From: Lachnospiraceae bacterium
Lineage (GTDB): Bacteria > Bacillota > Clostridia > Lachnospirales > Lachnospiraceae
NCBI GenBank assembly: GCA_017428265.1
Contig: JAFRRD010000045.1
Coordinates: 1 to 53,931, forward strand
Length of the DNA: 53,931 nt
Direction of reading: 5' to 3'
The notes below the pieces were generated by a model. The model was not told the DNA's origin, searched no databases, and saw only the letters and a program-made list of their open reading frames with translations. The position numbers and the translations under genes are program-made. Shown here piece by piece: positions 1 to 53,931 of this stretch (position 1 is the stretch's first letter; each line of letters opens with the position of its first letter).

Positions 1-76
1 AAAGACTGGCAAAAATCCTTGTTTGGGGTTAGAATAGGGGCGTGTTGAATTGTTCATAGCAAGTCCATTCTAACAC

Positions 77-115
77 AAAAAGGGTCACCTGGCTAAAACC
101 AGATGACCTCTTTTT
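77..115. terminator. Bidirectional intrinsic terminator after the pyr operon
   Basis: A stem of about 11 bp (81-92 with 99-109, one mismatch) has a six-base loop, an A-run on its left and a T-run on its right, so it can act on both strands. On the minus strand it lies about 75 bases past the pyrI stop and probably ends the pyr transcript. Confidence 0.75.
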
Positions 116-129
116 CGTTAGGGCGTTTT

Positions 130-180
130 TTCACAGCCCCTCGGTATGTGACATGTGACAAAAGAACCGTCCCTTTGTGA
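130..180. repeat. Dispersed GAACCGTCCC-type repeat, copy 1
   Basis: Holds the core GAACCGTCCC at about 165-174 inside a GTGACA...TTTGTGAC context, directly after pyrI. The same core in both orientations recurs near 4533-4598, 6063-6207 and 10143-10185. Function is unknown. Confidence 0.6.
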
Positions 181-188
181 CGCGGTGT

Positions 189-611
189 TTATTTGATCTC
201 CGCTTTCGTCTCGCAGTACAGGCAGCGGTAGACTTTGTTGCGGCGGTCGGTCAGTTTGAAGACGTGGTCCAGTTCCTGCTCGGTGGAGGTGATGCAGCGG
301 GGGTTCTTGCATTTGATCACGTTCACGAGGCGGTCGGGCATGTCGATGTTGCGTTTTTCGACGAGGCGGCCGTCGCGGATGACGTTGACGGTGGCGCCGG
401 GGTCGACGAAGCCGATCACGTCGACGTCCACGGGGATGTCGGCGTCGATCTTGATGATGTCCTTCTTGCCGCGCTTTTCGCTGTGGGCGTTCTTGATGAT
501 GGCCACGGAGGCGTCCAGCCTGTCCAGACCCAGCAGTTCAAAGAGTCTCATGCCCTTGCCGGCGGTGATGTGGTCGATGACGATACCGTTCTGAATGGAA
601 TCAATGTTCAT
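189..611 (-). CDS. pyrI: Aspartate carbamoyltransferase regulatory subunit
   Basis: Regulatory chain of aspartate transcarbamoylase (cytosol), expected to bind nucleotide effectors and to assemble with PyrB into a holoenzyme. The 140-aa length is a little shorter than the roughly 150-aa enterobacterial chain. An N-terminal allosteric domain (about 1-95) is followed by a zinc domain whose four cysteines are all present (C101, C106, C130, C133). It is the last gene of the pyr operon and overlaps the pyrB stop by about 11 bases, which suggests translational coupling and the 1:1 supply the complex needs. A separate pyrI next to pyrB implies allosteric control of the enzyme in addition to the leader attenuation upstream. 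Confidence 0.96.
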
Positions 612-1527
612 TTTCGGCCTCCTTTAAAAGCTTTAAGATCAGCGCCATGCGCATGTATTTGCCGTTTAATACCTGCTTGAAATAGCACGCCCGGGGATCC
701 TTGTCCACGGCCACGCTGATCTCGTTCACGCGGGGCAGCGGGTGCAGGATGGCCAGGTCGGGCTTGGCGTTTTTCAGTTTGTCGGGGTTCAGGATGTAGC
801 TGTCCTTCAGGCGCAGGTAGTCTTCTTCGTTGAAGAAGCGCTCGCGCTGGACGCGGGTCATGTACAGGATGTCCAGCTCGGGCAGGGCGCCTTCCAGATC
901 CGTGGTCTGCACGTAGGGGATGTTCTGCTGCTGCAGGACGTCCTTTTTCACGTAGGACGGGACTTTCAGTTCTTCCGGGGAGATCAGGACGAACTTGTTG
1001 CCGTTGTAGCGGGACATCGCCTGGATCAGGGAGTGGACCGTGCGGCCGAATTTCAGGTCGCCGCAGAGGCCGATGGTCAAGCCCTCGAAGCGGCCTTTTT
1101 CGCGGTAGATGGTGAGCAGGTCGGCCAGCGTCTGGGTCGGATGGCTGTGGCCACCGTCGCCGCCGTTGATCACGGGCACGGAAGCGTTTTTGGCCAGCAC
1201 GTAGGCGGAGCCTTCTTTGGGATGGCGCATCGCGATGATGTCCACATAGCAGCTGACGGTCTTGGCCGTGTCCGCGATGCTTTCGCCCTTGGCGGCGGAC
1301 GACGTGCCCGCGCCGGTCACGCTGATCACGTTCCCGCCCAGCTCGTACATGGCGGCTTCAAAGCTCATGCGGGTGCGGGTCGACGGCTCGAAGAACAGGG
1401 TCGCCAGCTTCTTGCCGTGGCAGGCCTCGGCGTATTTCGCGGGGTTCGCGATAATATCCTGGGCGACTTCGATGAGCTCCATCAGCTCATCCGGGGAAAG
1501 GTCGAGAATATCGATGACGCTTCTCAT
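601..1527 (-). CDS. pyrB: Aspartate carbamoyltransferase catalytic subunit
   Basis: Catalyses carbamoyl phosphate + L-aspartate to N-carbamoyl-L-aspartate, the committed pyrimidine step, in the cytosol. The 308-aa length is normal for the family. The carbamoyl-phosphate loop STRTRMSF is at 49-56, HPTQ at 129-132 and HPLPR near 262, so active-site motifs are intact. The start has a GAGGAGG ribosome site. It lies 21 bases after pyrE and overlaps pyrI. No carA/carB is in the window, so carbamoyl phosphate must come from elsewhere in the genome. Confidence 0.97.
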
Positions 1528-1548
1528 GTTTGTCCTCCTCGTATTGAA

Positions 1549-2187
1549 TTATCCTTTGATCCAGCTCTCATCCGACGGATTCTGACGGAAGGCCAGCAGC
1601 CGCGCCCTGTCCTCCGGGGCGATGCGCCCTTCGCGGACAGCCACGTCGATGACCGTGTCGAAGTCGGTGAGAGAGGTGTTCTCTATGTCAGCCGCCGCGA
1701 GGCGGTCGATGCCTTTCTGCATGCCGTAGGTGAAGAGGGAAACGATGCCCAGCACATCGGCGCCGGCCGCACGGAGCACTTCCACGACTTCCAGGACGCT
1801 GCCCGCGGTGGAGATCAGGTCTTCGATGACCACGACCTTCTGGCCGGGATCCAGCCGGCCTTCGATCTGGTTCTGGCGGCCGTGATCCTTGGCGCCGCTG
1901 CGCACGTACCCCATGGGCAGGCCCAGCAGATGGGCGGCGATGGCCGCGTGCGCGATGCCGGCTGTGGCGGTGCCCATCAGGACTTCCGCTTCCGGGTATT
2001 TTTCGCGGACGGTCTCCGCGAGCGTCTGCTCCACCAGCGCGCGCACGGCGGGCGCGGTCAGGATCAGACGGTTGTCACAGTAAATGGGGCTCTTGATGCC
2101 GCTGGCCCAGGTGAAGGGCTCGTCGGGCCTGAGGAACACGGCGCCGATCTGCAGCAGGCCGCGGGCGATGGATTCTTTGTGATTCAT
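1549..2187 (-). CDS. pyrE: Orotate phosphoribosyltransferase
   Basis: Transfers phosphoribosyl from PRPP to orotate, giving OMP. I place the start at 2187 rather than the upstream ATG at 2208 because the 2187 ATG overlaps the pyrF stop as ATGA and has AGGAG about 8 bases upstream; this gives 212 aa. The PRPP-binding motif [14 protein letters not shown] spans about 118-131, and an ATAGIAHA segment lies near 74-81. The pyrF-pyrE coupling places the last two steps of UMP synthesis side by side. Confidence 0.96.
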
Positions 2188-2888
2188 CCTAAAAACTCCT
2201 TTATGCATCTTTCATAGGCAGCAGCGGGGTCGGCCGCAGCGGTGATGGGACGGCCCACCACGATGTAGTCCGAGCCCAGCGCGCGGGCGTCCGCGGGGGT
2301 CGTGACGCGCTTCTGGTCGCCTTTTTCATTTTCGGCAAAGCGGATGCCGGGGGTCACGGTCAGGAAGCCGCTGCCGCAGCGCTCGTGGACCAGGCCGGCT
2401 TCCAGCGGCGAACAGACCACGCCGTCCAGGCCGGCTTCGCGGGCGGTCTCCGCATAGTGCATCACCACTTCGGGCAGGGGACGGCCGATCAGCAGGTCGC
2501 GCTCCATGACCGCCTGGTCCGTGGAGGTGAGCATCGTCACGGCGATGAGTTTCGGCCGCGAGCCGTCCGACCGGGTCAGGCCTTCCAGCGCCGCTTCCAT
2601 CATCGGCCGTCCGCCGCCGGCGTGCAGGTTGCACAGATCCACGTCCAGGCGGGAGAGCACGGCCATTGCCTTCTTCACGGTGTTCGGGATGTCGTGCAGC
2701 TTCAGGTCCAGAAAGATCGGATGGCCCATCCCGCGGATCTTTCGAACCATCTCCGGGCCCTCCGCGTAAAACAGCTCCATCCCGATCTTCACGAACGGTT
2801 TTCTTTCCCGCGCCGCAAAGCGGTCCAGGAACGCCAGCGTCTCTTCCCCGCTCTTAAAATCACACGCAATGATCACGTCTTTGCTCAT
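2184..2888 (-). CDS. pyrF: Orotidine-5'-phosphate decarboxylase
   Basis: Decarboxylates OMP to UMP. The protein has 234 aa, typical of the short group I bacterial enzyme. The catalytic Asp-Lys-Asp array is visible as [10 protein letters not shown] (D61, K63, D66), and the phosphate-loop segment VVGRPI is near the C terminus. It overlaps pyrD upstream by 4 bases and pyrE downstream by 4 bases, so pyrD-pyrF-pyrE are translationally coupled. Confidence 0.97.
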
Positions 2889-3784
2889 TTCAGTTCCTCC
2901 AGGCTTTCGATACCGTATTCTTTCATGACGCGGGGCAGGTCCAGGATGATGTCGCGGCAGGCAGTGGGGCTGATGAGGTTGGCGGTGCCGACTTCGACGG
3001 CTACGGCGCCGGCCATCATCATTTCCAGGACGTCGCGGGCGGAGCAGATGCCGCCGAGGCCGATGACCGGGATGCCGACGGCGTGCGAGACCTGCCAGAC
3101 CATGCGCAGGGCGATGGGGAAGACCGCGGGGCCGGAGAGGCCGCCGGTGGTGTTCGCCAGCAGGGGCCGCCGGGTTTTCAGGTCGATCCGCATGCCCAGC
3201 AGGGTGTTGATCAGGCTGAGGCCGTCTGCACCGGCCTCTTCGCAGGCCCGCGCGATCGATACGATGTCCGTCACGTTCGGCGTCAGCTTGACGATCACCG
3301 GCTTCCGCGTTACCGCTTTCACCGCACGCGTCACTTCCGCCGCCGTGCCCGGGTCCGTGCCGAAGCTCATGCCGCCGCCGTGCACGTTGGGGCAGCTGAT
3401 GTTGATCTCCAGCCAGCCCACGCAGTCCTCTTTGTCCAGGCGCGCGGCCGACGTGACGTAATCCTCCACGGAAAAGCCGCTGATATTGGCCATCACGGGC
3501 TTGTGGAAGACCCGGCGCAGTTTCGGCAGCTCCTCACTAATCACGCGCTCCACGCCCGGATTCTGCAGACCCACCGCATTCAGCATGCCGCCGGGGCATT
3601 CCGCGATGCGGGGCGTCGGGTTGCCGAAGCGCGGCTCGGGCGTCGTGCCCTTGAACGAAAAGGTGCCCAGGATATTGATATCGTAATGCTCCGCGAATTC
3701 GTAGCCGTAGCCGAAGGTCCCGGAAGCGGGGATCACGGGGTTGTCCAGGCGGATGCCACACAGATCGACGCTCGTATTCACCAT
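2885..3784 (-). CDS. pyrD: Dihydroorotate dehydrogenase, class 1B catalytic subunit
   Basis: FMN-containing catalytic subunit that oxidises dihydroorotate to orotate. The 299-aa length and the active-site segment NISCPN (128-133) with C131 as the catalytic base fit class 1B, the soluble NAD+-linked form that works as a PyrD/PyrK heterotetramer. PyrK is encoded directly upstream and overlaps it by 7 bases, which supports the class. The ribosome site AGAGGTG lies inside the end of pyrK. Confidence 0.96.
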
Positions 3785-4509
3785 CCCAGCACCTCTCTTT
3801 CAAACACGGGGCCTTCCTTGCAGACCCGCTTCGGACCCTCCGCGGTCTGAATGCTGCAGCCCATGCAGGCGCCGAAGCCGCAGCCCATGCGCTCCTCCAG
3901 GCTCAGCTGGCCGGGGACGTCCGTTGCGCGGCAGAGCGCTTTCAGCATCGGCAGCGGCCCGCAGGCGTAGAAACAGGTGAGATCCGCGGGCAGGTGCTCC
4001 GTCACGAAGCCCTTCTCCCCGGCGTTGCCGTCCAGCGTGACGACCGTGACAGCGGCGCCGAGCGCGGCAAATTCGTCCTCGTAGAATATCTCATCGCTGC
4101 GGTTAAAGCCGAGCAGCACCCGGGGCGTGACCCCGGCCCGCAGCAGTTTTTTGGCCAGATAGTACAGAGGCGGGATGCCTACGCCGCCGCCGACCAGCAC
4201 CGGTGCCGCACCGGCCCTGCTCAGGTCATATCCGTTCCCGAGTCCGGCCAGCACGTCCAGCGTCTCCCCGGGCCGCATCCCGGCCAGGATCCGCGTCCCT
4301 TCCCCCACGGCCTTATAGATCAGGGTCAGCACCCCGTACTCCGCATCGCACACGGAGATCGGGCGGCGGAGAAAATGCCCCGGGATCTGCAGCTGTACGA
4401 ACTGCCCCGGCCGGATCTCCTCCTCTGGCGTCAGCCCCGCCAGGCGCATCCGGAACACCCCGGGCGCCAGCAGGCGGTTATCTGTAATTGTGAGAATCGT
4501 TTGCGTCAT
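3778..4509 (-). CDS. pyrK: Dihydroorotate dehydrogenase electron-transfer subunit
   Basis: Iron-sulfur flavoprotein that passes electrons from PyrD to NAD+. The 243-aa chain shows an FAD-binding RPISVCD (49-55), an NAD-binding GGGVGIPPL (107-115) and C-terminal [2Fe-2S] cysteines C210, C215, C218 and C230. It overlaps pyrD. A 100-bp inverted GGGGACGGTTCT repeat separates it from pyrC upstream, the only long gap inside the operon. Confidence 0.95.
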   Translation of the reverse strand: MTQTILTITDNRLLAPGVFRMRLAGLTPEEEIRPGQFVQLQIPGHFLRRPISVCDAEYGVLTLIYKAVGEGTRILAGMRPGETLDVLAGLGNGYDLSRAGAAPVLVGGGVGIPPLYYLAKKLLRAGVTPRVLLGFNRSDEIFYEDEFAALGAAVTVVTLDGNAGEKGFVTEHLPADLTCFYACGPLPMLKALCRATDVPGQLSLEERMGCGFGACMGCSIQTAEGPKRVCKEGPVFEREVLGW

Positions 4510-4521
4510 AATCTTCCTTCA

Positions 4522-4613
4522 CAGTGCCATTTGGGGACGGTTCTTTTTTGGCCCTGTTTTGTCTTTTTGCGAAGCAGTGCCATTTGAGAACCGTCCCCCA
4601 GTGGCCCTGTTTT
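4522..4613. repeat. Inverted GGGGACGGTTCT repeat element between pyrC and pyrK
   Basis: GGGGACGGTTCT (4533-4544) and its exact complement AGAACCGTCCCC (4587-4598) form a 12-bp stem. Each arm is flanked by direct copies of AGTGCCATTTG (about 4523 and 4576) and TGGCCCTGTTTT (about 4549 and 4602). It sits inside the operon without an obvious terminator T-run, so it may act as an mRNA processing or stability element, or be a small non-autonomous mobile unit. Confidence 0.7.
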
Positions 4614-5812
4614 TACTCCTCCCGGCGGTAGGCGATCTGTCCGCCGCATACCGTCAGCAGGCATTCGCCCCGGACGGTCCAGCCTTCGAAAGGCGTCGCT
4701 TTGCCCTGCGAGAGGAAGGCGGCGGGGTCGATGATATATTCTTTTTCCAGGTCCCAGACCGTGTAATCGTCAGAACTGAGCGGGATCCCGAAACGCTTTC
4801 GCGGGTTCACGATCATGAGTTCCAGCAGGCGGTCCAGGCTGATCACGCCGGGTTTCACCAGCTTTGTGTACAGCAGCGGGAATGCGGTCTCCAGCCCGAC
4901 GATGCCGAAGGCGCTGCCGGCCAGGCCGCGGGATTTTTCCTCCGCGCTGTGCGGGGCGTGGTCCGTGGCGATCATGTCGACGGTCCCGTCCAGAAGCCCT
5001 TCCAGCAGGGCTTCGCGGTCCGCGCGGCCGCGCAGGGGCGGGTTCATTTTGAAGCGGCCCTCTTCCTGCAGATCGCTGTCGTCCAGCAGGAGATAGTGCG
5101 GTGCGGTCTCGCAGGTCACGTTCACGCCGTCGCGCTTGGCGCGGCGCACCAGTTCCACGCTTTCGCGCGTGGAAATGTGGCAGACGTGGTAGGCGCAGCC
5201 GGTCTCCGCCGCCAGCCGGATGTCCCGGGCGATGGGCCGCCACTCGCTCTCCGAGCAGATGCCCTTATGGCCGTGCGCCGCCGCGTACGCACCGTCGTGG
5301 ATGTACCCGCCGCGCAGCAGACTGTTGTCCTCGCAGTGCGCCGCCAGCACCTTGCCCAGAGCCGCGCAGCGCCGCATCACCGCGCGCATCATGTCCCCGC
5401 TCTGGACGCCGCGCCCGTCATCGGAAAACGCCACGGCATATGGCGCCATCGCTTCCAGGTCCGCGGTTTCGAGCCCCTGCTCGTCCACCGTCAGCGCGCC
5501 GTACGGCAGCACCCGGATCACGGCCCCTTCCCGGATCAGCGCCAGCTCCTCTTCAAGATGCGGCAGGTTGTCCGGCACCGGCTTCAGGTTGGGCATGGGG
5601 CACACGGCGGTGTACCCGCCGCGCGCCGCCGCCCGCGAGCCGCTGCGGATGGTCTCCTTATAAGAAAAACCCGGCTCGCGGAAGTGCACGTGCACGTCGC
5701 AGAAGCCGGGAAATACAACCAGTTCGGAAGAACGGGAAGGGAAAGACAGATCCGCCGGAACAACGGGATGGAAATCCGGAAAGAGTTCGCTCTGATAGAT
5801 CCTGGCTGCCAT
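4613..5812 (-). CDS. pyrC: Dihydroorotase
   Basis: Zinc amidohydrolase that cyclises carbamoyl-aspartate to dihydroorotate. It has 399 aa. The metal-binding HVHFREPG begins at H41 (H41 and H43) and a later ATDHAPHS motif carries further active-site residues, as in class I bacterial dihydroorotases. First gene of the pyr operon; the ATG at 5812 has a strong GAGGAGGGG site. Transcription passes an attenuator hairpin just upstream. Confidence 0.95.
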   Translation of the reverse strand: MAARIYQSELFPDFHPVVPADLSFPSRSSELVVFPGFCDVHVHFREPGFSYKETIRSGSRAAARGGYTAVCPMPNLKPVPDNLPHLEEELALIREGAVIRVLPYGALTVDEQGLETADLEAMAPYAVAFSDDGRGVQSGDMMRAVMRRCAALGKVLAAHCEDNSLLRGGYIHDGAYAAAHGHKGICSESEWRPIARDIRLAAETGCAYHVCHISTRESVELVRRAKRDGVNVTCETAPHYLLLDDSDLQEEGRFKMNPPLRGRADREALLEGLLDGTVDMIATDHAPHSAEEKSRGLAGSAFGIVGLETAFPLLYTKLVKPGVISLDRLLELMIVNPRKRFGIPLSSDDYTVWDLEKEYIIDPAAFLSQGKATPFEGWTVRGECLLTVCGGQIAYRREE

Positions 5813-5826
5813 GGTGCCCCTCCTCG

Positions 5827-5857
5827 AAAAAAGCCCGCCGATACCGGCCGGGCTTTT
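5827..5857 (-). terminator. Leader terminator (attenuator) upstream of pyrC
   Basis: On the minus strand an intrinsic terminator (GCCCG-bulge-CCG stem, GTAT loop, run of six T) ends about 15 bases before the pyrC start, between promoter and gene. The leader also holds a CGATA/TATCG hairpin and a GACTGC/GCAGTC hairpin. The leader word CGATAC can pair with GTATCG inside the terminator, so an antiterminator is possible. This layout fits uracil-responsive attenuation (for example by PyrR), but I did not find a clean PyrR-binding consensus. Confidence 0.65.
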
Positions 5858-5942
5858 GCTCTCCGAAAGACAGACTGCGCCGCAGTCCTTCCGAATCTTC
5901 CCGTCTTGCCGATATCTCAGTATCGTTTTAAAGACCGCAATT

Positions 5943-5972
5943 ACTGTACCACAGAGATGAGACGGTTGTCAA
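5943..5972 (-). promoter_or_regulatory. Promoter of the pyr operon
   Basis: TTGACA (5972-5967) and TACAGT (5948-5943) are spaced 18 bp, with TG one base before the -10 (extended -10). This predicts a leader of about 120 nt before pyrC. Confidence 0.65.
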
Positions 5973-6057
5973 ACGGATTTTATGAGAGAAAGTGGGAAGT
6001 CGGGACACATGGCCGATCCCGTCGCAGGCAGTGAGAGGCGAGGCTGGACAGATGAGG

Positions 6058-6210
6058 CCATTTGGGGACGGTTCCTAAATGGCACTGCTTCGCAAAACAG
6101 GGCCGCTGAGGGACGGTTCCTAAATGGCAGTGCCAAAAAAGAACCGTCCCTCAGTGGCACCGTCCCTCAGTGGCACCGTCCCTCAGTGGCACCGTCCCTC
6201 AGTGGCACGT
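6058..6210. repeat. GGGACGGTTC repeat cluster with 16-bp tandem array
   Basis: Fills most of the noncoding stretch between the pyr operon and the hydrolase operon (5813-6276). Two GGGACGGTTCCTAAATGGCA units are followed by GAACCGTCCC. Then come four exact head-to-tail copies of the 16-mer CCGTCCCTCAGTGGCA (6144-6159, 6160-6175, 6176-6191, 6192-6207). Same word family as the copies at 130-180, 4522-4613 and 10138-10195. Confidence 0.75.
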
Positions 6211-6217
6211 TTTACCC

Positions 6218-6246
6218 TTGACTCGTCCTCCCGTCTGTGTCATTAT
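6218..6246 (+). promoter_or_regulatory. Promoter of the hydrolase/acyltransferase operon
   Basis: TTGACT (6218-6223) and CATTAT (6241-6246) are spaced 17 bp, about 30 bases before the first start codon and directly after the 16-bp tandem array. Confidence 0.45.
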
Positions 6247-6276
6247 TATGTCACCCACCAACACCGGGAGGCAGTA

Positions 6277-7104
6277 ATGTTTCGGAAAAAAGAGATCTGG
6301 TTCCATAACGGAAACAAGAAGATATACAGTCTGTCCTATATCCCGGAGGGGGAAGGCCCCCGGCCGGTCATTTTGATTTGCCACGGCTTCGGCGGCTCCC
6401 ACCGGGACAATCTGAATTGCGCGGAGCGATACGCGGCCGCGGGCTATGCGGTTTGTTCTTTCGATTTCTGCGGCGGTTCGCCGACAGTGCTCAGCGACGG
6501 CGCGACCACGGAGATGTCGCCGATGACCGAATTGGCGGATCTGATGGCGCTGTTCCCGCAGCTGCTGGCGCAGGATTTCGTGGATCCAGCCGCGGTGTAC
6601 CTCTGGGGCGAGAGCCTGGGCGGATTCGTGGCGGCCATGGGCGCCGCGCGGCTGAAAGGACAGGTGAAGGGCCTGATCCTGCTGTACCCGGCCCTGCGAT
6701 ATCAGGAGCTGTGCCGCTCGCTGTTTCCTTCGAAGGAGGCGGTGACGGCGACCGTGAAATGGGACGTGCCGCTCGGACCGTGTTATTACCGGGACGTCTG
6801 GGACGTGGATCCGTTCGCGGAGATCGGCGCGTACAAGGGTCCGGTGCTGCTGTTCCACGGGACGCAGGACGATATCGTCCCGATCAGCGTGTCGGAGCGC
6901 GCGCGGACGTGTTATGACGACGTGACCTACCGGACGGTCGAAGGCGCCGGCCACGGGTTCTTTAATGAGGCCGGGGAGGAAGTCGACCGGCAGATCGTCG
7001 CCTGGCTGAAGGAGCGGACCGGCGGTGAGGCGGAAGGAACAGCCGGGTCGGTAAGCGGAACCCGGACCGGGACAGGAGGCGCGGATGCTGCAGCTGCCGG
7101 ATAA
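6277..7104 (+). CDS. Alpha/beta hydrolase, serine peptidase/acyl-esterase type
   Basis: Probable cytosolic esterase or acyl hydrolase; substrate unknown. The start at 6277 is chosen because the frame upstream reads through the GAACCGTCCC repeat; this ATG has GGGAGGC before it, and the protein is 275 aa. Oxyanion region ICHGFGGSH (34-42), nucleophile GESLGG (S113), acid in HGTQDDIVP (about D199) and histidine GAGHGFF (H226) form a complete triad. The last 25 residues are low-complexity Gly/Ala/Thr. It overlaps the next gene by 20 bases. Confidence 0.85.
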   Translation: MFRKKEIWFHNGNKKIYSLSYIPEGEGPRPVILICHGFGGSHRDNLNCAERYAAAGYAVCSFDFCGGSPTVLSDGATTEMSPMTELADLMALFPQLLAQDFVDPAAVYLWGESLGGFVAAMGAARLKGQVKGLILLYPALRYQELCRSLFPSKEAVTATVKWDVPLGPCYYRDVWDVDPFAEIGAYKGPVLLFHGTQDDIVPISVSERARTCYDDVTYRTVEGAGHGFFNEAGEEVDRQIVAWLKERTGGEAEGTAGSVSGTRTGTGGADAAAAG

Positions 7105-7987
7105 AATGATCCCCGTCCTGCGCCGCACCCTGCGCACTTTTCGGGACCGGAACGGATCCGCCGACCCCATCAGGACGGAGCGGCTGATGATGAGTCTGTC
7201 CGGGGAGGTCATGAACCATTTTGCCGGGCGGCGCATCAGGCGCGAAGAGGAAGACCTGGGGGAATGCCGGGCGGTCTGCCTGACGCCGTCGCGGGACCGG
7301 ATCCCGGGCAGCGTGCTGTACCTGCACGGCGGCGGCTACTGCACCGGCGGGACGGAGTATGCGGCCTGGTTCGGGAAGCTGATCGCGGCGGTGACGGGGG
7401 CGAGGACGTTCTGCCCCGCATACCGGCTGGCGCCGGAGCATCCGTTTCCGGCAGCGCTGGAGGACGCGATGGCGGCTTACCGGCGGCTGCGGGAAGAATA
7501 CCCGGAGGAGAAGATCGTTCTGGCGGGCGAATCCGCGGGGGGCGGCCTGTGCTATGCGCTGTGCCTGCGGCTGAAGGAGGAAGGGCTGGCGATGCCGGCC
7601 GGGATCGCGGTCCTGTCGCCCTGGACGGATCTGACGCTGTCCGGAGCTTCGCATGAATATAACCGGGAGAAGGATCTTTCCCTGACGCGGGAAAAACTGC
7701 AGATCTTTGCGGACAGTTACGCGGCCGGGACCGATCCGCGGGATCCGCTCTGCTCGCCGCAGTTCGGAGACCTGAGCGGTCTGCCGGACAGCATGATCTT
7801 CGCGGGCGGCGATGAGATCCTGCTGGACGACGCCGTTTCCCTGGGACAGGCCCTGGAAGCGGCCGGCTGCCGCGTCCGCCTGACCGTGGCGGAGGACATG
7901 TGGCACGCTTATCTGTTTTATAATCTCCGCCGGCACCGGACTCAGATGCGGGAAGCGGCGGAATTCGTGAGGGAGAAACTGACATGA
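7085..7987 (+). CDS. Alpha/beta hydrolase, hormone-sensitive-lipase (acetyl esterase) family
   Basis: Carboxylesterase of the HSL group (300 aa). HGGGY (81-85) is the oxyanion motif, GESAGG carries S150, and D243 (GGDEIL) and H274 (MWHAY) complete the triad. No signal peptide, so it is likely cytosolic and acts on small acyl esters. The ATG at 7085 has GGAGGC six bases upstream and lies inside the end of the first hydrolase gene; its own stop overlaps the acyltransferase start by 4 bases, so the three genes are coupled. Confidence 0.88.
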   Translation: MLQLPDKMIPVLRRTLRTFRDRNGSADPIRTERLMMSLSGEVMNHFAGRRIRREEEDLGECRAVCLTPSRDRIPGSVLYLHGGGYCTGGTEYAAWFGKLIAAVTGARTFCPAYRLAPEHPFPAALEDAMAAYRRLREEYPEEKIVLAGESAGGGLCYALCLRLKEEGLAMPAGIAVLSPWTDLTLSGASHEYNREKDLSLTREKLQIFADSYAAGTDPRDPLCSPQFGDLSGLPDSMIFAGGDEILLDDAVSLGQALEAAGCRVRLTVAEDMWHAYLFYNLRRHRTQMREAAEFVREKLT

Positions 7988-9264
7988 GCCGTTCCTGGAT
8001 GCGTCTGGACAATGCGGCTTTGATTTTTCCGGCGGTGAGCAGCAGCCGGTGGGCCAATACGTTCCGGCTGTCGGCGGACTTAAAGGATCCGGTGGATCCG
8101 GCCGTCCTGCAGCAGGCCGTGGAGGACCTGATGCCGCGCTTTCCGTCCTATTATCAACGCCTGGGCACAGGCTTTTTCTGGTACTTTCTGGAAGACGTGA
8201 AGGAAGCGCCCCGGGTGCGGCCGGAATACGCCTGGCCGCTGACGCACATGAGCGCGCGCGAGCAGGGCCGCTGCTGCTTCCGGGTACTGTATCACGGAAA
8301 CCGCGTCGCCGTGGAGTTTTTCCACGTTCTGACGGACGGGACCGGCGGCCTGATCTATCTGAAAAACCTGCTGGCGCAGTACATCCGTCTGCGCTACGAC
8401 GAGGAGGTGCCTTGCGGGGGCGACATCCTGTCCCTGGCGGAGGAGCCCCGCGAACTGGAACTGTCGGATGCGTTCCAGCGCTGCACCGGCCGGTATCCGC
8501 TGAGCCGGCAGGAGGCGACGGCCTACCGCCTGCGGGGCCGGCCGGACCCGCGCGGCGGCACGCACGTGATCACCGGGATCGTGAAGACAGAGGACCTGAA
8601 GGCGGCGGCTGATGCGCGCGGCGCCACGGTGACGGCGCTGCTTTCGGCGCTGATGACGGACACCATCACGGAGATCCAGGCGGCGCACGTGAGCCGGAAG
8701 AAATGGAAGCCGGTGAAGATCACGGTGCCGGTCAATCTGCGGAAGATCTTTCATACGGAGACGCTGCGGAATTTCTCGCTGGTGCTGAACGTCGGCGTGG
8801 ACCCGCGCCTCAAGGATTACTTGCTGGAGGATCTCTGCCGGGAATACCGGGAGCAGATGGCGCTGGAATCCGCGCCGGAGAAGATGGCGGGCCGCATCGC
8901 CGCCAACGTGCTGCCCCAGCGGGCCATGGGCATCCGGATCGCCCCGCTGTTCATCAAGAACATCGTGATGCGGCTGATCTACCGCGACATCGGGGAACGA
9001 AAGGGCTGCATCAACATCTCCAACATGGGCCGGGTGGACCTGCCCGCGGAGATGGAGCGGTTCGTCCGCCGGATGGATTTCATGATCGGCGTGCAGCATA
9101 CCTACCCCAACAACTGCTCGGTGGTCAGCTGCGGCGGCGTGACCTGCATCAACATGGTGCGGAACATTCAGGAGACCGAACTGGAGCGGCGGTTTTTCGG
9201 CCGCCTGGTGCGGATGGGCATCCCGGTGCTGATCGAGTCCGGGGATGCGGAACAGGAGAGATGA
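7984..9264 (+). CDS. Condensation-domain-like acyltransferase (alcohol acetyltransferase type)
   Basis: 426 aa with the HxxxDG catalytic motif of the CoA-dependent acyltransferase/condensation superfamily (HVLTDG, H114-G119). A second-half NISNMG segment is of the kind found before the structural motif of these folds. It probably joins an acyl group to an alcohol or amine. Lying with two esterases suggests an acyl-ester or glycolipid pathway. No carrier protein or NRPS adenylation domain is nearby, so a stand-alone enzyme using acyl-CoA is more likely than a peptide-synthetase part. Substrate unknown. Confidence 0.75.
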   Translation: MSRSWMRLDNAALIFPAVSSSRWANTFRLSADLKDPVDPAVLQQAVEDLMPRFPSYYQRLGTGFFWYFLEDVKEAPRVRPEYAWPLTHMSAREQGRCCFRVLYHGNRVAVEFFHVLTDGTGGLIYLKNLLAQYIRLRYDEEVPCGGDILSLAEEPRELELSDAFQRCTGRYPLSRQEATAYRLRGRPDPRGGTHVITGIVKTEDLKAAADARGATVTALLSALMTDTITEIQAAHVSRKKWKPVKITVPVNLRKIFHTETLRNFSLVLNVGVDPRLKDYLLEDLCREYREQMALESAPEKMAGRIAANVLPQRAMGIRIAPLFIKNIVMRLIYRDIGERKGCINISNMGRVDLPAEMERFVRRMDFMIGVQHTYPNNCSVVSCGGVTCINMVRNIQETELERRFFGRLVRMGIPVLIESGDAEQER

Positions 9265-9265
9265 T

Positions 9266-9961
9266 ATGTATTGCGTGAAATGCGGCGTCCGGCTGGAGGA
9301 CGGCCTTAAGGCTTGCCCGCTGTGCGGCACGCCGGTCTGGAATCCCGAGCCGGAGAAACGGAACGTCCATTACAACCCGGATCTGTACCCGAATAAGGAC
9401 GTGCGGGGCAAATTTACGGTCCTGTCGCTGATCACCCTGATCTTTGCGGCCGTTCCGCTGGGCTGCCTGATCGCCTGCGTGAATTATTACGGGCGCGCGG
9501 AATGGTCGGCTTATGTGGCGTTCTCGTTTTTATTTCTGTATATCGCGGCGGTGCTGCCCGCCTGGTTCCCGCGATATTACCCGGTCGTTTTCATCCCGGT
9601 GACGTTCGCGGCGCTGGAGGGCTTCCTGCTGTTTCTGTGTCTGTACACGGGCGGAAACTGGTTCCTGTCCCTGGCCTTCCCCGCGGTGGGCCTGCTTTTC
9701 GTGTTTTCCTACGCGGCTTTCTGGCTGATCCGCATCGGTGTCCTGCCGCGCATCAAGCTGCGCCTCCTCGGCATCTGGTTCATTCTGTTCGGCGCCGCCA
9801 CGATGCTGATCGAACTCTTTGTCCACATCACCTTCTCCACGCCCATGTTCAACTGGTCCCTGTATACCGCCGGAACCTTTGCCGCCTTCGGCCTGTTCCT
9901 CTTCGTCGCCTCGTTCATCAAACGCCTGCGCCGTTCGCTGTATAAAAAGACGTTCGTATAA
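9266..9961 (+). CDS. Zinc-ribbon membrane protein (DUF6320-like)
   Basis: 231 aa. An N-terminal zinc ribbon (C3, C6, C17, C20) is followed by about six hydrophobic segments (roughly 48-215) and a basic tail. The start at 9266 is preferred over the ATG at 9245 because the ribbon begins there and CAGGAGAG precedes it. Fourth gene of the operon, after the acyltransferase stop. I recall similar proteins next to such acyltransferases, so it may be a membrane partner; its function is not known. Confidence 0.75.
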   Translation: MYCVKCGVRLEDGLKACPLCGTPVWNPEPEKRNVHYNPDLYPNKDVRGKFTVLSLITLIFAAVPLGCLIACVNYYGRAEWSAYVAFSFLFLYIAAVLPAWFPRYYPVVFIPVTFAALEGFLLFLCLYTGGNWFLSLAFPAVGLLFVFSYAAFWLIRIGVLPRIKLRLLGIWFILFGAATMLIELFVHITFSTPMFNWSLYTAGTFAAFGLFLFVASFIKRLRRSLYKKTFV

Positions 9962-10106
9962 GACGGGTCCGCCGGGGGCGGTTCCGGGCGGCTCTGTTTC
10001 GGACGGCTGCTGCGGGCGGCCGACAGATACCCCTGCGGTTTTAGACCGACGGCCTCCCTGCGGCCGCGGGCCGATGAAGGCCTCTGCGATGCCGCATGAC
10101 GATCAT

Positions 10107-10132
10107 GAGCCGGAAGATCCGGCTCTTTTTTT
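10107..10132 (+). terminator. Terminator of the hydrolase/acyltransferase operon
   Basis: Perfect 7-bp stem GAGCCGG/CCGGCTC with a five-base loop and a run of seven T. Confidence 0.85.
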
Positions 10133-10137
10133 GTACA

Positions 10138-10195
10138 AAAAAGGACGGCTCCGGGCGGCAGGGCCAAAAAGGAACCGTCCCTCAGCGGACTCGTT
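10138..10195. repeat. Dispersed GAACCGTCCC-type repeat, 10-kb copy
   Basis: Contains AAGGACGGCTCC and, inverted, GGAACCGTCCCTCAG, in the convergent gap between the plus-strand operon and the minus-strand gene at 10202. Confidence 0.55.
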
Positions 10196-10201
10196 CCGCC
10201 G

Positions 10202-10408
10202 TTATTGCTTTTTGCGGCGGAAGGTGTCAAGGAGGGTGTAGATCGCGGCGGCGATCAGGGGGGTGAGGAGGTGTTCCACGGTGTTGAACTGGAATTCGAC
10301 GTGGTTGACCCAGGCTTTCCAGATGTAGTCAACGGCGAACCAGCCGAGGATGAAGTAGACTGCGTAGCGGATGTACCGTCCGATGAAGGTATCGTTGAGA
10401 TCTGGCAT
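10202..10408 (-). CDS. Small membrane protein, function unknown
   Basis: 68 aa with two hydrophobic segments (about 12-30 and 42-60) and a basic C-terminal end. AAAGGAG precedes the ATG. It follows the symporter gene by 64 bases on the same strand, so it may be the last gene of that transcript. Not recognised as a named family. Confidence 0.6.
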   Translation of the reverse strand: MPDLNDTFIGRYIRYAVYFILGWFAVDYIWKAWVNHVEFQFNTVEHLLTPLIAAAIYTLLDTFRRKKQ

Positions 10409-10472
10409 GATTGTCTCCTTTATGGTTGGCCGGCGGCCTTTTCGGGGGATCGGTGAAACATCGGGGCCTGTC

Positions 10473-11873
10473 TTATTTCCCCGGATTCTTCTTCCGGAAC
10501 GCGATGAGGTTCAGGATGACCAGCATCACGGCCATGACGCCCAGGGTGATCCAGGCATTTAAGGGCTTCTGGGCCCCGAAGCCCATGAGCAGCATGAGCG
10601 GAGCCCCGAAAAGGATGGCGTAGCCCTGCTGGTAGACCAGGTTGTTGGCAGCGGGGGTGGCAAAGCGCGGGTCGCACTCGCGGAGCAGGATCACGCCGGT
10701 GGAGGCGGTGCCGGTCAGCATGCCGTAGAGGCTCAGGAACGCTTCATGACGGTAGCCCGGGAACAGCCTTTTGCAGAAGAAATCCAGGTAAAGATAGGTG
10801 AGCACCGCGCCGCCGATGCACATGAGGACCAGCGGCAGCACGAACTGCGCGTGGGTGAACGCGGACAGGTTGATCGCGGCGATGGACGCGACCACCATCA
10901 CGTCGAACATGAAGCCCGCGATGCGGTCCTGCATGAACGTATTGGTGAAATGCTGCTTGATTACGCCTTTTTTCTGCAGCAGCCGGAACACCGTCTTCAC
11001 CAGGATACCGAACAGCGTGGAGAACAGGAAGTTGAAGCCCCAGATCAGCGGCTGCAGCGTGTTGGTGCCGAAGCTGCCCAGCGTGCCGGTCTCGATCACG
11101 CAGTTCAGACCGCGCATGGTGAGGTAGGCGAGCATGTAGGACAGGAAGACCAGCGCGAGCTGGACCGTCAGCTTGTCGATGGAATCCGAGACCGGGATCT
11201 CGTTGTCGCCCTGGATCTGCTGGGGCGTGACCATCTGATGCGCCGGCTCCTGCCGGTCCGCCAGCAGCCCCTTCTTCCGCATGCGGTTCAGGTAAATGAT
11301 GCCGCCGATGCTGGACGCGATGAAGCCCATGGCCGCCACCGTCAGGCCGAAGCTGGTGCCGTCCCCGAACCCGTACAGGTTCTCGTACGTGCGTCCCCAG
11401 TTATATGCCTGGCCGGGCCCCTGCCCGAATCCCATGGGCAGGATCATGCCGGAACCGAAGAAACTGCCGATCAGGTAGAAGAGCAGCAGCGAGATGAGCA
11501 GGCCGATGATGCCCTGGATCAGGTATGAACTGACCACGCTCAGCGAGGTGCGGAAGCTGTCGCCCTTGTACTCCTGATTCTGCCGGTCCAGGTTGCGCAG
11601 ACTCATGGCTGCGAAGCCGAGGCCGAGGCCGTGATAGGTCAGGGTCTCCAGCATGGCGCGGTCGAAGAGCGGCTCGCCGCTGATCTTCTGGACGATGAAG
11701 CCCACGATCAGGATCAGGAAACCGCCCAGCACGCTGCTGGGGATCATGAAGCGGCGGATGAAGCCGAAGCGCTGCCGCAGGATCGCGGCGACCAGCATGG
11801 CCAGCAGCAGGACCGTCAGGGTGACCACGAACGCCCAGATGCCGTGGTCCCAGAAATTTGTTCCGGTAGTCAT
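10473..11873 (-). CDS. gltS: Sodium/glutamate symporter, GltS family
   Basis: Integral membrane carrier of 466 aa, longer than the E. coli GltS of about 400 aa, with about ten or more hydrophobic segments. Two related glycine-rich re-entrant motifs are present: GFGQGPGQAYNWG in the first half and GMLTGTASTGVILLR in the second, as expected for this inverted-repeat fold. Expected to take up glutamate or a related dicarboxylate with Na+. The start overlaps the stop of the PlsC-like gene by 4 bases. The longer central loop (about 215-245) is polar. Confidence 0.85.
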   Translation of the reverse strand: MTTGTNFWDHGIWAFVVTLTVLLLAMLVAAILRQRFGFIRRFMIPSSVLGGFLILIVGFIVQKISGEPLFDRAMLETLTYHGLGLGFAAMSLRNLDRQNQEYKGDSFRTSLSVVSSYLIQGIIGLLISLLLFYLIGSFFGSGMILPMGFGQGPGQAYNWGRTYENLYGFGDGTSFGLTVAAMGFIASSIGGIIYLNRMRKKGLLADRQEPAHQMVTPQQIQGDNEIPVSDSIDKLTVQLALVFLSYMLAYLTMRGLNCVIETGTLGSFGTNTLQPLIWGFNFLFSTLFGILVKTVFRLLQKKGVIKQHFTNTFMQDRIAGFMFDVMVVASIAAINLSAFTHAQFVLPLVLMCIGGAVLTYLYLDFFCKRLFPGYRHEAFLSLYGMLTGTASTGVILLRECDPRFATPAANNLVYQQGYAILFGAPLMLLMGFGAQKPLNAWITLGVMAVMLVILNLIAFRKKNPGK

Positions 11874-13045
11874 TGATTTGCTCCTTTAAGGCGCTGATAT
11901 AACAGCAGATATTTTCTTCCGTGATAGCGGACTTTCTTCTTTTCTTTCAGGATCTCGTAGAAATTTCCCTCTTTGTCGGAAAACGACACGACGCCTTTGT
12001 AGCGGACGGCCAGGCCGGCGATCTCCTCAAACGGGAAGAACCTGTCCCCGAGCCGCAGCCCCGATGCGTCGAAGCGCAGCGGACCGGCCGCTTCCTGCGT
12101 GCGCCGATGCTCCTCGATCCGCAGCAGCTGCATGGCGGAGTCCTCCCCGGCGGGCAGAGCTTCCGGCGCCAGGCCAGCCAGATATTCTTTCTGCCAGGCG
12201 TCCCAGTCCCGCACGGTGCGGAAGGGCGGTTCGCCGCCTTCCCCGCTTTCGCTCACTTCGGTGAAGTAACCCCACTCATCGTAGCGAACGGAAAAGCCGC
12301 AGGAGCAGGTGAAGCGGTCATCCCGGCTGCGGAACGTATCCATCTGCCGGCAGCGCGGACACAGCACCAGCGCGTGCTCCATTCCTTCGGCCAGCCGCTT
12401 GCCGGGATAACGCTGCGGATCCGCTGCCTGGTCGGCATAGGCGTCCACATGGATGTCGCGTGCGATCAGGGCGTTGATCTCTTCCGGCTTCATTTTCCGC
12501 AGTTCTTCCGGCGGATAGATACCGGCCAGCGAGATCTTCACCGGCCCCTTCCGCCGGGTAAAGGCCCAGCGCGGCGAGGCCAGGTAGCCCTGCACTCTCA
12601 CGGTCACGAGCGGCACGCCCGACGCCCGGGCCATCTTGCCGGTGGCGGGCAGGAACGGGGCGGTGACGCCGTCCCAGGTGCAGTTGCCTTCCGCGGCGAT
12701 GCCCACGCTGCCTTCGTTCTTAAGCTTCCGCAGGATGTCCATGACTGTGGATGCCGCGCTGCCGCCCTGCGCGCGCGGGATGGGATCGCCCAGCGCGCAG
12801 ATGATCCGGCTGACGAGCCCCATCGAGAACAGATGCTCGGTGGCTACGAAGTGCATGTAACGGCGGGTGCGGTAGATGACCAGGAGCGGATCGATGTTGA
12901 CCACATGGTTGGATACCAGCAGGAACCGTTCCGGCAGCTCGGGAAACGGCGTTTCGTCCAGGAGGAACATGTGCCGGAACCAGGGCCGCAGGATAAAGCT
13001 GACGACCTTGCGGACCCGTTCGTAATAGCGGTTGCTGTGCTTCAT
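11870..13045 (-). CDS. plsC: 1-acyl-sn-glycerol-3-phosphate acyltransferase-like protein with C-terminal zinc ribbon
   Basis: 391 aa. The acyltransferase domain (about 35-200) has the NHX4D motif (N46, H47, D52) and an EGN motif at 119-121 in place of the more usual EGTR, so acceptor binding may differ. The second part (220-391) is unusual: a zinc-ribbon-like set (C229, C232, C247, C249) and a beta-rich end of unknown role. Makes phosphatidic acid or a related lipid at the inner membrane face. The tail is absent from canonical PlsC proteins of about 240 aa. Confidence 0.8.
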   Translation of the reverse strand: MKHSNRYYERVRKVVSFILRPWFRHMFLLDETPFPELPERFLLVSNHVVNIDPLLVIYRTRRYMHFVATEHLFSMGLVSRIICALGDPIPRAQGGSAASTVMDILRKLKNEGSVGIAAEGNCTWDGVTAPFLPATGKMARASGVPLVTVRVQGYLASPRWAFTRRKGPVKISLAGIYPPEELRKMKPEEINALIARDIHVDAYADQAADPQRYPGKRLAEGMEHALVLCPRCRQMDTFRSRDDRFTCSCGFSVRYDEWGYFTEVSESGEGGEPPFRTVRDWDAWQKEYLAGLAPEALPAGEDSAMQLLRIEEHRRTQEAAGPLRFDASGLRLGDRFFPFEEIAGLAVRYKGVVSFSDKEGNFYEILKEKKKVRYHGRKYLLLYQRLKGANQ

Positions 13046-13054
13046 GATGCGTCC

Positions 13055-14452
13055 TTACTCTTTGTTTTTGGCCAGGGGCAGGCGGAAGATGAATTCCGTC
13101 CCGCTGCCCGGCGTGGAAGTCACGTCGATGGTCTCCCCGTGGGCGGCGATGATCTCGCGGGTGATGGACAGGCCCAGGCCGGTGCCCTTCTTGTCCTTGC
13201 CGCGCGAGGCGTCGCTCTTGTAGAACCGGGTCCAGATCTTCCCCAGATCGTCCTTTTCGATCCCGCAGCCGAAATCCCTGACGGAGACGGAGACCTTATC
13301 CCCCACTTCCTGCAGGCGGATGCGGATCACGCCGTTCTCATAAGAAAACTTGATGGCGTTGTCGATCAGGTTGTGCAGGGCCTGGCCGATGCGGCCCAGG
13401 TCCGCGCGCACCGTGATGACGGGGGCTCCGAAGATCAGGTCGAACGTGATGCCTTTCTTCTGGCACACGCCCTCGAAGGTCTCGCAGACGGAGCGCACCG
13501 TCCGGACCAGGTCGAAATCCGACAGCTCCAGGCCCAGCCGCGCCTCGTCCAGCGAGTTGAGGGAGAGCATGCTCTGGGTCAGGTTGGTGAGCCGCTCGGT
13601 CTCGCCGATGACGATGTTGAAATATTTATCGTACGACTCCGGCGGGATCACGCCGTCCGCCATGGCCTGCAGATAGCCGCGGATGGAGGTGAGCGGGGAG
13701 CGGAAATCGTGCGAGATGTTGGCGATGAACTTCTTCTGGCTTTCGTCGGCGGACTGGAGCTGGCGCGCCATGTCGTTCAGCGAATTGGCCAGATACCCGA
13801 CCTCGTCGTCGGAGCTCACCTGGATGCGGTGATCCATGTTGCCGGCGGCGAATTCGCCGGCGCCCTCCGCGATCTTCCGGACGGGGCGCAGCACCCAGAA
13901 GTACAGCGCTGCGTAGATGAGCAGGGAGAGCAGGAAGATGACCGCGTAGATCTCATAAGCCCGGGCCAGGAAGTCGTTGGCGCGGGCGTCGGCCACGGAG
14001 GCCGGCTGATGGAGCGTCAGGTAGCCCAGCAGGCTCAGATCCGCATTGATGGGCGAAAAGACGCTGACGGTGTTCTCGGAAAACGCGCCGGAAAAAGTCC
14101 CGACGCGGTAGTAATTGCGGTTTTCCGCGGGGTCGAAGCCGTCCAGGGTGCGGTCCTGCAGCTGGCCGGCGCTGTCGAAGATCACCAGGTTGGCCGCATT
14201 CAGGATCAGGATGCGGTGGCCGCTGTAGAGGGCGGTCTGCGTCAGTTTCTCCACGTCCAGTCCGCGGTGCTCGCCGTAGTACTCGCTCTGCTCCGCGGCC
14301 AGCGTCAGGGCGTCGCGGTAAAGCTCCCGCGCGGCGGTGCGCCGGGCGGAGTCCTTAAAGAGCCGTTCCCCCGCCACGGCCAAAAGGGCGAAGGAGCCCA
14401 GGCCGAAGAGAAGGAAGACGAGCAGGAATTTCAGGGAGAGACGGTTTTTCAT
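13055..14452 (-). CDS. Sensor histidine kinase
   Basis: 465 aa. TM1 (about 8-28), extracellular sensor region (30-165), TM2 (166-188), HAMP (about 188-240), HisKA with ISHDFRSPLTSIRG (phosphorylated H248), then an ATPase domain with N box LIDNAIKF, G1 DFGCGIE and G2 GTGLGLS. All kinase residues are present. It is encoded 9 bases after its response regulator on the same strand. Signal unknown; the position between mutS2 and lipid/transport genes does not identify it. Confidence 0.93.
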   Translation of the reverse strand: MKNRLSLKFLLVFLLFGLGSFALLAVAGERLFKDSARRTAARELYRDALTLAAEQSEYYGEHRGLDVEKLTQTALYSGHRILILNAANLVIFDSAGQLQDRTLDGFDPAENRNYYRVGTFSGAFSENTVSVFSPINADLSLLGYLTLHQPASVADARANDFLARAYEIYAVIFLLSLLIYAALYFWVLRPVRKIAEGAGEFAAGNMDHRIQVSSDDEVGYLANSLNDMARQLQSADESQKKFIANISHDFRSPLTSIRGYLQAMADGVIPPESYDKYFNIVIGETERLTNLTQSMLSLNSLDEARLGLELSDFDLVRTVRSVCETFEGVCQKKGITFDLIFGAPVITVRADLGRIGQALHNLIDNAIKFSYENGVIRIRLQEVGDKVSVSVRDFGCGIEKDDLGKIWTRFYKSDASRGKDKKGTGLGLSITREIIAAHGETIDVTSTPGSGTEFIFRLPLAKNKE

Positions 14453-14461
14453 GTCGGCCGT

Positions 14462-15160
14462 TTATTTCCGGGCCGCCTCAAAGCGGTACCCGACGCCCCA
14501 GACAGTGGAGAGCTGCCAGGCGGGATGCAGCGGCAGCTTCTGGCGCAGGCGCTTGATGTAGACGTCCACGGTGCGGGAATCGCCCACGTATTCGTAGCCC
14601 CAGACGCCGTCCAGGATCTGTTCGCGCGTGAAGACCTGCCCGGGCGAGGAGGCCAGGAAATACAGGATCTCCATCTCCTTGGCGGACATGTCCAGGGGCT
14701 CGCCCTTGAACAGGACGGTGTAGTTGTTCAGGTTGATGGTGAGGTCCGGGAACGAGACCTGGCGGGCGGGCGTCTCCGCGGGCTTTTCCTGCTGCTTCGT
14801 GCGGCGCAGGATGGCCTTGACGCGTGCCACCATTTCTTTGTTGTCGAAGGGCTTGATCATGTAGTCGTCGGCGCCCAGTTCCAGGCCCAGGACCTTGTCG
14901 AAGACCTCGCCCTTGGCGGAGAGCATCATGATGGGGACCTGGCTCTCGCGGCGGATCTCGCGGCAGACCTGGTAGCCGTCCATGCCCGGAAGCATGATGT
15001 CCAGCAGGATCAGATCCGGCGCGAAGCTCCTGAACAGCGCCAGGGCTTCGGGGCCGTCCGCGGCAATGGCGGTCTCATAGCACTCCTTCGTCAGGTAGAG
15101 GGAGATGAGTTCGGCGATATGGGGGTCGTCGTCGACGATCAGGACTTTCTGTTTCGACAT
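14462..15160 (-). CDS. OmpR/PhoB-family response regulator
   Basis: 232 aa. Receiver domain (1-120) with acidic pocket D10, D11, phosphoacceptor D54 (ILLDIMLPG) and K103 (KPFDN), followed by a winged-helix DNA-binding domain (about 135-230) with the typical SRTVDVYIKRLRQKL segment. Strong AAGGAGT site. Stop of mutS2 is 9 bases upstream, so it is probably co-transcribed with mutS2. Confidence 0.94.
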   Translation of the reverse strand: MSKQKVLIVDDDPHIAELISLYLTKECYETAIAADGPEALALFRSFAPDLILLDIMLPGMDGYQVCREIRRESQVPIMMLSAKGEVFDKVLGLELGADDYMIKPFDNKEMVARVKAILRRTKQQEKPAETPARQVSFPDLTINLNNYTVLFKGEPLDMSAKEMEILYFLASSPGQVFTREQILDGVWGYEYVGDSRTVDVYIKRLRQKLPLHPAWQLSTVWGVGYRFEAARK

Positions 15161-15169
15161 GGGGACTCC

Positions 15170-17572
15170 TTATTTGTACTTCAGCTCCGCGATGGTGGCG
15201 CCGGCTCCGCCTTCGTTGAAAGGCGCGTCGGCGAAGGATGCGATGTGTTTGTGGCGGCGCAGCAGGCCGGTGACGGCTTTTTTCAGGGCGCCGGTGCCGC
15301 GGCCGTGGATGATGCGGATGCGGGTCAGGTGCGCTACATACGCATCGTCGATGTATTTGTCCAGCGCCTGGACGGCGTCGTCCGTCGTCTGGCCGATCAG
15401 ATTGATCTCCGTCGCGACAGTCAGGCCTTTTTCATAGGCGGAGAAGCCGCTGCGCTGCTTTTTGCCTTCCACGGTGGCGGTCTCCTCCGGGATCAGTTCC
15501 AGATCCGAGGCATTGACCTCGCTGCGCAGGATGCCCATCTGGACCATCAGGCGGCCTTTGGCGTCCGGCAGGGAAGCCACGGTGCCCTTGACGCCCATGG
15601 AGTGGACGAAGACGAGATCGCCGAGGCGCAGCTTCTTTTCGGTGACGGTGACGCGGCGCTGCTCCTGCGGCTCTTCCGTGCCGCCGGTCTTTTCCAGGGC
15701 TTCGCGCAGGCTCGCGCGGGCATCCTCCATCTCGCGGCTGACGGTCTCGCCGCGCCTGCGCATGTCGCGGATGGCCCTGTCCGCCGCTTCCTTCGCCTCC
15801 AGCAGGATGCCGCGGGCTTCCTCGCGGGCTTTCTGCAGCAGGGCGGCTTTCTGTTTATCCAGGTTTTTCTGCAGCTTCAGGGCTTCTTCCTTCAGAGCGG
15901 CGGCTTCCTCATGGAGACGCTTCACTTCGCGTTCGGCCTGCTCCATCTCGCCGCGCTTTTTGTCAAGGTCCGCGATCACGTCCTCGAAGGCTTCCTGGCT
16001 GGTATCGATGTAACCGCCCGCCTCCGCGATGATGTCCTCCTCCAGGCCCAGCTTGCGGGAGATGGCGAAGGCGTTGCTCTTGCCGGGGATCCCGATCAGC
16101 AGGCGGTAGGTGGGACGCAGCGTGGCCACGTCGAATTCGCAGGAGGCGTTCTCCACGCCGGGGGTGGAGAGGGCGTAGACTTTCAGTTCGCTGTAGTGGG
16201 TGGTGGCCATGGTGCGGATCCCGCGGGCGTGCAGGCGGCTTAGGATGGCCATGGCCAGGGCGGCGCCTTCCACCGGGTCCGTGCCGGCGCCGAGCTCGTC
16301 GAAGAGCACCAGCGAGTTTTCGTCCGCGGCGTCCATGATCTTCACGATGTTGGTCATGTGGGAGGAGAAGGTGGAGAGGCTCTGCTCGATGCTCTGCTCG
16401 TCGCCGATGTCCGCGTAGATCTCGGTGAAGACGCTCAGGCGGGAGTTGATGCCCGCCGGGATGTGCAGGCCGCTCTGGCCCATCAGGGTCAGCAGGCCGG
16501 TGGTCTTTAAGGAGACGGTCTTGCCGCCGGTGTTGGGACCGGTGACGACCAGGAGGTCGAAATCCCTGCCCAGGCGGACGTCGATGGGGACCACGGTCTT
16601 CGGATCCAGCAGGGGATGACGGCCTTTTTTGATGTCGATGGATTTCGGGCCGTCCTGCACGGCGAAGGGGCGGCCGTCCGCGTCGGTCCGGAAGTCATAG
16701 ACCGGCTCCGTGCCCCTGTAATCGCGGGAGAAGCGCGCTTTGGCGAAGATGAAGTCCAGCTCCGTCAGGACATGGTAGTCCGTCAGGATCTCCTCCGCGT
16801 GCGCCACGGTCTGCTCGGTCAGGTCCGCCAGGACCAGTTCGATCTCTTTCTGCTCCTGGATCTCCAGTTCGCGCCATTCGTTGTTGAGCTTCACGACGGA
16901 GAGCGGCTCGATGAACACGGCCTTGCCGCTGCCGGACTGGTCGTGCACGATGCCGGACACCTGCGATTTGTTCTCCGTCTTCACGGGCAGGCAGTAGCGG
17001 CCGTCGCGCATGGTGACCACCGCGTCCTGCAGGAGGCTGCGGTGCTTTAAGAGCAGGGAATTCAGTTCGGTGTGGATGCGGTCCGAGATGGTGCGCAGCT
17101 GGCGCCGGACCCTGGCAAGGCCGGGGCTGGCGTTGTCCGCGATCTCTTCCTCGCTGAGGATGTCCGCTTCCAGGACCTGGCGCAGGGGCGCCAGCGGCGA
17201 CAGCGAGCGGAAGCGTTCGGACAGGCTGTCCGGGACGTCCCGGTTTTCTTCGCGCCCGTAGATCCCGGCTTTGGAGGCCATCGCGAGGAGACGCTCTACG
17301 CGCAGGAGCTCGGGGATGCTCAGGGAGGAGCCGGACTGCGCACGGCGGATGCTGGCGCGGATGTCATGGATGCCGGTGAAGCCGGGGTTGCCGTGCGCGA
17401 TGAAGCGCGCTTCGGCGTCGCTGGTCTCTTTGAGGGCAGTGAGGATCTCCTCCGGCTCCGTCATCGGGCGCAGGGCGCGGCACATGGCCTTGGCCCCGTC
17501 GGAGACGGCCAGGGCCTCCAGGCGGAGCAGGATCTTATCATATTCCAAGGTCTTCAGTACTTTTTCATTCAT
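15170..17572 (-). CDS. mutS2: Endonuclease MutS2 / recombination and ribosome-collision ATPase
   Basis: 800 aa, start set at 17572 (MNEKVLKTLE). An open frame runs further upstream but only as the antisense of the Thr/Pro repeats in the next gene, so it is excluded. N-terminal MutS-like core and clamp; Walker A GPNTGGKT (345-352); Walker B near LVLFDELGAGT; coiled coil around 510-630; C-terminal Smr domain with IHGRGTGALKK. Family members act on branched DNA and, in Bacillus, on collided ribosomes. First gene of a six-gene minus-strand run that goes on to the two-component system, plsC and gltS. Confidence 0.95.
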   Translation of the reverse strand: MNEKVLKTLEYDKILLRLEALAVSDGAKAMCRALRPMTEPEEILTALKETSDAEARFIAHGNPGFTGIHDIRASIRRAQSGSSLSIPELLRVERLLAMASKAGIYGREENRDVPDSLSERFRSLSPLAPLRQVLEADILSEEEIADNASPGLARVRRQLRTISDRIHTELNSLLLKHRSLLQDAVVTMRDGRYCLPVKTENKSQVSGIVHDQSGSGKAVFIEPLSVVKLNNEWRELEIQEQKEIELVLADLTEQTVAHAEEILTDYHVLTELDFIFAKARFSRDYRGTEPVYDFRTDADGRPFAVQDGPKSIDIKKGRHPLLDPKTVVPIDVRLGRDFDLLVVTGPNTGGKTVSLKTTGLLTLMGQSGLHIPAGINSRLSVFTEIYADIGDEQSIEQSLSTFSSHMTNIVKIMDAADENSLVLFDELGAGTDPVEGAALAMAILSRLHARGIRTMATTHYSELKVYALSTPGVENASCEFDVATLRPTYRLLIGIPGKSNAFAISRKLGLEEDIIAEAGGYIDTSQEAFEDVIADLDKKRGEMEQAEREVKRLHEEAAALKEEALKLQKNLDKQKAALLQKAREEARGILLEAKEAADRAIRDMRRRGETVSREMEDARASLREALEKTGGTEEPQEQRRVTVTEKKLRLGDLVFVHSMGVKGTVASLPDAKGRLMVQMGILRSEVNASDLELIPEETATVEGKKQRSGFSAYEKGLTVATEINLIGQTTDDAVQALDKYIDDAYVAHLTRIRIIHGRGTGALKKAVTGLLRRHKHIASFADAPFNEGGAGATIAELKYK

Positions 17573-17606
17573 ACAAAACAGCCCTCTTTTGCGAAGGATC
17601 GAACTT

Positions 17607-17635
17607 ATTATAACAGAAACTGCGGCGGCGGGCAA
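17607..17635 (-). promoter_or_regulatory. Promoter of mutS2
   Basis: TTGCCC (17635-17630), 17-bp spacer, consensus TATAAT (17612-17607), about 35 bases before the mutS2 start. Confidence 0.65.
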
Positions 17636-17705
17636 GCAAAAGGCTTTCTTTTTCGGGGAAGAAAGAGTATAGTAAGAAGGCGGGCGGGAGCCCGCGGGAG
17701 AGAAG

Positions 17706-18884
17706 ATGAAAAAACACGGGACATTACTGATCATACTGGCGCTGACGCTGATGCTGGCCGGCTGCGGGGGGCAGAAAGGCTCCACGGCGGCGGGCACGCT
17801 TCCCGTGATCGAAACGGTGACGGCGGAGGCGCAAACGGCGGCGCCCGGGACGGAAAAGACCGGGAGGGCAGAGAAAACGACGGCGGAGGAGCCGACGACG
17901 GAGGAACCGACGACGGAGGAAACGGCGACAGAAGAACCGGCGACGGAAGAAACGACGACGGAGGAAACGACGACGGAAGAACCGGCAACGGAAGAACCGA
18001 AAACGGAAGAACCGACGACGGAAGAGCCGACGACGGAAGAACCCGTGACGGAGCCGCCTGCCACGGATCCGCCCGCCACGGATCCGCCCGCCACGGAACC
18101 GCCCGTCACGGAGCCGCCCGTCACGGAGCCGCCCGCCACGGATCCGCCCGCCACGGATCCGCCCGCCACGGAACCGCCTGTCACGGAACCTCCCGCCACC
18201 GACCCGCCTGTCACCGAGCCGCCCGCCACCGAGCCGCCTGCCACGGAGCCGCCGGCCGACGGCCCCCTCGTATGCCTCGATCCGGGCCATCAGGGCCGGG
18301 CCAACCACGACCAGGAACCCGTGGCGCCGGGCTCGTCCGACACCAAGGATAAAGTCTCGGACGGTACATACGGCGTGACGACCGGCATCCGCGAGTCGCT
18401 GATCAACCTCACCATTGCCCTGCAGCTGCGGGAGGAACTGCTGGCGCGGGGCTACCGGGTCATCATGACCCGCATGTCGGAGGACGTCGACATCAGCAAC
18501 ATCGAGCGCGCGCAGCTCGCCAACAATGCCGGGGCGGACGCTTTCCTGCGCCTGCACTGCGACAACGGGGACCCGTCCTGGACCGGCTGCGCGGTCTTCT
18601 GCCAGCATCCGTACAGCGAGTACAACGGCCACCAGTACGAGGCCAGCCGCCGGCTGTCGGAGACCGTGCTGGCGAATATGTGCCGCGTGACGGGCGCGCA
18701 GAACCGCGGCGTCACGGAGGCGTATCATTATTCCGGCATCAACTGGAGCCGGGTGCCGGGCGGCCTGTTCGAGATGGGCTTCCTGAGCAATGCGGCTGAC
18801 GAACAGCGCCTGCTGGACCCGGCCTATCAGCATCTGCTGGTCATCGGCATGGCCGACGGGCTGGACGCGTACTTCGGGCGTTGA
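17706..18884 (+). CDS. N-acetylmuramoyl-L-alanine amidase, lipoprotein with Thr/Glu/Pro linker
   Basis: 392 aa. Lipoprotein signal with lipobox LAGC (C20), so it should be anchored outside the membrane. Residues about 60-190 are a repetitive linker, first TTEEP-type then ATDPP/VTEPP-type, probably spanning the wall. The C-terminal Amidase_3 domain (about 196-392) keeps the zinc and catalytic residues: DPGHQG, the Glu in GIRES, LRLHCD and the catalytic Glu in FEMGFLSN. It should cleave the bond between muramic acid and L-alanine in peptidoglycan. The linker DNA is a degenerate tandem repeat and may vary in length between strains. Confidence 0.92.
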   Translation: MKKHGTLLIILALTLMLAGCGGQKGSTAAGTLPVIETVTAEAQTAAPGTEKTGRAEKTTAEEPTTEEPTTEETATEEPATEETTTEETTTEEPATEEPKTEEPTTEEPTTEEPVTEPPATDPPATDPPATEPPVTEPPVTEPPATDPPATDPPATEPPVTEPPATDPPVTEPPATEPPATEPPADGPLVCLDPGHQGRANHDQEPVAPGSSDTKDKVSDGTYGVTTGIRESLINLTIALQLREELLARGYRVIMTRMSEDVDISNIERAQLANNAGADAFLRLHCDNGDPSWTGCAVFCQHPYSEYNGHQYEASRRLSETVLANMCRVTGAQNRGVTEAYHYSGINWSRVPGGLFEMGFLSNAADEQRLLDPAYQHLLVIGMADGLDAYFGR

Positions 18885-18982
18885 CAAACCGGAGCGTCAT
18901 ATACTATTCTGTTGGTTGCGGCCGGCGCACGCCCTCGGGGCGGAGCCCGGGCGACCGGAAATGAGAAACGGAGGAAGCCGCC

Positions 18983-19792
18983 ATGATTTTCCCGGCTCTG
19001 ACCTGGATCCTTTTGCTGCTGTCCGCCGCCCTGTGCGCGGTCGGCTTTTACAAGTTCGTTTATTTCGCCGCCGTGGGGAACGGCCTGGCGGCGGCCGGCC
19101 TGGGCCTGTGCACGCTGACCGTCGCACTGAGCCGCGGCCGGATCTCTCTGGTCCTGGTCCTGTCCTGCCTGCTGCTGCTGGCCTACGGCCTGTTCCAGGG
19201 CGGCTTCACGGCGCTGGCCGAAATGCTGCGGACCCGGAACCGGAACGTCATGAAGACCGAGGCGGAAAACGATACGCCGCTCTATGTGCCGTGCGTGCTG
19301 TGGCTGGCGGTCTCGCTGGCGTCCGTGCTGCAGATCAGCCCGCTGTGGTACCGCGTGAGCGCGGGCGTGGGAAAGGACGGCGTGTTCTCCTGGGTGTCGC
19401 TGATCGTCATGGCGGGCGGCCTGGCCATCATCGTGCTGGCGCAGCGCCAGGGGAATAAGCAGCGGCAGGAGGATCCGTCGCTGCCTCCCATGCAGGGGCT
19501 GTACAACTGGGTCCGCTGCCCGTCGCAGCTGGGCCGCCTGATCTTCTGGACGGGCGTGCTGCTGGGCGGCATCAGCGTCCTGTCCGGTGCGCAGTGGATC
19601 ACCGCTCTGCTGGGGTACGCCTCCGCGGTGTTTCTGGCTCTGCGCAGCGCGTTCCGCCAGGACAGGCGCGACCGGAAGAAATACAGCTACCTGCCCGAAT
19701 ACCGGGAATACGCGGAAGACACGCACATCCTGATCCCGCTGAGCATGCCGAAGAACGTGGAGTGGGAAGAGGAAGAGGACAAAACGGAGTGA
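18983..19792 (+). CDS. Membrane protein with DUF1295/steroid-reductase-like C terminus
   Basis: 269 aa with about six to seven hydrophobic segments. The C-terminal part, YNWVRCPSQLGRLIFW followed later by EYREYAEDTHILIP, resembles the end of the DUF1295 / isoprenylcysteine-methyltransferase-like fold, where a similar Arg/Pro...Tyr-Arg-Glu-Tyr pattern occurs; the assignment is tentative. Ribosome site GGAGG at about 18972. A TTGACA at 18881 with TATTCT 18 bp later could be its promoter, inside the stop of the amidase gene. Confidence 0.65.
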   Translation: MIFPALTWILLLLSAALCAVGFYKFVYFAAVGNGLAAAGLGLCTLTVALSRGRISLVLVLSCLLLLAYGLFQGGFTALAEMLRTRNRNVMKTEAENDTPLYVPCVLWLAVSLASVLQISPLWYRVSAGVGKDGVFSWVSLIVMAGGLAIIVLAQRQGNKQRQEDPSLPPMQGLYNWVRCPSQLGRLIFWTGVLLGGISVLSGAQWITALLGYASAVFLALRSAFRQDRRDRKKYSYLPEYREYAEDTHILIPLSMPKNVEWEEEEDKTE

Positions 19793-19796
19793 CCGG

Positions 19797-19821
19797 AAAA
19801 GGGCGCGGGGCGCCCTTTTTT
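19797..19821 (+). terminator. Intrinsic terminator
   Basis: GGGCGC-GGG-GCGCCC stem-loop followed by six T, immediately after the 18983-19792 gene. Confidence 0.85.
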
Positions 19822-19970
19822 ATTCGGGGAACACTTGCTGCCGGGGACGAAGATACTTCCCGGCTTCTTTTTTTCGTACGGGCCCGGCCCTTTTCCGGCC
19901 CGGCGGGGCGCGCCGGCGGCCGGTATTATAAAAAAATGCTAAAAAATATAAACTTTTTTCGGCGGTTCTC

Positions 19971-19999
19971 TTGTTTCTTTCCCTGTTCTATGCTATTAT
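19971..19999 (+). promoter_or_regulatory. Promoter of cstA
   Basis: TTGTTT (19971-19976), 17 bp, TATTAT (19994-19999). Confidence 0.55.
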
Positions 20000-20004
20000 G
20001 CGTC

Positions 20005-20025
20005 CGTACATTGTGAACGTGTACG
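20005..20025. promoter_or_regulatory. Palindrome at the cstA transcription start
   Basis: CGTACA-N9-TGTACG is a perfect 6-bp inverted repeat right at the predicted start of transcription, a position suited to a repressor operator. The binding protein is not in the window as far as I can tell. Confidence 0.35.
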
Positions 20026-20057
20026 AGACCACTTTTTACACATTTCAAGGAGGGATT

Positions 20058-21518
20058 ATGATTAGCTTTCTTATCTGTCTTGTGATCCTGATCTGTGGCT
20101 ACCTGTTCTATGGCAAACTCGTAGATGCAAACCTGGGTCCTGACGACAGGGAAACGCCTGCTGTCGCGATCAACGACGGTGTTGACTACGTGGTAATGCC
20201 CCAGTGGAAACTGTTCCTGGTCCAGCTGCTGAACATCGCGGGCCTCGGCCCGATCTTCGGCGCTCTGACCGGTGCCATCTGGGGGCCGGTGGTGTATCTC
20301 TGGATCACCTTCGGTACTGTTTTCGCCGGTGCTGTCCATGACTACATGGCCGGCATGATGTCCGAGCGGAACCGCGGTGCTTCCATTTCCGAAGTCACCG
20401 GCATCTATCTGGGCGGCGTAATGCAGAACGTGATGCGTGTGTTCTCCGTGATCCTGCTGATCATGGTCGGCACCGTGTTCGCGGTCGGCCCCGCGGGCCT
20501 GCTGAAGACCCTGTTCCTGAAGCAGGGCACGGCGGAGACTTCCATTCTGACGAACTCCACATTCTGGCTGGCTCTCATCATCATCTACTACTTCATCGCG
20601 ACCTTCGTTTCCATCGACAAGATCATCGGCAAGGTCTACCCGATCTTCGGCATCTGCCTGATCGTCATGGCCGTCGGCGTCTGCATCGGTACGCTGGGCA
20701 AAGCCGGCGAGATGCCTGAACTGTGGAACAACTTCGCGAACCTGCACCCGAAGGGAAAACCCATCTGGGCCTTCATGTTCATCACCGTGGCCTGCGGCGC
20801 CATTTCCGGTTTCCACGCTACCCAGTCGCCTCTGATGGCGCGCTGCTTAAAGAGTGAGAAGCAGGGACGCTTCGTGTTCTACGGCGCCATGACCGCTGAA
20901 GGTATCATCGCTCTCGTCTGGGCGGCTGCCGGCGTTACGCTGCACGGCCCGGCCGGTCTGCTGGAGATGAACGGCGGCAACGCGACTTCCGTGTACACCA
21001 TCTGCACCGAGACCATGGGCACCGTGGGCGTCATCCTGGCCATGCTGGGCGTTATCGCCTGCCCGATCACTTCCGGCGACACTGCGTTCCGTTCGGCCCG
21101 TCTGACCATCGCCGACTGGTTCAAGATCGACATGGGCAAATGGCAGAACCGTCTGGCGCTCTGCATCCCGGTGCTGGGCGTCGGCGCGTTCCTCGGCTTC
21201 GGCCAGACCCTTGGCTGGCTGGACTACAACGTGATCTGGAACTATTTCAGCTGGTCCAACCAGACCCTGGCCATGATCGTGCTGTGGGCCGGTGCCATGT
21301 TCCTGGCCAAGGAAAAGAAGAACTTCTGGTTCTGCGCTGTTCCGGCCACCTTCATGAGCGCCGTTTCCGTGACCTACTTCTGCATGGCTCCGGAAACGCT
21401 CGGCATGATCGCCGCGTTCAAGGACAACAAGGCCATCGGCTATCCGGCCGGCATTGTCTGCGCGGTCCTGTTCTTCTTACTGTTCTGGCGTGCTTCCGCC
21501 AAGTATCGTAAGGCTTAA
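20058..21518 (+). CDS. cstA: Carbon starvation protein CstA family transporter
   Basis: 486 aa from the ATG at 20058, which has AAGGAGGG before it. More than ten hydrophobic segments and CstA-type signatures, such as the conserved GAVHDYMAGM and the SGFHATQSPLMARC region. Family members (CstA, BtsT) are pyruvate or peptide symporters of the inner membrane, induced in carbon limitation. It stands alone with its own promoter, a palindrome at the start site and a hairpin after the stop. The gene has many favoured codons, consistent with high expression. Confidence 0.92.
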   Translation: MISFLICLVILICGYLFYGKLVDANLGPDDRETPAVAINDGVDYVVMPQWKLFLVQLLNIAGLGPIFGALTGAIWGPVVYLWITFGTVFAGAVHDYMAGMMSERNRGASISEVTGIYLGGVMQNVMRVFSVILLIMVGTVFAVGPAGLLKTLFLKQGTAETSILTNSTFWLALIIIYYFIATFVSIDKIIGKVYPIFGICLIVMAVGVCIGTLGKAGEMPELWNNFANLHPKGKPIWAFMFITVACGAISGFHATQSPLMARCLKSEKQGRFVFYGAMTAEGIIALVWAAAGVTLHGPAGLLEMNGGNATSVYTICTETMGTVGVILAMLGVIACPITSGDTAFRSARLTIADWFKIDMGKWQNRLALCIPVLGVGAFLGFGQTLGWLDYNVIWNYFSWSNQTLAMIVLWAGAMFLAKEKKNFWFCAVPATFMSAVSVTYFCMAPETLGMIAAFKDNKAIGYPAGIVCAVLFFLLFWRASAKYRKA

Positions 21519-21556
21519 TGTCTTTTCGCCTGACTGACAACGTTCATATGTGCAAA

Positions 21557-21593
21557 GAAGAGGCGGCGGAGGTTTACTTCCTCCGCCTCTTTC
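21557..21593 (+). terminator. Hairpin after cstA
   Basis: AGAGGCGG...AGG pairs with CCTCCGCCTCT (21581-21591) with a three-base bulge; only a short T-run follows, so termination may be partial. Confidence 0.5.
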
Positions 21594-21638
21594 AAAGGAA
21601 GGCCGCCGGCACGCGGCTTTTCCGAATAAGGAGGCAAC

Positions 21639-22640
21639 ATGGGTTTCACAAAAGCACTGGGCACGGGGACACTGGACCCGGAGACCCTTAAGAAAGACAA
21701 AAAGAGCTGCATCAAGGCCGGCCCATGCGGACTGGGCGAGCGGGCCATGTATCTCAACAGCTTTTACATAGATCGTCAGTATTACATTCTTTACGAAGAC
21801 GTGCAGCGGGTGTTCAAACGCGTGGCCATGAGCAAGGGCGGCTTCTCCGGCAAGGGGGTGTTCAGTTCCATGGCCTATCTGGTGGTCCAGTATAACCACG
21901 GCGAAGAGAAGGCCTGCAAGTTTAAATTTGAAGACGACGTGGACGTGTTCCTGAAGCAGCTGGAGATCAGCCATCCGGAGATCCCCACCCACAGCGTGGA
22001 GGCGGAAGCGCGGTTGAAAAAGGCGCAGGCGGAGGAAGAAGCCAAGTACGTGAAGAACCTCTCCAAAGAGGCGGAAGCGTCCCTGCGCAGGCTGGTCGGC
22101 GCGCGGGAGGTGCTGGAACGCCGGCCCGCTGCCTGGACCCGCCTGGCGGCTGCGGCGAAGCAGAAGCGTTCCGTGGACAATGCGGATCCCACCTACAAGA
22201 TCCTGGCCCTGATCGTGCTGCTGGCGGCGGTGATCGCGGCCGCTTTCGGCCTGGTCGCGCTGATCCACAAGATGGGGAATTACGCCATCTATTTCCTGAT
22301 GTTCGGCTTTGCCTTCATCTTCCTGATCATGGCTTCCAACATCCTGCCGACCGGCCGCCGCAACAAGAAATCGGTACAGCGGGAATGGGATAACGCCGTG
22401 GAAGCCATGGAGAAGATCGTTGGCAAAGATTTCATCGTGCCGGCGCATTATGCGCACCCGACGGTGCTGCGCCGCATGGAGCGGGCGATCCGCCAGGGGC
22501 GGGCGGAAACGACGGACGAGGCGCTGCAGGTGGTCAAGGACGACCTGAAGGCCCTCAACAAGGACGTGACCGTGTCCCAGAAAGAATACGACGAGGTGGT
22601 GGAGGTCAAGCCCCTGTTCCTCCTGTGCAGTTATGAATAA
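21639..22640 (+). CDS. Membrane protein with PH-like N-terminal domain, unknown function
   Basis: 333 aa. The N-terminal 120 residues (YIDRQYYILYEDVQRVFKR, then beta-rich) look like a PH-like or GRAM-like fold, which is my inference. A charged helical region (125-185) precedes two close TM segments (about 190-235), and a soluble helical tail follows. AAGGAGGC before the ATG. It overlaps the MoxR gene by 8 bases, so it probably works with the ATPase/VWA pair. Confidence 0.6.
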   Translation: MGFTKALGTGTLDPETLKKDKKSCIKAGPCGLGERAMYLNSFYIDRQYYILYEDVQRVFKRVAMSKGGFSGKGVFSSMAYLVVQYNHGEEKACKFKFEDDVDVFLKQLEISHPEIPTHSVEAEARLKKAQAEEEAKYVKNLSKEAEASLRRLVGAREVLERRPAAWTRLAAAAKQKRSVDNADPTYKILALIVLLAAVIAAAFGLVALIHKMGNYAIYFLMFGFAFIFLIMASNILPTGRRNKKSVQREWDNAVEAMEKIVGKDFIVPAHYAHPTVLRRMERAIRQGRAETTDEALQVVKDDLKALNKDVTVSQKEYDEVVEVKPLFLLCSYE

Positions 22641-23586
22641 GCATCACGCGGCTGACCTGCTGGACTGTCTGCGCGCGGAAGGCGTCCGGGAAGAACTCCT
22701 TGAGGAGACGGAAGCGTTCCGAAAGAAGCATCCCGTGCCCGCGGAGCTCGCGGACCGGGTGCCCGCGCCGACCTATGTTTACTACGGAAAAGCGGTCTGG
22801 GAAAAGGCCCTCGCGGCCCTTCTGTGCGGCGAAAACCTGCTCCTGTCCGGCCCCAAGGCCAGCGGGAAAAACGTGCTGGCGGAAAACCTGTCGTGCCTCT
22901 TCGGCCGGCCGCAGTGGGACATCTCCTTTCACATCAACGTGGACGCCGCCTATCTGATCGGCTCGGACACCTTTGACGGGGAGAAGGTCGTTTTCCGGCC
23001 CGGACCCGTTTATCTCTGCGCGCTGCAGGGCGGCTTCGGCGTCCTGGACGAAATCAACATGGCGCGCAACGAAGCCCTGGCGGTGCTGCACGCCGCGCTG
23101 GATTTCCGGCGGGTTCTGGACGTGCCGGGCTATGCCCGAGTGCCGCTGAAGGAAGAGACCCGCTTCATCGCCACGATGAACTACGGCTATGCGGGCACGC
23201 GGGAACTGAACGCAGCGCTCTGCTCGCGCTTCGCCGTGCTGGACATGCCGGTGATCGGGGAGGAAGACTTCCGCAAACTGCTGAAGACCACGTTCCCGGA
23301 ACTGAAGGCGCAGCCGGGCGAGCAGTTCATGCGCCTTTTCTACGATCTGGAACGGAAAGCGGCTGCGGCGGAGATCTCCGACCGGGCGCTGGACCTGCGC
23401 GGCATCCTGGATGCGCTCCGCCTGATGGGGCGGGGCCTTAGTTCCGGCGACGCGCTGGATATGTGCATCTGCGGCAAGGTCTTCGACCCGCTGGAGCAGG
23501 AACTGATCCGGGACGTCATCCGGGCGCGCCTGCCGATGGATCTGACCGGTGCCGAACTGTTTGAAGAATCGAAGGCGGAGGCCTGA
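22633..23586 (+). CDS. MoxR-type AAA+ ATPase
   Basis: 317 aa. Walker A GPKASGKN (73-80) ends in Asn instead of the usual Thr/Ser; Walker B GVLDEIN (136-142); sensor and arginine-finger region around TMNYGYAGTRELN and SRFAVLDMP. MoxR ATPases act as chaperones that load metals or activate partners carrying VWA domains, and the next gene encodes one. Cytosolic. Confidence 0.85.
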   Translation: MNKHHAADLLDCLRAEGVREELLEETEAFRKKHPVPAELADRVPAPTYVYYGKAVWEKALAALLCGENLLLSGPKASGKNVLAENLSCLFGRPQWDISFHINVDAAYLIGSDTFDGEKVVFRPGPVYLCALQGGFGVLDEINMARNEALAVLHAALDFRRVLDVPGYARVPLKEETRFIATMNYGYAGTRELNAALCSRFAVLDMPVIGEEDFRKLLKTTFPELKAQPGEQFMRLFYDLERKAAAAEISDRALDLRGILDALRLMGRGLSSGDALDMCICGKVFDPLEQELIRDVIRARLPMDLTGAELFEESKAEA

Positions 23587-23588
23587 CC

Positions 23589-25307
23589 GTGAGACCCGTG
23601 CCTGCCATGAGCGCCGAAGAACGCCGGGCCATGGGCATGGTCCGGAACGGGGCGGAGGATTATGAAATAACTCCGCCTTTTTTGTCTTACCGGCCGGACG
23701 GGCAGGCGGATCTTTACCGCAACACCGTGATCGGCCTGGCCGTGAAATGGCTGGGCTTTGAGCCGCTGACCTCGCTTTTTGCATCCTGGTCCGGGAGCAG
23801 CCGGGCCGGCTTGTTCGACGGCATCGCATGGCTGGGCATCGAGAACTATATCTATGAGAAGGAACTGCCCCTGCGCCCCCATCTCGCGGCGCTGCGGCGT
23901 GAATGCGCAGCCGAGTTTTTCGCGGGCCGAGGCGGCCTGTCCCGCCAGCAGATGATGGCCGGCGGCCCGCTCCTGCAGCAGCAGGCGGCCCGCTGGGAAA
24001 GCGTGCTGGGCCGGGAACCGCGCTTCGTTTTTGCGAAGGAAAAACGCCTGAAGGAAGCCCTCGAACCGACCGGAGACCTCGCGCCGGCACAGCTGCTGCA
24101 GGCCCTGCGGGAGATCATTGCGGAGTATTTTCATTTCAGTGATTTCCGTCTGTCCGGAGCGCACCGGCCTTCCGAAGGCCGCAGCCTCTTTCTGCGGAAG
24201 GAGCGGTCTCACCGGGATTCCCTGCTGCAGCGCGGGGACTGGGAAGACGCCGCCGGCGGGCAGCGTATGGGGCGGACGGCGGCGGCCCGGGCCCGCGAGG
24301 CGGCGGACCGGGCGTATATCGAAGCCTGCTTCGGCCCGCCCTGCCTGTCGGCCAGGGAACTGGCGCGAATGGAGAAGGTCCTCTGTCAGGATGCCCACGC
24401 GTTCTGCCGCCTCTGGGTCTGCAAAAGCCGGCCCGAGCACGAACACGCGGAGCAGAAAGAAGCCCTGCTCTTCGCCAGGGAAGCGGCAGAGCAGGCCGGC
24501 AAAAACGCGGACTTCATCCGAAAGGAACGCGTGATGGTGCAGGCCGGCATCCGCAGCCTTTCCGCCCGCCTCGCCGTGATGCTCGAAAACTTCGCGCAGG
24601 AACTGCCCGAGACCGGCGTCCGCGGCCGGCTCATGGGCGAGCGTGCCTACCGCATGCCCCTGCTGCAGGATCCGGCGGTCTTCCTGAAACCCGCGCAGGA
24701 CCCGCGCCCGGACCTGTCCGTGGATCTCCTGCTGGATGCCTCCGCTTCCCGCACCGCTTCCCAGGAAATGATCGCCGCCCAGGCCTACATGCTGGCGGAA
24801 AGCATGATGAAATGCCGGATCCCCGTCCGCGTCCTGTGCTTCCGCAGCCTGCGCGGGTACACCGTCCTGCAGATCCTGAAGGAGGATAAGGAGCGCTCCG
24901 CCGCACCGATACTCCAGTATTTTGCCGGCGGCTGGAACCGGGACGGCCTTGCCTTAAAGGCCCTGGAATATCTGGAAACCCTGCGGGAAGACCCGTCTTC
25001 GCGGCGCCTCCTGCTGGTCCTTACGGACGCGCATCCGAGCGATTCCACGGAAATGCCGCCGGAGGGCCGAAGCCCTTTGAAGCACAGTTACGAAGGCGCT
25101 GCCGCAACGGAGGATACGGCGGCCGCTGCCGCGGATCTTCGGAAAAAGCGCATCCGCATCGCCGCTGTCTTCACCGGCTCCCATTCGCATCTGGAAGCCC
25201 TGAAAACCATTTACGGCAATCATTTCGTCCGCATCAGACACATGGAACAGCTGGCCCAGGAGGCCGGCACGCTGCTGGAGCAGGAACTGATCCAGTGGAG
25301 AGGATAG
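23589..25307 (+). CDS. VWA-domain protein partnered with MoxR ATPase
   Basis: 572 aa from a GTG at 23589, favoured because GGAGG lies 8 bases before it; an in-frame ATG at 23607 is an alternative. The first 370 residues are helical and unrecognised. The C-terminal VWA domain has the MIDAS motif DASAS (383-387) and VLTDAHPSD further on, similar to the CobT-type VWA group. Forms a MoxR/VWA unit with the preceding gene, likely a metal-dependent assembly or activation machine for an unknown client. Confidence 0.8.
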   Translation: MRPVPAMSAEERRAMGMVRNGAEDYEITPPFLSYRPDGQADLYRNTVIGLAVKWLGFEPLTSLFASWSGSSRAGLFDGIAWLGIENYIYEKELPLRPHLAALRRECAAEFFAGRGGLSRQQMMAGGPLLQQQAARWESVLGREPRFVFAKEKRLKEALEPTGDLAPAQLLQALREIIAEYFHFSDFRLSGAHRPSEGRSLFLRKERSHRDSLLQRGDWEDAAGGQRMGRTAAARAREAADRAYIEACFGPPCLSARELARMEKVLCQDAHAFCRLWVCKSRPEHEHAEQKEALLFAREAAEQAGKNADFIRKERVMVQAGIRSLSARLAVMLENFAQELPETGVRGRLMGERAYRMPLLQDPAVFLKPAQDPRPDLSVDLLLDASASRTASQEMIAAQAYMLAESMMKCRIPVRVLCFRSLRGYTVLQILKEDKERSAAPILQYFAGGWNRDGLALKALEYLETLREDPSSRRLLLVLTDAHPSDSTEMPPEGRSPLKHSYEGAAATEDTAAAAADLRKKRIRIAAVFTGSHSHLEALKTIYGNHFVRIRHMEQLAQEAGTLLEQELIQWRG

Positions 25308-25320
25308 GAAAGGAGCGCTC

Positions 25321-25656
25321 ATGTTCGCGAAAAAAGTCGAGATCTATAAAAAGAAGGACAGGGAGACCTGGCAGCAGCTGAAGGACGTCCTGAAGGCCGG
25401 CGGCCTGAGGATCTCCGCGGGCCATTATTTCGCCGACGTCGTCGCCTGCGGCGGCTGCGGCGCCAAACTTGACCCCCGCAACTTCGGCGCGAAAGGCGCG
25501 GCCGACCGGGACATCTATTACATCCGCGTGAAGGAAAGCGACCGCGAGACCGCGCTGAAACTGATTCACGAAGCCGGCCTCGTGACCGTCGTGGACGAGG
25601 ACGCGGCGCTGGATGCCGCCAAACGCTTGCTGAAGAAGGAAGAAGCGGAACGGTAA
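25321..25656 (+). CDS. Small soluble protein with Cys-Gly motif, unknown
   Basis: 111 aa; AGGAAAGGAG precedes the ATG. ACGGCGAK in the middle holds two close cysteines (CxxC), and the DIYYIRVKESDRETALKLI stretch resembles the beta-alpha pattern of DUF2007-like proteins (weak). Last gene of the 21.6-25.7 kb operon, before a strong terminator; it could be the client or a regulator of the MoxR/VWA unit. Confidence 0.55.
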   Translation: MFAKKVEIYKKKDRETWQQLKDVLKAGGLRISAGHYFADVVACGGCGAKLDPRNFGAKGAADRDIYYIRVKESDRETALKLIHEAGLVTVVDEDAALDAAKRLLKKEEAER

Positions 25657-25671
25657 ATACCGCAAAAAAGA

Positions 25672-25712
25672 AGAGCCTGCAGCACCGAAACATCGGTGTG
25701 CAGGCTCTTTTT
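25672..25712. terminator. Strong bidirectional terminator
   Basis: A stem of about 16 bp (AGAGCCTGCA.CACCGA with TCGGTGTGCAGGCTCT, one bulged base), AACA loop, T-run on the right and A-run on the left. Serves the operon ending at 25656 and the convergent gene at 25781. Confidence 0.9.
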
Positions 25713-25780
25713 GTGGGATAATATCACTTTCTGTTTTAGTTCCTGTATATATTAATGTTATCAACACTTAAAATAGACTC

Positions 25781-27124
25781 TTACTTCTTTTCCTTCCCCT
25801 TCTTTTTCAGCACAATGATCAGGACGACCGCGATCACCACAATGATGAGCAGCCAGATGAAGATGCAGATCCCGAGGGGCTGCGGGCAGAAGTGGCAGAT
25901 CTGGCAGGTCTTCTTGCCGGGGTCTGCCGGATCCACCGGAGCGGTCGGCTGTGTCGAATCGGTTACCGTGCTTTGGCCCTGATTGATGTCATCCGTTCCG
26001 AAGGAGATGGTCTTGGACCAGTCGGAATAGATCTCACCGTCAAAATAATTCGGATGGTCATAGCGGTAACGGCAGCGCAGCTCGATGACCGTATCCTTCT
26101 CGACATGCGGGCGGGCATCATTGGCAAGATTGAACAGCGCGCTTTCCATCTCGCCGGCCTTGATGATCCAGTCGCCCTGCAGCTGCGTGAATTCCGCATC
26201 GCCCTTCACGCGCGCCCAGACTTCTATCACGATCCCGCCGCCGCTCGCCTCGACCTTCGTGGCATTTTCCATGAGTTTGTCGGGAACGGTGAGGGTGAAC
26301 GCGACGATCGGATTGTCGTTGAATTCCTTGTCGGTCATTCTGAGGCCGGTGATGACCGGCGCGTCAAGATCGTCCTTCGTCAGCGGTCCGGAGGCTTCCG
26401 CATCCTTGCCGACGCTCGCGATATTCGACCATTCGGAGAAATAATATTTGTCCGGTTCTCCCTCATTTCTCACGGTCACGGCAAAGCGCACGCGGAAATA
26501 CATCGTATGCTTCGTATAGTCGATGCGGAGCTCTTCATCCGCTTCGTTGTACGTGTACTGCTCGGGCCTTAACTGGTCCTTCACCCCGGGCGTGTGCGTT
26601 TCGGGATTCCCGTTCCAGCGGTCGTCGTTCGGGACGCCGCGCGTGACCCAGATGTCCTGCACGGTTTCCGTCGCATTGTTGAGGCCGGCGTCGACCACGT
26701 CCCACTCGCTCCATCGTGCGTTGCCGTCGCTGTCATGGCCGAGACCGTAATATTCGTCCCCGTCCCAGTATTTCGTATAATGCCAGCCCGAAATGCTGTC
26801 ATTCACGTCATCGAGCGCCCAGTCGACCTGAAGGCTCATCCAGATATCGTCGCAGCCGGCTCTTTCCATGAACTGGTCGATGGTACCGTCCAGGTGCGCA
26901 TTTTCCTTGTTCTTGAAAAACGCCGTCATTTCGTTGTTCAGGCTGTAGGTCAGCTTTGTCGACGTCGGTGAATCGCCTCCTTCAAGCCATTCCGCCGTCA
27001 GGTAAGCCGGTGCCGTCAGCTCAAACGGAAGGCCGTTTTTTTCGGCTGCATACGCCGTAACGGCTCCCGAAGGGATCGCAAAGAGAAGAAGTGCGGCCAT
27101 AAGCAAAGCAAATGTCCTTTTCAT
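25781..27124 (-). CDS. Secreted, membrane-anchored surface protein
   Basis: 447 aa from the ATG at 27124, which has GGAGCC upstream. A signal peptide (1-27, AYA|A cleavage) precedes a large beta-rich, Asp/Trp-rich extracellular part. Near 400 comes a Thr/Pro linker, then a Cys-rich patch CQICHFCPQPLGIC, a TM helix and a Lys-rich cytoplasmic tail. No LPXTG. Not recognised as a known family; it may be a ligand-binding or adhesion protein. The Cys patch just outside the membrane is unusual. Confidence 0.75.
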   Translation of the reverse strand: MKRTFALLMAALLLFAIPSGAVTAYAAEKNGLPFELTAPAYLTAEWLEGGDSPTSTKLTYSLNNEMTAFFKNKENAHLDGTIDQFMERAGCDDIWMSLQVDWALDDVNDSISGWHYTKYWDGDEYYGLGHDSDGNARWSEWDVVDAGLNNATETVQDIWVTRGVPNDDRWNGNPETHTPGVKDQLRPEQYTYNEADEELRIDYTKHTMYFRVRFAVTVRNEGEPDKYYFSEWSNIASVGKDAEASGPLTKDDLDAPVITGLRMTDKEFNDNPIVAFTLTVPDKLMENATKVEASGGGIVIEVWARVKGDAEFTQLQGDWIIKAGEMESALFNLANDARPHVEKDTVIELRCRYRYDHPNYFDGEIYSDWSKTISFGTDDINQGQSTVTDSTQPTAPVDPADPGKKTCQICHFCPQPLGICIFIWLLIIVVIAVVLIIVLKKKGKEKK

Positions 27125-27276
27125 TGGTGGCTCCTTTCCTGTTGAGCGGAAAGCCCGTCCGACTTTTTTCACAGACAGTCTGTCAGGCAGTCATTCCGGC
27201 AGATGTTTGCAGGAATTATACCAGATCTCAGACAAAAAATCTATGATTCAGACGTAATTCGTTTCTGTTGCCCAAC

Positions 27277-27305
27277 TTGACAGCATCGGCATCGTTTGTT
27301 ACACT
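27277..27305 (+). promoter_or_regulatory. Promoter of the 27383 gene
   Basis: TTGACA (27277-27282), 17 bp, TACACT (27300-27305). On the opposite strand TGGTATAAT around 27220 is a likely extended -10 for the divergent surface-protein gene. Confidence 0.6.
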
Positions 27306-27382
27306 TTTTATGTATTTGCACCGGAACGGCGCGCCGGAAACGGTACGTCGTTCACCCCCTCTTGATGAAAGGAAATAAAACA

Positions 27383-28009
27383 ATGTTTTGTCAGTATTGC
27401 GGAGCACAGATCCCGGACGGTTCGGCTTTCTGCAGCGCCTGCGGGAGCCGTCAGCAGATCGTTCAGCCGTCTCAGCAGCCTCAGCGGCAGGAAGCGCCGA
27501 CCTATCAGCAGGCCCAGCCGACCTATCAGCAGGCCCGGCCGACTTATCAGCAGGCTCAGCCGGCCTATCAGCAGCCTGTTTATCAGCAGCAGGCTTACCA
27601 GCAGCCCATGCCGGGCATGAAGTGGCACAATTTTATCTGTAAATTTGCGCTCTGGCTGAGCGCCGTGTTGAATCTGGCCACCGGGATCACCTATATGAGC
27701 AGTTATTACAGCGCACAGAAGATCTACGGCGGCTTTGCGATCGTCATCGCAGTGCTTTGCGTCATAACAGCCCTGAAACTGATCAAATTCAAAGCCGATG
27801 CGCCGAAGACGCTGCATAACTTACTTCTGTTAAGTGCTGTCGGAAGCCTTGCCTTCATGCTCTGGGCCGCAGGCGTCTTCTCCGGATACGGTATCGATTT
27901 CAGCGACCGCAATACTGTGTCGGCACTTCTCAGCTTCGTGTTCTCGCTCGTGATCATCATGATCAACAAATCCTATTACAACAAGCGGGCCTACCTGTTT
28001 ACCCGCTGA
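27383..28009 (+). CDS. Zinc-ribbon membrane protein with YQQ-repeat linker
   Basis: 208 aa. Zinc ribbon at the N terminus (C3, C6, C17, C20), then a Gln/Tyr/Pro linker made of repeated TYQQAQP-like heptads (about 30-75), then four hydrophobic segments (about 80-200). The start at 27383 is chosen because the ribbon begins there and AAAGGA precedes it. Similar zinc-ribbon/linker/TM proteins are common in Clostridia with no defined function. Monocistronic. Confidence 0.75.
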   Translation: MFCQYCGAQIPDGSAFCSACGSRQQIVQPSQQPQRQEAPTYQQAQPTYQQARPTYQQAQPAYQQPVYQQQAYQQPMPGMKWHNFICKFALWLSAVLNLATGITYMSSYYSAQKIYGGFAIVIAVLCVITALKLIKFKADAPKTLHNLLLLSAVGSLAFMLWAAGVFSGYGIDFSDRNTVSALLSFVFSLVIIMINKSYYNKRAYLFTR

Positions 28010-28053
28010 AAGTGATCGTATAAAAGCCGCGGGGCCGGTATCCGGCCGTGCGG

Positions 28054-28083
28054 AAGGGGACGGCTGAGCCGTCCCCTTTTTTT
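28054..28083 (+). terminator. Intrinsic terminator
   Basis: AAGGGGACGGC-TGA-GCCGTCCCCTT with seven T. The arms resemble the dispersed GGGGACGG repeat word, but this one is a plain terminator. Confidence 0.85.
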
Positions 28084-28183
28084 GTCGTCAGCGGCTGTTC
28101 AGGGAAAAACCGCCGCTTACTATTCAGCTGTTAACCGGATTATTCCTCCCTTTTCTATTTCTCCTACTTTTATTTTACACTAT

Positions 28184-28213
28184 GAAAAGCGCCCTCCCCG
28201 AAGGGAAGGCGCT
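28184..28213 (-). terminator. Terminator of hsp20
   Basis: AGCGCC-mismatch-TCCC stem with a four-base loop, followed on the minus strand by TTTT; it starts 15 bases after the hsp20 stop. Confidence 0.65.
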
Positions 28214-28227
28214 GCGTTTTAAATTGA

Positions 28228-28683
28228 TCATCCTTCGATAAGTATGGTCTTCTTTTCGGGGACCTTCGGCGTTTCTTTCTTCGGCAGCGTAAGGCGCAGC
28301 ACGCCGTTTTCGAATTTTGCCTTGATGTCCTCTTCGGTCAGATCCTCGCCCACATAGAAGCTCCGCTGCATGGATCCCGCATAACGCTCCTGACGGATCA
28401 GACGGCCTTTCTTGGTCTTTTCATCCTTATCCAGGCCTTTGGCGGCCGCGATAATCAGGTATCCGTCTTCCAGGTTCAGGCTGATCTCCTCTTTCTTAAA
28501 GCCGGGCAGATCGATATCCATCTCGTAATGGTCTTCCTGTTCGTGCACATCCGTCTTCATAAGGCGGGCGGCATGCTTGCCGTACAGCTTCCGGTCAAGA
28601 TCGGAAAAATCAGGCAGTACGGGAACGCTTAAGTTCAGCAGATCGTCAAACAGGTTCTCATCAAAAATACTAGGGTACAACAT
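28228..28683 (-). CDS. hsp20: Small heat-shock protein, Hsp20/alpha-crystallin family
   Basis: ATP-independent holdase chaperone of the cytosol, 151 aa. The alpha-crystallin domain spans about 40-135, with the conserved MDIDLPGFKKEEI and the hallmark FENGVLRLTLPK; a C-terminal ILIEG gives the I-x-I/V-type anchor used in oligomer contact. Monocistronic, between its own promoter with CIRCE operator and a terminator. Confidence 0.95.
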   Translation of the reverse strand: MLYPSIFDENLFDDLLNLSVPVLPDFSDLDRKLYGKHAARLMKTDVHEQEDHYEMDIDLPGFKKEEISLNLEDGYLIIAAAKGLDKDEKTKKGRLIRQERYAGSMQRSFYVGEDLTEEDIKAKFENGVLRLTLPKKETPKVPEKKTILIEG

Positions 28684-28796
28684 AGGTCATTTCCTCCTTA
28701 CTCAATCCATTCTTTAATGTTTTGAGCATTGGGACGGAGGCTTCAGATCCTTCGGGATTACTCCCCAGATCGTCTCTGTTCCTTTGTTCTGTCCCC

Positions 28797-28825
28797 TTTA
28801 TACCACAAATTGTTAGCATTGTCAA
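28797..28825 (-). promoter_or_regulatory. Sigma-A promoter of hsp20
   Basis: Perfect -35 TTGACA (28825-28820), 17-bp spacer, -10 TATAAA (28802-28797). The CIRCE repeat covers the -35. Confidence 0.8.
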
Positions 28826-28839
28826 GAGGTGAGTGCTAA
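28813..28839. promoter_or_regulatory. CIRCE operator (HrcA site)
   Basis: TTAGCATTG-N9-GAGTGCTAA against the consensus TTAGCACTC-N9-GAGTGCTAA. The right arm is perfect and the left arm has two changes. It overlaps the -35 box, as expected for HrcA repression that is relieved on heat shock. Under CIRCE control hsp20 joins the groE/dnaK class, not usual for every small heat-shock gene. Confidence 0.85.
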
Positions 28840-28877
28840 TTTGTCCGTGTCAACTTGTTGTAGGAGTTTTGGCAAGA

Positions 28878-29408
28878 CTACCTGCTTAATCCTTTCATGG
28901 TGTTATACATCTGCGTGATCCGTCCAGTTTTAACAACTTCAAATGATACACACTGATCCGGATCGACAAGGAACGGGCCGGGTCTTCTGTTCAAAGTCGC
29001 AGACGCCCTCTCCGCCGCCTGGCTTAAACAATCAAGCAGCTCGCTGCGCCGCGTCCGGGGAATTAGTTCAAAGGTTCCTGCTGCCAGAATCGGGACTAAA
29101 TGCTCCAGCGTTTTGACGCTCCACCCCATCGGCCGGCTGCTGAGTCGGTTGGATAAAACGTGACTGACGTGCGGCTCGGTAGCTCCGCCATTTCGAGCGT
29201 CCGGATCCCGATACCGGATAGCGATAGCATCAAGGTTCTGATATAGATAGTTCAAACCCTCCTCAATACGATTCTGCCGTTCAGGATGCAGCGCTGCCAA
29301 ACGTTTTCCCGCCTCAATCAGGGCGTCTGCGCTGCCGTAACGAAGGGCATTGACAACATTTCTCTTTTCGGTCTGTGCCTCGCCGAACCCGCATCCGGCA
29401 AACAGCAT
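28878..29408 (-). pseudogene. C-terminal fragment of an ISLre2-family (UPF0236) transposase
   Basis: 176 aa remain of a protein family of about 450 aa. The end carries the family hallmark HVSHVLSNRLSSRPMGWS. The N-terminal catalytic part is absent: the frame starts at a chance Met and the next upstream gene (29456) is unrelated. No terminal inverted repeats are evident. Remnant of an insertion sequence. Confidence 0.8.
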
Positions 29409-29455
29409 CTTTTTCGCTTTGTTTTTGTGATAACAGTCAAGGACGAATGTACTGC

Positions 29456-29716
29456 TTACTCATCCTGATCTTTTAAAGATCTCCCGCAGAACGGGCAGTA
29501 TTCAATCTCCGAGTTCATTCCAGCCCGGTCCAGATGATGGCCGCAATGGGGACACTTGATAAAGACGAAAAACACGATAAGCTCCGCCACAAGAGCTATC
29601 CCCATCAGTATGTAAGCAATCGGACTCTGTGTAACCAGTGCAATAAGTCCGAACAAAACTACTGCTGCCATCATGCTCCAAACAACAATTCTGGCTGTCC
29701 CGAGTTTCATACTCAA
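29456..29716 (-). CDS. Small zinc-ribbon membrane protein
   Basis: 86 aa: two TM helices (about 8-50) followed by a zinc ribbon (CPHCGHH ... CPFCGRS). Opposite domain order from the zinc-ribbon proteins at 9266 and 27383. GGAGG precedes the start. Function unknown. Confidence 0.6.
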   Translation of the reverse strand: MSMKLGTARIVVWSMMAAVVLFGLIALVTQSPIAYILMGIALVAELIVFFVFIKCPHCGHHLDRAGMNSEIEYCPFCGRSLKDQDE

Positions 29717-29855
29717 GCTTCCTCCTTCAGAGGGCTCCTTCCCTCTTTACGGATAGTATACCATATCATTATTGTTATGGCGTTGAACGACGAAATACAA
29801 ATCCCTGTTTACCTTGTGCCGTCTATCTCATAGTCTCCATAAACATACTCATATT

Positions 29856-30024
29856 TCACTTCTGCCGAAGAATTAAGAGTTTTTCAGCATTTTCCTCTTG
29901 CCTTTCTTTTGCATCCTTCATCCACGCTGTTTTCAGAATGTCCGGCATACACATATATTGATAATGCCCAAATGTTTCAGCGGTCAGGTTATTCCTCCCA
30001 AGAAGCCATTCTGCGGTATGCATG
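29856..30024 (-). pseudogene. Possible remnant of a protein gene, upstream of the SDR fragment
   Basis: A minus-strand frame reads MHTAEWLLGRNNLT then FGHYQYMCMPDILKTAWM and ends in a Lys/Glu-rich tail. It stays open to about 30080, where it runs into the antisense of the SDR gene. Composition looks protein-like but no start, ribosome site or family is clear. The remainder of 29717-30068 shows nothing else recognisable. Confidence 0.3.
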
Positions 30025-30068
30025 AGGCATCCGAAAGAATATTGTTTGATAATATACTCCGTCTCTTC

Positions 30069-30491
30069 ATGAATGATTTTAGCAGTGTAAAAGGAAAAGT
30101 TGCCGTTGTGACCGGTGCAACGTCAGGTATCGGTAAGGCGATTGCGAAAGTCTATGCCGCCAACGGAATGAAAGTAGTTCTGGTCGGACGCAGAGTCGAA
30201 CGCGGAGAAGCGATCGTTAAGGAGATCCGTGAAACAGGCGGAGAAGCCGTTTTCTGCCGCGCTGACGTGGCTGTGGAAGAAGATGTACAGCGTGTCATGA
30301 AGACGGCTGTAGAAACCTTTGGTGCACTGCATGTTGTCGTCAACAATGCCGGTGCCAGCTGCCTCCTGAAGCCTGTCCACGAATATGATACCGATGATTT
30401 TAAACGCGTTTCCATTTACATAACAATTATGACTGGGAGCGGGTGGAAACAATACGAACTAATACGTTACTGTTGTACATTATGTTGTTAG
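30069..30491 (+). pseudogene. Truncated short-chain dehydrogenase/reductase
   Basis: The ATG at 30069 begins an SDR N terminus: cofactor motif TGATSGIG (15-22) and NNAG (93-96) are intact. The family match stops at DDFKRV (about residue 115, base 30410), before the catalytic Ser and YxxxK that a 250-aa SDR needs, and an unrelated 25-residue tail follows. Inactive as a dehydrogenase; the break marks a deletion or insertion joint. Confidence 0.8.
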
Positions 30492-30601
30492 GAGGTTCTT
30501 GTCTCGGCAAAGAACAAGAATTCCGTGAAAGATTTAAGGTTGTCTTTGATGATCAGCTTGAAAAGATATATTTTCACATTAGAAATAATCCAATGCATTG
30601 A
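30410..30601 (+). pseudogene. Gene fragment joined to the SDR break
   Basis: From the SDR break a different frame is open for 63 codons (begins FHLHNNYDWERVETIR, includes KEQEFRERFKVVFDD, stop at 30599-30601). It reads like the C-terminal end of an unrelated protein brought next to the SDR by a deletion. Family not recognised. Confidence 0.35.
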
Positions 30602-30903
30602 AAATCCTCCCGATTTTGAAAGAAGCCAGCCTCAGAACGAAGAACATACAGTTCGTTGACCCAGGCTCGGGCCAATTTCCAGCCATCCTCGAAATCCTTA
30701 AATCCTTCCGGATGTTCCCCGATATAGGACAACAGATCATCCGAGTAGCTGCGCCGGAAGCCTTTGCTCAGGACATCAAAGACTGTGTATGGGCGATAAG
30801 TCTCATCAATCCTCAGTTTATATAGCTTCTCAACCTCTTTTTCATCCAGGAAAATCTCCGGATTAATCGCGTACGGGCTTTGCGAAATAGCCGCTTCCTT
30901 CAC
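30574..30903 (-). CDS. Hypothetical protein
   Basis: 109 aa, mixed alpha-helical, with acidic and aromatic residues (PEIFLDEKEVEKLY, FKDFEDGWKLARAWVNEL). Starts as an ATGA overlap with the small frame upstream. Its last 10 codons overlap the end of the plus-strand fragment, so the C terminus may be rearranged. Not recognised. Confidence 0.45.
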   Translation of the reverse strand: MKEAAISQSPYAINPEIFLDEKEVEKLYKLRIDETYRPYTVFDVLSKGFRRSYSDDLLSYIGEHPEGFKDFEDGWKLARAWVNELYVLRSEAGFFQNREDFQCIGLFLM

Positions 30904-31040
30904 TTCTCATCATCCTCTCTGGCGCCTGCTCCCGCAAAGGCCACATATTGTCCGCGCGAAGAAGATTGCACACAATGCCTCTTCTCCCGAATTGCGTGAA
31001 CTGTCTCGCCCATCTCCTCGAACATTTGTTCGATTTTCAT
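30900..31040 (-). CDS. Small hypothetical protein coupled to 30574-30903
   Basis: 46 aa (MKIEQMFEEMGETVHAI...). A longer frame exists upstream to 31232 but crosses the RNase J terminator, so the ATG at 31040 is preferred. No convincing ribosome site. A short gene coupled to a ~110-aa gene could be a toxin/antitoxin-like pair or a remnant; unproven. Confidence 0.35.
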   Translation of the reverse strand: MKIEQMFEEMGETVHAIREKRHCVQSSSRGQYVAFAGAGAREDDEK

Positions 31041-31139
31041 TATAACGACTTTTTTTATAAATGCAATAAGGAAGAGTGAAAAAATTCGTCTTAATTCGCC
31101 GTGGTGGCGGTTTATATCAACACTAAGACTAAGCATACA

Positions 31140-31163
31140 CAAAACACCGGGCAAATTGCCCGG
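31140..31163 (-). terminator. Terminator of the RNase J gene
   Basis: The 17-base palindrome CCGGGCAA-A-TTGCCCGG is followed on the minus strand by TGTTTTG, about 110 bases after the stop. Confidence 0.65.
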
Positions 31164-31270
31164 CGCTGCTGAACTGCTCCATAAAGTGAATTGTTTTTTT
31201 CCTTTGCCATTTCTTTGATAAGTCGTTGACAAATTCGCGACCAGTTTACCTCCTTAAGCGGAACGCGTTA

Positions 31271-32920
31271 TCAGACCTCCATGATAATCGGGATGATCAT
31301 AGGGTTCCTTCTCATGCGTTTCCACAGGAAGTCGCTCAGATCGTCCTTCATTTCCTGCTTGATCTTCGTCCAATCACCGATGCCGCGGCTGTGGCAACTG
31401 ACGATGGTGCCGTATGCGACTTCCTGCACCTCCTCCATGAGTTCTTCGGACTCACGAACATAGACGAAGCCGCGCGTGATGATATCGGGACCGGCCAGTA
31501 GCTCTCCCGTTCCGTGCTGGAACACTGAGACCAGGATGATAATGCCGTGCTGTGCCAGCAGCTGACGGTCGCGTAGGACGATATTCCCGACATCACCAAC
31601 TCCCAAGCCATCCACAAGAATGCGGCCGTTCTGGACCTTATCCACCACTGCAGCGCCTTCTTCGTTCACTTCAAGCACGTCGCCCGCTTCCAGCAGGAAG
31701 ATATTTCCGCGTGGGATGCCGAGGTCGGCGGCAATCGACGCCTGTGCCTGGCGGTGGCGATATTCGCCGTGCACCGGAATCGCGAACTTGGGCTTGCACA
31801 GGGAGTAGATCAGTTTGATCTCCTCCTGGCAGGCGTGGCCGGATACGTGCACCTCCTGGAAAATCACCTTTGCACCTTGTGCGGTCAGCTCGTTGATGAC
31901 CTTCGCGACAGCCTTCTCATTGCCGGGAATCGGCGTCGAGCTCAGGATGATGACATCAGTCGGGTCGATCGTGACCTTGCGGTGGATACTCGCCGCCATG
32001 CGGGAAAGGGAGGCCATGCTTTCGCCCTGGCTGCCCGTCGTGATCAGAACAGTCTTCTCGCGGGGGAAGTTGCGGATGTCTTCCAGTGAGACAAGCGTCT
32101 CCTCAGGAATGCTGATGTAGCCGACTTCCGACGCCGTGCTCAGAATGCGCGTCATACTGCGTCCGTCCACCGCAACCTTCCGGTCGTAGCGAACCGCCGT
32201 GTTGATGATCTGCTGAACGCGGTCGACATTCGAAGCAAAGGTTGCCACGATGAGGCGGCTGTTCTGGTTCTCTGCAAAGATACTGTCAATTGTACTCCCG
32301 ACCGTCCGTTCTGACATGGTAAAGCCTTCGCGGATCGCGTTCGTGGAATCACACAGCAACGCCAGCACGCCCTGCTGTCCCAGCTCCGCAAATCGTGCAA
32401 GATTAATTGGATCACCGAAGACCGGCGTGTAGTCCACCTTAAAGTCACCCGTATGCACCACGGTGCCGGCAGGACAGTTGATGGCGAAAGCTGCCGCGTC
32501 AACGATACTGTGGTTCGTGCGGATGAATTCCACTTTGAATGAACCAGTTGTGACCGTCTGGCCGTAGTTGACGATCTTCCTGCGGGCGGTGTTTTCCAGT
32601 CCCTGCTCCTCAAGCTTGCCCTCAATCAGGGCCATGGTCAGCTTGGTCCCGTAGACAGGCACGTTGACCTTGCGCAGGATGTAAGGAAGAGCGCCGATAT
32701 GGTCTTCATGGCCGTGCGTTATGAAAAAGCCTCTCACGCGTTCGAGGTTCTCCTCCAGGTAGGTCACGTCCGGGATGACCAGGTCAATGCCAAGCATGTC
32801 GTCACTAGGAAATGCCAGCCCGCAGTCCACCACAATGATATCGTCTTCATACTCAAATGCGGTAATGTTCATCCCAATTTGGTCGAGACCGCCCAGCGGG
32901 ATAATGCGGAGTTTGCTCAT
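31271..32920 (-). CDS. rnj: Ribonuclease J
   Basis: Metallo-beta-lactamase/beta-CASP ribonuclease (549 aa, normal length) with 5'-exo- and endonuclease activity in mRNA decay and rRNA processing. Zinc-binding THGHEDH (68-74), later HTGDFK, the beta-CASP segment with TTGSQGE, and HVSGHA and PVHGEYRH. The C-terminal domain is intact. GGGGAG precedes the ATG. The 309-base region upstream (32921-33229) holds a GCACCCT/AGGGTGC hairpin near 33005-33030 but no gene that I can support. Confidence 0.95.
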   Translation of the reverse strand: MSKLRIIPLGGLDQIGMNITAFEYEDDIIVVDCGLAFPSDDMLGIDLVIPDVTYLEENLERVRGFFITHGHEDHIGALPYILRKVNVPVYGTKLTMALIEGKLEEQGLENTARRKIVNYGQTVTTGSFKVEFIRTNHSIVDAAAFAINCPAGTVVHTGDFKVDYTPVFGDPINLARFAELGQQGVLALLCDSTNAIREGFTMSERTVGSTIDSIFAENQNSRLIVATFASNVDRVQQIINTAVRYDRKVAVDGRSMTRILSTASEVGYISIPEETLVSLEDIRNFPREKTVLITTGSQGESMASLSRMAASIHRKVTIDPTDVIILSSTPIPGNEKAVAKVINELTAQGAKVIFQEVHVSGHACQEEIKLIYSLCKPKFAIPVHGEYRHRQAQASIAADLGIPRGNIFLLEAGDVLEVNEEGAAVVDKVQNGRILVDGLGVGDVGNIVLRDRQLLAQHGIIILVSVFQHGTGELLAGPDIITRGFVYVRESEELMEEVQEVAYGTIVSCHSRGIGDWTKIKQEMKDDLSDFLWKRMRRNPMIIPIIMEV

Positions 32921-33229
32921 TTGTTTCTCCCCTGTTCTATTTGTCCAGAACCGAAGATCAATATCGTTTAGCTGCTCGGCAAATACGCTGAGCAGGTAAT
33001 CCGGCGCACCCTCGTCGGTTCGTAGGGTGCCTCATCACTTTTTCCTCTGTTTTCTATATAGATTCGCGATTGACAGTGATTGCCTGAGCATTTCACTGGC
33101 ATCAAAATCGTGAATGATACGCCTAGAACGGAGTACCATCCAACCGCCAAGTTGGAAAACAAGGATCAGTAAACCTCATTAGGTCTCAATTAAGGTTCTA
33201 ATGGTCTTACTTTCGCGGTATAAAGCCGG

Positions 33230-34636
33230 TTATCTATATATTTTTTCTTTTCCTTTCAATGCCTGTTCCAGATGATAACCTGCTCTATACACTTTCGCTT
33301 CGTCAAAGGCTTTTCCCATCAATTGAACACTTATTGAAAGATTCCCTTCAGCTGCCCCGCAAGGCATGCTCAGGCAAGGGAATCCCAGCCCGGTTCCGTA
33401 GATGGTATATAAACTAAATAGAATGGATAACGGCTGTACCTTTCCGTTTACAGACATCTCCCGCTGTCCTCTGTTTGGCGCGATGATTGGCATTGTTGGC
33501 ATAACTAACGCATCTAATTTCGCCATCTCTTCCGTCATCTTCTTTCGGAATTCAGCTCGAAGCTTCTGCGCGTCAATATACTGCCATGCTTTGTATCCTT
33601 CCCCTGTTTTCATATGTTCCAAGGTTGCAGGGAAAAATAACTCCGGACTTTCATTGATATAGCGGCGAGAATTGCTATACATATCACAAATACGCACTGT
33701 ATGCGCTGCTGCCGCATACTGGCCGTCCGGATCAGGATGTTTGAGTTCCTGAATCTCCGCACCCAATTCTTTAAGAAGAGCAACTGAATCTTCGACGGCG
33801 TCTCTGACCCGAGTATCGGCCGTATCGTAATACACTTCACGAAGGACGCCAATTCGAACGCCTTTCAGTGGCTCTTCAATCCCCATCGTAAAATCTTCTG
33901 ATGGTCTATTTGCCGAGAATGGATCTCTTTTATCATAGACAGCCATTGTTCCCATCATTATAGCGTTGTCATACACTGTTCGTGTCATTGGGCCGATACA
34001 GTCCGTATTCTCGCTGTGTGCGTAAGCGCCGAAATTGCTCACTCTGCCAAAAGTCGGACGCATTCCCACGGTTCCGCATATCGCACTCGGGATACGGATC
34101 GACCCGGCACAATCTGCACCAACAGAAGCTGGACAGAGATGAGCTGCCAATGCTGCGCCGTTGCCGCCGCTACTTCCCCCAGGAATCTTAGTATCATTGA
34201 GCGGATTATGCACAGGACCAAAAATTGATGCGTCACAGTAAGCGGAGGTGGCAAATTCCTGCGTGTTCAGTTTTCCCAAAAGGACCGCACCAGCGTCTTC
34301 CAGAGCGTCTATTACTCCTGCATTATATTCCGGAACAAAGTTTTCGCAGACTCGGCTGCACATAGTTGTCCGGATCCCTTTTGTGTAAATAATATCTTTC
34401 ACACCATAAGGAATCCCGTCCATCAGGCTTTTAGGCTGACCGGACAAAAGCCGCTTTTCCGCTTCCTTTGCCTGCTGAAGGGCCAGTTCCGGCGATAACG
34501 TCGCCCAAGCATTTAGATCCTTTCGCTGATCGATTGCCTCGAATAAAGCTGTCGTTACCTCAACCGGAGACACTTCCTTTTTTCTGTATAGTTCAGTTAA
34601 CTGACGGACACTAAGCGAGTTCAGTTCTTTGTTCAT
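33230..34636 (-). CDS. Amidase-signature family amidase, module 1
   Basis: 468 aa, cytosolic. The Ser-cisSer-Lys triad is present: Lys in DGIPYGVKDI, cis-Ser in GGSSGGNGAA, and nucleophile Ser in CAGSIRIPSA. The fold is shared with GatA, but no GatB/GatC partner is nearby and it lies at the end of a TRAP-transport operon. A catabolic amide hydrolase is therefore more likely than a tRNA amidotransferase. Last gene of the 12-gene set; gap of 15 bases to the DctM gene upstream. Confidence 0.88.
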   Translation of the reverse strand: MNKELNSLSVRQLTELYRKKEVSPVEVTTALFEAIDQRKDLNAWATLSPELALQQAKEAEKRLLSGQPKSLMDGIPYGVKDIIYTKGIRTTMCSRVCENFVPEYNAGVIDALEDAGAVLLGKLNTQEFATSAYCDASIFGPVHNPLNDTKIPGGSSGGNGAALAAHLCPASVGADCAGSIRIPSAICGTVGMRPTFGRVSNFGAYAHSENTDCIGPMTRTVYDNAIMMGTMAVYDKRDPFSANRPSEDFTMGIEEPLKGVRIGVLREVYYDTADTRVRDAVEDSVALLKELGAEIQELKHPDPDGQYAAAAHTVRICDMYSNSRRYINESPELFFPATLEHMKTGEGYKAWQYIDAQKLRAEFRKKMTEEMAKLDALVMPTMPIIAPNRGQREMSVNGKVQPLSILFSLYTIYGTGLGFPCLSMPCGAAEGNLSISVQLMGKAFDEAKVYRAGYHLEQALKGKEKIYR

Positions 34637-34651
34637 GACAAACCACCTTTT

Positions 34652-35926
34652 TTATTTCAAAAGAGACGGCAGTAAAAGCGTAAACTGCGGCCAGTATGTG
34701 ACAAGAAGAAGGTCAACCAATCCCAGCAGGAAGAATGGAATGCAGCGTTTGAAAGCGCCGGTTATACTAACCTTTCCTATCTTTGATCCGACTAAAATCG
34801 AAACTCCGACAGGCGGTGTGATTACACCCAGGTTAATATTTACGGAACAAATCATACCAAACTGCAACAAGTTCATTCCCATCGCCTTGATTAGATTCAG
34901 CATAAGAGGAACCATCATAACCAGGATAGCCGTTGAATCCATCAGACAGCCAAGGAACAAAAGAATAATGTTGATGATAATCAACGTCAGGAATTTACTG
35001 CTCGTCAGTGTCGTCATGAATTCCATAAACAACTGCGGCAAGCGCCCGGCGATGACTACGTAGGAAGAAGCTTTTGAGATTGCAATCAGTATCATGATTG
35101 CAGCTACAGAAACAGCAGAATTATATAAGGACTTCTTAAGTTGCTGGAATGTCATGGTCTTGTACACGAACATATTGACGATAACAGCATAGACTACTGA
35201 GATAGAAGCCGCTTCCGTAACCGTACAGATTCCAGCGAAAATTGTTCCCAGTACAAGGATTGGCATCAGAAGTGCCCAGATACTGCTTTTCAGTGTAGTC
35301 GCAACTTGTTTGCCGCTGGCTTTTTCCTGTTTGGGAAGGTTATGCTTCTTTCCATAATATAAACAGTAGACCAAAAACGCGACTGTCATTAACACAGCGG
35401 ACGAAATCGTAGCGATAAACAGCTTCTGAACCGAAGTATCCGTTAAGCTCGCGTAAACGATTAATACAATAGATGGAGGAACTATAGGTCCGAGTACTGA
35501 ACTGCAGATCGCCGTTGCGGAAGCAAACTCCTTGTCGTAACCGCTGTCTTCCATTGCAGGAATCGTCATGCCGCCGATAGCAGAGCAGGTCGCGACCGCA
35601 GATCCTGAGATTGCGCCGAATAAAGCCGAAGCCACGACAGTAACTGCGGAAAGTCCACCACGGACTCGTCCCATCAGAACGTTGGCTGTATCCAAGAGTT
35701 TCTTGGATATCCCGAAAGACATAACATTTCCAGCTAAAATAAACAGCGGGATTGAAAGCAATGCGCTGGAATTCAATCCAGCAATAGTTTTTTGAACAAC
35801 CACGAGCATCGGGAATCCGCCCGACGCCAAGCCAATCATCGTTGCAATGGCAATCGCAAGATAGATGGGCAGGCCAAGAATCGACAGACCAAAAAGAAGA
35901 ATAAATACAAGTAATCCAGGATTCAT
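34652..35926 (-). CDS. dctM: TRAP transporter large permease, module 1
   Basis: 424 aa, 11-12 hydrophobic segments, DctM family. Conserved GSAVATCSAIGG and GPIVPPS loops are present. It forms the Na+-coupled channel for an organic acid handed over by DctP. ATGA overlap with the DctQ gene, with a GGAGAGGAGG site. Confidence 0.92.
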   Translation of the reverse strand: MNPGLLVFILLFGLSILGLPIYLAIAIATMIGLASGGFPMLVVVQKTIAGLNSSALLSIPLFILAGNVMSFGISKKLLDTANVLMGRVRGGLSAVTVVASALFGAISGSAVATCSAIGGMTIPAMEDSGYDKEFASATAICSSVLGPIVPPSIVLIVYASLTDTSVQKLFIATISSAVLMTVAFLVYCLYYGKKHNLPKQEKASGKQVATTLKSSIWALLMPILVLGTIFAGICTVTEAASISVVYAVIVNMFVYKTMTFQQLKKSLYNSAVSVAAIMILIAISKASSYVVIAGRLPQLFMEFMTTLTSSKFLTLIIINIILLFLGCLMDSTAILVMMVPLMLNLIKAMGMNLLQFGMICSVNINLGVITPPVGVSILVGSKIGKVSITGAFKRCIPFFLLGLVDLLLVTYWPQFTLLLPSLLK

Positions 35927-36441
35927 TGTTCTGCCTCCTCTCCAGGAAGCTCCCCGTTATTTTTGAATTTAAGGAAATTGATTACAATATTTTCAAGTGA
36001 AAAGATTATCACAAGAACACACCCAATCGGGAATGACATATAAACATCCTTAATCGTAATCGGTAAAGTTGCCGACATTCCTGTTGCTAGCTTCAGCAGG
36101 TCCATCGCATATCGTAAAAAGAACACCATTACCCCAATCGCGATTATGGAAGTAACGGCGGTAAACAATGCCCGGAAGCGTTTGCTCATCATATTCAGTA
36201 TGACATCGACTTGCAAATGACTCTCCCGACGCACTGCAATACACAGACCGAACATAACACAGTAGATGCAGAAATAAACGGCCAGTTCTTCTGCCCATAC
36301 TAAAGAATGATGAAAAACGTATCGCAGAATCGACTGCGTGAACATAATAAGAACGATTCCAGAAAGAAGAACGATCACAAGGATCTTAACTATTTTTTCT
36401 AGGACATCCAGAATTCTTGAATACACTTTTAGAAATGCCAT
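35923..36441 (-). CDS. dctQ: TRAP transporter small permease, module 1
   Basis: 172 aa with four TM helices and the DctQ-type segment SLVWAEELAVYFCIY in the second helix region. Structural partner of DctM. Separated from the DctP gene by a 91-base gap that holds a hairpin. Confidence 0.9.
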   Translation of the reverse strand: MAFLKVYSRILDVLEKIVKILVIVLLSGIVLIMFTQSILRYVFHHSLVWAEELAVYFCIYCVMFGLCIAVRRESHLQVDVILNMMSKRFRALFTAVTSIIAIGVMVFFLRYAMDLLKLATGMSATLPITIKDVYMSFPIGCVLVIIFSLENIVINFLKFKNNGELPGEEAEQ

Positions 36442-36464
36442 CGCACTTGCTCCTTATAACTGTT

Positions 36465-36500
36465 GGCTGCACCGGTGGGTTTTCCCCAGCCGATGCAGCC
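36465..36500 (-). other. Hairpin between dctP and dctQ, module 1
   Basis: On the minus strand GGCTGCA..CGG..GGGG pairs with CCC.CCG.TGCAGCC over about 14 bp with small bulges. No T-run follows, so it is more likely an mRNA-stabilising or partial-termination element that favours DctP over DctQM. The other TRAP module has a hairpin at the same place. Confidence 0.5.
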
Positions 36501-36532
36501 TTTGCAGATTGAGTATTCCTGTGAAGATCCTC

Positions 36533-37585
36533 TTACTTCTTAGGATCAACTTCCTGGATCATCTTTACATATTCATCCAGATAAGGGAATTTTGCAGCAA
36601 AGAATCCGTCCATTGCAGCCATCCACTGGCTGACGTCTGTTTCGATAATCTCGCAACCGGCGTCAACGAACACCTGTTTCTTTTCCGCGGTCTGCTCGAT
36701 TGCCAGATCTGTCAGATACTTGCAAGCTTCTTCGGCAGCTTCTCTTAACGCCTTCTGATATTCAGCCGGCAGATTATTGAAATAAGTCTTGTCAAAGCCA
36801 AAGGAGTCTGTTCCATAAACATGGTTTGTTTCCGTCACATACTTGCAGCATTCATACATGGACAGACCGACAGAAGCACCATACGGATTCTCCTGACCTT
36901 CGCAAGTTCCCTGCTGAATCGCGGTAAAGGCTTCCGAAGCAGAGATCGGGGTAGGGGTTGCGCCGAGCCATGCCCAGGTCTCAATGTACATCGAAGAGGT
37001 CGGAACACGAAGCTTCAGGCCTTTAACATCTTCGACGGTTTTGATGGGCTTCGTCGTGGTCATGATACGCACGCCCTGAAGGCCGGCGCCGAGAAGAATC
37101 TTTCCGCTCTGTTCGCCGATCGCATCCAGAATCTTGCGGCCGACTTCACCTTCCCAAACCTTGCGGTAATGTTCGATGCCGGAATACAGATACGGCGCAG
37201 GGTTGATGTTGGCGATCTCACTCCATGCTGCATAGTTGTCAATGGGGTCAAAGACAATATTGCAGACGCCGGCAGCAAGGCCTTCGATGCATTCTGCGCT
37301 GGTGCCAAGCGCAGAATTCGGATACAGTTCTACGGTCACTTTGCCGTTCGTTTTCTGCGATACAAGTTCGGCAAACTTTTCACCTGCTGTATACACATAG
37401 TCCGAAGTGCCGCAGTTCATATGCATTTTCATCGTCATTTTCGGCAGATCGGTCTGGGTTTCGGCAGGCTTTTGGGTCTCTCCCTGGTTACCAGGGGCTT
37501 CGGTGGTCTGGACGGGCTTATTACCGCAGGCAACCAGCGAAAGGACCAGCAGTAATACCATCACAACACTGATGAGCTTTTTCAT
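36533..37585 (-). CDS. dctP: TRAP transporter substrate-binding lipoprotein, module 1
   Basis: 350 aa. Lipoprotein signal with lipobox LVAC (Cys about 20), short Thr/Glu linker, then the two-lobe DctP fold. The conserved segment ...VEDVKGLKLRVP carries the Arg that normally grips the carboxylate of the ligand. The ligand should therefore be a carboxylic acid; which one is unknown. 18 bases after amidase 2. Confidence 0.92.
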   Translation of the reverse strand: MKKLISVVMVLLLVLSLVACGNKPVQTTEAPGNQGETQKPAETQTDLPKMTMKMHMNCGTSDYVYTAGEKFAELVSQKTNGKVTVELYPNSALGTSAECIEGLAAGVCNIVFDPIDNYAAWSEIANINPAPYLYSGIEHYRKVWEGEVGRKILDAIGEQSGKILLGAGLQGVRIMTTTKPIKTVEDVKGLKLRVPTSSMYIETWAWLGATPTPISASEAFTAIQQGTCEGQENPYGASVGLSMYECCKYVTETNHVYGTDSFGFDKTYFNNLPAEYQKALREAAEEACKYLTDLAIEQTAEKKQVFVDAGCEIIETDVSQWMAAMDGFFAAKFPYLDEYVKMIQEVDPKK

Positions 37586-37603
37586 TTTTTTCCTCCTTAT
37601 TTT

Positions 37604-39094
37604 TTAGCCTTCCGGCTGATATTCATTGTTTCGAAACACAGGCATTCGGCCTGCGCCAGCCGCCTTTTCAAAAGAATATGCCATATGTATAAGCATCCCT
37701 TCAGAATAAGGTCGCGCCATAAATTCAATTCCCACGGGGACTCCTATGGGGGCGTCTGTGGATTTTTGTGAAAAACCGCCCGGAACTGTGATTGCGGGAA
37801 AACCGAGGACCGATGCGATGATTCCGTTTCGCCCTCTTTGCTGCCGACTTACGATTGGTTCTGGCAGAATCTGTTGATGCGGATATACAAAGCAGTCCAG
37901 TCTGTTCTCCGCCATGATTTTCAGCGTTAACAGCCGCAGTTCAGCCGCACGAGAAAGCCGCAGAAGATAGTCATAGTCTTTAAGCGGATCCGTCAGCGCA
38001 GCACATCTCATAAACTCATTTTCAACTGTTTCGTGAATTTTTCCGGTTTGAACCAGATCCGATACTGTTTTAACCGGACAATTTGATGTTGCTGTAAAGT
38101 ATTCTTCCAGCGTCGGCTTAAGTTCATAAAACTGTACGTCGCATTCGGTAAAGACCTTATTGCTGTCAAGTTGAGAAACGTCTATTTCTATGCATTCCGC
38201 TCCCATCGACTGAAGCACATTTTCTGTCTCCCGCATAACGCGAAGAACATCCTTGTCCTTTCCGTATACAGTTTTCAGCAGACCGATCTTTTTTCCGGAC
38301 AGACCGTTTTCCTGAGCAAATGCTACGTAGGAAGACTCTGTTCTTCCAATCTGTTCTGATGTTTTTTTATCTTGCCGGTCAAAGCCTTGGCAGATATCAA
38401 GCAACAGTGCTGCATCCGTTACATTCCTTGTAATTGGTCCAGCCGAATCCTGGGTAAAGGAGCAGGGAATGATTCCACTTCGGGAAAGAAGCCCTGTTGT
38501 GGGGCGCAAGCCTGTCAATCCGCAGGCGCTGGCAGGACTGCGAACCGAATTGGCGCTGTCGCTCCCAATTCCCGCCACAGCCATTCCAACAGCAACGGCA
38601 GCTGCTGTTCCGCCCGAAGAACCGCCGGGTGTTCTTGTCAAGTCATATGGGTTTTTCGTCTGACCGATCAGAGAACCGACCGTCAATCCCTGCCTTGCAA
38701 ATTCGGATAAATTCGCTTTACCTAAGATTATCGCACCTGCTTCTCTTAACTTTTTAACGATAAAAGCATCTTGAGATGGTCTGTTCTCCTTCAGCGATGC
38801 AGACCCGGCTGTCGTCGGCATATCTTTGGTATCGATATTATCTTTGAGAATGATTGGAATGCCATGCAAAAGAGACCGTCTCCCTTTTGTGCGGAATTCT
38901 TCATCTAAAGATTCCGATATCTCTTCTGCCTGTTTATTCACACATATCATTGAGTTTAGGCAGGGACCCTCATGATCAAAGTGTCGAATATTAGATAGAC
39001 AGGAGCGGACCAGTTCCGCAGAACTGATTATCCCATCATCCATCGCTCGAGCTATTTCCGGTATGCTTTTATCTGTCCAAACATAGTCGCTCAT
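37604..39094 (-). CDS. Amidase-signature family amidase, module 2
   Basis: 496 aa. Lys in HGIPIILKDN, cis-Ser in TPGGSSGGTAAA and nucleophile Ser in SANSVRSPASA keep the triad; the usual GGS before the nucleophile reads ANS. Distinct in length and sequence from the module 1 amidase, so the two probably have different substrates or are old paralogues. It ends 18 bases before the DctP gene of module 1. Confidence 0.88.
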   Translation of the reverse strand: MSDYVWTDKSIPEIARAMDDGIISSAELVRSCLSNIRHFDHEGPCLNSMICVNKQAEEISESLDEEFRTKGRRSLLHGIPIILKDNIDTKDMPTTAGSASLKENRPSQDAFIVKKLREAGAIILGKANLSEFARQGLTVGSLIGQTKNPYDLTRTPGGSSGGTAAAVAVGMAVAGIGSDSANSVRSPASACGLTGLRPTTGLLSRSGIIPCSFTQDSAGPITRNVTDAALLLDICQGFDRQDKKTSEQIGRTESSYVAFAQENGLSGKKIGLLKTVYGKDKDVLRVMRETENVLQSMGAECIEIDVSQLDSNKVFTECDVQFYELKPTLEEYFTATSNCPVKTVSDLVQTGKIHETVENEFMRCAALTDPLKDYDYLLRLSRAAELRLLTLKIMAENRLDCFVYPHQQILPEPIVSRQQRGRNGIIASVLGFPAITVPGGFSQKSTDAPIGVPVGIEFMARPYSEGMLIHMAYSFEKAAGAGRMPVFRNNEYQPEG

Positions 39095-39111
39095 CCTGCC
39101 GCGCTCCTATA

Positions 39112-40404
39112 CTAGTGCTTTATGCTCTCAATCAAGTTCGGAAGGAATTTGATGATAGGTTCACAGTATGTGAGCAGCAGGAGAACGGTAATCTCTGCGA
39201 TCAACATAGGAATGACCCGGCGCAGCATCTTCCCGAAATCAACTTTTGAAATATTGTCGACCACATATAGGCACATTCCGACAGGCGGTGTAATCAGACC
39301 GATGTTGATGTTCACAATAAAGATGATGCCCAGATAAATGGCGTCAACACCAACAGAAGCCATGATTGGGGCCAGAATCGGGGCTAAAATCAGAATAGCA
39401 GCATTCGTTTCCATAAAGCATCCCGCTATCAGCAGGATTATATTTACCAGCAACAGAAGAACGAATTTGCTGTTTGTAAACCCTAGAACAGCATCAGTCA
39501 GCATCTGCGGCACTCTAAGAGTTGCCAGAACCCACGACACGGCATTGGCTGTCGCAATTACGAATAAAATACCTGCTGAACTGATTGCGGAATCTTCTGC
39601 GATTTTGAAAAACTCTTTCAGCGTCATATCCCGGTAAAAAACCAGTTCCAGAAGGACTGCATATAGAACTGCGACTACCGCGGCTTCAGTAGGGGTAAAG
39701 ATTCCGCCGTAGATTCCACCCAAAATGATTAACGGCATCATCAACGCAGGAATCGCATGAATAAAGTTTTTAAACTTTTCTTTCGCCGACAGTTTCTCTC
39801 CGACAGGATAACCCTTCTTCTTCGCAGTGAAATAGCAGACGATCATCAGTGATATTCCTAACAGGACTCCTGGAATAACACCGGCCATAAACATAGTGGC
39901 GATTGAAGCGCCAGTTGTAGCGCAACAATATACAATCATTGGCACACTGGGAGGAATGATTGGCCCCATAACAGCCGAGCTGGCGACCAAGGCTGAACTA
40001 AAATCATCATCATAACCGAGTCTTGTCATGCTCGGAATCATCAGTGCGCCAATGCAGGCCGCTGTTGCAACAGCTGAGCCAGAAAGAGCAGCAAAAAACA
40101 TACAGGCTAATACCGCTACCATCCCCATGCCGCCTCGAACATGTCCTACGAGAGCATAAGCAAAATCAATGAGCTTCTTGGCAAAAATACCTCTGCTCAT
40201 AATCGACCCCGCGAAGATAAAAAACGGGATCGCCATTAGCGGAAAAGAATCCACACCGGAAGACATTCTCTGCACGATTGCGACCAGCGGCAGGTTTGTT
40301 TCCAGTTTTAATAATAGAGCCGACAACGCTCCCATAGAGAAACCGACGGGAACACCGATAATAATCAAAAGAATCAGTAAGATTGAAAACAGGAGAAACA
40401 ACAT
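39112..40404 (-). CDS. dctM: TRAP transporter large permease, module 2
   Basis: 430 aa, DctM family with 11-12 hydrophobic segments and the conserved GSAVATAACIGA and GPIIPPS loops. Only distantly similar to the module 1 permease (clearly below near-identity by eye). One base after the DctQ stop. Confidence 0.92.
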   Translation of the reverse strand: MLFLLFSILLILLIIIGVPVGFSMGALSALLLKLETNLPLVAIVQRMSSGVDSFPLMAIPFFIFAGSIMSRGIFAKKLIDFAYALVGHVRGGMGMVAVLACMFFAALSGSAVATAACIGALMIPSMTRLGYDDDFSSALVASSAVMGPIIPPSVPMIVYCCATTGASIATMFMAGVIPGVLLGISLMIVCYFTAKKKGYPVGEKLSAKEKFKNFIHAIPALMMPLIILGGIYGGIFTPTEAAVVAVLYAVLLELVFYRDMTLKEFFKIAEDSAISSAGILFVIATANAVSWVLATLRVPQMLTDAVLGFTNSKFVLLLLVNIILLIAGCFMETNAAILILAPILAPIMASVGVDAIYLGIIFIVNINIGLITPPVGMCLYVVDNISKVDFGKMLRRVIPMLIAEITVLLLLTYCEPIIKFLPNLIESIKH

Positions 40405-40405
40405 T

Positions 40406-40900
40406 TTACAGCTCCTCCTTTTCTTGATTTGTTTTTCTGCGTTCGCAGATCTTTGCTATGTATTTCCAACATAGATATATGATTGAGATTGCGCCGCCAA
40501 CAGGGATACTCAGATACACCAGCGAGGTCGGAATTCCGATGGCTGGCGTCGTCTGTTTCGATGTCGCTTTGACCAATTGTATGCCCTGATACAGAGAAAA
40601 CACCGAAAACGCCAGAAGCAGAAGATCTGTGAAGATCTTCATTCCTGTTGCTACGAGTTTAGGCATACGTGAAACGATATCGGTCATAGCGATATGCGTT
40701 CCCTTTTTTATAGCGTAGGCAGCACCGATAAAAGTGAGCCAGATCTGCAAATATCTGGCCGCCTCTTCTGACCATGCCAAAGACGATTTTATGACATAAC
40801 GGAACAGTACCTGAAGCAGCGCTATGATTGTCATGACGATCAGAGTTGTACCGAGAATAGCTCGGAGGATTTTATCAAATGTATTATCCTTTGATTCCAT
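40406..40900 (-). CDS. dctQ: TRAP transporter small permease, module 2
   Basis: 164 aa, four TM helices, DctQ signature SLAWSEEAARYLQIW. Partner of the DctM encoded next to it. Confidence 0.9.
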   Translation of the reverse strand: MESKDNTFDKILRAILGTTLIVMTIIALLQVLFRYVIKSSLAWSEEAARYLQIWLTFIGAAYAIKKGTHIAMTDIVSRMPKLVATGMKIFTDLLLLAFSVFSLYQGIQLVKATSKQTTPAIGIPTSLVYLSIPVGGAISIIYLCWKYIAKICERRKTNQEKEEL

Positions 40901-40926
40901 AGATATCCTCCCTCCTTTTTTCTTTT

Positions 40927-40959
40927 GGGGCGCCAGGATATGAATGCATCTGACGCCCC
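40927..40959 (-). other. Hairpin between dctP and dctQ, module 2
   Basis: GGGGCGTCAG / CTGGCGCCCC, a 10-bp stem with one G-T wobble, followed by AAAAG on the minus strand. Same position as the 36465-36500 hairpin; probably sets a DctP excess. Confidence 0.55.
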
Positions 40960-40979
40960 TGTAAAACAGATAAATGTGT

Positions 40980-41999
40980 TTATTTCACTGCACGAATCTT
41001 AGCAATCAGTTCTTCACCAAACTGTTTGGCATATTCGTCATACACAAACTTAGTCGCTTCCTGCCACACAGCAAGGTCGACTTCGTTGACTTCACAGCCA
41101 AGGGATTTCAACTGTTCAATACCTTCTTCATCTGCCTTAACGCAGAGACTCCGCTGATAATCTGCCGCTTTTTTCGCCTCTTCCTGAACGATTGCCTGGT
41201 TTTCAGGTGTGAGCTTGTTCCATGCCGCTGTCGAAATTGTCAGAGCAAAGGGATCCCAGACATGCCCCGTCAGAGAGCAGTACTTCTGAACTTCATAGAA
41301 CTTAGATGAAATGATGGTCACCAGCGGATTTTCCTGTCCGTCGACAGTCTTCTGCTGCATAGCCGTGAATAGTTCGCCAAAAGCCATCGGGGTCGGATTC
41401 GCGCCTAATCCTTTAAAGGTTGCAACAAGTGCAGGGATTTCCGGAGTACGAATCTTTAAGCCCTTCAGATCCTCCGGGGTGTAAATCGCTCTTTCCGAAT
41501 TGGTGATATGACGATAGCCGTTCTCATAGTAAGCAAGGATCTTGACCGGAGCTTTGCTTTCCATCATTGCGCTGATTTCCTTTCCGATATCACCGTCTAG
41601 GACTTTGTAGGCAGCTTCACGACTGTTAAACAGGAACGGGAGGAAGAACAGCTGCATGTTGTCATCATACACACGCATACCGCCTGTTCCGAGCAGGGCC
41701 ATCTCTACCGTGCCCAGGGTCATACCCTCTGCCAGGTCCTTTTCCCCGCCCAGCAGGCTGTTCGGTGCCAGCTGAACCTCGACCAGACCATTGGTTCTTT
41801 GGGCTACCGCATCGGCAAACTGCTTGCTAGCCAGATAGTTCGGATGCTCTTCGTTATTCGTAAAGCCGAGACGAAGCACGATTTTTTCCTGCTGGCCACC
41901 ATTCTGTGTTGCATTGGACGATTCCTTGTTACTCTTGCCGCACGCCGTTAGGGCAGCAAGCATCATCAATGCCATCAAAATCGCCACAATCTTTTTCAT
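40980..41999 (-). CDS. dctP: TRAP transporter substrate-binding lipoprotein, module 2
   Basis: 339 aa with lipobox LTAC (Cys about 20) and the DctP fold; EDLKGLKIRTPE provides the ligand Arg. Follows the Cys-rich protein gene by 46 bases. Confidence 0.92.
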   Translation of the reverse strand: MKKIVAILMALMMLAALTACGKSNKESSNATQNGGQQEKIVLRLGFTNNEEHPNYLASKQFADAVAQRTNGLVEVQLAPNSLLGGEKDLAEGMTLGTVEMALLGTGGMRVYDDNMQLFFLPFLFNSREAAYKVLDGDIGKEISAMMESKAPVKILAYYENGYRHITNSERAIYTPEDLKGLKIRTPEIPALVATFKGLGANPTPMAFGELFTAMQQKTVDGQENPLVTIISSKFYEVQKYCSLTGHVWDPFALTISTAAWNKLTPENQAIVQEEAKKAADYQRSLCVKADEEGIEQLKSLGCEVNEVDLAVWQEATKFVYDEYAKQFGEELIAKIRAVK

Positions 42000-42045
42000 T
42001 TTCTTTCCTCCTCTTTAATCGCCTCACAAGGCGTTAGATTCTGAA

Positions 42046-42678
42046 TTACTGTTTTGCCTCTGCCATAGCGCGGAACAATTCTGCCCCTCTGGTCGGATTG
42101 AACGCACCGCAGATACATAGTTTGCAGACCTCGTTTGATGCTTGTTCTGCAGTTTCAAAACCGCGACGGATACGGTTCACGTGATATAGAACCATATCAC
42201 CTGTAATCATACCGTGTCCACACATCGTCGTAATCTCCCGTTCCTTGTCGCCGGCCAGTTTCTCCCGCCGACCAAAAACACCGAGGGAAAGATTTACCGT
42301 ATGGACCTTAAGACCGACTTTATCGCAGCATTCTTTAACCTGATCCATCAAGCCGGAGACTACAACGCTCATTCCCAGGTCTTCTTTTTTCAATGCTTCG
42401 AGGAAGCCGATCAAACTCTCCGGATTATCAAAAACAACCAGGCAGACGCAGCCATCCGTTGTTTTGCGTACGATAGTGTCGTAATCGAACGCCGCCAGAG
42501 AGCCCGTGTTCTTATTTTCCCCGATGTTAACCGGTCCGAACTGACGCGCCAGTTCAAAATATCGTTGGAATTTCGGCCCTGAACCTTCCGTGTTGAAGCC
42601 CTGCGCCGCCATACTCAAGACAACATAATCGCCCTTGAGACTTTCTATAGTGCCTTCTCTGTGTAAAGTGTGTGACAT
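42046..42678 (-). CDS. Cysteine-rich protein of unknown function, partner of a ferredoxin-domain protein
   Basis: 210 aa, no signal or TM. Eight cysteines: C77/C79 (GCVCLV), C117/C118, C153 (MCGHGM), and C185, C188, C190 (VCKLCICGAFNPTRG). The last group looks like a metal or Fe-S site. The gene is 14 bases after the ferredoxin-domain gene, which suggests a redox pair. I do not recognise the family. The segment SMAAQGFNTEGSG and the CGHGMITGDM motif are distinctive search handles. Confidence 0.75.
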   Translation of the reverse strand: MSHTLHREGTIESLKGDYVVLSMAAQGFNTEGSGPKFQRYFELARQFGPVNIGENKNTGSLAAFDYDTIVRKTTDGCVCLVVFDNPESLIGFLEALKKEDLGMSVVVSGLMDQVKECCDKVGLKVHTVNLSLGVFGRREKLAGDKEREITTMCGHGMITGDMVLYHVNRIRRGFETAEQASNEVCKLCICGAFNPTRGAELFRAMAEAKQ

Positions 42679-42692
42679 GATCTTCCCCCTGT

Positions 42693-43394
42693 TTAATCAA
42701 CGTGGCCGAGACCAACATTATTTTTGGCGTTAGGTCTGTACCAGATACCTGCGGCATCAAGAATGTTTCTGGCGTCATTTGTTCCGTCCTCGTTATTGAC
42801 GCATACTACATCAAGACTAAAGACCGTATCGATATTATCCGCTTCTTCGATCACGGCTTCGACGCACTCTTGGAGTTTTTCGATGGGCACTGTTACTTCC
42901 ACAATACCGGAGATCACCCTCTCATCCAGAATTTCAGGATTGATCTTTCCGGTCTTGAGATCAACGATATAACTGGTAATAGGATTTCTTTCTTCAAACT
43001 CTGCTCCGTGTTCAGCCAAAGCCATAGAGATTTTTTCCAGATCACGCAACGTCGTAGAGACCTGCGGACGCCCCATTTCTACCGCAATACCGGCAAATCC
43101 TTTTTTATAGCGATGGGTTACGTCATTGGTTTTCATTTCCTCCGTTCCGCGACCGTTAACTCCTCTGTATACTGTCGTGACATCACTCATTTGAGAACGC
43201 ACCTGACGAGGCCATTCAAGCGGAACTTTTTCCAAGGCGTCTTGTGAACATACTGCTGCACGCTGGCAATTTGCACATTCAGTGCACATGTTTTGATCAA
43301 TCTCAGCCTTGCGATTTACAATCCGTATTGCACGAACAGGACAGTAAATTAGGCACCTGCCACAGCCGATACATTTGTCTTTGTTAACAATCAT
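42693..43394 (-). CDS. Ferredoxin-domain protein with uncharacterised C-terminal domain
   Basis: 233 aa from the ATG at 43394, which has AAAAGGAG before it; the frame upstream is the tail of abfD in another frame. Residues 1-55 hold two Fe-S clusters: C8, C11, C14, C18-Pro (typical [4Fe-4S]) and C37, C40, C43, C49 (longer last spacing). Residues about 80-233 form an alpha/beta domain without recognised family (RYKKGFAGIAVEMGRPQVS, then EVTVPIEKLQECVEAVIEEA). Probably carries electrons between ferredoxin/PFOR and the Cys-rich partner. Confidence 0.8.
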   Translation of the reverse strand: MIVNKDKCIGCGRCLIYCPVRAIRIVNRKAEIDQNMCTECANCQRAAVCSQDALEKVPLEWPRQVRSQMSDVTTVYRGVNGRGTEEMKTNDVTHRYKKGFAGIAVEMGRPQVSTTLRDLEKISMALAEHGAEFEERNPITSYIVDLKTGKINPEILDERVISGIVEVTVPIEKLQECVEAVIEEADNIDTVFSLDVVCVNNEDGTNDARNILDAAGIWYRPNAKNNVGLGHVD

Positions 43395-43408
43395 TTTTTC
43401 ACTCCTTT

Positions 43409-44878
43409 TCAGTTCTGGATCCCGGTGATTGCCTTCGCCAGTTTTTTCTTGCCCTGAATATCGCCCTGGCGCGCGATCATGACGCGCTGCGCCTGAGGGG
43501 AACCGGCCCCGTGCAGGGATTCCGTGCGGTAGCCGACGGCCGCGGCGCCGATGCACACGTTTTCCAGGAAACGCATGATCTTCTGCCGGTCCTCGGTGCT
43601 GACTCCCTCGCGGGCGGCAAAGTACTTGTTGCAGATCTCCCCGATGGTCTCGCCCATGCTGCCTACTGGCAGATCGGACTTGAAGTCCGCGTCGCTCGGC
43701 ATGGTGACCATCAGGCCGCCGGCAATGTCCTCCGCCAGACGCACGATCTCGTACGGGAAGCGGGTGACGTTCTGCTTGCAGACGTTGGCCAGCAGCAGAT
43801 CGATCTGATAGTTGCCGGCTTTCGTGGGGCAGCCTTCGCAGGAGCAGGCGATGCCGCAGGAGTAAAGCGTCTCGTTCAGATGCGTCATCTCGATCAGCTT
43901 GTCCTTGATGTGGCTGGCTTTTTCCACGCCGTTGTACTCGGCCGCGAGCGCCGCTGCGCCGATGACCACGTCGCCCACGCCGACCTTGCAGCCCCCGTAG
44001 CTCTGGCGGTGATAGCCGGCGAAGCGCTCCACGAGCATACCGGCAAATTCATATTCCCCGTTGAGGAAGATGTATTCGTTGGGGATGAAGACGTGATCCA
44101 GCACTACTAGGGCTTCCTGGCCGCCGAACTTGCTGTTGCCCACGTCGATGCAGCCGTCCTCCAGCTTGCGGGTGTCGCAGGACTGGCGGCCGTAGACCAT
44201 GTAGAGGCCTTCCGCGTCCGCGGGGCAGGCAAAGGATACGGCATAGTCGCTGTCGGCCTCGCCCATGGCGATGGTCGGCATGAAAATGATCCAGTGGCTG
44301 TTGACCGCGCCGGTCTGATGGACCTTCGCGCCGTTGACGACGATGCCGTCGGGGCGTCTCTCCACCACGCGGAGGAAGAGATCGGGATCCTTCTGTTCGT
44401 GCGGTGCCTTGCTGCGGTCGCCCTTCGGGTCGGTCATCGCACCGTCTACGGTCAAGTCGCGTTCCTGCACCATCATCAGGAAGTTCTTGAAATTCTCCTG
44501 GTAATGGGTGCCGTGCACGGCATCCACCTCATAGGTCGTGGAATAGACGGCATTGAACGCGTCCATGCCCACGCAGCGCTGAAAACAGGAAGCGGTCTTC
44601 CGGCCGCACAGGCGCAGCATCTTCACCTTTTTCACCAGATCCTCCGCGGACTGGTGCAGATGGGTAAAGCGGTTGATCTTTTTCCCCGTCAGGCTGGAGG
44701 TGACGGTCATCAGGTCCTCGTACTCCGGATTCTGCGCCAGCGCGTAAGTCACAGCCACGCAGTTGATGGAGGGACGGATGATGGGATGATCCACCCAGTT
44801 GTCTATCTTTTCGCCGAACATGTAAACACGGGTCTTCAGCTTGCGCAGGGAATCAATATACTCTGTCGCGGTCATCAT
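43409..44878 (-). CDS. abfD: 4-hydroxybutyryl-CoA dehydratase / vinylacetyl-CoA isomerase
   Basis: 489 aa. FAD and [4Fe-4S] enzyme that dehydrates 4-hydroxybutyryl-CoA to crotonyl-CoA. The sequence closely follows the Clostridium aminobutyricum enzyme as I remember it. The unusual cluster ligands are all present: C98 and C102 (CFQRC), H290 and C297 (HRQSYGGC), matching C99, C103, H292 and C299 there. It allows 4-hydroxybutyrate or GABA/succinate carbon to enter butyrate fermentation. No CoA-transferase or 4-hydroxybutyrate dehydrogenase is in the window. GC-rich like nifJ, unlike the genes downstream. Confidence 0.92.
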   Translation of the reverse strand: MMTATEYIDSLRKLKTRVYMFGEKIDNWVDHPIIRPSINCVAVTYALAQNPEYEDLMTVTSSLTGKKINRFTHLHQSAEDLVKKVKMLRLCGRKTASCFQRCVGMDAFNAVYSTTYEVDAVHGTHYQENFKNFLMMVQERDLTVDGAMTDPKGDRSKAPHEQKDPDLFLRVVERRPDGIVVNGAKVHQTGAVNSHWIIFMPTIAMGEADSDYAVSFACPADAEGLYMVYGRQSCDTRKLEDGCIDVGNSKFGGQEALVVLDHVFIPNEYIFLNGEYEFAGMLVERFAGYHRQSYGGCKVGVGDVVIGAAALAAEYNGVEKASHIKDKLIEMTHLNETLYSCGIACSCEGCPTKAGNYQIDLLLANVCKQNVTRFPYEIVRLAEDIAGGLMVTMPSDADFKSDLPVGSMGETIGEICNKYFAAREGVSTEDRQKIMRFLENVCIGAAAVGYRTESLHGAGSPQAQRVMIARQGDIQGKKKLAKAITGIQN

Positions 44879-44896
44879 GATGGATTATCCTCCTCT

Positions 44897-47800
44897 TTAT
44901 TCCTTGGCGAGCTTCACATAGCTCTCGTAACGCTCTTTAGCGTCGCCGGCTGCCTTGGCATACAGCGCGTCAGCCTTCTCCGGGAAGGACAGTTTCAGGG
45001 AAGCGTAGCGGTTCTCTCCCATCAGGAACTGCTGGAAATCGCCTGTCGGTGGCTTGGAATCCAGCTGGAACGGGTTCTTTCCTTCTGCCTTCCGGCGCGG
45101 ATCGTAACGGTACAGGTGCCAGTAGCCGCATTCCACCGCCTTCTTCTCCTCGATCTGGGAAAGACCCATGCTTGCCTTCATGCCGTGCTCGATGCAGGGG
45201 CAGTAGCAGATGACGATCGACGGGCCGTCGTAGGCTTCCGCTTCGCGGATCGCCTTCAACGTCTGCGCCGGATCGGCGCCCATAGCCACCTGGGCCACAT
45301 AGACATAGCCGTAGCTCATGGCCATCAGGCCCAGATCCTTCTTCTTGGTCACCTTTCCGCCGGCGGAGAACTTGGCGATCGCCGCTGCTGCCGTGGCCTT
45401 CGAGGACTGGCCGCCTGTATTGGAATAGACCTCCGTGTCCAGGACCAGCAGGTTGATGTTACGGCCGGAAGCCAAAACGTGGTCCAGGCCGCCGTAGCCG
45501 ATATCGTAGGCCCAGCCGTCACCGCCGAAAGCCCAAATGCTCTTCTTGGTCAGGTATTCCTTATTATTCCGGACGAATTCGGCTTCTTCCCCTTCCATGG
45601 TCTCCAGTGCGGCAAGCAGCGCGTCGCTCGCTTCGCGGGATTCGGCGTAGGTCGCCGTCTTCTCCAGATAGTTCCGGCACGCCTCTTTGGCAATGCCGCG
45701 CTCCGCGAGTTTTCCGACCGCCGCGCGCAGCTGGCGCTGCACGGCATCCTGTCCGAGCAGATAGCCGTAGGCGTACTCAGCATTGTCTTCAAACAGGCTC
45801 ATCGCCCAGGACGGGCCGAAACCGTTCTTATCGGTGCAGTAAGGCGAGCTGGGCGTGGAGCCGCCGTAGGCGGAGGAACAGCCGGAAGCGTTCGTGATGT
45901 ACATGTGGTCGCCGAAAAGCTGCGTGACCAGTTTGATGTAAGGCGTTTCCCCGCAGCCGGCGCAGGCCCCGGAGAATTCGAAATACGGCTTCGCGAACTG
46001 GGATGCCTTCACGCTTCTGTCGTTCACAGCGTCCTTCTTGATGCTGACCGTTTCGACCGCGTATTCCCATCGGGGCGCTTCGCCCAGCTGGCTTTCGAGC
46101 GGCTGCATCGTCAGCGCCTTATCCTTCGCCGGGCAGATGTTCGCGCAGCTTCCGCAGCCGGTGCAGTCATACGGCGAGACCTGGATGCGGTACTGATACC
46201 TGTCGAGCCCCGGTCCGAGCGCCTTCTTCGTCTCGAAGCCTTCGGGCGCGCCCTGCTGTTCGGCCTCGTCCAGGAGCACAGGACGGATGGCGGCATGCGG
46301 GCAGACCAGCGAGCACTGGTTGCACTGGATGCATTTCGTGACGTCCCACTTCGGCACTTCCACGGCGGCGCCGCGTTTTTCGTATTTCGTGGTGCCGGCC
46401 GGCCACGTGCCGTCTTCCAGATGATATTTCTTCATGACCGAGACCGGCAGACTGTCGCCCTCCTGACGGTTCATTACGTCGACGACTTCCCGGACGAATT
46501 CCGGCGCGTTCCGCTCCTCCGGAACGTCCTGTGCCGTCAGCCATCTTTCGGGGATCTCTATCCTGACCAGTTCGTTGATGCCGTGTTCGATGGACGCATA
46601 GTTCATGTCAACGACCGCCTGGCCCTTTTTAATATAGTAGGTCTTGTAAATGGCGTCCTTCATCTCGTTCACGGCCAGCTCCAGCGGGATCACCTCCGCC
46701 AGTTTGAAGAAGGCAGCCTGAAGGATCGTATTGGTGCGGTTGCCCAGTCCCAGGCCGCGCGCGATCCGGATCGCGTCGATCGTATAGAACCTGGCTTTCT
46801 TTTCCGCCAGGGCGCGCTTCATGGACGCCGGCAGCTTCTTCTCCAGTTCGCCGGCATCCCAGGGGCAGTTCAGAAGAAACACGCCGCCCTCCTTCAGATT
46901 CCTGACCATGTCGTATTTCCGGACGTAGGAAGGGGTGTGGCAGGCCACGAAGTCGGCGGACCGGATCAGGTACGGCGAACGGATCGGCTGCCTGCCGAAG
47001 CGCAGATGGCTCTGCGTCAGGCCGCCCGACTTCTTGGAGTCGTAGACGAAGTAGGCCTGGCAGTACATATCCGTCGTATGGCCGATGATCTTGATGGAGT
47101 TCTTGTTCGCGCCGACGGTACCGTCGCCGCCCATGCCCCAGAATTCGGCGCCTGTTTGGCCGGCCGGGGAGGTATCGATATCGCGGAGGATCGGAAGCGA
47201 GGTACCGGTCACGTCGTCTTCGATGCCCACGGTAAAGCTGTTCTTCGGTTTGTCCAGCTTCAGGTTGTCCAGAACGGCGATGATCTGTCCCGGCGTGGTA
47301 TCCTTGGAGGAAAGGCCGTAGCGTCCGCCGACGATCGTCAGTTTCTTATCCTGCGCCTGGCAGACGGAGCAGATGTCCTGGTAGAGCGGTTCGCCCATGG
47401 CGCCCGGCTCCTTGACGCGTTCCATCACAGCAAGGCGGGTGCAGCTTGTCGGGATCGCGGCAAGGAAACGGTCGGCGGCAAACGGACGGTAGAGGTGGAC
47501 GGTGATGAGGCCTACCTTTTCCCCGGCAGCCAGCAGATGATCCACCGCTTCCTTCGCGGTCTCCGCGGCGCTGCCCATCACGACGACGACACGCTCGGCG
47601 TCTTCCGCGCCGTAGTAATCAAAAAGTTTATACTCGCGTCCCGTCAGCCGGCCGATCTCGGCCATGTATTTCTCCACGGCTTCGGGGATCGCCGCCAGCT
47701 TTTCGTTGCAGGCCTCTCGGCACTGGAAGAAGATGTCGGGGTTCACGGTCGTGCCGCGGGTCGCCGGGTGTTCCGGGTTGAGCGCGTTGCGCCGGAAAGC

Positions 47801-48403
47801 CCGAAGAGCGTCCGTGTCGACGAGAGGTTTCAGGTCTTCATAGTCCAGCGCTTCGATCTTCTGGATCTCGTGGCTCGTGCGGAAGCCGTCGAAGAAATGA
47901 AGGAACGGCATCCGACAGTGGATGGCGGCAAGATGCGCCACCGCGCCCAGATCCATGACCTCCTGTGGCGAAGAGGAGGCAAGCAGGGCAAATCCTGTGC
48001 TGCGCACGCCCATGACATCGCTTTGGTCACCGAAAATGGAAAGCGCGTGGGCAGAAAGCGTACGGGCCGATACGTGAAAGACGCCCGGTAGCATCTCGCC
48101 CGCGATCTTGTACATGTTGGGGACCATCAGAAGAAGGCCCTGCGACGCAGTGTAGGTCGTAGTCAGTGCGCCGGACTGAAGGGAACCGTGGACCGCGCCC
48201 GCCGCTCCCCCTTCAGACTGCATCTCTACCACCTGGACTTCTTGTCCAAAGATGTTTTTCTTACCTTTAGCCGCCCATTCGTCAACTAATTCAGCCATAG
48301 GTGATGATGGTGTAATTGGAAATATACTAGCAACCTCAGTAAAAGCATATGATATATATGCTGCCGCCTGATTACCATCCATAATTTCTATTTGTTTTGC
48401 CAT
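44897..48403 (-). CDS. nifJ: Pyruvate:ferredoxin (flavodoxin) oxidoreductase
   Basis: 1168 aa, full-length homodimeric PFOR: pyruvate + CoA to acetyl-CoA + CO2 + reduced ferredoxin. N-terminal pyrimidine-binding domain (PITPSSPM); two ferredoxin-type clusters (CIQCNQCSLVCP and CTGCGSCANICP); proximal cluster region CAGCGETPY with CSSAYGG; TPP-binding GGDGWAYDIGYGG. The first 50-60 codons use AT-rich codons (ATA, AGT, TTA, TCA) while the rest is GC-rich, a sharp change near 48.23 kb that suggests a recombination joint. First gene of the 12-gene set. Other 2-oxoacids remain possible as substrate. Confidence 0.95.
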   Translation of the reverse strand: MAKQIEIMDGNQAAAYISYAFTEVASIFPITPSSPMAELVDEWAAKGKKNIFGQEVQVVEMQSEGGAAGAVHGSLQSGALTTTYTASQGLLLMVPNMYKIAGEMLPGVFHVSARTLSAHALSIFGDQSDVMGVRSTGFALLASSSPQEVMDLGAVAHLAAIHCRMPFLHFFDGFRTSHEIQKIEALDYEDLKPLVDTDALRAFRRNALNPEHPATRGTTVNPDIFFQCREACNEKLAAIPEAVEKYMAEIGRLTGREYKLFDYYGAEDAERVVVVMGSAAETAKEAVDHLLAAGEKVGLITVHLYRPFAADRFLAAIPTSCTRLAVMERVKEPGAMGEPLYQDICSVCQAQDKKLTIVGGRYGLSSKDTTPGQIIAVLDNLKLDKPKNSFTVGIEDDVTGTSLPILRDIDTSPAGQTGAEFWGMGGDGTVGANKNSIKIIGHTTDMYCQAYFVYDSKKSGGLTQSHLRFGRQPIRSPYLIRSADFVACHTPSYVRKYDMVRNLKEGGVFLLNCPWDAGELEKKLPASMKRALAEKKARFYTIDAIRIARGLGLGNRTNTILQAAFFKLAEVIPLELAVNEMKDAIYKTYYIKKGQAVVDMNYASIEHGINELVRIEIPERWLTAQDVPEERNAPEFVREVVDVMNRQEGDSLPVSVMKKYHLEDGTWPAGTTKYEKRGAAVEVPKWDVTKCIQCNQCSLVCPHAAIRPVLLDEAEQQGAPEGFETKKALGPGLDRYQYRIQVSPYDCTGCGSCANICPAKDKALTMQPLESQLGEAPRWEYAVETVSIKKDAVNDRSVKASQFAKPYFEFSGACAGCGETPYIKLVTQLFGDHMYITNASGCSSAYGGSTPSSPYCTDKNGFGPSWAMSLFEDNAEYAYGYLLGQDAVQRQLRAAVGKLAERGIAKEACRNYLEKTATYAESREASDALLAALETMEGEEAEFVRNNKEYLTKKSIWAFGGDGWAYDIGYGGLDHVLASGRNINLLVLDTEVYSNTGGQSSKATAAAAIAKFSAGGKVTKKKDLGLMAMSYGYVYVAQVAMGADPAQTLKAIREAEAYDGPSIVICYCPCIEHGMKASMGLSQIEEKKAVECGYWHLYRYDPRRKAEGKNPFQLDSKPPTGDFQQFLMGENRYASLKLSFPEKADALYAKAAGDAKERYESYVKLAKE

Positions 48404-48459
48404 TCGTTTCGCCTTCCCAATCGGTATGGAATCATTTTATTTGCGTTCTTTTTCACTCT

Positions 48460-48471
48460 ATTGCATACAAT
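48460..48471. promoter_or_regulatory. Probable GntR operator 1 on the nifJ -10 box
   Basis: ATTGCATACAAT, one base from the perfect palindrome ATTGTATACAAT found 92 bases away. It overlaps the predicted nifJ -10 (48469-48474), ideal for repression. Binding by the adjacent GntR protein is inferred. Confidence 0.65.
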
Positions 48472-48497
48472 TTAACACACGGTATTCATTTTGTCAA
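48469..48497 (-). promoter_or_regulatory. Promoter of the nifJ-abfD-TRAP gene set
   Basis: TTGACA (48497-48492), 17-bp spacer, TAAATT (48474-48469), about 65 bases before the nifJ start. Confidence 0.7.
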
Positions 48498-48562
48498 CGG
48501 TAAAGTCGCCATTAATTTATTTGTTTTTTTGCAATCCATATAAATAGAATTCTCTTTGACAG

Positions 48563-48574
48563 ATTGTATACAAT
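48563..48574. promoter_or_regulatory. Probable GntR operator 2 near its own gene
   Basis: ATTGTATACAAT, a perfect 12-base palindrome 57 bases before the regulator start at 48632, next to TTGACA boxes at 48556 and 48582. Suggests autoregulation. Confidence 0.65.
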
Positions 48575-48631
48575 ATTGCTCTTGACAGTACAATCCTAAT
48601 TGTGATAAAACGAAAGAAAAAAGCGAGGCGT

Positions 48632-49279
48632 ATGATGAGTTTACAAAGCACTTATGCTTATAACAAAATTAAAGAAATGATTTTACATATGGAGATGCTT
48701 CCGGGCAGTCGTATTCCAGAAATACAGATAGCAGAAAAACTTGGTATAAGTCGCACGCCTATTCACGACGCACTTCGACGCCTTGAAGCAGAAGAATTAG
48801 TCGTTATTCGCGCCAATCGCGGCGCAGAAGTCAAACTTCTTTCCATGGATGAAGTGAAAGATATTGGCGCTGTGCGTCTAGCTCAAGATTTACTTGCTGT
48901 CAAGCTCGCTTCTTATTATGGGAGTGTTTCAGACTTTGAACGTCTAGAAAAACTTGCTGATGAATGCGAACAAGCAGCCGCAGCCGGAAACAAATATGAA
49001 AGAATCCAGAAAGATATGGATTTTCATATAGCCATCTCCGAAACAGGACATAATAAACGACTCTTAATGCAACAGCAAGAACTCTATCAACAAATACATA
49101 TGATTCAAATAACGAAATACACCGATATTCAGGATTCTCTTATGCAAATTCACCATCATAAACCAATTCTGAATGCAATACGAACCGGCAACACGCACGA
49201 AGCTACAAGGCTTACAATCCAACATATTAAAGACTTTTATCAAATTGAGCCATATTTAATTAGGCAATTTGAGCAATAA
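48632..49279 (+). CDS. GntR-family (FadR/FCD type) transcriptional regulator
   Basis: 215 aa from the ATG at 48632 (GCGAGGCG before it); the ATG at 48602 is an alternative. N-terminal winged helix (about 5-70, PEIQIAEKLGISRTPIHDAL) and a C-terminal helical FCD ligand domain with Asp/His metal residues (DMDFHIAISE and later His). Divergent from nifJ, with paired palindromes between them, so it is the likely ligand-responsive repressor of the 12-gene set. AT-rich, like its promoter and the 5' end of nifJ. Confidence 0.9.
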   Translation: MMSLQSTYAYNKIKEMILHMEMLPGSRIPEIQIAEKLGISRTPIHDALRRLEAEELVVIRANRGAEVKLLSMDEVKDIGAVRLAQDLLAVKLASYYGSVSDFERLEKLADECEQAAAAGNKYERIQKDMDFHIAISETGHNKRLLMQQQELYQQIHMIQITKYTDIQDSLMQIHHHKPILNAIRTGNTHEATRLTIQHIKDFYQIEPYLIRQFEQ

Positions 49280-49300
49280 CAATAACAAAAGAAGATCAAT

Positions 49301-49344
49301 AAAAGGCGCGCCGCTAACTATCTTTTGTATGCGACACGCCTTTT
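49301..49344. terminator. Terminator after the GntR gene
   Basis: A 14-bp stem with two mismatches, AAAAGGCGCGCCGC against GCGACACGCCTTTT, with A and T runs at its ends; works on either strand. Confidence 0.6.
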
Positions 49345-49373
49345 CGAATAATATATGATATTTGAATGTCCTG

Positions 49374-49529
49374 TTATTTCGCCAGTTTCAGAATGACGCC
49401 GTCAATGTCCTCTGTCGGACCGCCCTCAGAGAGGACCTTGTTCCGAAACCAGATCATGACGTGAAGCAGATACCGTTTTTCTTCGTGCGTGAGTGTCAAA
49501 AGCACTCTCTCTTCTTTACGTTTGAACAT
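49374..49529 (-). CDS. 51-aa charged protein, unknown
   Basis: MFKRKEERVLLTLTHEEKRY at the start, then a helix with HVMIWFRNK and a DIDGVILKLAK end. GGGGGTG lies 8 bases before the ATG. The length and composition look like a genuine small helical protein. It sits just past repeat copy 1 (49553-49587), which would lie in its 5' leader. Confidence 0.55.
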   Translation of the reverse strand: MFKRKEERVLLTLTHEEKRYLLHVMIWFRNKVLSEGGPTEDIDGVILKLAK

Positions 49530-49552
49530 GATCGCACCCCCTACGGACATCA

Positions 49553-49587
49553 TAACGATTTGTACGGACGCTGTAAAATGTGCGATT
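49553..49587. repeat. 35-bp direct repeat, left copy
   Basis: TAACGATTTGTACGGACGCT followed by GTAAAATGTGCGATT. It matches 51405-51439 with two substitutions. The AbiEii stop codon falls at its right end, so the two copies bracket the AbiE pair. Confidence 0.85.
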
Positions 49588-50497
49588 ATTTTTTCTTGTA
49601 TTCAAACACGTCCAGCTCAGCGACCTTGGCGATCCCGCATGCTATCGCTTCATCATACGGAACATCCTCATAAAGCAGCTTCTTCGTTATGTTGTTATAA
49701 TCAGACTCATAAAAACGGCTGTTTATAATCTCCTTGAGCATTTCGGGAATATTGTGTTCCGGTTGCGCGGAAGGATTATTTCTCGACTGCATACGGTCTT
49801 CCCGTACTTCATCGATGAGCGCTTCCAGTTCATCATTGATCTCCACCTTTGGAAAAAGCTTCGCGATATCATACAGGTGCCTTGAATCGCGATCCTGCAT
49901 ATCCTGTAACCTGTAATCGCAGACCGCAAAAACCTTATCAATGAAGGTACGCGTAAGTGACTGCACCTGCATATTCACGACCGAAGCATCAAATGGGATC
50001 GGAAGACTGATTCCCCGCTTCTCGCAGAATTTCCCTACAAAGCTGTAAACCTCGCGCGTCTCTACCGGGTAAACGGCCTGATAGAAGCTCGTTTCAATAA
50101 TCATTTCCAGCGGAATCTCGCTGAAAAGCGACTCATACTCAAAAACATACTTGTTATAGCTGTGCCTTGACTGAATGGCCTCCGGATTGGCAAGCGTAAG
50201 TCCCAATTCCTCAGCTATCCCTGCCACGATACTCTTTATTCTCTTTTTCTCAGACTCAGTCGGTTTTCTGTTCATTGACAGGTCGATATCCTCAGAAAAC
50301 CTGTCGATCAAGGCATACGCCTTTGAAAGCGAAGTTCCTCCCTTGAACACAAACGGCAGCTCGCTCTTCGACAGCCCCAGAAGAAACATGGACTGGATTG
50401 TATCCTTCTCAACCATCTGTGTGGTTCTGTGTTCTTCAGCCGCAACTGTCTCTATGATTTCTCTCCATACATCCTTATTGTCCTTATACCAACTCAC
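49586..50497 (-). CDS. abiEii: AbiEii/AbiGii-type nucleotidyltransferase toxin
   Basis: 303 aa. Nucleotidyltransferase motifs FKGGTSLSKAY (51-61) and FSEDIDLSM (67-75), the GSxxxxDhD-like signature of this toxin family. In AbiE systems it causes bacteriostatic abortive infection on phage attack and is opposed by AbiEi. It overlaps the antitoxin gene by 14 bases. The stop lies in a 35-bp repeat. Confidence 0.88.
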   Translation of the reverse strand: MSWYKDNKDVWREIIETVAAEEHRTTQMVEKDTIQSMFLLGLSKSELPFVFKGGTSLSKAYALIDRFSEDIDLSMNRKPTESEKKRIKSIVAGIAEELGLTLANPEAIQSRHSYNKYVFEYESLFSEIPLEMIIETSFYQAVYPVETREVYSFVGKFCEKRGISLPIPFDASVVNMQVQSLTRTFIDKVFAVCDYRLQDMQDRDSRHLYDIAKLFPKVEINDELEALIDEVREDRMQSRNNPSAQPEHNIPEMLKEIINSRFYESDYNNITKKLLYEDVPYDEAIACGIAKVAELDVFEYKKK

Positions 50498-51089
50498 CCA
50501 TCAGCCCTCCTTCATAGATATTCCGGTACACCTTGTCCGGATAAAGAGGCAAGAGCTCCTTTGCCACAGAAAAATCAACCTTGGCCGCCCCTACATATTT
50601 TTTCAGCTTTGCCACAAGCTCTTTCCCGGTGATTTCACTGTACTTATCTATAACGGACATCAGATCAAGGAACTGCAGAGCAGACTTGTTCTTTTCCGTT
50701 ATCTCCGTCACCGGCTTGTAAACGATGATCGTATTGCCATCCACGGTCTGTTTTCTCTGCTTTGTGGTTGCCTCATTGCTGCATACCTCATAGCATGACG
50801 GATTCTGCGTGGTAAATCCGTATTTATTTGCCAGCTGCAGACCGGTCACATAACCTCCAGTGCTTAGGTATCTTTTCTCGATATAACGGTCCATCGAAAC
50901 CTTACCCTTGGTTCCGAGTATGGTCAGATAGGAAAGATAGTACACGCCGTTATAAAGACGCTCCAATCTCCCGTCGTCACAAAGCTGCTTCATCTCCTGC
51001 CGAAGATAATCCTTTGAATCCCCCGGCAGTTCACTCAGGAAGATCGGCTCGCCATTTTTATAATTCTGAATGATGTAATCATATACCAC
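50484..51089 (-). CDS. abiEi: AbiEi-type antitoxin (DUF6088-like)
   Basis: 201 aa. N-terminal winged-helix region (DYLRQEMKQLCDDGRLERL) that would bind the operon promoter, and a C-terminal domain as in type IV antitoxins. First gene of the pair, with the toxin overlapping, as expected for a self-regulated AbiE operon. Confidence 0.82.
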   Translation of the reverse strand: MVYDYIIQNYKNGEPIFLSELPGDSKDYLRQEMKQLCDDGRLERLYNGVYYLSYLTILGTKGKVSMDRYIEKRYLSTGGYVTGLQLANKYGFTTQNPSCYEVCSNEATTKQRKQTVDGNTIIVYKPVTEITEKNKSALQFLDLMSVIDKYSEITGKELVAKLKKYVGAAKVDFSVAKELLPLYPDKVYRNIYEGGLMGELV

Positions 51090-51170
51090 TTCGGCTCACC
51101 TCACATTCTTGAAATTATATATTTCATTTTTATGATATTCGTTTTCTATTGTATTGTCAAGCCATATTTA

Positions 51171-51198
51171 AAAAGCTGCAGGGGGGAGGCTGCAGCTT
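51171..51198 (-). terminator. Hairpin after the cysteine hydrolase fragment
   Basis: AAGCTGCAG / CTGCAGCTT, perfect 9-bp stem, then TTTAAA on the minus strand. Confidence 0.55.
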
Positions 51199-51228
51199 AG
51201 TATATGCGATTGGACAATAAAGGAGTCT

Positions 51229-51402
51229 TTAATCCACGGCTTTTTCGGAGTCGATAACTTCTATCTGTAATGTCCTCATCGCATTTAATGCGTTTTCATG
51301 AGATTCCGGAGTGACACAAGCACAGAGATCTTCGAGAACAACAATATGAGCATTTGGCTGCGCTGTTTTAGCCAATACGGCGTTGCTGATCACACAAATC
51401 CC
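51229..51402 (-). pseudogene. C-terminal fragment of an isochorismatase/nicotinamidase-type cysteine hydrolase
   Basis: The end of the family is recognisable: GICVISNAV with the position normally preceded by the catalytic Cys region, and CVTPESHENALNAM. About 130 N-terminal residues are missing, and the homology stops where the right copy of the 35-bp repeat begins (51405). The gene was cut by the event that placed the repeat. Confidence 0.75.
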
Positions 51403-51404
51403 CG

Positions 51405-51439
51405 TAACGGTTTGTACGGACACTGTAAAATGTGCGATT
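51405..51439. repeat. 35-bp direct repeat, right copy
   Basis: TAACGGTTTGTACGGACACT followed by GTAAAATGTGCGATT; see the left copy at 49553-49587. It abuts the truncated cysteine hydrolase. Confidence 0.85.
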
Positions 51440-51471
51440 GATTTTCTGTATAATAATCACTTGAAGGCATT

Positions 51472-51538
51472 AAAAAAGCGATTCGGTTGCCACAGGGGCA
51501 CAGGGGGTTTACCCTTCCACAATCGCTTCTATGAATAG
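51472..51538 (-). terminator. Long hairpin, probable terminator of the lipoprotein gene
   Basis: AAGCGATT/AATCGCTT closes a loop of about 47 bases with an inner G-rich/C-rich pairing; the minus strand continues with TTTTTT. Could also be a small structured RNA. Confidence 0.5.
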
Positions 51539-51600
51539 AATATCAGGCCTTCTATATCTTGTCAATCGGACACATCCAAGTGCTCTTTTCCAGAATAATT

Positions 51601-51623
51601 GACGGTTTCTCCAAAAATGGTGC
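51601..51623. repeat. 23-bp direct repeat, left copy
   Basis: GACGGTTTCTCCAAAA followed by ATGGTGC; it recurs at 52067-52089 with one change. The two copies flank the lipoprotein gene. Confidence 0.65.
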
Positions 51624-51638
51624 GCGGAACGGTCAGAC

Positions 51639-52010
51639 TCATTTTTCAGATCCGCGGGCCTTCTCTTCCGCAGCGTGCAGCCAGGCGTTGATCGTTTCCT
51701 TCTCCTCTCCCGAGACGGTCAGGGATCTCCTATTCGTTCCGTCGTTGAATGTTCCGCAGTCCGAATGATAACGCAGTTCCTGCTTTGCGGTATGAAAGTA
51801 ATAGTCGCTTGCACACTGCGTCAGATCATTCATCCAGGTCCCGGAATTCAGGAGGCCGATAATGTACTCCTTTGCTTCCTGGCTCAGCGGAATTTCTGCA
51901 TCGCTGCCTTCCGCATTGCAGAAAGCTCCCTGCGGAAGAGAATACTTTGCACATCCGCCGAGCAGAAGAACAAGCAGTAGCGCTGTCATCAGGGCAATGA
52001 TTCTTTTCAT
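51639..52010 (-). CDS. Small lipoprotein
   Basis: 123 aa from the ATG at 52010, which has AAAGGAGGG before it; frames upstream to 52091 read through repeat DNA. Signal and lipobox LLGGC (Cys about 20). The mature part is soluble, with conserved-looking CNAEGSDAEIPL and LRYHSDCGTFND. Extracellular, membrane-anchored; function unknown. Confidence 0.7.
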   Translation of the reverse strand: MKRIIALMTALLLVLLLGGCAKYSLPQGAFCNAEGSDAEIPLSQEAKEYIIGLLNSGTWMNDLTQCASDYYFHTAKQELRYHSDCGTFNDGTNRRSLTVSGEEKETINAWLHAAEEKARGSEK

Positions 52011-52037
52011 TCGATTTCCCTCCTTTTGCTTTCCCAT

Positions 52038-52099
52038 GTTGAACGATGTACCGTTTTTGCTGTGTTGACGGTTTCTCCAAAACTGGTGCATCGTTCAAC
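52038..52099. repeat. Inverted repeat around the lipoprotein leader
   Basis: GTTGAACGATGTACC (52038-52052) and GGTGCATCGTTCAAC (52085-52099) pair over 15 bp with one wobble. The second 23-bp direct-repeat copy lies between and into the right arm. Looks like the end of a small mobile unit or a leader structure. Confidence 0.65.
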
Positions 52100-52114
52100 C
52101 AACCACCGCAAGGA

Positions 52115-52531
52115 TTATTTTTCTCCAAACCAATCAAAATATAAGTCTTGCAATTTGTGATGCAGGTTAAATATTTGATTATGTTCATTCGTTAAGCGAC
52201 GAGCTATTCTTTGAAATACGCTTTCACGTTCCAAATTATTCGAGATATAAACATAATCCAAATAACACTGATGTGCCCAATAATTTCGGATTTCCCGAAT
52301 CCGGTCAAGCTGTTCATATTCCGCTTCTGACAGCCACGGGTCTCCATCGCTCTCGTCAAGTTGTTTCAGTTTTCGGAGAGTGTTTCCGAAATTCGACATT
52401 TCCAGCATGTCCATCTCATCGTCAAAGTCTTCAGATGACATTCCGGAATAAATCCGTTTTAAGTCAAACTCGATGCACTGAAAGTACATCATTATCTCGC
52501 TGTGCAGTATCTTAAACTGATCGATTGTCAT
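52115..52531 (-). CDS. HEPN-like hypothetical protein
   Basis: 138 aa, all-helical. IREIRNYWAHQCY holds R82-x4-H87, the Rx4-6H pattern of HEPN ribonucleases. GGGAG precedes the ATG. HEPN proteins are often toxins or defence nucleases; this gene overlaps a short gene upstream, as toxin operons often do. The family call rests on one motif and the helical pattern. Confidence 0.6.
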   Translation of the reverse strand: MTIDQFKILHSEIMMYFQCIEFDLKRIYSGMSSEDFDDEMDMLEMSNFGNTLRKLKQLDESDGDPWLSEAEYEQLDRIREIRNYWAHQCYLDYVYISNNLERESVFQRIARRLTNEHNQIFNLHHKLQDLYFDWFGEK

Positions 52532-52715
52532 TATCCGCTCCCAAATAAAAACAGGTGTCTTCCCCGACCGTTACAGATTGGCACCTGCAATAATGGATTG
52601 GGAGGCCGAGGACTACACCTGTTAAAAGCCCCTCATCCTCGAAGCGGTCAAGGTCAGCTTTTAGAAAGGCTGGATTATAGTCAAAATTCCTGCCTAAAAG
52701 GCAAACCTTTGGCAT
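52512..52715 (-). CDS. Short hypothetical protein overlapping the HEPN-like gene
   Basis: About 67 aa from an ATG at 52715 (a TTG at 52721 is also possible). Acidic N-terminal half (LKADLDRFEDEGLL), then GLPIHYCRCQSVTVGEDTCF with three cysteines. It overlaps the next gene by 20 bases. Could be the antitoxin partner or a remnant. Confidence 0.4.
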   Translation of the reverse strand: MPKVCLLGRNFDYNPAFLKADLDRFEDEGLLTGVVLGLPIHYCRCQSVTVGEDTCFYLGADNDNRSV

Positions 52716-52877
52716 TACCAACCTTTGTGAATAGTATATTCAGTTCGGTGGGGGCTGTCAAGATTCTATCGGGCAAGACGATTTCCCTGCGCGTACCTTT
52801 TGGCTTCCTCATACGCCTTGATTCAGCACTGCCGGTCATAAAAGGCCTGCAGATGGGTATTCAGTTGTAAGTGCGAG

Positions 52878-52940
52878 TGAGAGGACGAAAGGATATCGGT
52901 TTGGGGGACCATTAAACCCCGTTGAAAAAAAGTCCTCTCA
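52878..52940. other. Structured noncoding segment
   Basis: TGAGAGGAC (52878-52886) pairs with GTCCTCTCA (52932-52940), and the loop contains a GGGG...CCCC pairing. No reading frame is supported in 52722-53273, so this may be a small RNA or a terminator-like element. Confidence 0.35.
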
Positions 52941-53048
52941 TCTACTAGCCCTCAAGAATTGCCAAAATATTCCATTTTTCGGCCTTTTTGAAAAATTTTC
53001 CACAACGGACGTCAACGGCTTTCAACCGATGAACGGACCTATCGCTTT

Positions 53049-53153
53049 TGTTAGCTGAAAATGCTTTGAAATGAGGCGAAATATTCTGTTAGCAGAAGAG
53101 GTGTTTTTGTTAGCAGAAAACCGATTTTTCTGCTAATCGCTGTTAGCAGAAAG
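53049..53153. repeat. Iteron-like TGTTAGCAGAAAA repeats
   Basis: Four direct copies start at 53049 (one change), 53087, 53108 and 53141, and an inverted copy at 53125-53136 forms a hairpin with the third. Flanking DNA is AT-rich and noncoding. Confidence 0.7.
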
Positions 53154-53273
53154 CGTTGCAAAACATATGAATCAATATTTGGTTTATGAGCCCAAAAAAG
53201 AGAGAAGAATTAAATAAGACTGGCAATCGAATATGTCTCATCAGAAGAGACTCGATACCAATTGAGAAACGCA

Positions 53274-53318
53274 CAAAAAAAGAGCCCGTAATAGCCAAAA
53301 ACGTTGGTATTACGGGCT
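53274..53318 (-). terminator. Terminator downstream of the tRNA-Arg fragment
   Basis: Perfect 11-bp stem AGCCCGTAATA/TATTACGGGCT with a run of seven T on the minus strand, starting about 10 bases after the tRNA 3' end, as for an original tRNA transcription unit. Confidence 0.8.
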
Positions 53319-53327
53319 TTGTGGGAC

Positions 53328-53370
53328 GTTCCTGGGCGGATTCGAACCGCCGATCTTTCGCTTAGGAGCG
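53328..53370 (-). tRNA. 3' fragment of tRNA-Arg (CCU), probable attachment site
   Basis: Read on the minus strand: anticodon loop CTCCTAA (anticodon CCT), 3' anticodon stem GCGAA, variable AGATC, T arm GGCGG-TTCGAAT-CCGCC and acceptor strand CAGGAAC. The 5' half is absent: the bases before the loop (CCCG) do not pair with GCGAA, and no GTTCCTG acceptor occurs at the expected distance. A tRNA 3' end cut in the anticodon loop is the classic scar left by an element that integrates into a tRNA gene. Confidence 0.8.
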
Positions 53371-53640
53371 GGAAATCGGCCGTTTTCTGGGAGTTCGTAG
53401 AAAACCGTATGAGTTCGAAAAAGCTTGATTTTTCCTATGTTTTGAGCACTTTTGGCATCGTACGAGATCGTACGAGTTCGAGCGGGTTTTCGGCAAAAAG
53501 TTAGCAAAATTAGCAACCTTCACCCAAAAGTTGAATTTTGGGCAAATCTTGCTCGCCCTGAGGTTCACACATTACGGTGCTTGCAATTCACCAATGGATC
53601 ATGCCAACACAAACAGGCTAATGGCTCATTCTGACACCAT

Positions 53641-53679
53641 AAAAAGCGCAAATCTCTCAAAAACAAAAGCTTTGCGCTT
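53641..53679 (-). terminator. Terminator of the serine recombinase gene
   Basis: AAGCGCAAA/TTTGCGCTT stem, followed on the minus strand by TTTTTA. A second hairpin (AATGGCATGA/TCATGCCATT, about 53717-53744) covers the recombinase stop codon. Nothing else recognisable lies in 53371-53734, apart from several copies of TACGAG/GAGTTCG words near 53390-53485. Confidence 0.6.
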
Positions 53680-53734
53680 AGGGCGGCCCTCGTAAGAAAG
53701 TTTTATAGTTTTCAGGAATGGCATGATCTTCGGG

Positions 53735-53931
53735 TCATGCCATTTCCTGTTCCATCAGTTCATTCAGCGGGATGAACCCGATCAGATCATAGCAGATGTG
53801 GATGCTCTGGCGGCGTTTTCCGCTGCTTTTATCCGGAGCCCCGACATAGATTGCCTTGACCAGCTCATGGGCCGCGTAAGGCGTCAATTCGGTCATATCC
53901 GCGTACTTCCTAATCTTCTGAATGAATAGTT
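53735..53931 (-). CDS. Large serine recombinase, C-terminal end (DUF4368), cut by the window edge
   Basis: 65 residues up to the stop: FIQKIRKYADMTELTPYAAH, then LVKAIYVGAPDKSSGKRRQS and IHICYDLIGFIPLNEL. This matches the C-terminal DUF4368 region of large serine recombinases of integrative elements. The catalytic N-terminal part lies outside the window to the right. Confidence 0.85.
   Translation of the reverse strand, partial: LFIQKIRKYADMTELTPYAAHELVKAIYVGAPDKSSGKRRQSIHICYDLIGFIPLNELMEQEMA

Follow-up and report, generated by a model that had tools for sequence, protein, structure and literature searches.

A putatively GntR-controlled operon joins two TRAP importers and two amidases to NifJ, AbfD and a widespread FER/CYS protein pair

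The DNA analysed here, referred to as the window, is a stretch of 53,931 nt of contig JAFRRD010000045.1 from the Lachnospiraceae bacterium assembly GCA_017428265.1, which represents a gut organism. An earlier note had described twelve minus-strand genes and a divergent GntR regulator in it; gene calls on the window verified their positions (33230..49279), and the coordinates and family searches together confirm the set as a real observation. Its features, including two proteins that we call FER and CYS, are as follows.

48602..49279, plus strand: GntR regulator of the FCD type, encoded divergently to the operon (FCD PF07729, 68.4 bits; GntR PF00392, 57.3 bits)
48404..48601, no strand: control region between the divergent genes, holding a promoter-like site and two operator-like sites of GntR type
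48564-48573: operator-like site 2, TTGTATACAA (TTGYATWCAA pattern)
48461-48470: operator-like site 1, TTGCATACAA (TTGYATWCAA pattern)
44897..48403, minus strand: nifJ, 2-oxoacid (pyruvate):ferredoxin oxidoreductase (TIGR02176, 1817.8 bits)
43409..44878, minus strand: abfD, 4-hydroxybutyryl-CoA dehydratase (872.7 bits to PDB 1u8v)
42693..43394, minus strand: FER (42693 gene), 2[4Fe-4S] ferredoxin domain and conserved C-terminal domain (GRGTEE..KT, GRP)
42046..42678, minus strand: CYS (42046 gene), Cys/His protein without a named family
40980..41999, minus strand: DctP_A, solute-binding lipoprotein with TRAP GLKxR motif (PF03480, 298.2 bits; PDB 4pdd)
40406..40900, minus strand: DctQ_A, small TRAP permease (PF04290, 111.8 bits)
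39112..40404, minus strand: DctM_A, large TRAP permease (PF06808, 418 bits)
37604..39094, minus strand: amidase A, amidase signature, nearest solved structure a peptide amidase (PF01425, 319 bits; 1m21, E 5e-77)
36533..37585, minus strand: DctP_B, solute-binding lipoprotein with GLKLR motif (PF03480, 224.4 bits)
35923..36441, minus strand: DctQ_B, small TRAP permease (PF04290, 92.3 bits)
34652..35926, minus strand: DctM_B, large TRAP permease (PF06808, 353.9 bits)
33230..34636, minus strand: amidase B, amidase signature, GatA/AtzE-like (PF01425, 351.4 bits; TIGR00132, 319 of 481.1 bits)

After correction of the FER start, the operon has intergenic gaps of 1 to 91 bases and a single 4-base overlap. 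The annotated 148-base overlap of FER with abfD is an artefact, because an upstream GTG was called as the start; the likely start is an ATG at 43394, preceded by AAGGAG and free of overlap, and abfD sits 18 bases past nifJ and 14 bases ahead of FER. Purine-rich ribosome-binding-like stretches, read by eye, precede all 12 genes and are weakest at nifJ and amidase B. At the third-codon position, the GC content (GC3) of abfD (0.84) and nifJ (0.77) stands apart from that of the remaining ten operon genes (0.43-0.57), and the flanks of the operon hold an additional RNase J copy and an AbiEii gene.

In the control region, a promoter scan placed a minus-strand promoter-like site at 48497-48469, overlapping the first operator-like site. 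The TTGYATWCAA pattern, which was picked after inspecting the control regions of both the window and the related cluster described below (G668), has 4 exact matches in the window versus 0.35 expected, and operator-like sites are common to both: the G668 region carries TTGCATTCAA twice, versus 0.08 expected in 20 kb. Separate promoters for the TRAP/amidase part would have spoken against the joint set of the earlier note; an exact-match search found operator-like sites confined to the divergent promoter, and a terminator scan found no minus-strand terminator-like site within any operon gap. On the regulator side, an in-frame ATG slightly downstream of the called GTG may be the true start.

The operon NifJ far exceeds the equivalog cut-off of TIGR02176 (1817.8 bits versus 911.35) and, at 57% identity to the second NifJ of its own genome and 78% to that of the G668 cluster, is by these comparisons a distinct paralog. 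AbfD aligns over its full length with the Clostridium aminobutyricum enzyme 1u8v (residues 1-487 to 2-489). The known enzyme binds its [4Fe-4S] cluster through three cysteines and one histidine (C99, C103, C299 and H292), and the corresponding pattern is complete in the window protein (C98-x3-C102 and H290-x6-C297). AbfD thus looks like a canonical, ordinary 4-hydroxybutyryl-CoA dehydratase, and the suggestion that it acts on a relative of the known substrate is unsupported, given its full-length similarity to the known enzyme and the presence of every one of the four ligands. Of the usual 4-hydroxybutyrate genes, abfH and abfT are absent from the operon, as the earlier note had observed. Three CoA-transferases are encoded elsewhere in the genome, one of them above the butyryl-CoA:acetate CoA-transferase cut-off. 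No clear 4-hydroxybutyrate dehydrogenase was found among the two of the genome's three Fe-ADH matches that were scanned.

Both DctPQM sets have all three components above Pfam cut-offs, and the arginine of the TRAP GLKxR motif, present in both DctP proteins, has a carboxylate role. The Lys/cis-Ser/Ser motifs of the amidases start at 79/153/179 in amidase B and 83/157/183 in amidase A; among the best 25 of 26 families for each, neither passes a named NCBIfam curated cut-off (B, 319 of 481.1 bits; A, 380.5 of 534 bits).

FER (AlphaFold mean pLDDT 92.5) has eight invariant cysteines. The window CYS (pLDDT 95.9) has no family match in Pfam, NCBIfam or PHROGs, and 63 CYS members gave only weak, scattered Pfam matches; their alignment holds H6-R7, C153-G-H155, C188-x-C190-G and N194 invariant. 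No Pfam flavin domain was found in either protein. We infer that FER carries electrons on its 2[4Fe-4S] domain and that its partner CYS binds a metal or a cluster.

A second MAG, labelled Oscillospiraceae (L025/G668), keeps the window set at 52-83% identity but lacks abfD in it: its cluster has GntR (53% identical and equivalently placed), nifJ, FER, CYS and both TRAP/amidase cassettes in swapped order. The earlier note had set its proposal against the case of no conservation elsewhere; the conservation in this second genome is, on these identities, beyond chance and supports an operon that appears to behave as one unit. The complete TRAP/amidase cluster was found in these two MAGs only. A second nifJ-abfD neighbourhood lies in Desulfosarcina widdelii (L060), where FER, CYS, a dehydrogenase gene, nifJ, abfD, a glycyl-radical-like gene and a DctP start follow on one strand, with a 391-base gap ahead of nifJ and 44 bases between nifJ and abfD. 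Since L060 carries nifJ-abfD and the G668 cluster does not carry abfD, the two genes form a recurrent but not obligatory arm. Elsewhere, abfD is absent from 15 of 15 other genus members (4 of the 16 genomes searched being <90% complete), and an 83% identical copy lies on a Dysosmobacter contig where no partner gene was recognised by eye.

Absent from the earlier note, and the more interesting part of the observation, is that FER and CYS are a widespread near-obligate pair. Of 78 loci, which come from Bacillota, delta-proteobacteria, Chloroflexota, Bacteroidales, Asgard archaea and others, 77 contain both; a script found 96 of 102 FER genes directly adjoining CYS, and the distances of the two correlate (r 0.81, versus <=0.15 in 500 permutations). 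Within 6 kb of the pair lie TctA or DctM in 35 of the 78 loci, C-N hydrolases (amidase, amidohydrolase or cyclase) in 19, 2-oxoacid/TPP enzymes (seven query types) in 6, NifJ/POR in 4 and amidases in 4. The co-occurrence with abfD that the earlier note had suggested looking for is seen in L060 and L091 (8.6 kb away in the latter), both copies retaining all four cluster ligands, which independently supports linking abfD to the set; it is not seen within 6 kb in any of the 78 loci (matches lie farther away in three) and not in G668.

These neighbourhoods suggest a redox pair, perhaps for 2-hydroxy/2-oxoacids. A redox role is indicated by the invariant FER cysteines, a C-terminal multi-4Fe-4S extension of the L057 CYS, and the Prismane/CODH-family, 4Fe-4S and NROR-like genes that recur around the pair. 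The substrate class is suggested by a relative operon (in G1206 and G1401, 89-97% identical and therefore counted as one lineage) that reads 2HCT (2-hydroxycarboxylate) importer, FER, CYS, POR gamma, alpha and beta (a 2-oxoacid:ferredoxin oxidoreductase), kinase and phosphotransacylase. A Lar_N protein in L024 points in this direction too. Other loci hold AOR, Prismane-family, amidohydrolase or oxamate-carbamoyltransferase genes and need not be 2-hydroxyacid pathways. The oxidation of 2-hydroxyacids has a potential of about -190 mV and is uphill with ferredoxin unless confurcated; these energetics and the diverse neighbours count against the 2-hydroxyacid reading.

We propose, at somewhat short of an even chance, that the window carries an operon for anaerobic catabolism that is under GntR control and was probably acquired horizontally. 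Its two TRAP systems would import carboxylates and its two amidases cut an amide bond; the FER/CYS pair would perform a redox step, most likely between 2-hydroxyacid and 2-oxoacid, and the NifJ paralog would convert a 2-oxoacid to acyl-CoA and reduced ferredoxin, with AbfD as a recurrent, optional arm. Besides the energetics and the diverse neighbours, the occurrence of the complete cluster in just two MAGs, one of them lacking abfD, and the 391-base gap in L060 count against this reading. In the simplest wiring, which is a guess, NifJ would make 4-hydroxybutyryl-CoA directly from 5-hydroxy-2-oxopentanoate, and CoA-transferase and 4-hydroxybutyrate dehydrogenase would for that reason be unneeded. 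We infer the FER/CYS reactions, the substrate and the hand-over from NifJ to AbfD. The parts agree with carboxylate import and the hydrolysis of an amide, as envisaged earlier. Rather doubtful is the wider claim that FER/CYS is a new two-subunit ferredoxin-linked oxidoreductase family, one that provides many pathways of carboxylate fermentation, in anaerobic bacteria as well as Asgard archaea, with their common redox step and has 2-hydroxy/2-oxoacids as its probable substrates. On this view the pair would, here and in D. widdelii, feed a NifJ that converts a C5 2-oxoacid directly to 4-hydroxybutyryl-CoA, on which AbfD would then act. This would be a new route to crotonyl-CoA, and in the present operon an amide-bearing acid would be its starting point.

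An unlikely alternative likens FER/CYS in role to 6-hydroxynicotinate reductase or anaerobic dihydropyrimidine dehydrogenase: the pair would use ferredoxin to reduce an unsaturated and often N-containing ring or enamide, with NifJ supplying reduced ferredoxin and the amidases opening the reduced lactam. The 19 loci with C-N hydrolases are consistent with it, as are a PucR regulator in L052, an amidohydrolase-like gene (by eye) and NAD-binding_2 dehydrogenase in L020, and L067, where an amidohydrolase and an AllH protein flank the pair and the set includes AllG, an amino-acid-kinase protein and a CoA-ligase-domain protein, presumably FdrA-like. However, the 2HCT operon contains neither hydrolase nor ring chemistry, the single amidohydrolase compared resembles arginine carboxypeptidase-type enzymes more closely than it does enamidase 2vun, and neither subunit has a Pfam flavin domain. 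The earlier proposal in full, in which the acid is fermented through an AbfD-type radical dehydration of a 4-hydroxybutyryl-CoA relative, draws on the position of abfD between nifJ and FER, its recurrence in L060 and L091 and the dehydrogenase scan, but seems improbable given the close match of AbfD to the known enzyme with all ligands kept, the G668 cluster without abfD and the apparently partnerless Dysosmobacter copy. Least probable is a mosaic island, with nifJ and abfD, FER/CYS and two TRAP/amidase cassettes recently assembled under one promoter rather than forming one pathway: the sharp GC3 difference, the RNase J and AbiEii flanks and the patchy abfD fit it, whereas G668 keeps the other genes and the operator-like sites in the equivalent region, and nifJ-abfD recurs with FER/CYS in L060.

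In the proposed operon and in L060, abfD adjoins nifJ, a context outside the 4-aminobutyrate pathway. A gut survey reported abfD reads to be proportionally high relative to the rest of that pathway (PMC5715108); nifJ-abfD settings could be one reason. CYS, without a family in the libraries searched, accompanies FER beside importers and redox enzymes in many anaerobic bacteria and archaea, and knowing what a single pair does would allow hundreds of genome entries to be annotated at once (548 FER-pattern matches in a database search).

Several known systems invite comparison. The nicotinate fermentation of Eubacterium barkeri uses 6-hydroxynicotinate reductase, enamidase and hydroxymethylglutarate dehydrogenase; several FER/CYS loci likewise combine a ferredoxin-type protein, a C-N hydrolase and a beta-hydroxyacid dehydrogenase, whereas the window lacks the dehydrogenase and an amidohydrolase. 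Fermentation of 4-aminobutyrate/succinate to butyrate (abfD, abfH, abfT; C. aminobutyricum type) shares an AbfD alike in sequence and ligands, and the butyryl-CoA:acetate CoA-transferase of the window's genome, but the operon lacks abfH and abfT; to our knowledge, TRAP importers, amidases, NifJ and FER/CYS are no part of that pathway. In L032, L081 and L093, FER/CYS have a 4Fe-4S gene paired with a Prismane/CODH-family gene on one side and an NROR-like gene on the other, and in L059 they come directly after all three; we take the 4Fe-4S and Prismane/CODH-family genes to be CooF and mini-CooS. These loci resemble the mini-CooS/CooF/FNOR gene clusters described in PMC8776680, from which the window differs in having NifJ instead of those genes. 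Finally, the window resembles TRAP (DctPQM) carboxylate importer operons in its two complete sets with GLKxR motif, but here an amidase gene comes after either set, and the two sets are linked to FER/CYS and a 2-oxoacid:ferredoxin oxidoreductase.

All thirteen genes, twelve on the minus strand and the regulator divergent from them, lie where the earlier note had read them, and its family assignments hold for NifJ, AbfD, a 4Fe-4S-domain protein (FER), two complete DctPQM importers, two amidase-signature proteins and a GntR-FCD regulator; the Cys-rich protein (CYS) has no family in the libraries searched. The apparent overlap of the FER gene (42693) with abfD is the product of an upstream GTG, and an ATG at 43394, with a ribosome-binding-like site, lies after the abfD stop. 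The operon and its surroundings are laid out as follows:

31271–32920: extra RNase J gene on the operon flank, 96% identical (amino acids) to the genome's own copy on contig C27
33230–48403, minus strand: the twelve-gene operon
48602–49279, plus strand: GntR regulator gene
49586–51089: AbiEii nucleotidyltransferase gene and an adjacent 201-residue gene, directly beyond the GntR gene

The palindrome TTGYATWCAA occurs twice in the control region between the operon and its regulator (48461 and 48564), the first copy overlapping the −10 region of a good minus-strand promoter-like site, and twice (19624 and 19683) in the corresponding region of genome G668, from an uncultured Oscillospiraceae organism. 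The window holds four matches against 0.35 expected (the palindrome counted on both strands; one match inside the AbiEii gene), and in G668 0.08 were expected in 20 kb, with 1 of 200 shuffles reaching two; the pattern was picked after inspection of both control regions and these chance figures are therefore optimistic. Upstream of either cassette of TRAP importer and amidase genes (A and B) there is no exact copy. Promoter-like sites are no commoner than chance would give (20 against 16.7 expected), and separate promoters inside the operon were rejected on this basis. Terminator-like sites exceed chance (31 against 17.3), the minus-strand ones falling, on our reading, within genes.

The earlier note had made its reading depend on the cluster being conserved in some other genome, and the unit is indeed kept in G668, less abfD. 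There, on a single contig carrying a rabbit-sample label, the order is divergent GntR (53% identity to the window), nifJ (78%), FER (80%), CYS (83%), cassette B (DctP, DctQ and DctM 70, 63 and 79%; amidase 56%) and cassette A (67, 52 and 72%; amidase 58%), so that relative to the window the two cassettes are swapped. The other frames of this contig hold no further window gene, and the only trace of AbfD in the G668 genome, where a contig ends, is a match of 33 C-terminal residues (82% identity).

Base composition sets the operon apart from its host: ten of its genes have a GC content of 0.40–0.50 and abfD and nifJ of 0.60, compared with about 0.54–0.61 in the stretches of the genome seen. Over window positions 1–28000, GC content drops near 27 kb, from about 0.63 to some 0.49, and the high-GC side, farther from the operon, carries host-type core genes (OTCace, dihydroorotase-like and MutS2-like). 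The genome has two full-length RNase J genes; 14 other members of the genus have one each and a further member (G684) has two complementary fragments. Homology between the stretch around the copy at 31271–32920 and the relatives tested covers just the gene and some 100 bases in front of it, which suggests that this gene alone was copied to the island edge. The 201-residue gene adjoining AbiEii, which has no Pfam match, probably encodes its AbiEi partner. Recent transfer of the operon is likely. Mis-assembly of the contig is a remote possibility, but the operon itself is real, as its counterpart in G668 shows.

FER and CYS form a conserved pair. After alignment of FER with eight relatives, a scan of genome contigs with GRGTEE[VM]K returned 566 matches, 548 of which encode relatives; the best 80 of the 548 represent the 78 distinct loci studied, and tallies over these lean towards near relatives. 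Across 62 aligned sequences FER retains eight invariant cysteines and the motifs GRGT.E.K and GRP, the former constant by construction, yet present earlier in all nine sequences reached through CYS. Invariant in 63 CYS sequences are H6-R7, C153-G-H155, C188-x-C190-G and N194. FER is present in 78 of 78 loci and CYS in 77, the exception being a contig that ends within FER (L026). By script, 96 of 102 FER genes directly adjoin CYS, 94 in the order FER–CYS; the six others have overlong starts overlapping CYS (L024 and L069), lie at contig ends (L026 and L028), are separated from CYS by about 1.6 kb (L051) or are the first of two FER genes (L036). Distances among FER proteins correlate with those among CYS proteins (r = 0.81 over 88 pairs and the window; none of 500 permutations exceeded 0.15), a figure to which shared descent contributes. 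Chance adjacency is ruled out by this correlation, shared descent being ignored, together with the co-occurrence in 77 of 78 loci. A 522-codon frame in genome G314, considered as a one-protein FER–CYS fusion linking the pair to 6-hydroxynicotinate reductase, proved to be two separate genes, and in-frame TAG codons in three CYS matches are terminal stops. The sole fusion seen joins CYS to a multi-4Fe-4S C-terminal part (L057, 6871–8109).

With the genome under study included each time, searches for CYS gave 2 positive genomes among 295 of the order, 5 among 397 of the family, 6, one of them weak, among 391 of the class, and 27, at least one of them weak, among 398 of the phylum. Among the matches listed, full-length FER is confined in the genus to this genome and G670 (2 of 16), the latter being the same DNA as locus L089 (Lachnospiraceae bacterium UBA6987); a count of 16 of 16 for FER includes ordinary ferredoxin matches. 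Going by record titles, the 78 loci belong among others to Bacillota, delta-proteobacterial groups, Chloroflexota, Bacteroidales, Synergistales and Loki-, Hel- and Jordarchaea. On plasmids CYS has no match and FER only partial ones in four records, the best being an unrelated 568-residue ferredoxin-type protein. Three further pairs lie on contig C5 of the genome itself (L007, 16466–20000; L008, 3771–5162), near genes for a fused TRAP permease, a TAXI-like binding protein (by eye), TctABC-type proteins, a split transketolase and a carboxyl transferase.

Carboxylate importers recur near the pair: of the 78 loci, 35 have TctA or DctM no more than 6 kb away (TctA 28, DctM 8). TctA matches number 32 in 844 kb near the pair, three in 394 kb farther off and none in 197 kb of controls; the corresponding DctM counts of nine, three and none are a weak signal taken alone. 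The controls, 13 stretches from other contigs of this genome and its relatives, were unmatched by group, and one (L117) was chosen for its abfD, making them uninformative on that gene. Also within 6 kb, in tallies that are lower bounds from single-query searches, are β-hydroxyacid dehydrogenase (15 of 78 loci), amidohydrolase (11), PanB (9), PdxA (7), M29-like (5), AOR, amidase and NifJ/POR (4 each) genes; clustering places AOR in 10 operons. The recurrent amidohydrolase matches the enamidase 2vun weakly (E = 3.7 × 10−4) and others far better, and its reading as an enamidase was rejected. For the recurrent dehydrogenase 3cky is a match, surpassed by other β-hydroxyacid dehydrogenases.

Recurring redox partners are a 4Fe-4S protein, a Prismane/CO-dehydrogenase-family protein and an NROR-like protein. 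Genes for all of them directly adjoin the pair in four loci (L032, L059, L081 and L093), and the Prismane/CO-dehydrogenase-family gene is no more than 6 kb from it in 10 of the 78. We take the product of this gene to be mini-CooS-like; if so, FER/CYS may hint at its function. In L067 (1174–13245) the pair accompanies AllG, AllH, a CoA-ligase-domain protein, an M42 peptidase, an amidohydrolase, an amino-acid-kinase gene and an ECF/ABC-type importer (by eye), a set that perhaps serves the anaerobic utilisation of ureides or purines, with carbamoyl phosphate as the source of ATP. A Dysosmobacter locus (L024, 5533–20697), with a FER 81% identical to that of the window, has two pairs, TctC and TctA flanking a small gene, PdxA, a protein with the lactate-racemase N-terminal domain (Lar_N), an altronate-dehydratase part, an HpcH aldolase and NifJ. 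Loci L028, L070, L076 and L079 each encode one protein that we presume, from motifs, to be LarA-like.

The most telling setting is a compact eight-gene set in two genomes of the same family as that of the window, G1206 (L197, 3702–11311) and G1401 (L198, 7753–15374; genome marked 11% contaminated), encoding a 2-hydroxycarboxylate transporter, FER, CYS, POR gamma, alpha and beta, an acetokinase-family kinase and a phosphate acyltransferase. The two copies are 89–97% identical, and that of G1206 was scanned against Pfam. Because FER and CYS are the set's sole other products between a 2-hydroxyacid importer and a 2-oxoacid oxidoreductase, the simplest reading is that they interconvert 2-hydroxyacid and 2-oxoacid, unless that step falls to an enzyme encoded outside the set. 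Against this, oxidation at ferredoxin potential would be uphill without confurcation, and many loci suggest different chemistry. The set is the most suitable system for a FER/CYS assay.

By comparison of sequences, the operon NifJ is a cluster-linked form, since it is nearer to the NifJ of the G668 cluster (78%) than to the genome's second NifJ on contig C21 (57%). The NifJ of L060 stands at much the same distance from each of them (53–56% identity). AbfD matches 1u8v over its length (872.7 bits) and retains both parts of the ligand pattern, C-x3-C and H-x6-C; the suggestion that it acts on a relative of its known substrate thus finds no sign in the protein. A search of the 15 other genus members, some with incomplete genomes, found abfD in none. 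Dysosmobacter genome G667 carries one (83% identical) close to a contig end, with no pathway gene recognised around it by eye.

Of the 78 best-scoring loci, none has an AbfD match at 6 kb or less from FER, and three have one farther away, at 6.7 kb (L060), 8.6 kb (L091) and 10.2 kb (L098, a 123-residue fragment only). On the complete chromosome of Desulfosarcina widdelii (L060, 10001–20702), one strand encodes FER, CYS, a β-hydroxyacid dehydrogenase, NifJ (55% identical to the window), AbfD (63%, all four ligands kept), a 790-residue protein that we take, from its motifs, to be of glycyl-radical type, and the start of a DctP-like protein at the end of the stretch; 391 bases precede nifJ and abfD follows it by 44. 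In Clostridiaceae BRH_c20a (L091, 3–15333, one strand), abfD (60%) lies upstream of FER, CYS, TctC, PdxA, TctB and TctA, separated from FER by acyl-CoA dehydrogenase, Etf, 3-hydroxyacyl-CoA dehydrogenase and thiolase genes (by eye), and preceded by a partial gene, presumably a relative of an indolepyruvate-oxidoreductase-beta-like gene. Together, abfD and a 2-oxoacid oxidoreductase are a recurrent, non-obligatory companion of FER/CYS in the window and L060, and probably in L091.

The operon has operator-like sites at its divergent promoter and, besides FER/CYS, NifJ and AbfD, encodes two importers that carry the TRAP motif and two amidases that carry those of their family. We propose that amide-bearing carboxylates would enter and the amidases free an acid, whose oxidation state FER/CYS would alter before NifJ makes an acyl-CoA. 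This would be 4-hydroxybutyryl-CoA, for AbfD, if the 2-oxoacid were 5-hydroxy-2-oxopentanoate, a guess made worthier of testing by the nifJ–abfD pair in L060. That FER/CYS is a new two-subunit ferredoxin-linked oxidoreductase feeding this whole route is a tentative and, on balance, doubtful proposal. That the pair is instead a ring reductase we consider rather unlikely, and the earlier note's view, in which an amide-bearing acid passes through AbfD dehydration of a 4-hydroxybutyryl-CoA relative, distinctly so. The occurrence of abfD near FER/CYS in L060, L091 and L098 raises both this oxidoreductase proposal and the earlier note's view and lowers the ring reductase, together with a mosaic island whose modules share a promoter without forming one pathway, which is very unlikely. 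The genome encodes three CoA-transferases, one above the butyryl-CoA:acetate cut-off, and no clear 4-hydroxybutyrate dehydrogenase among two scanned of its three Fe-ADH matches.

In the open PMC literature we found no paper describing the operon's gene set (abfD with a TRAP transporter and an amidase), joining a tripartite tricarboxylate transporter with AOR or covering the 2-hydroxycarboxylate set. The FER C-terminal domain and CYS are without a family in the libraries used; the operon's other parts are all of known kinds.
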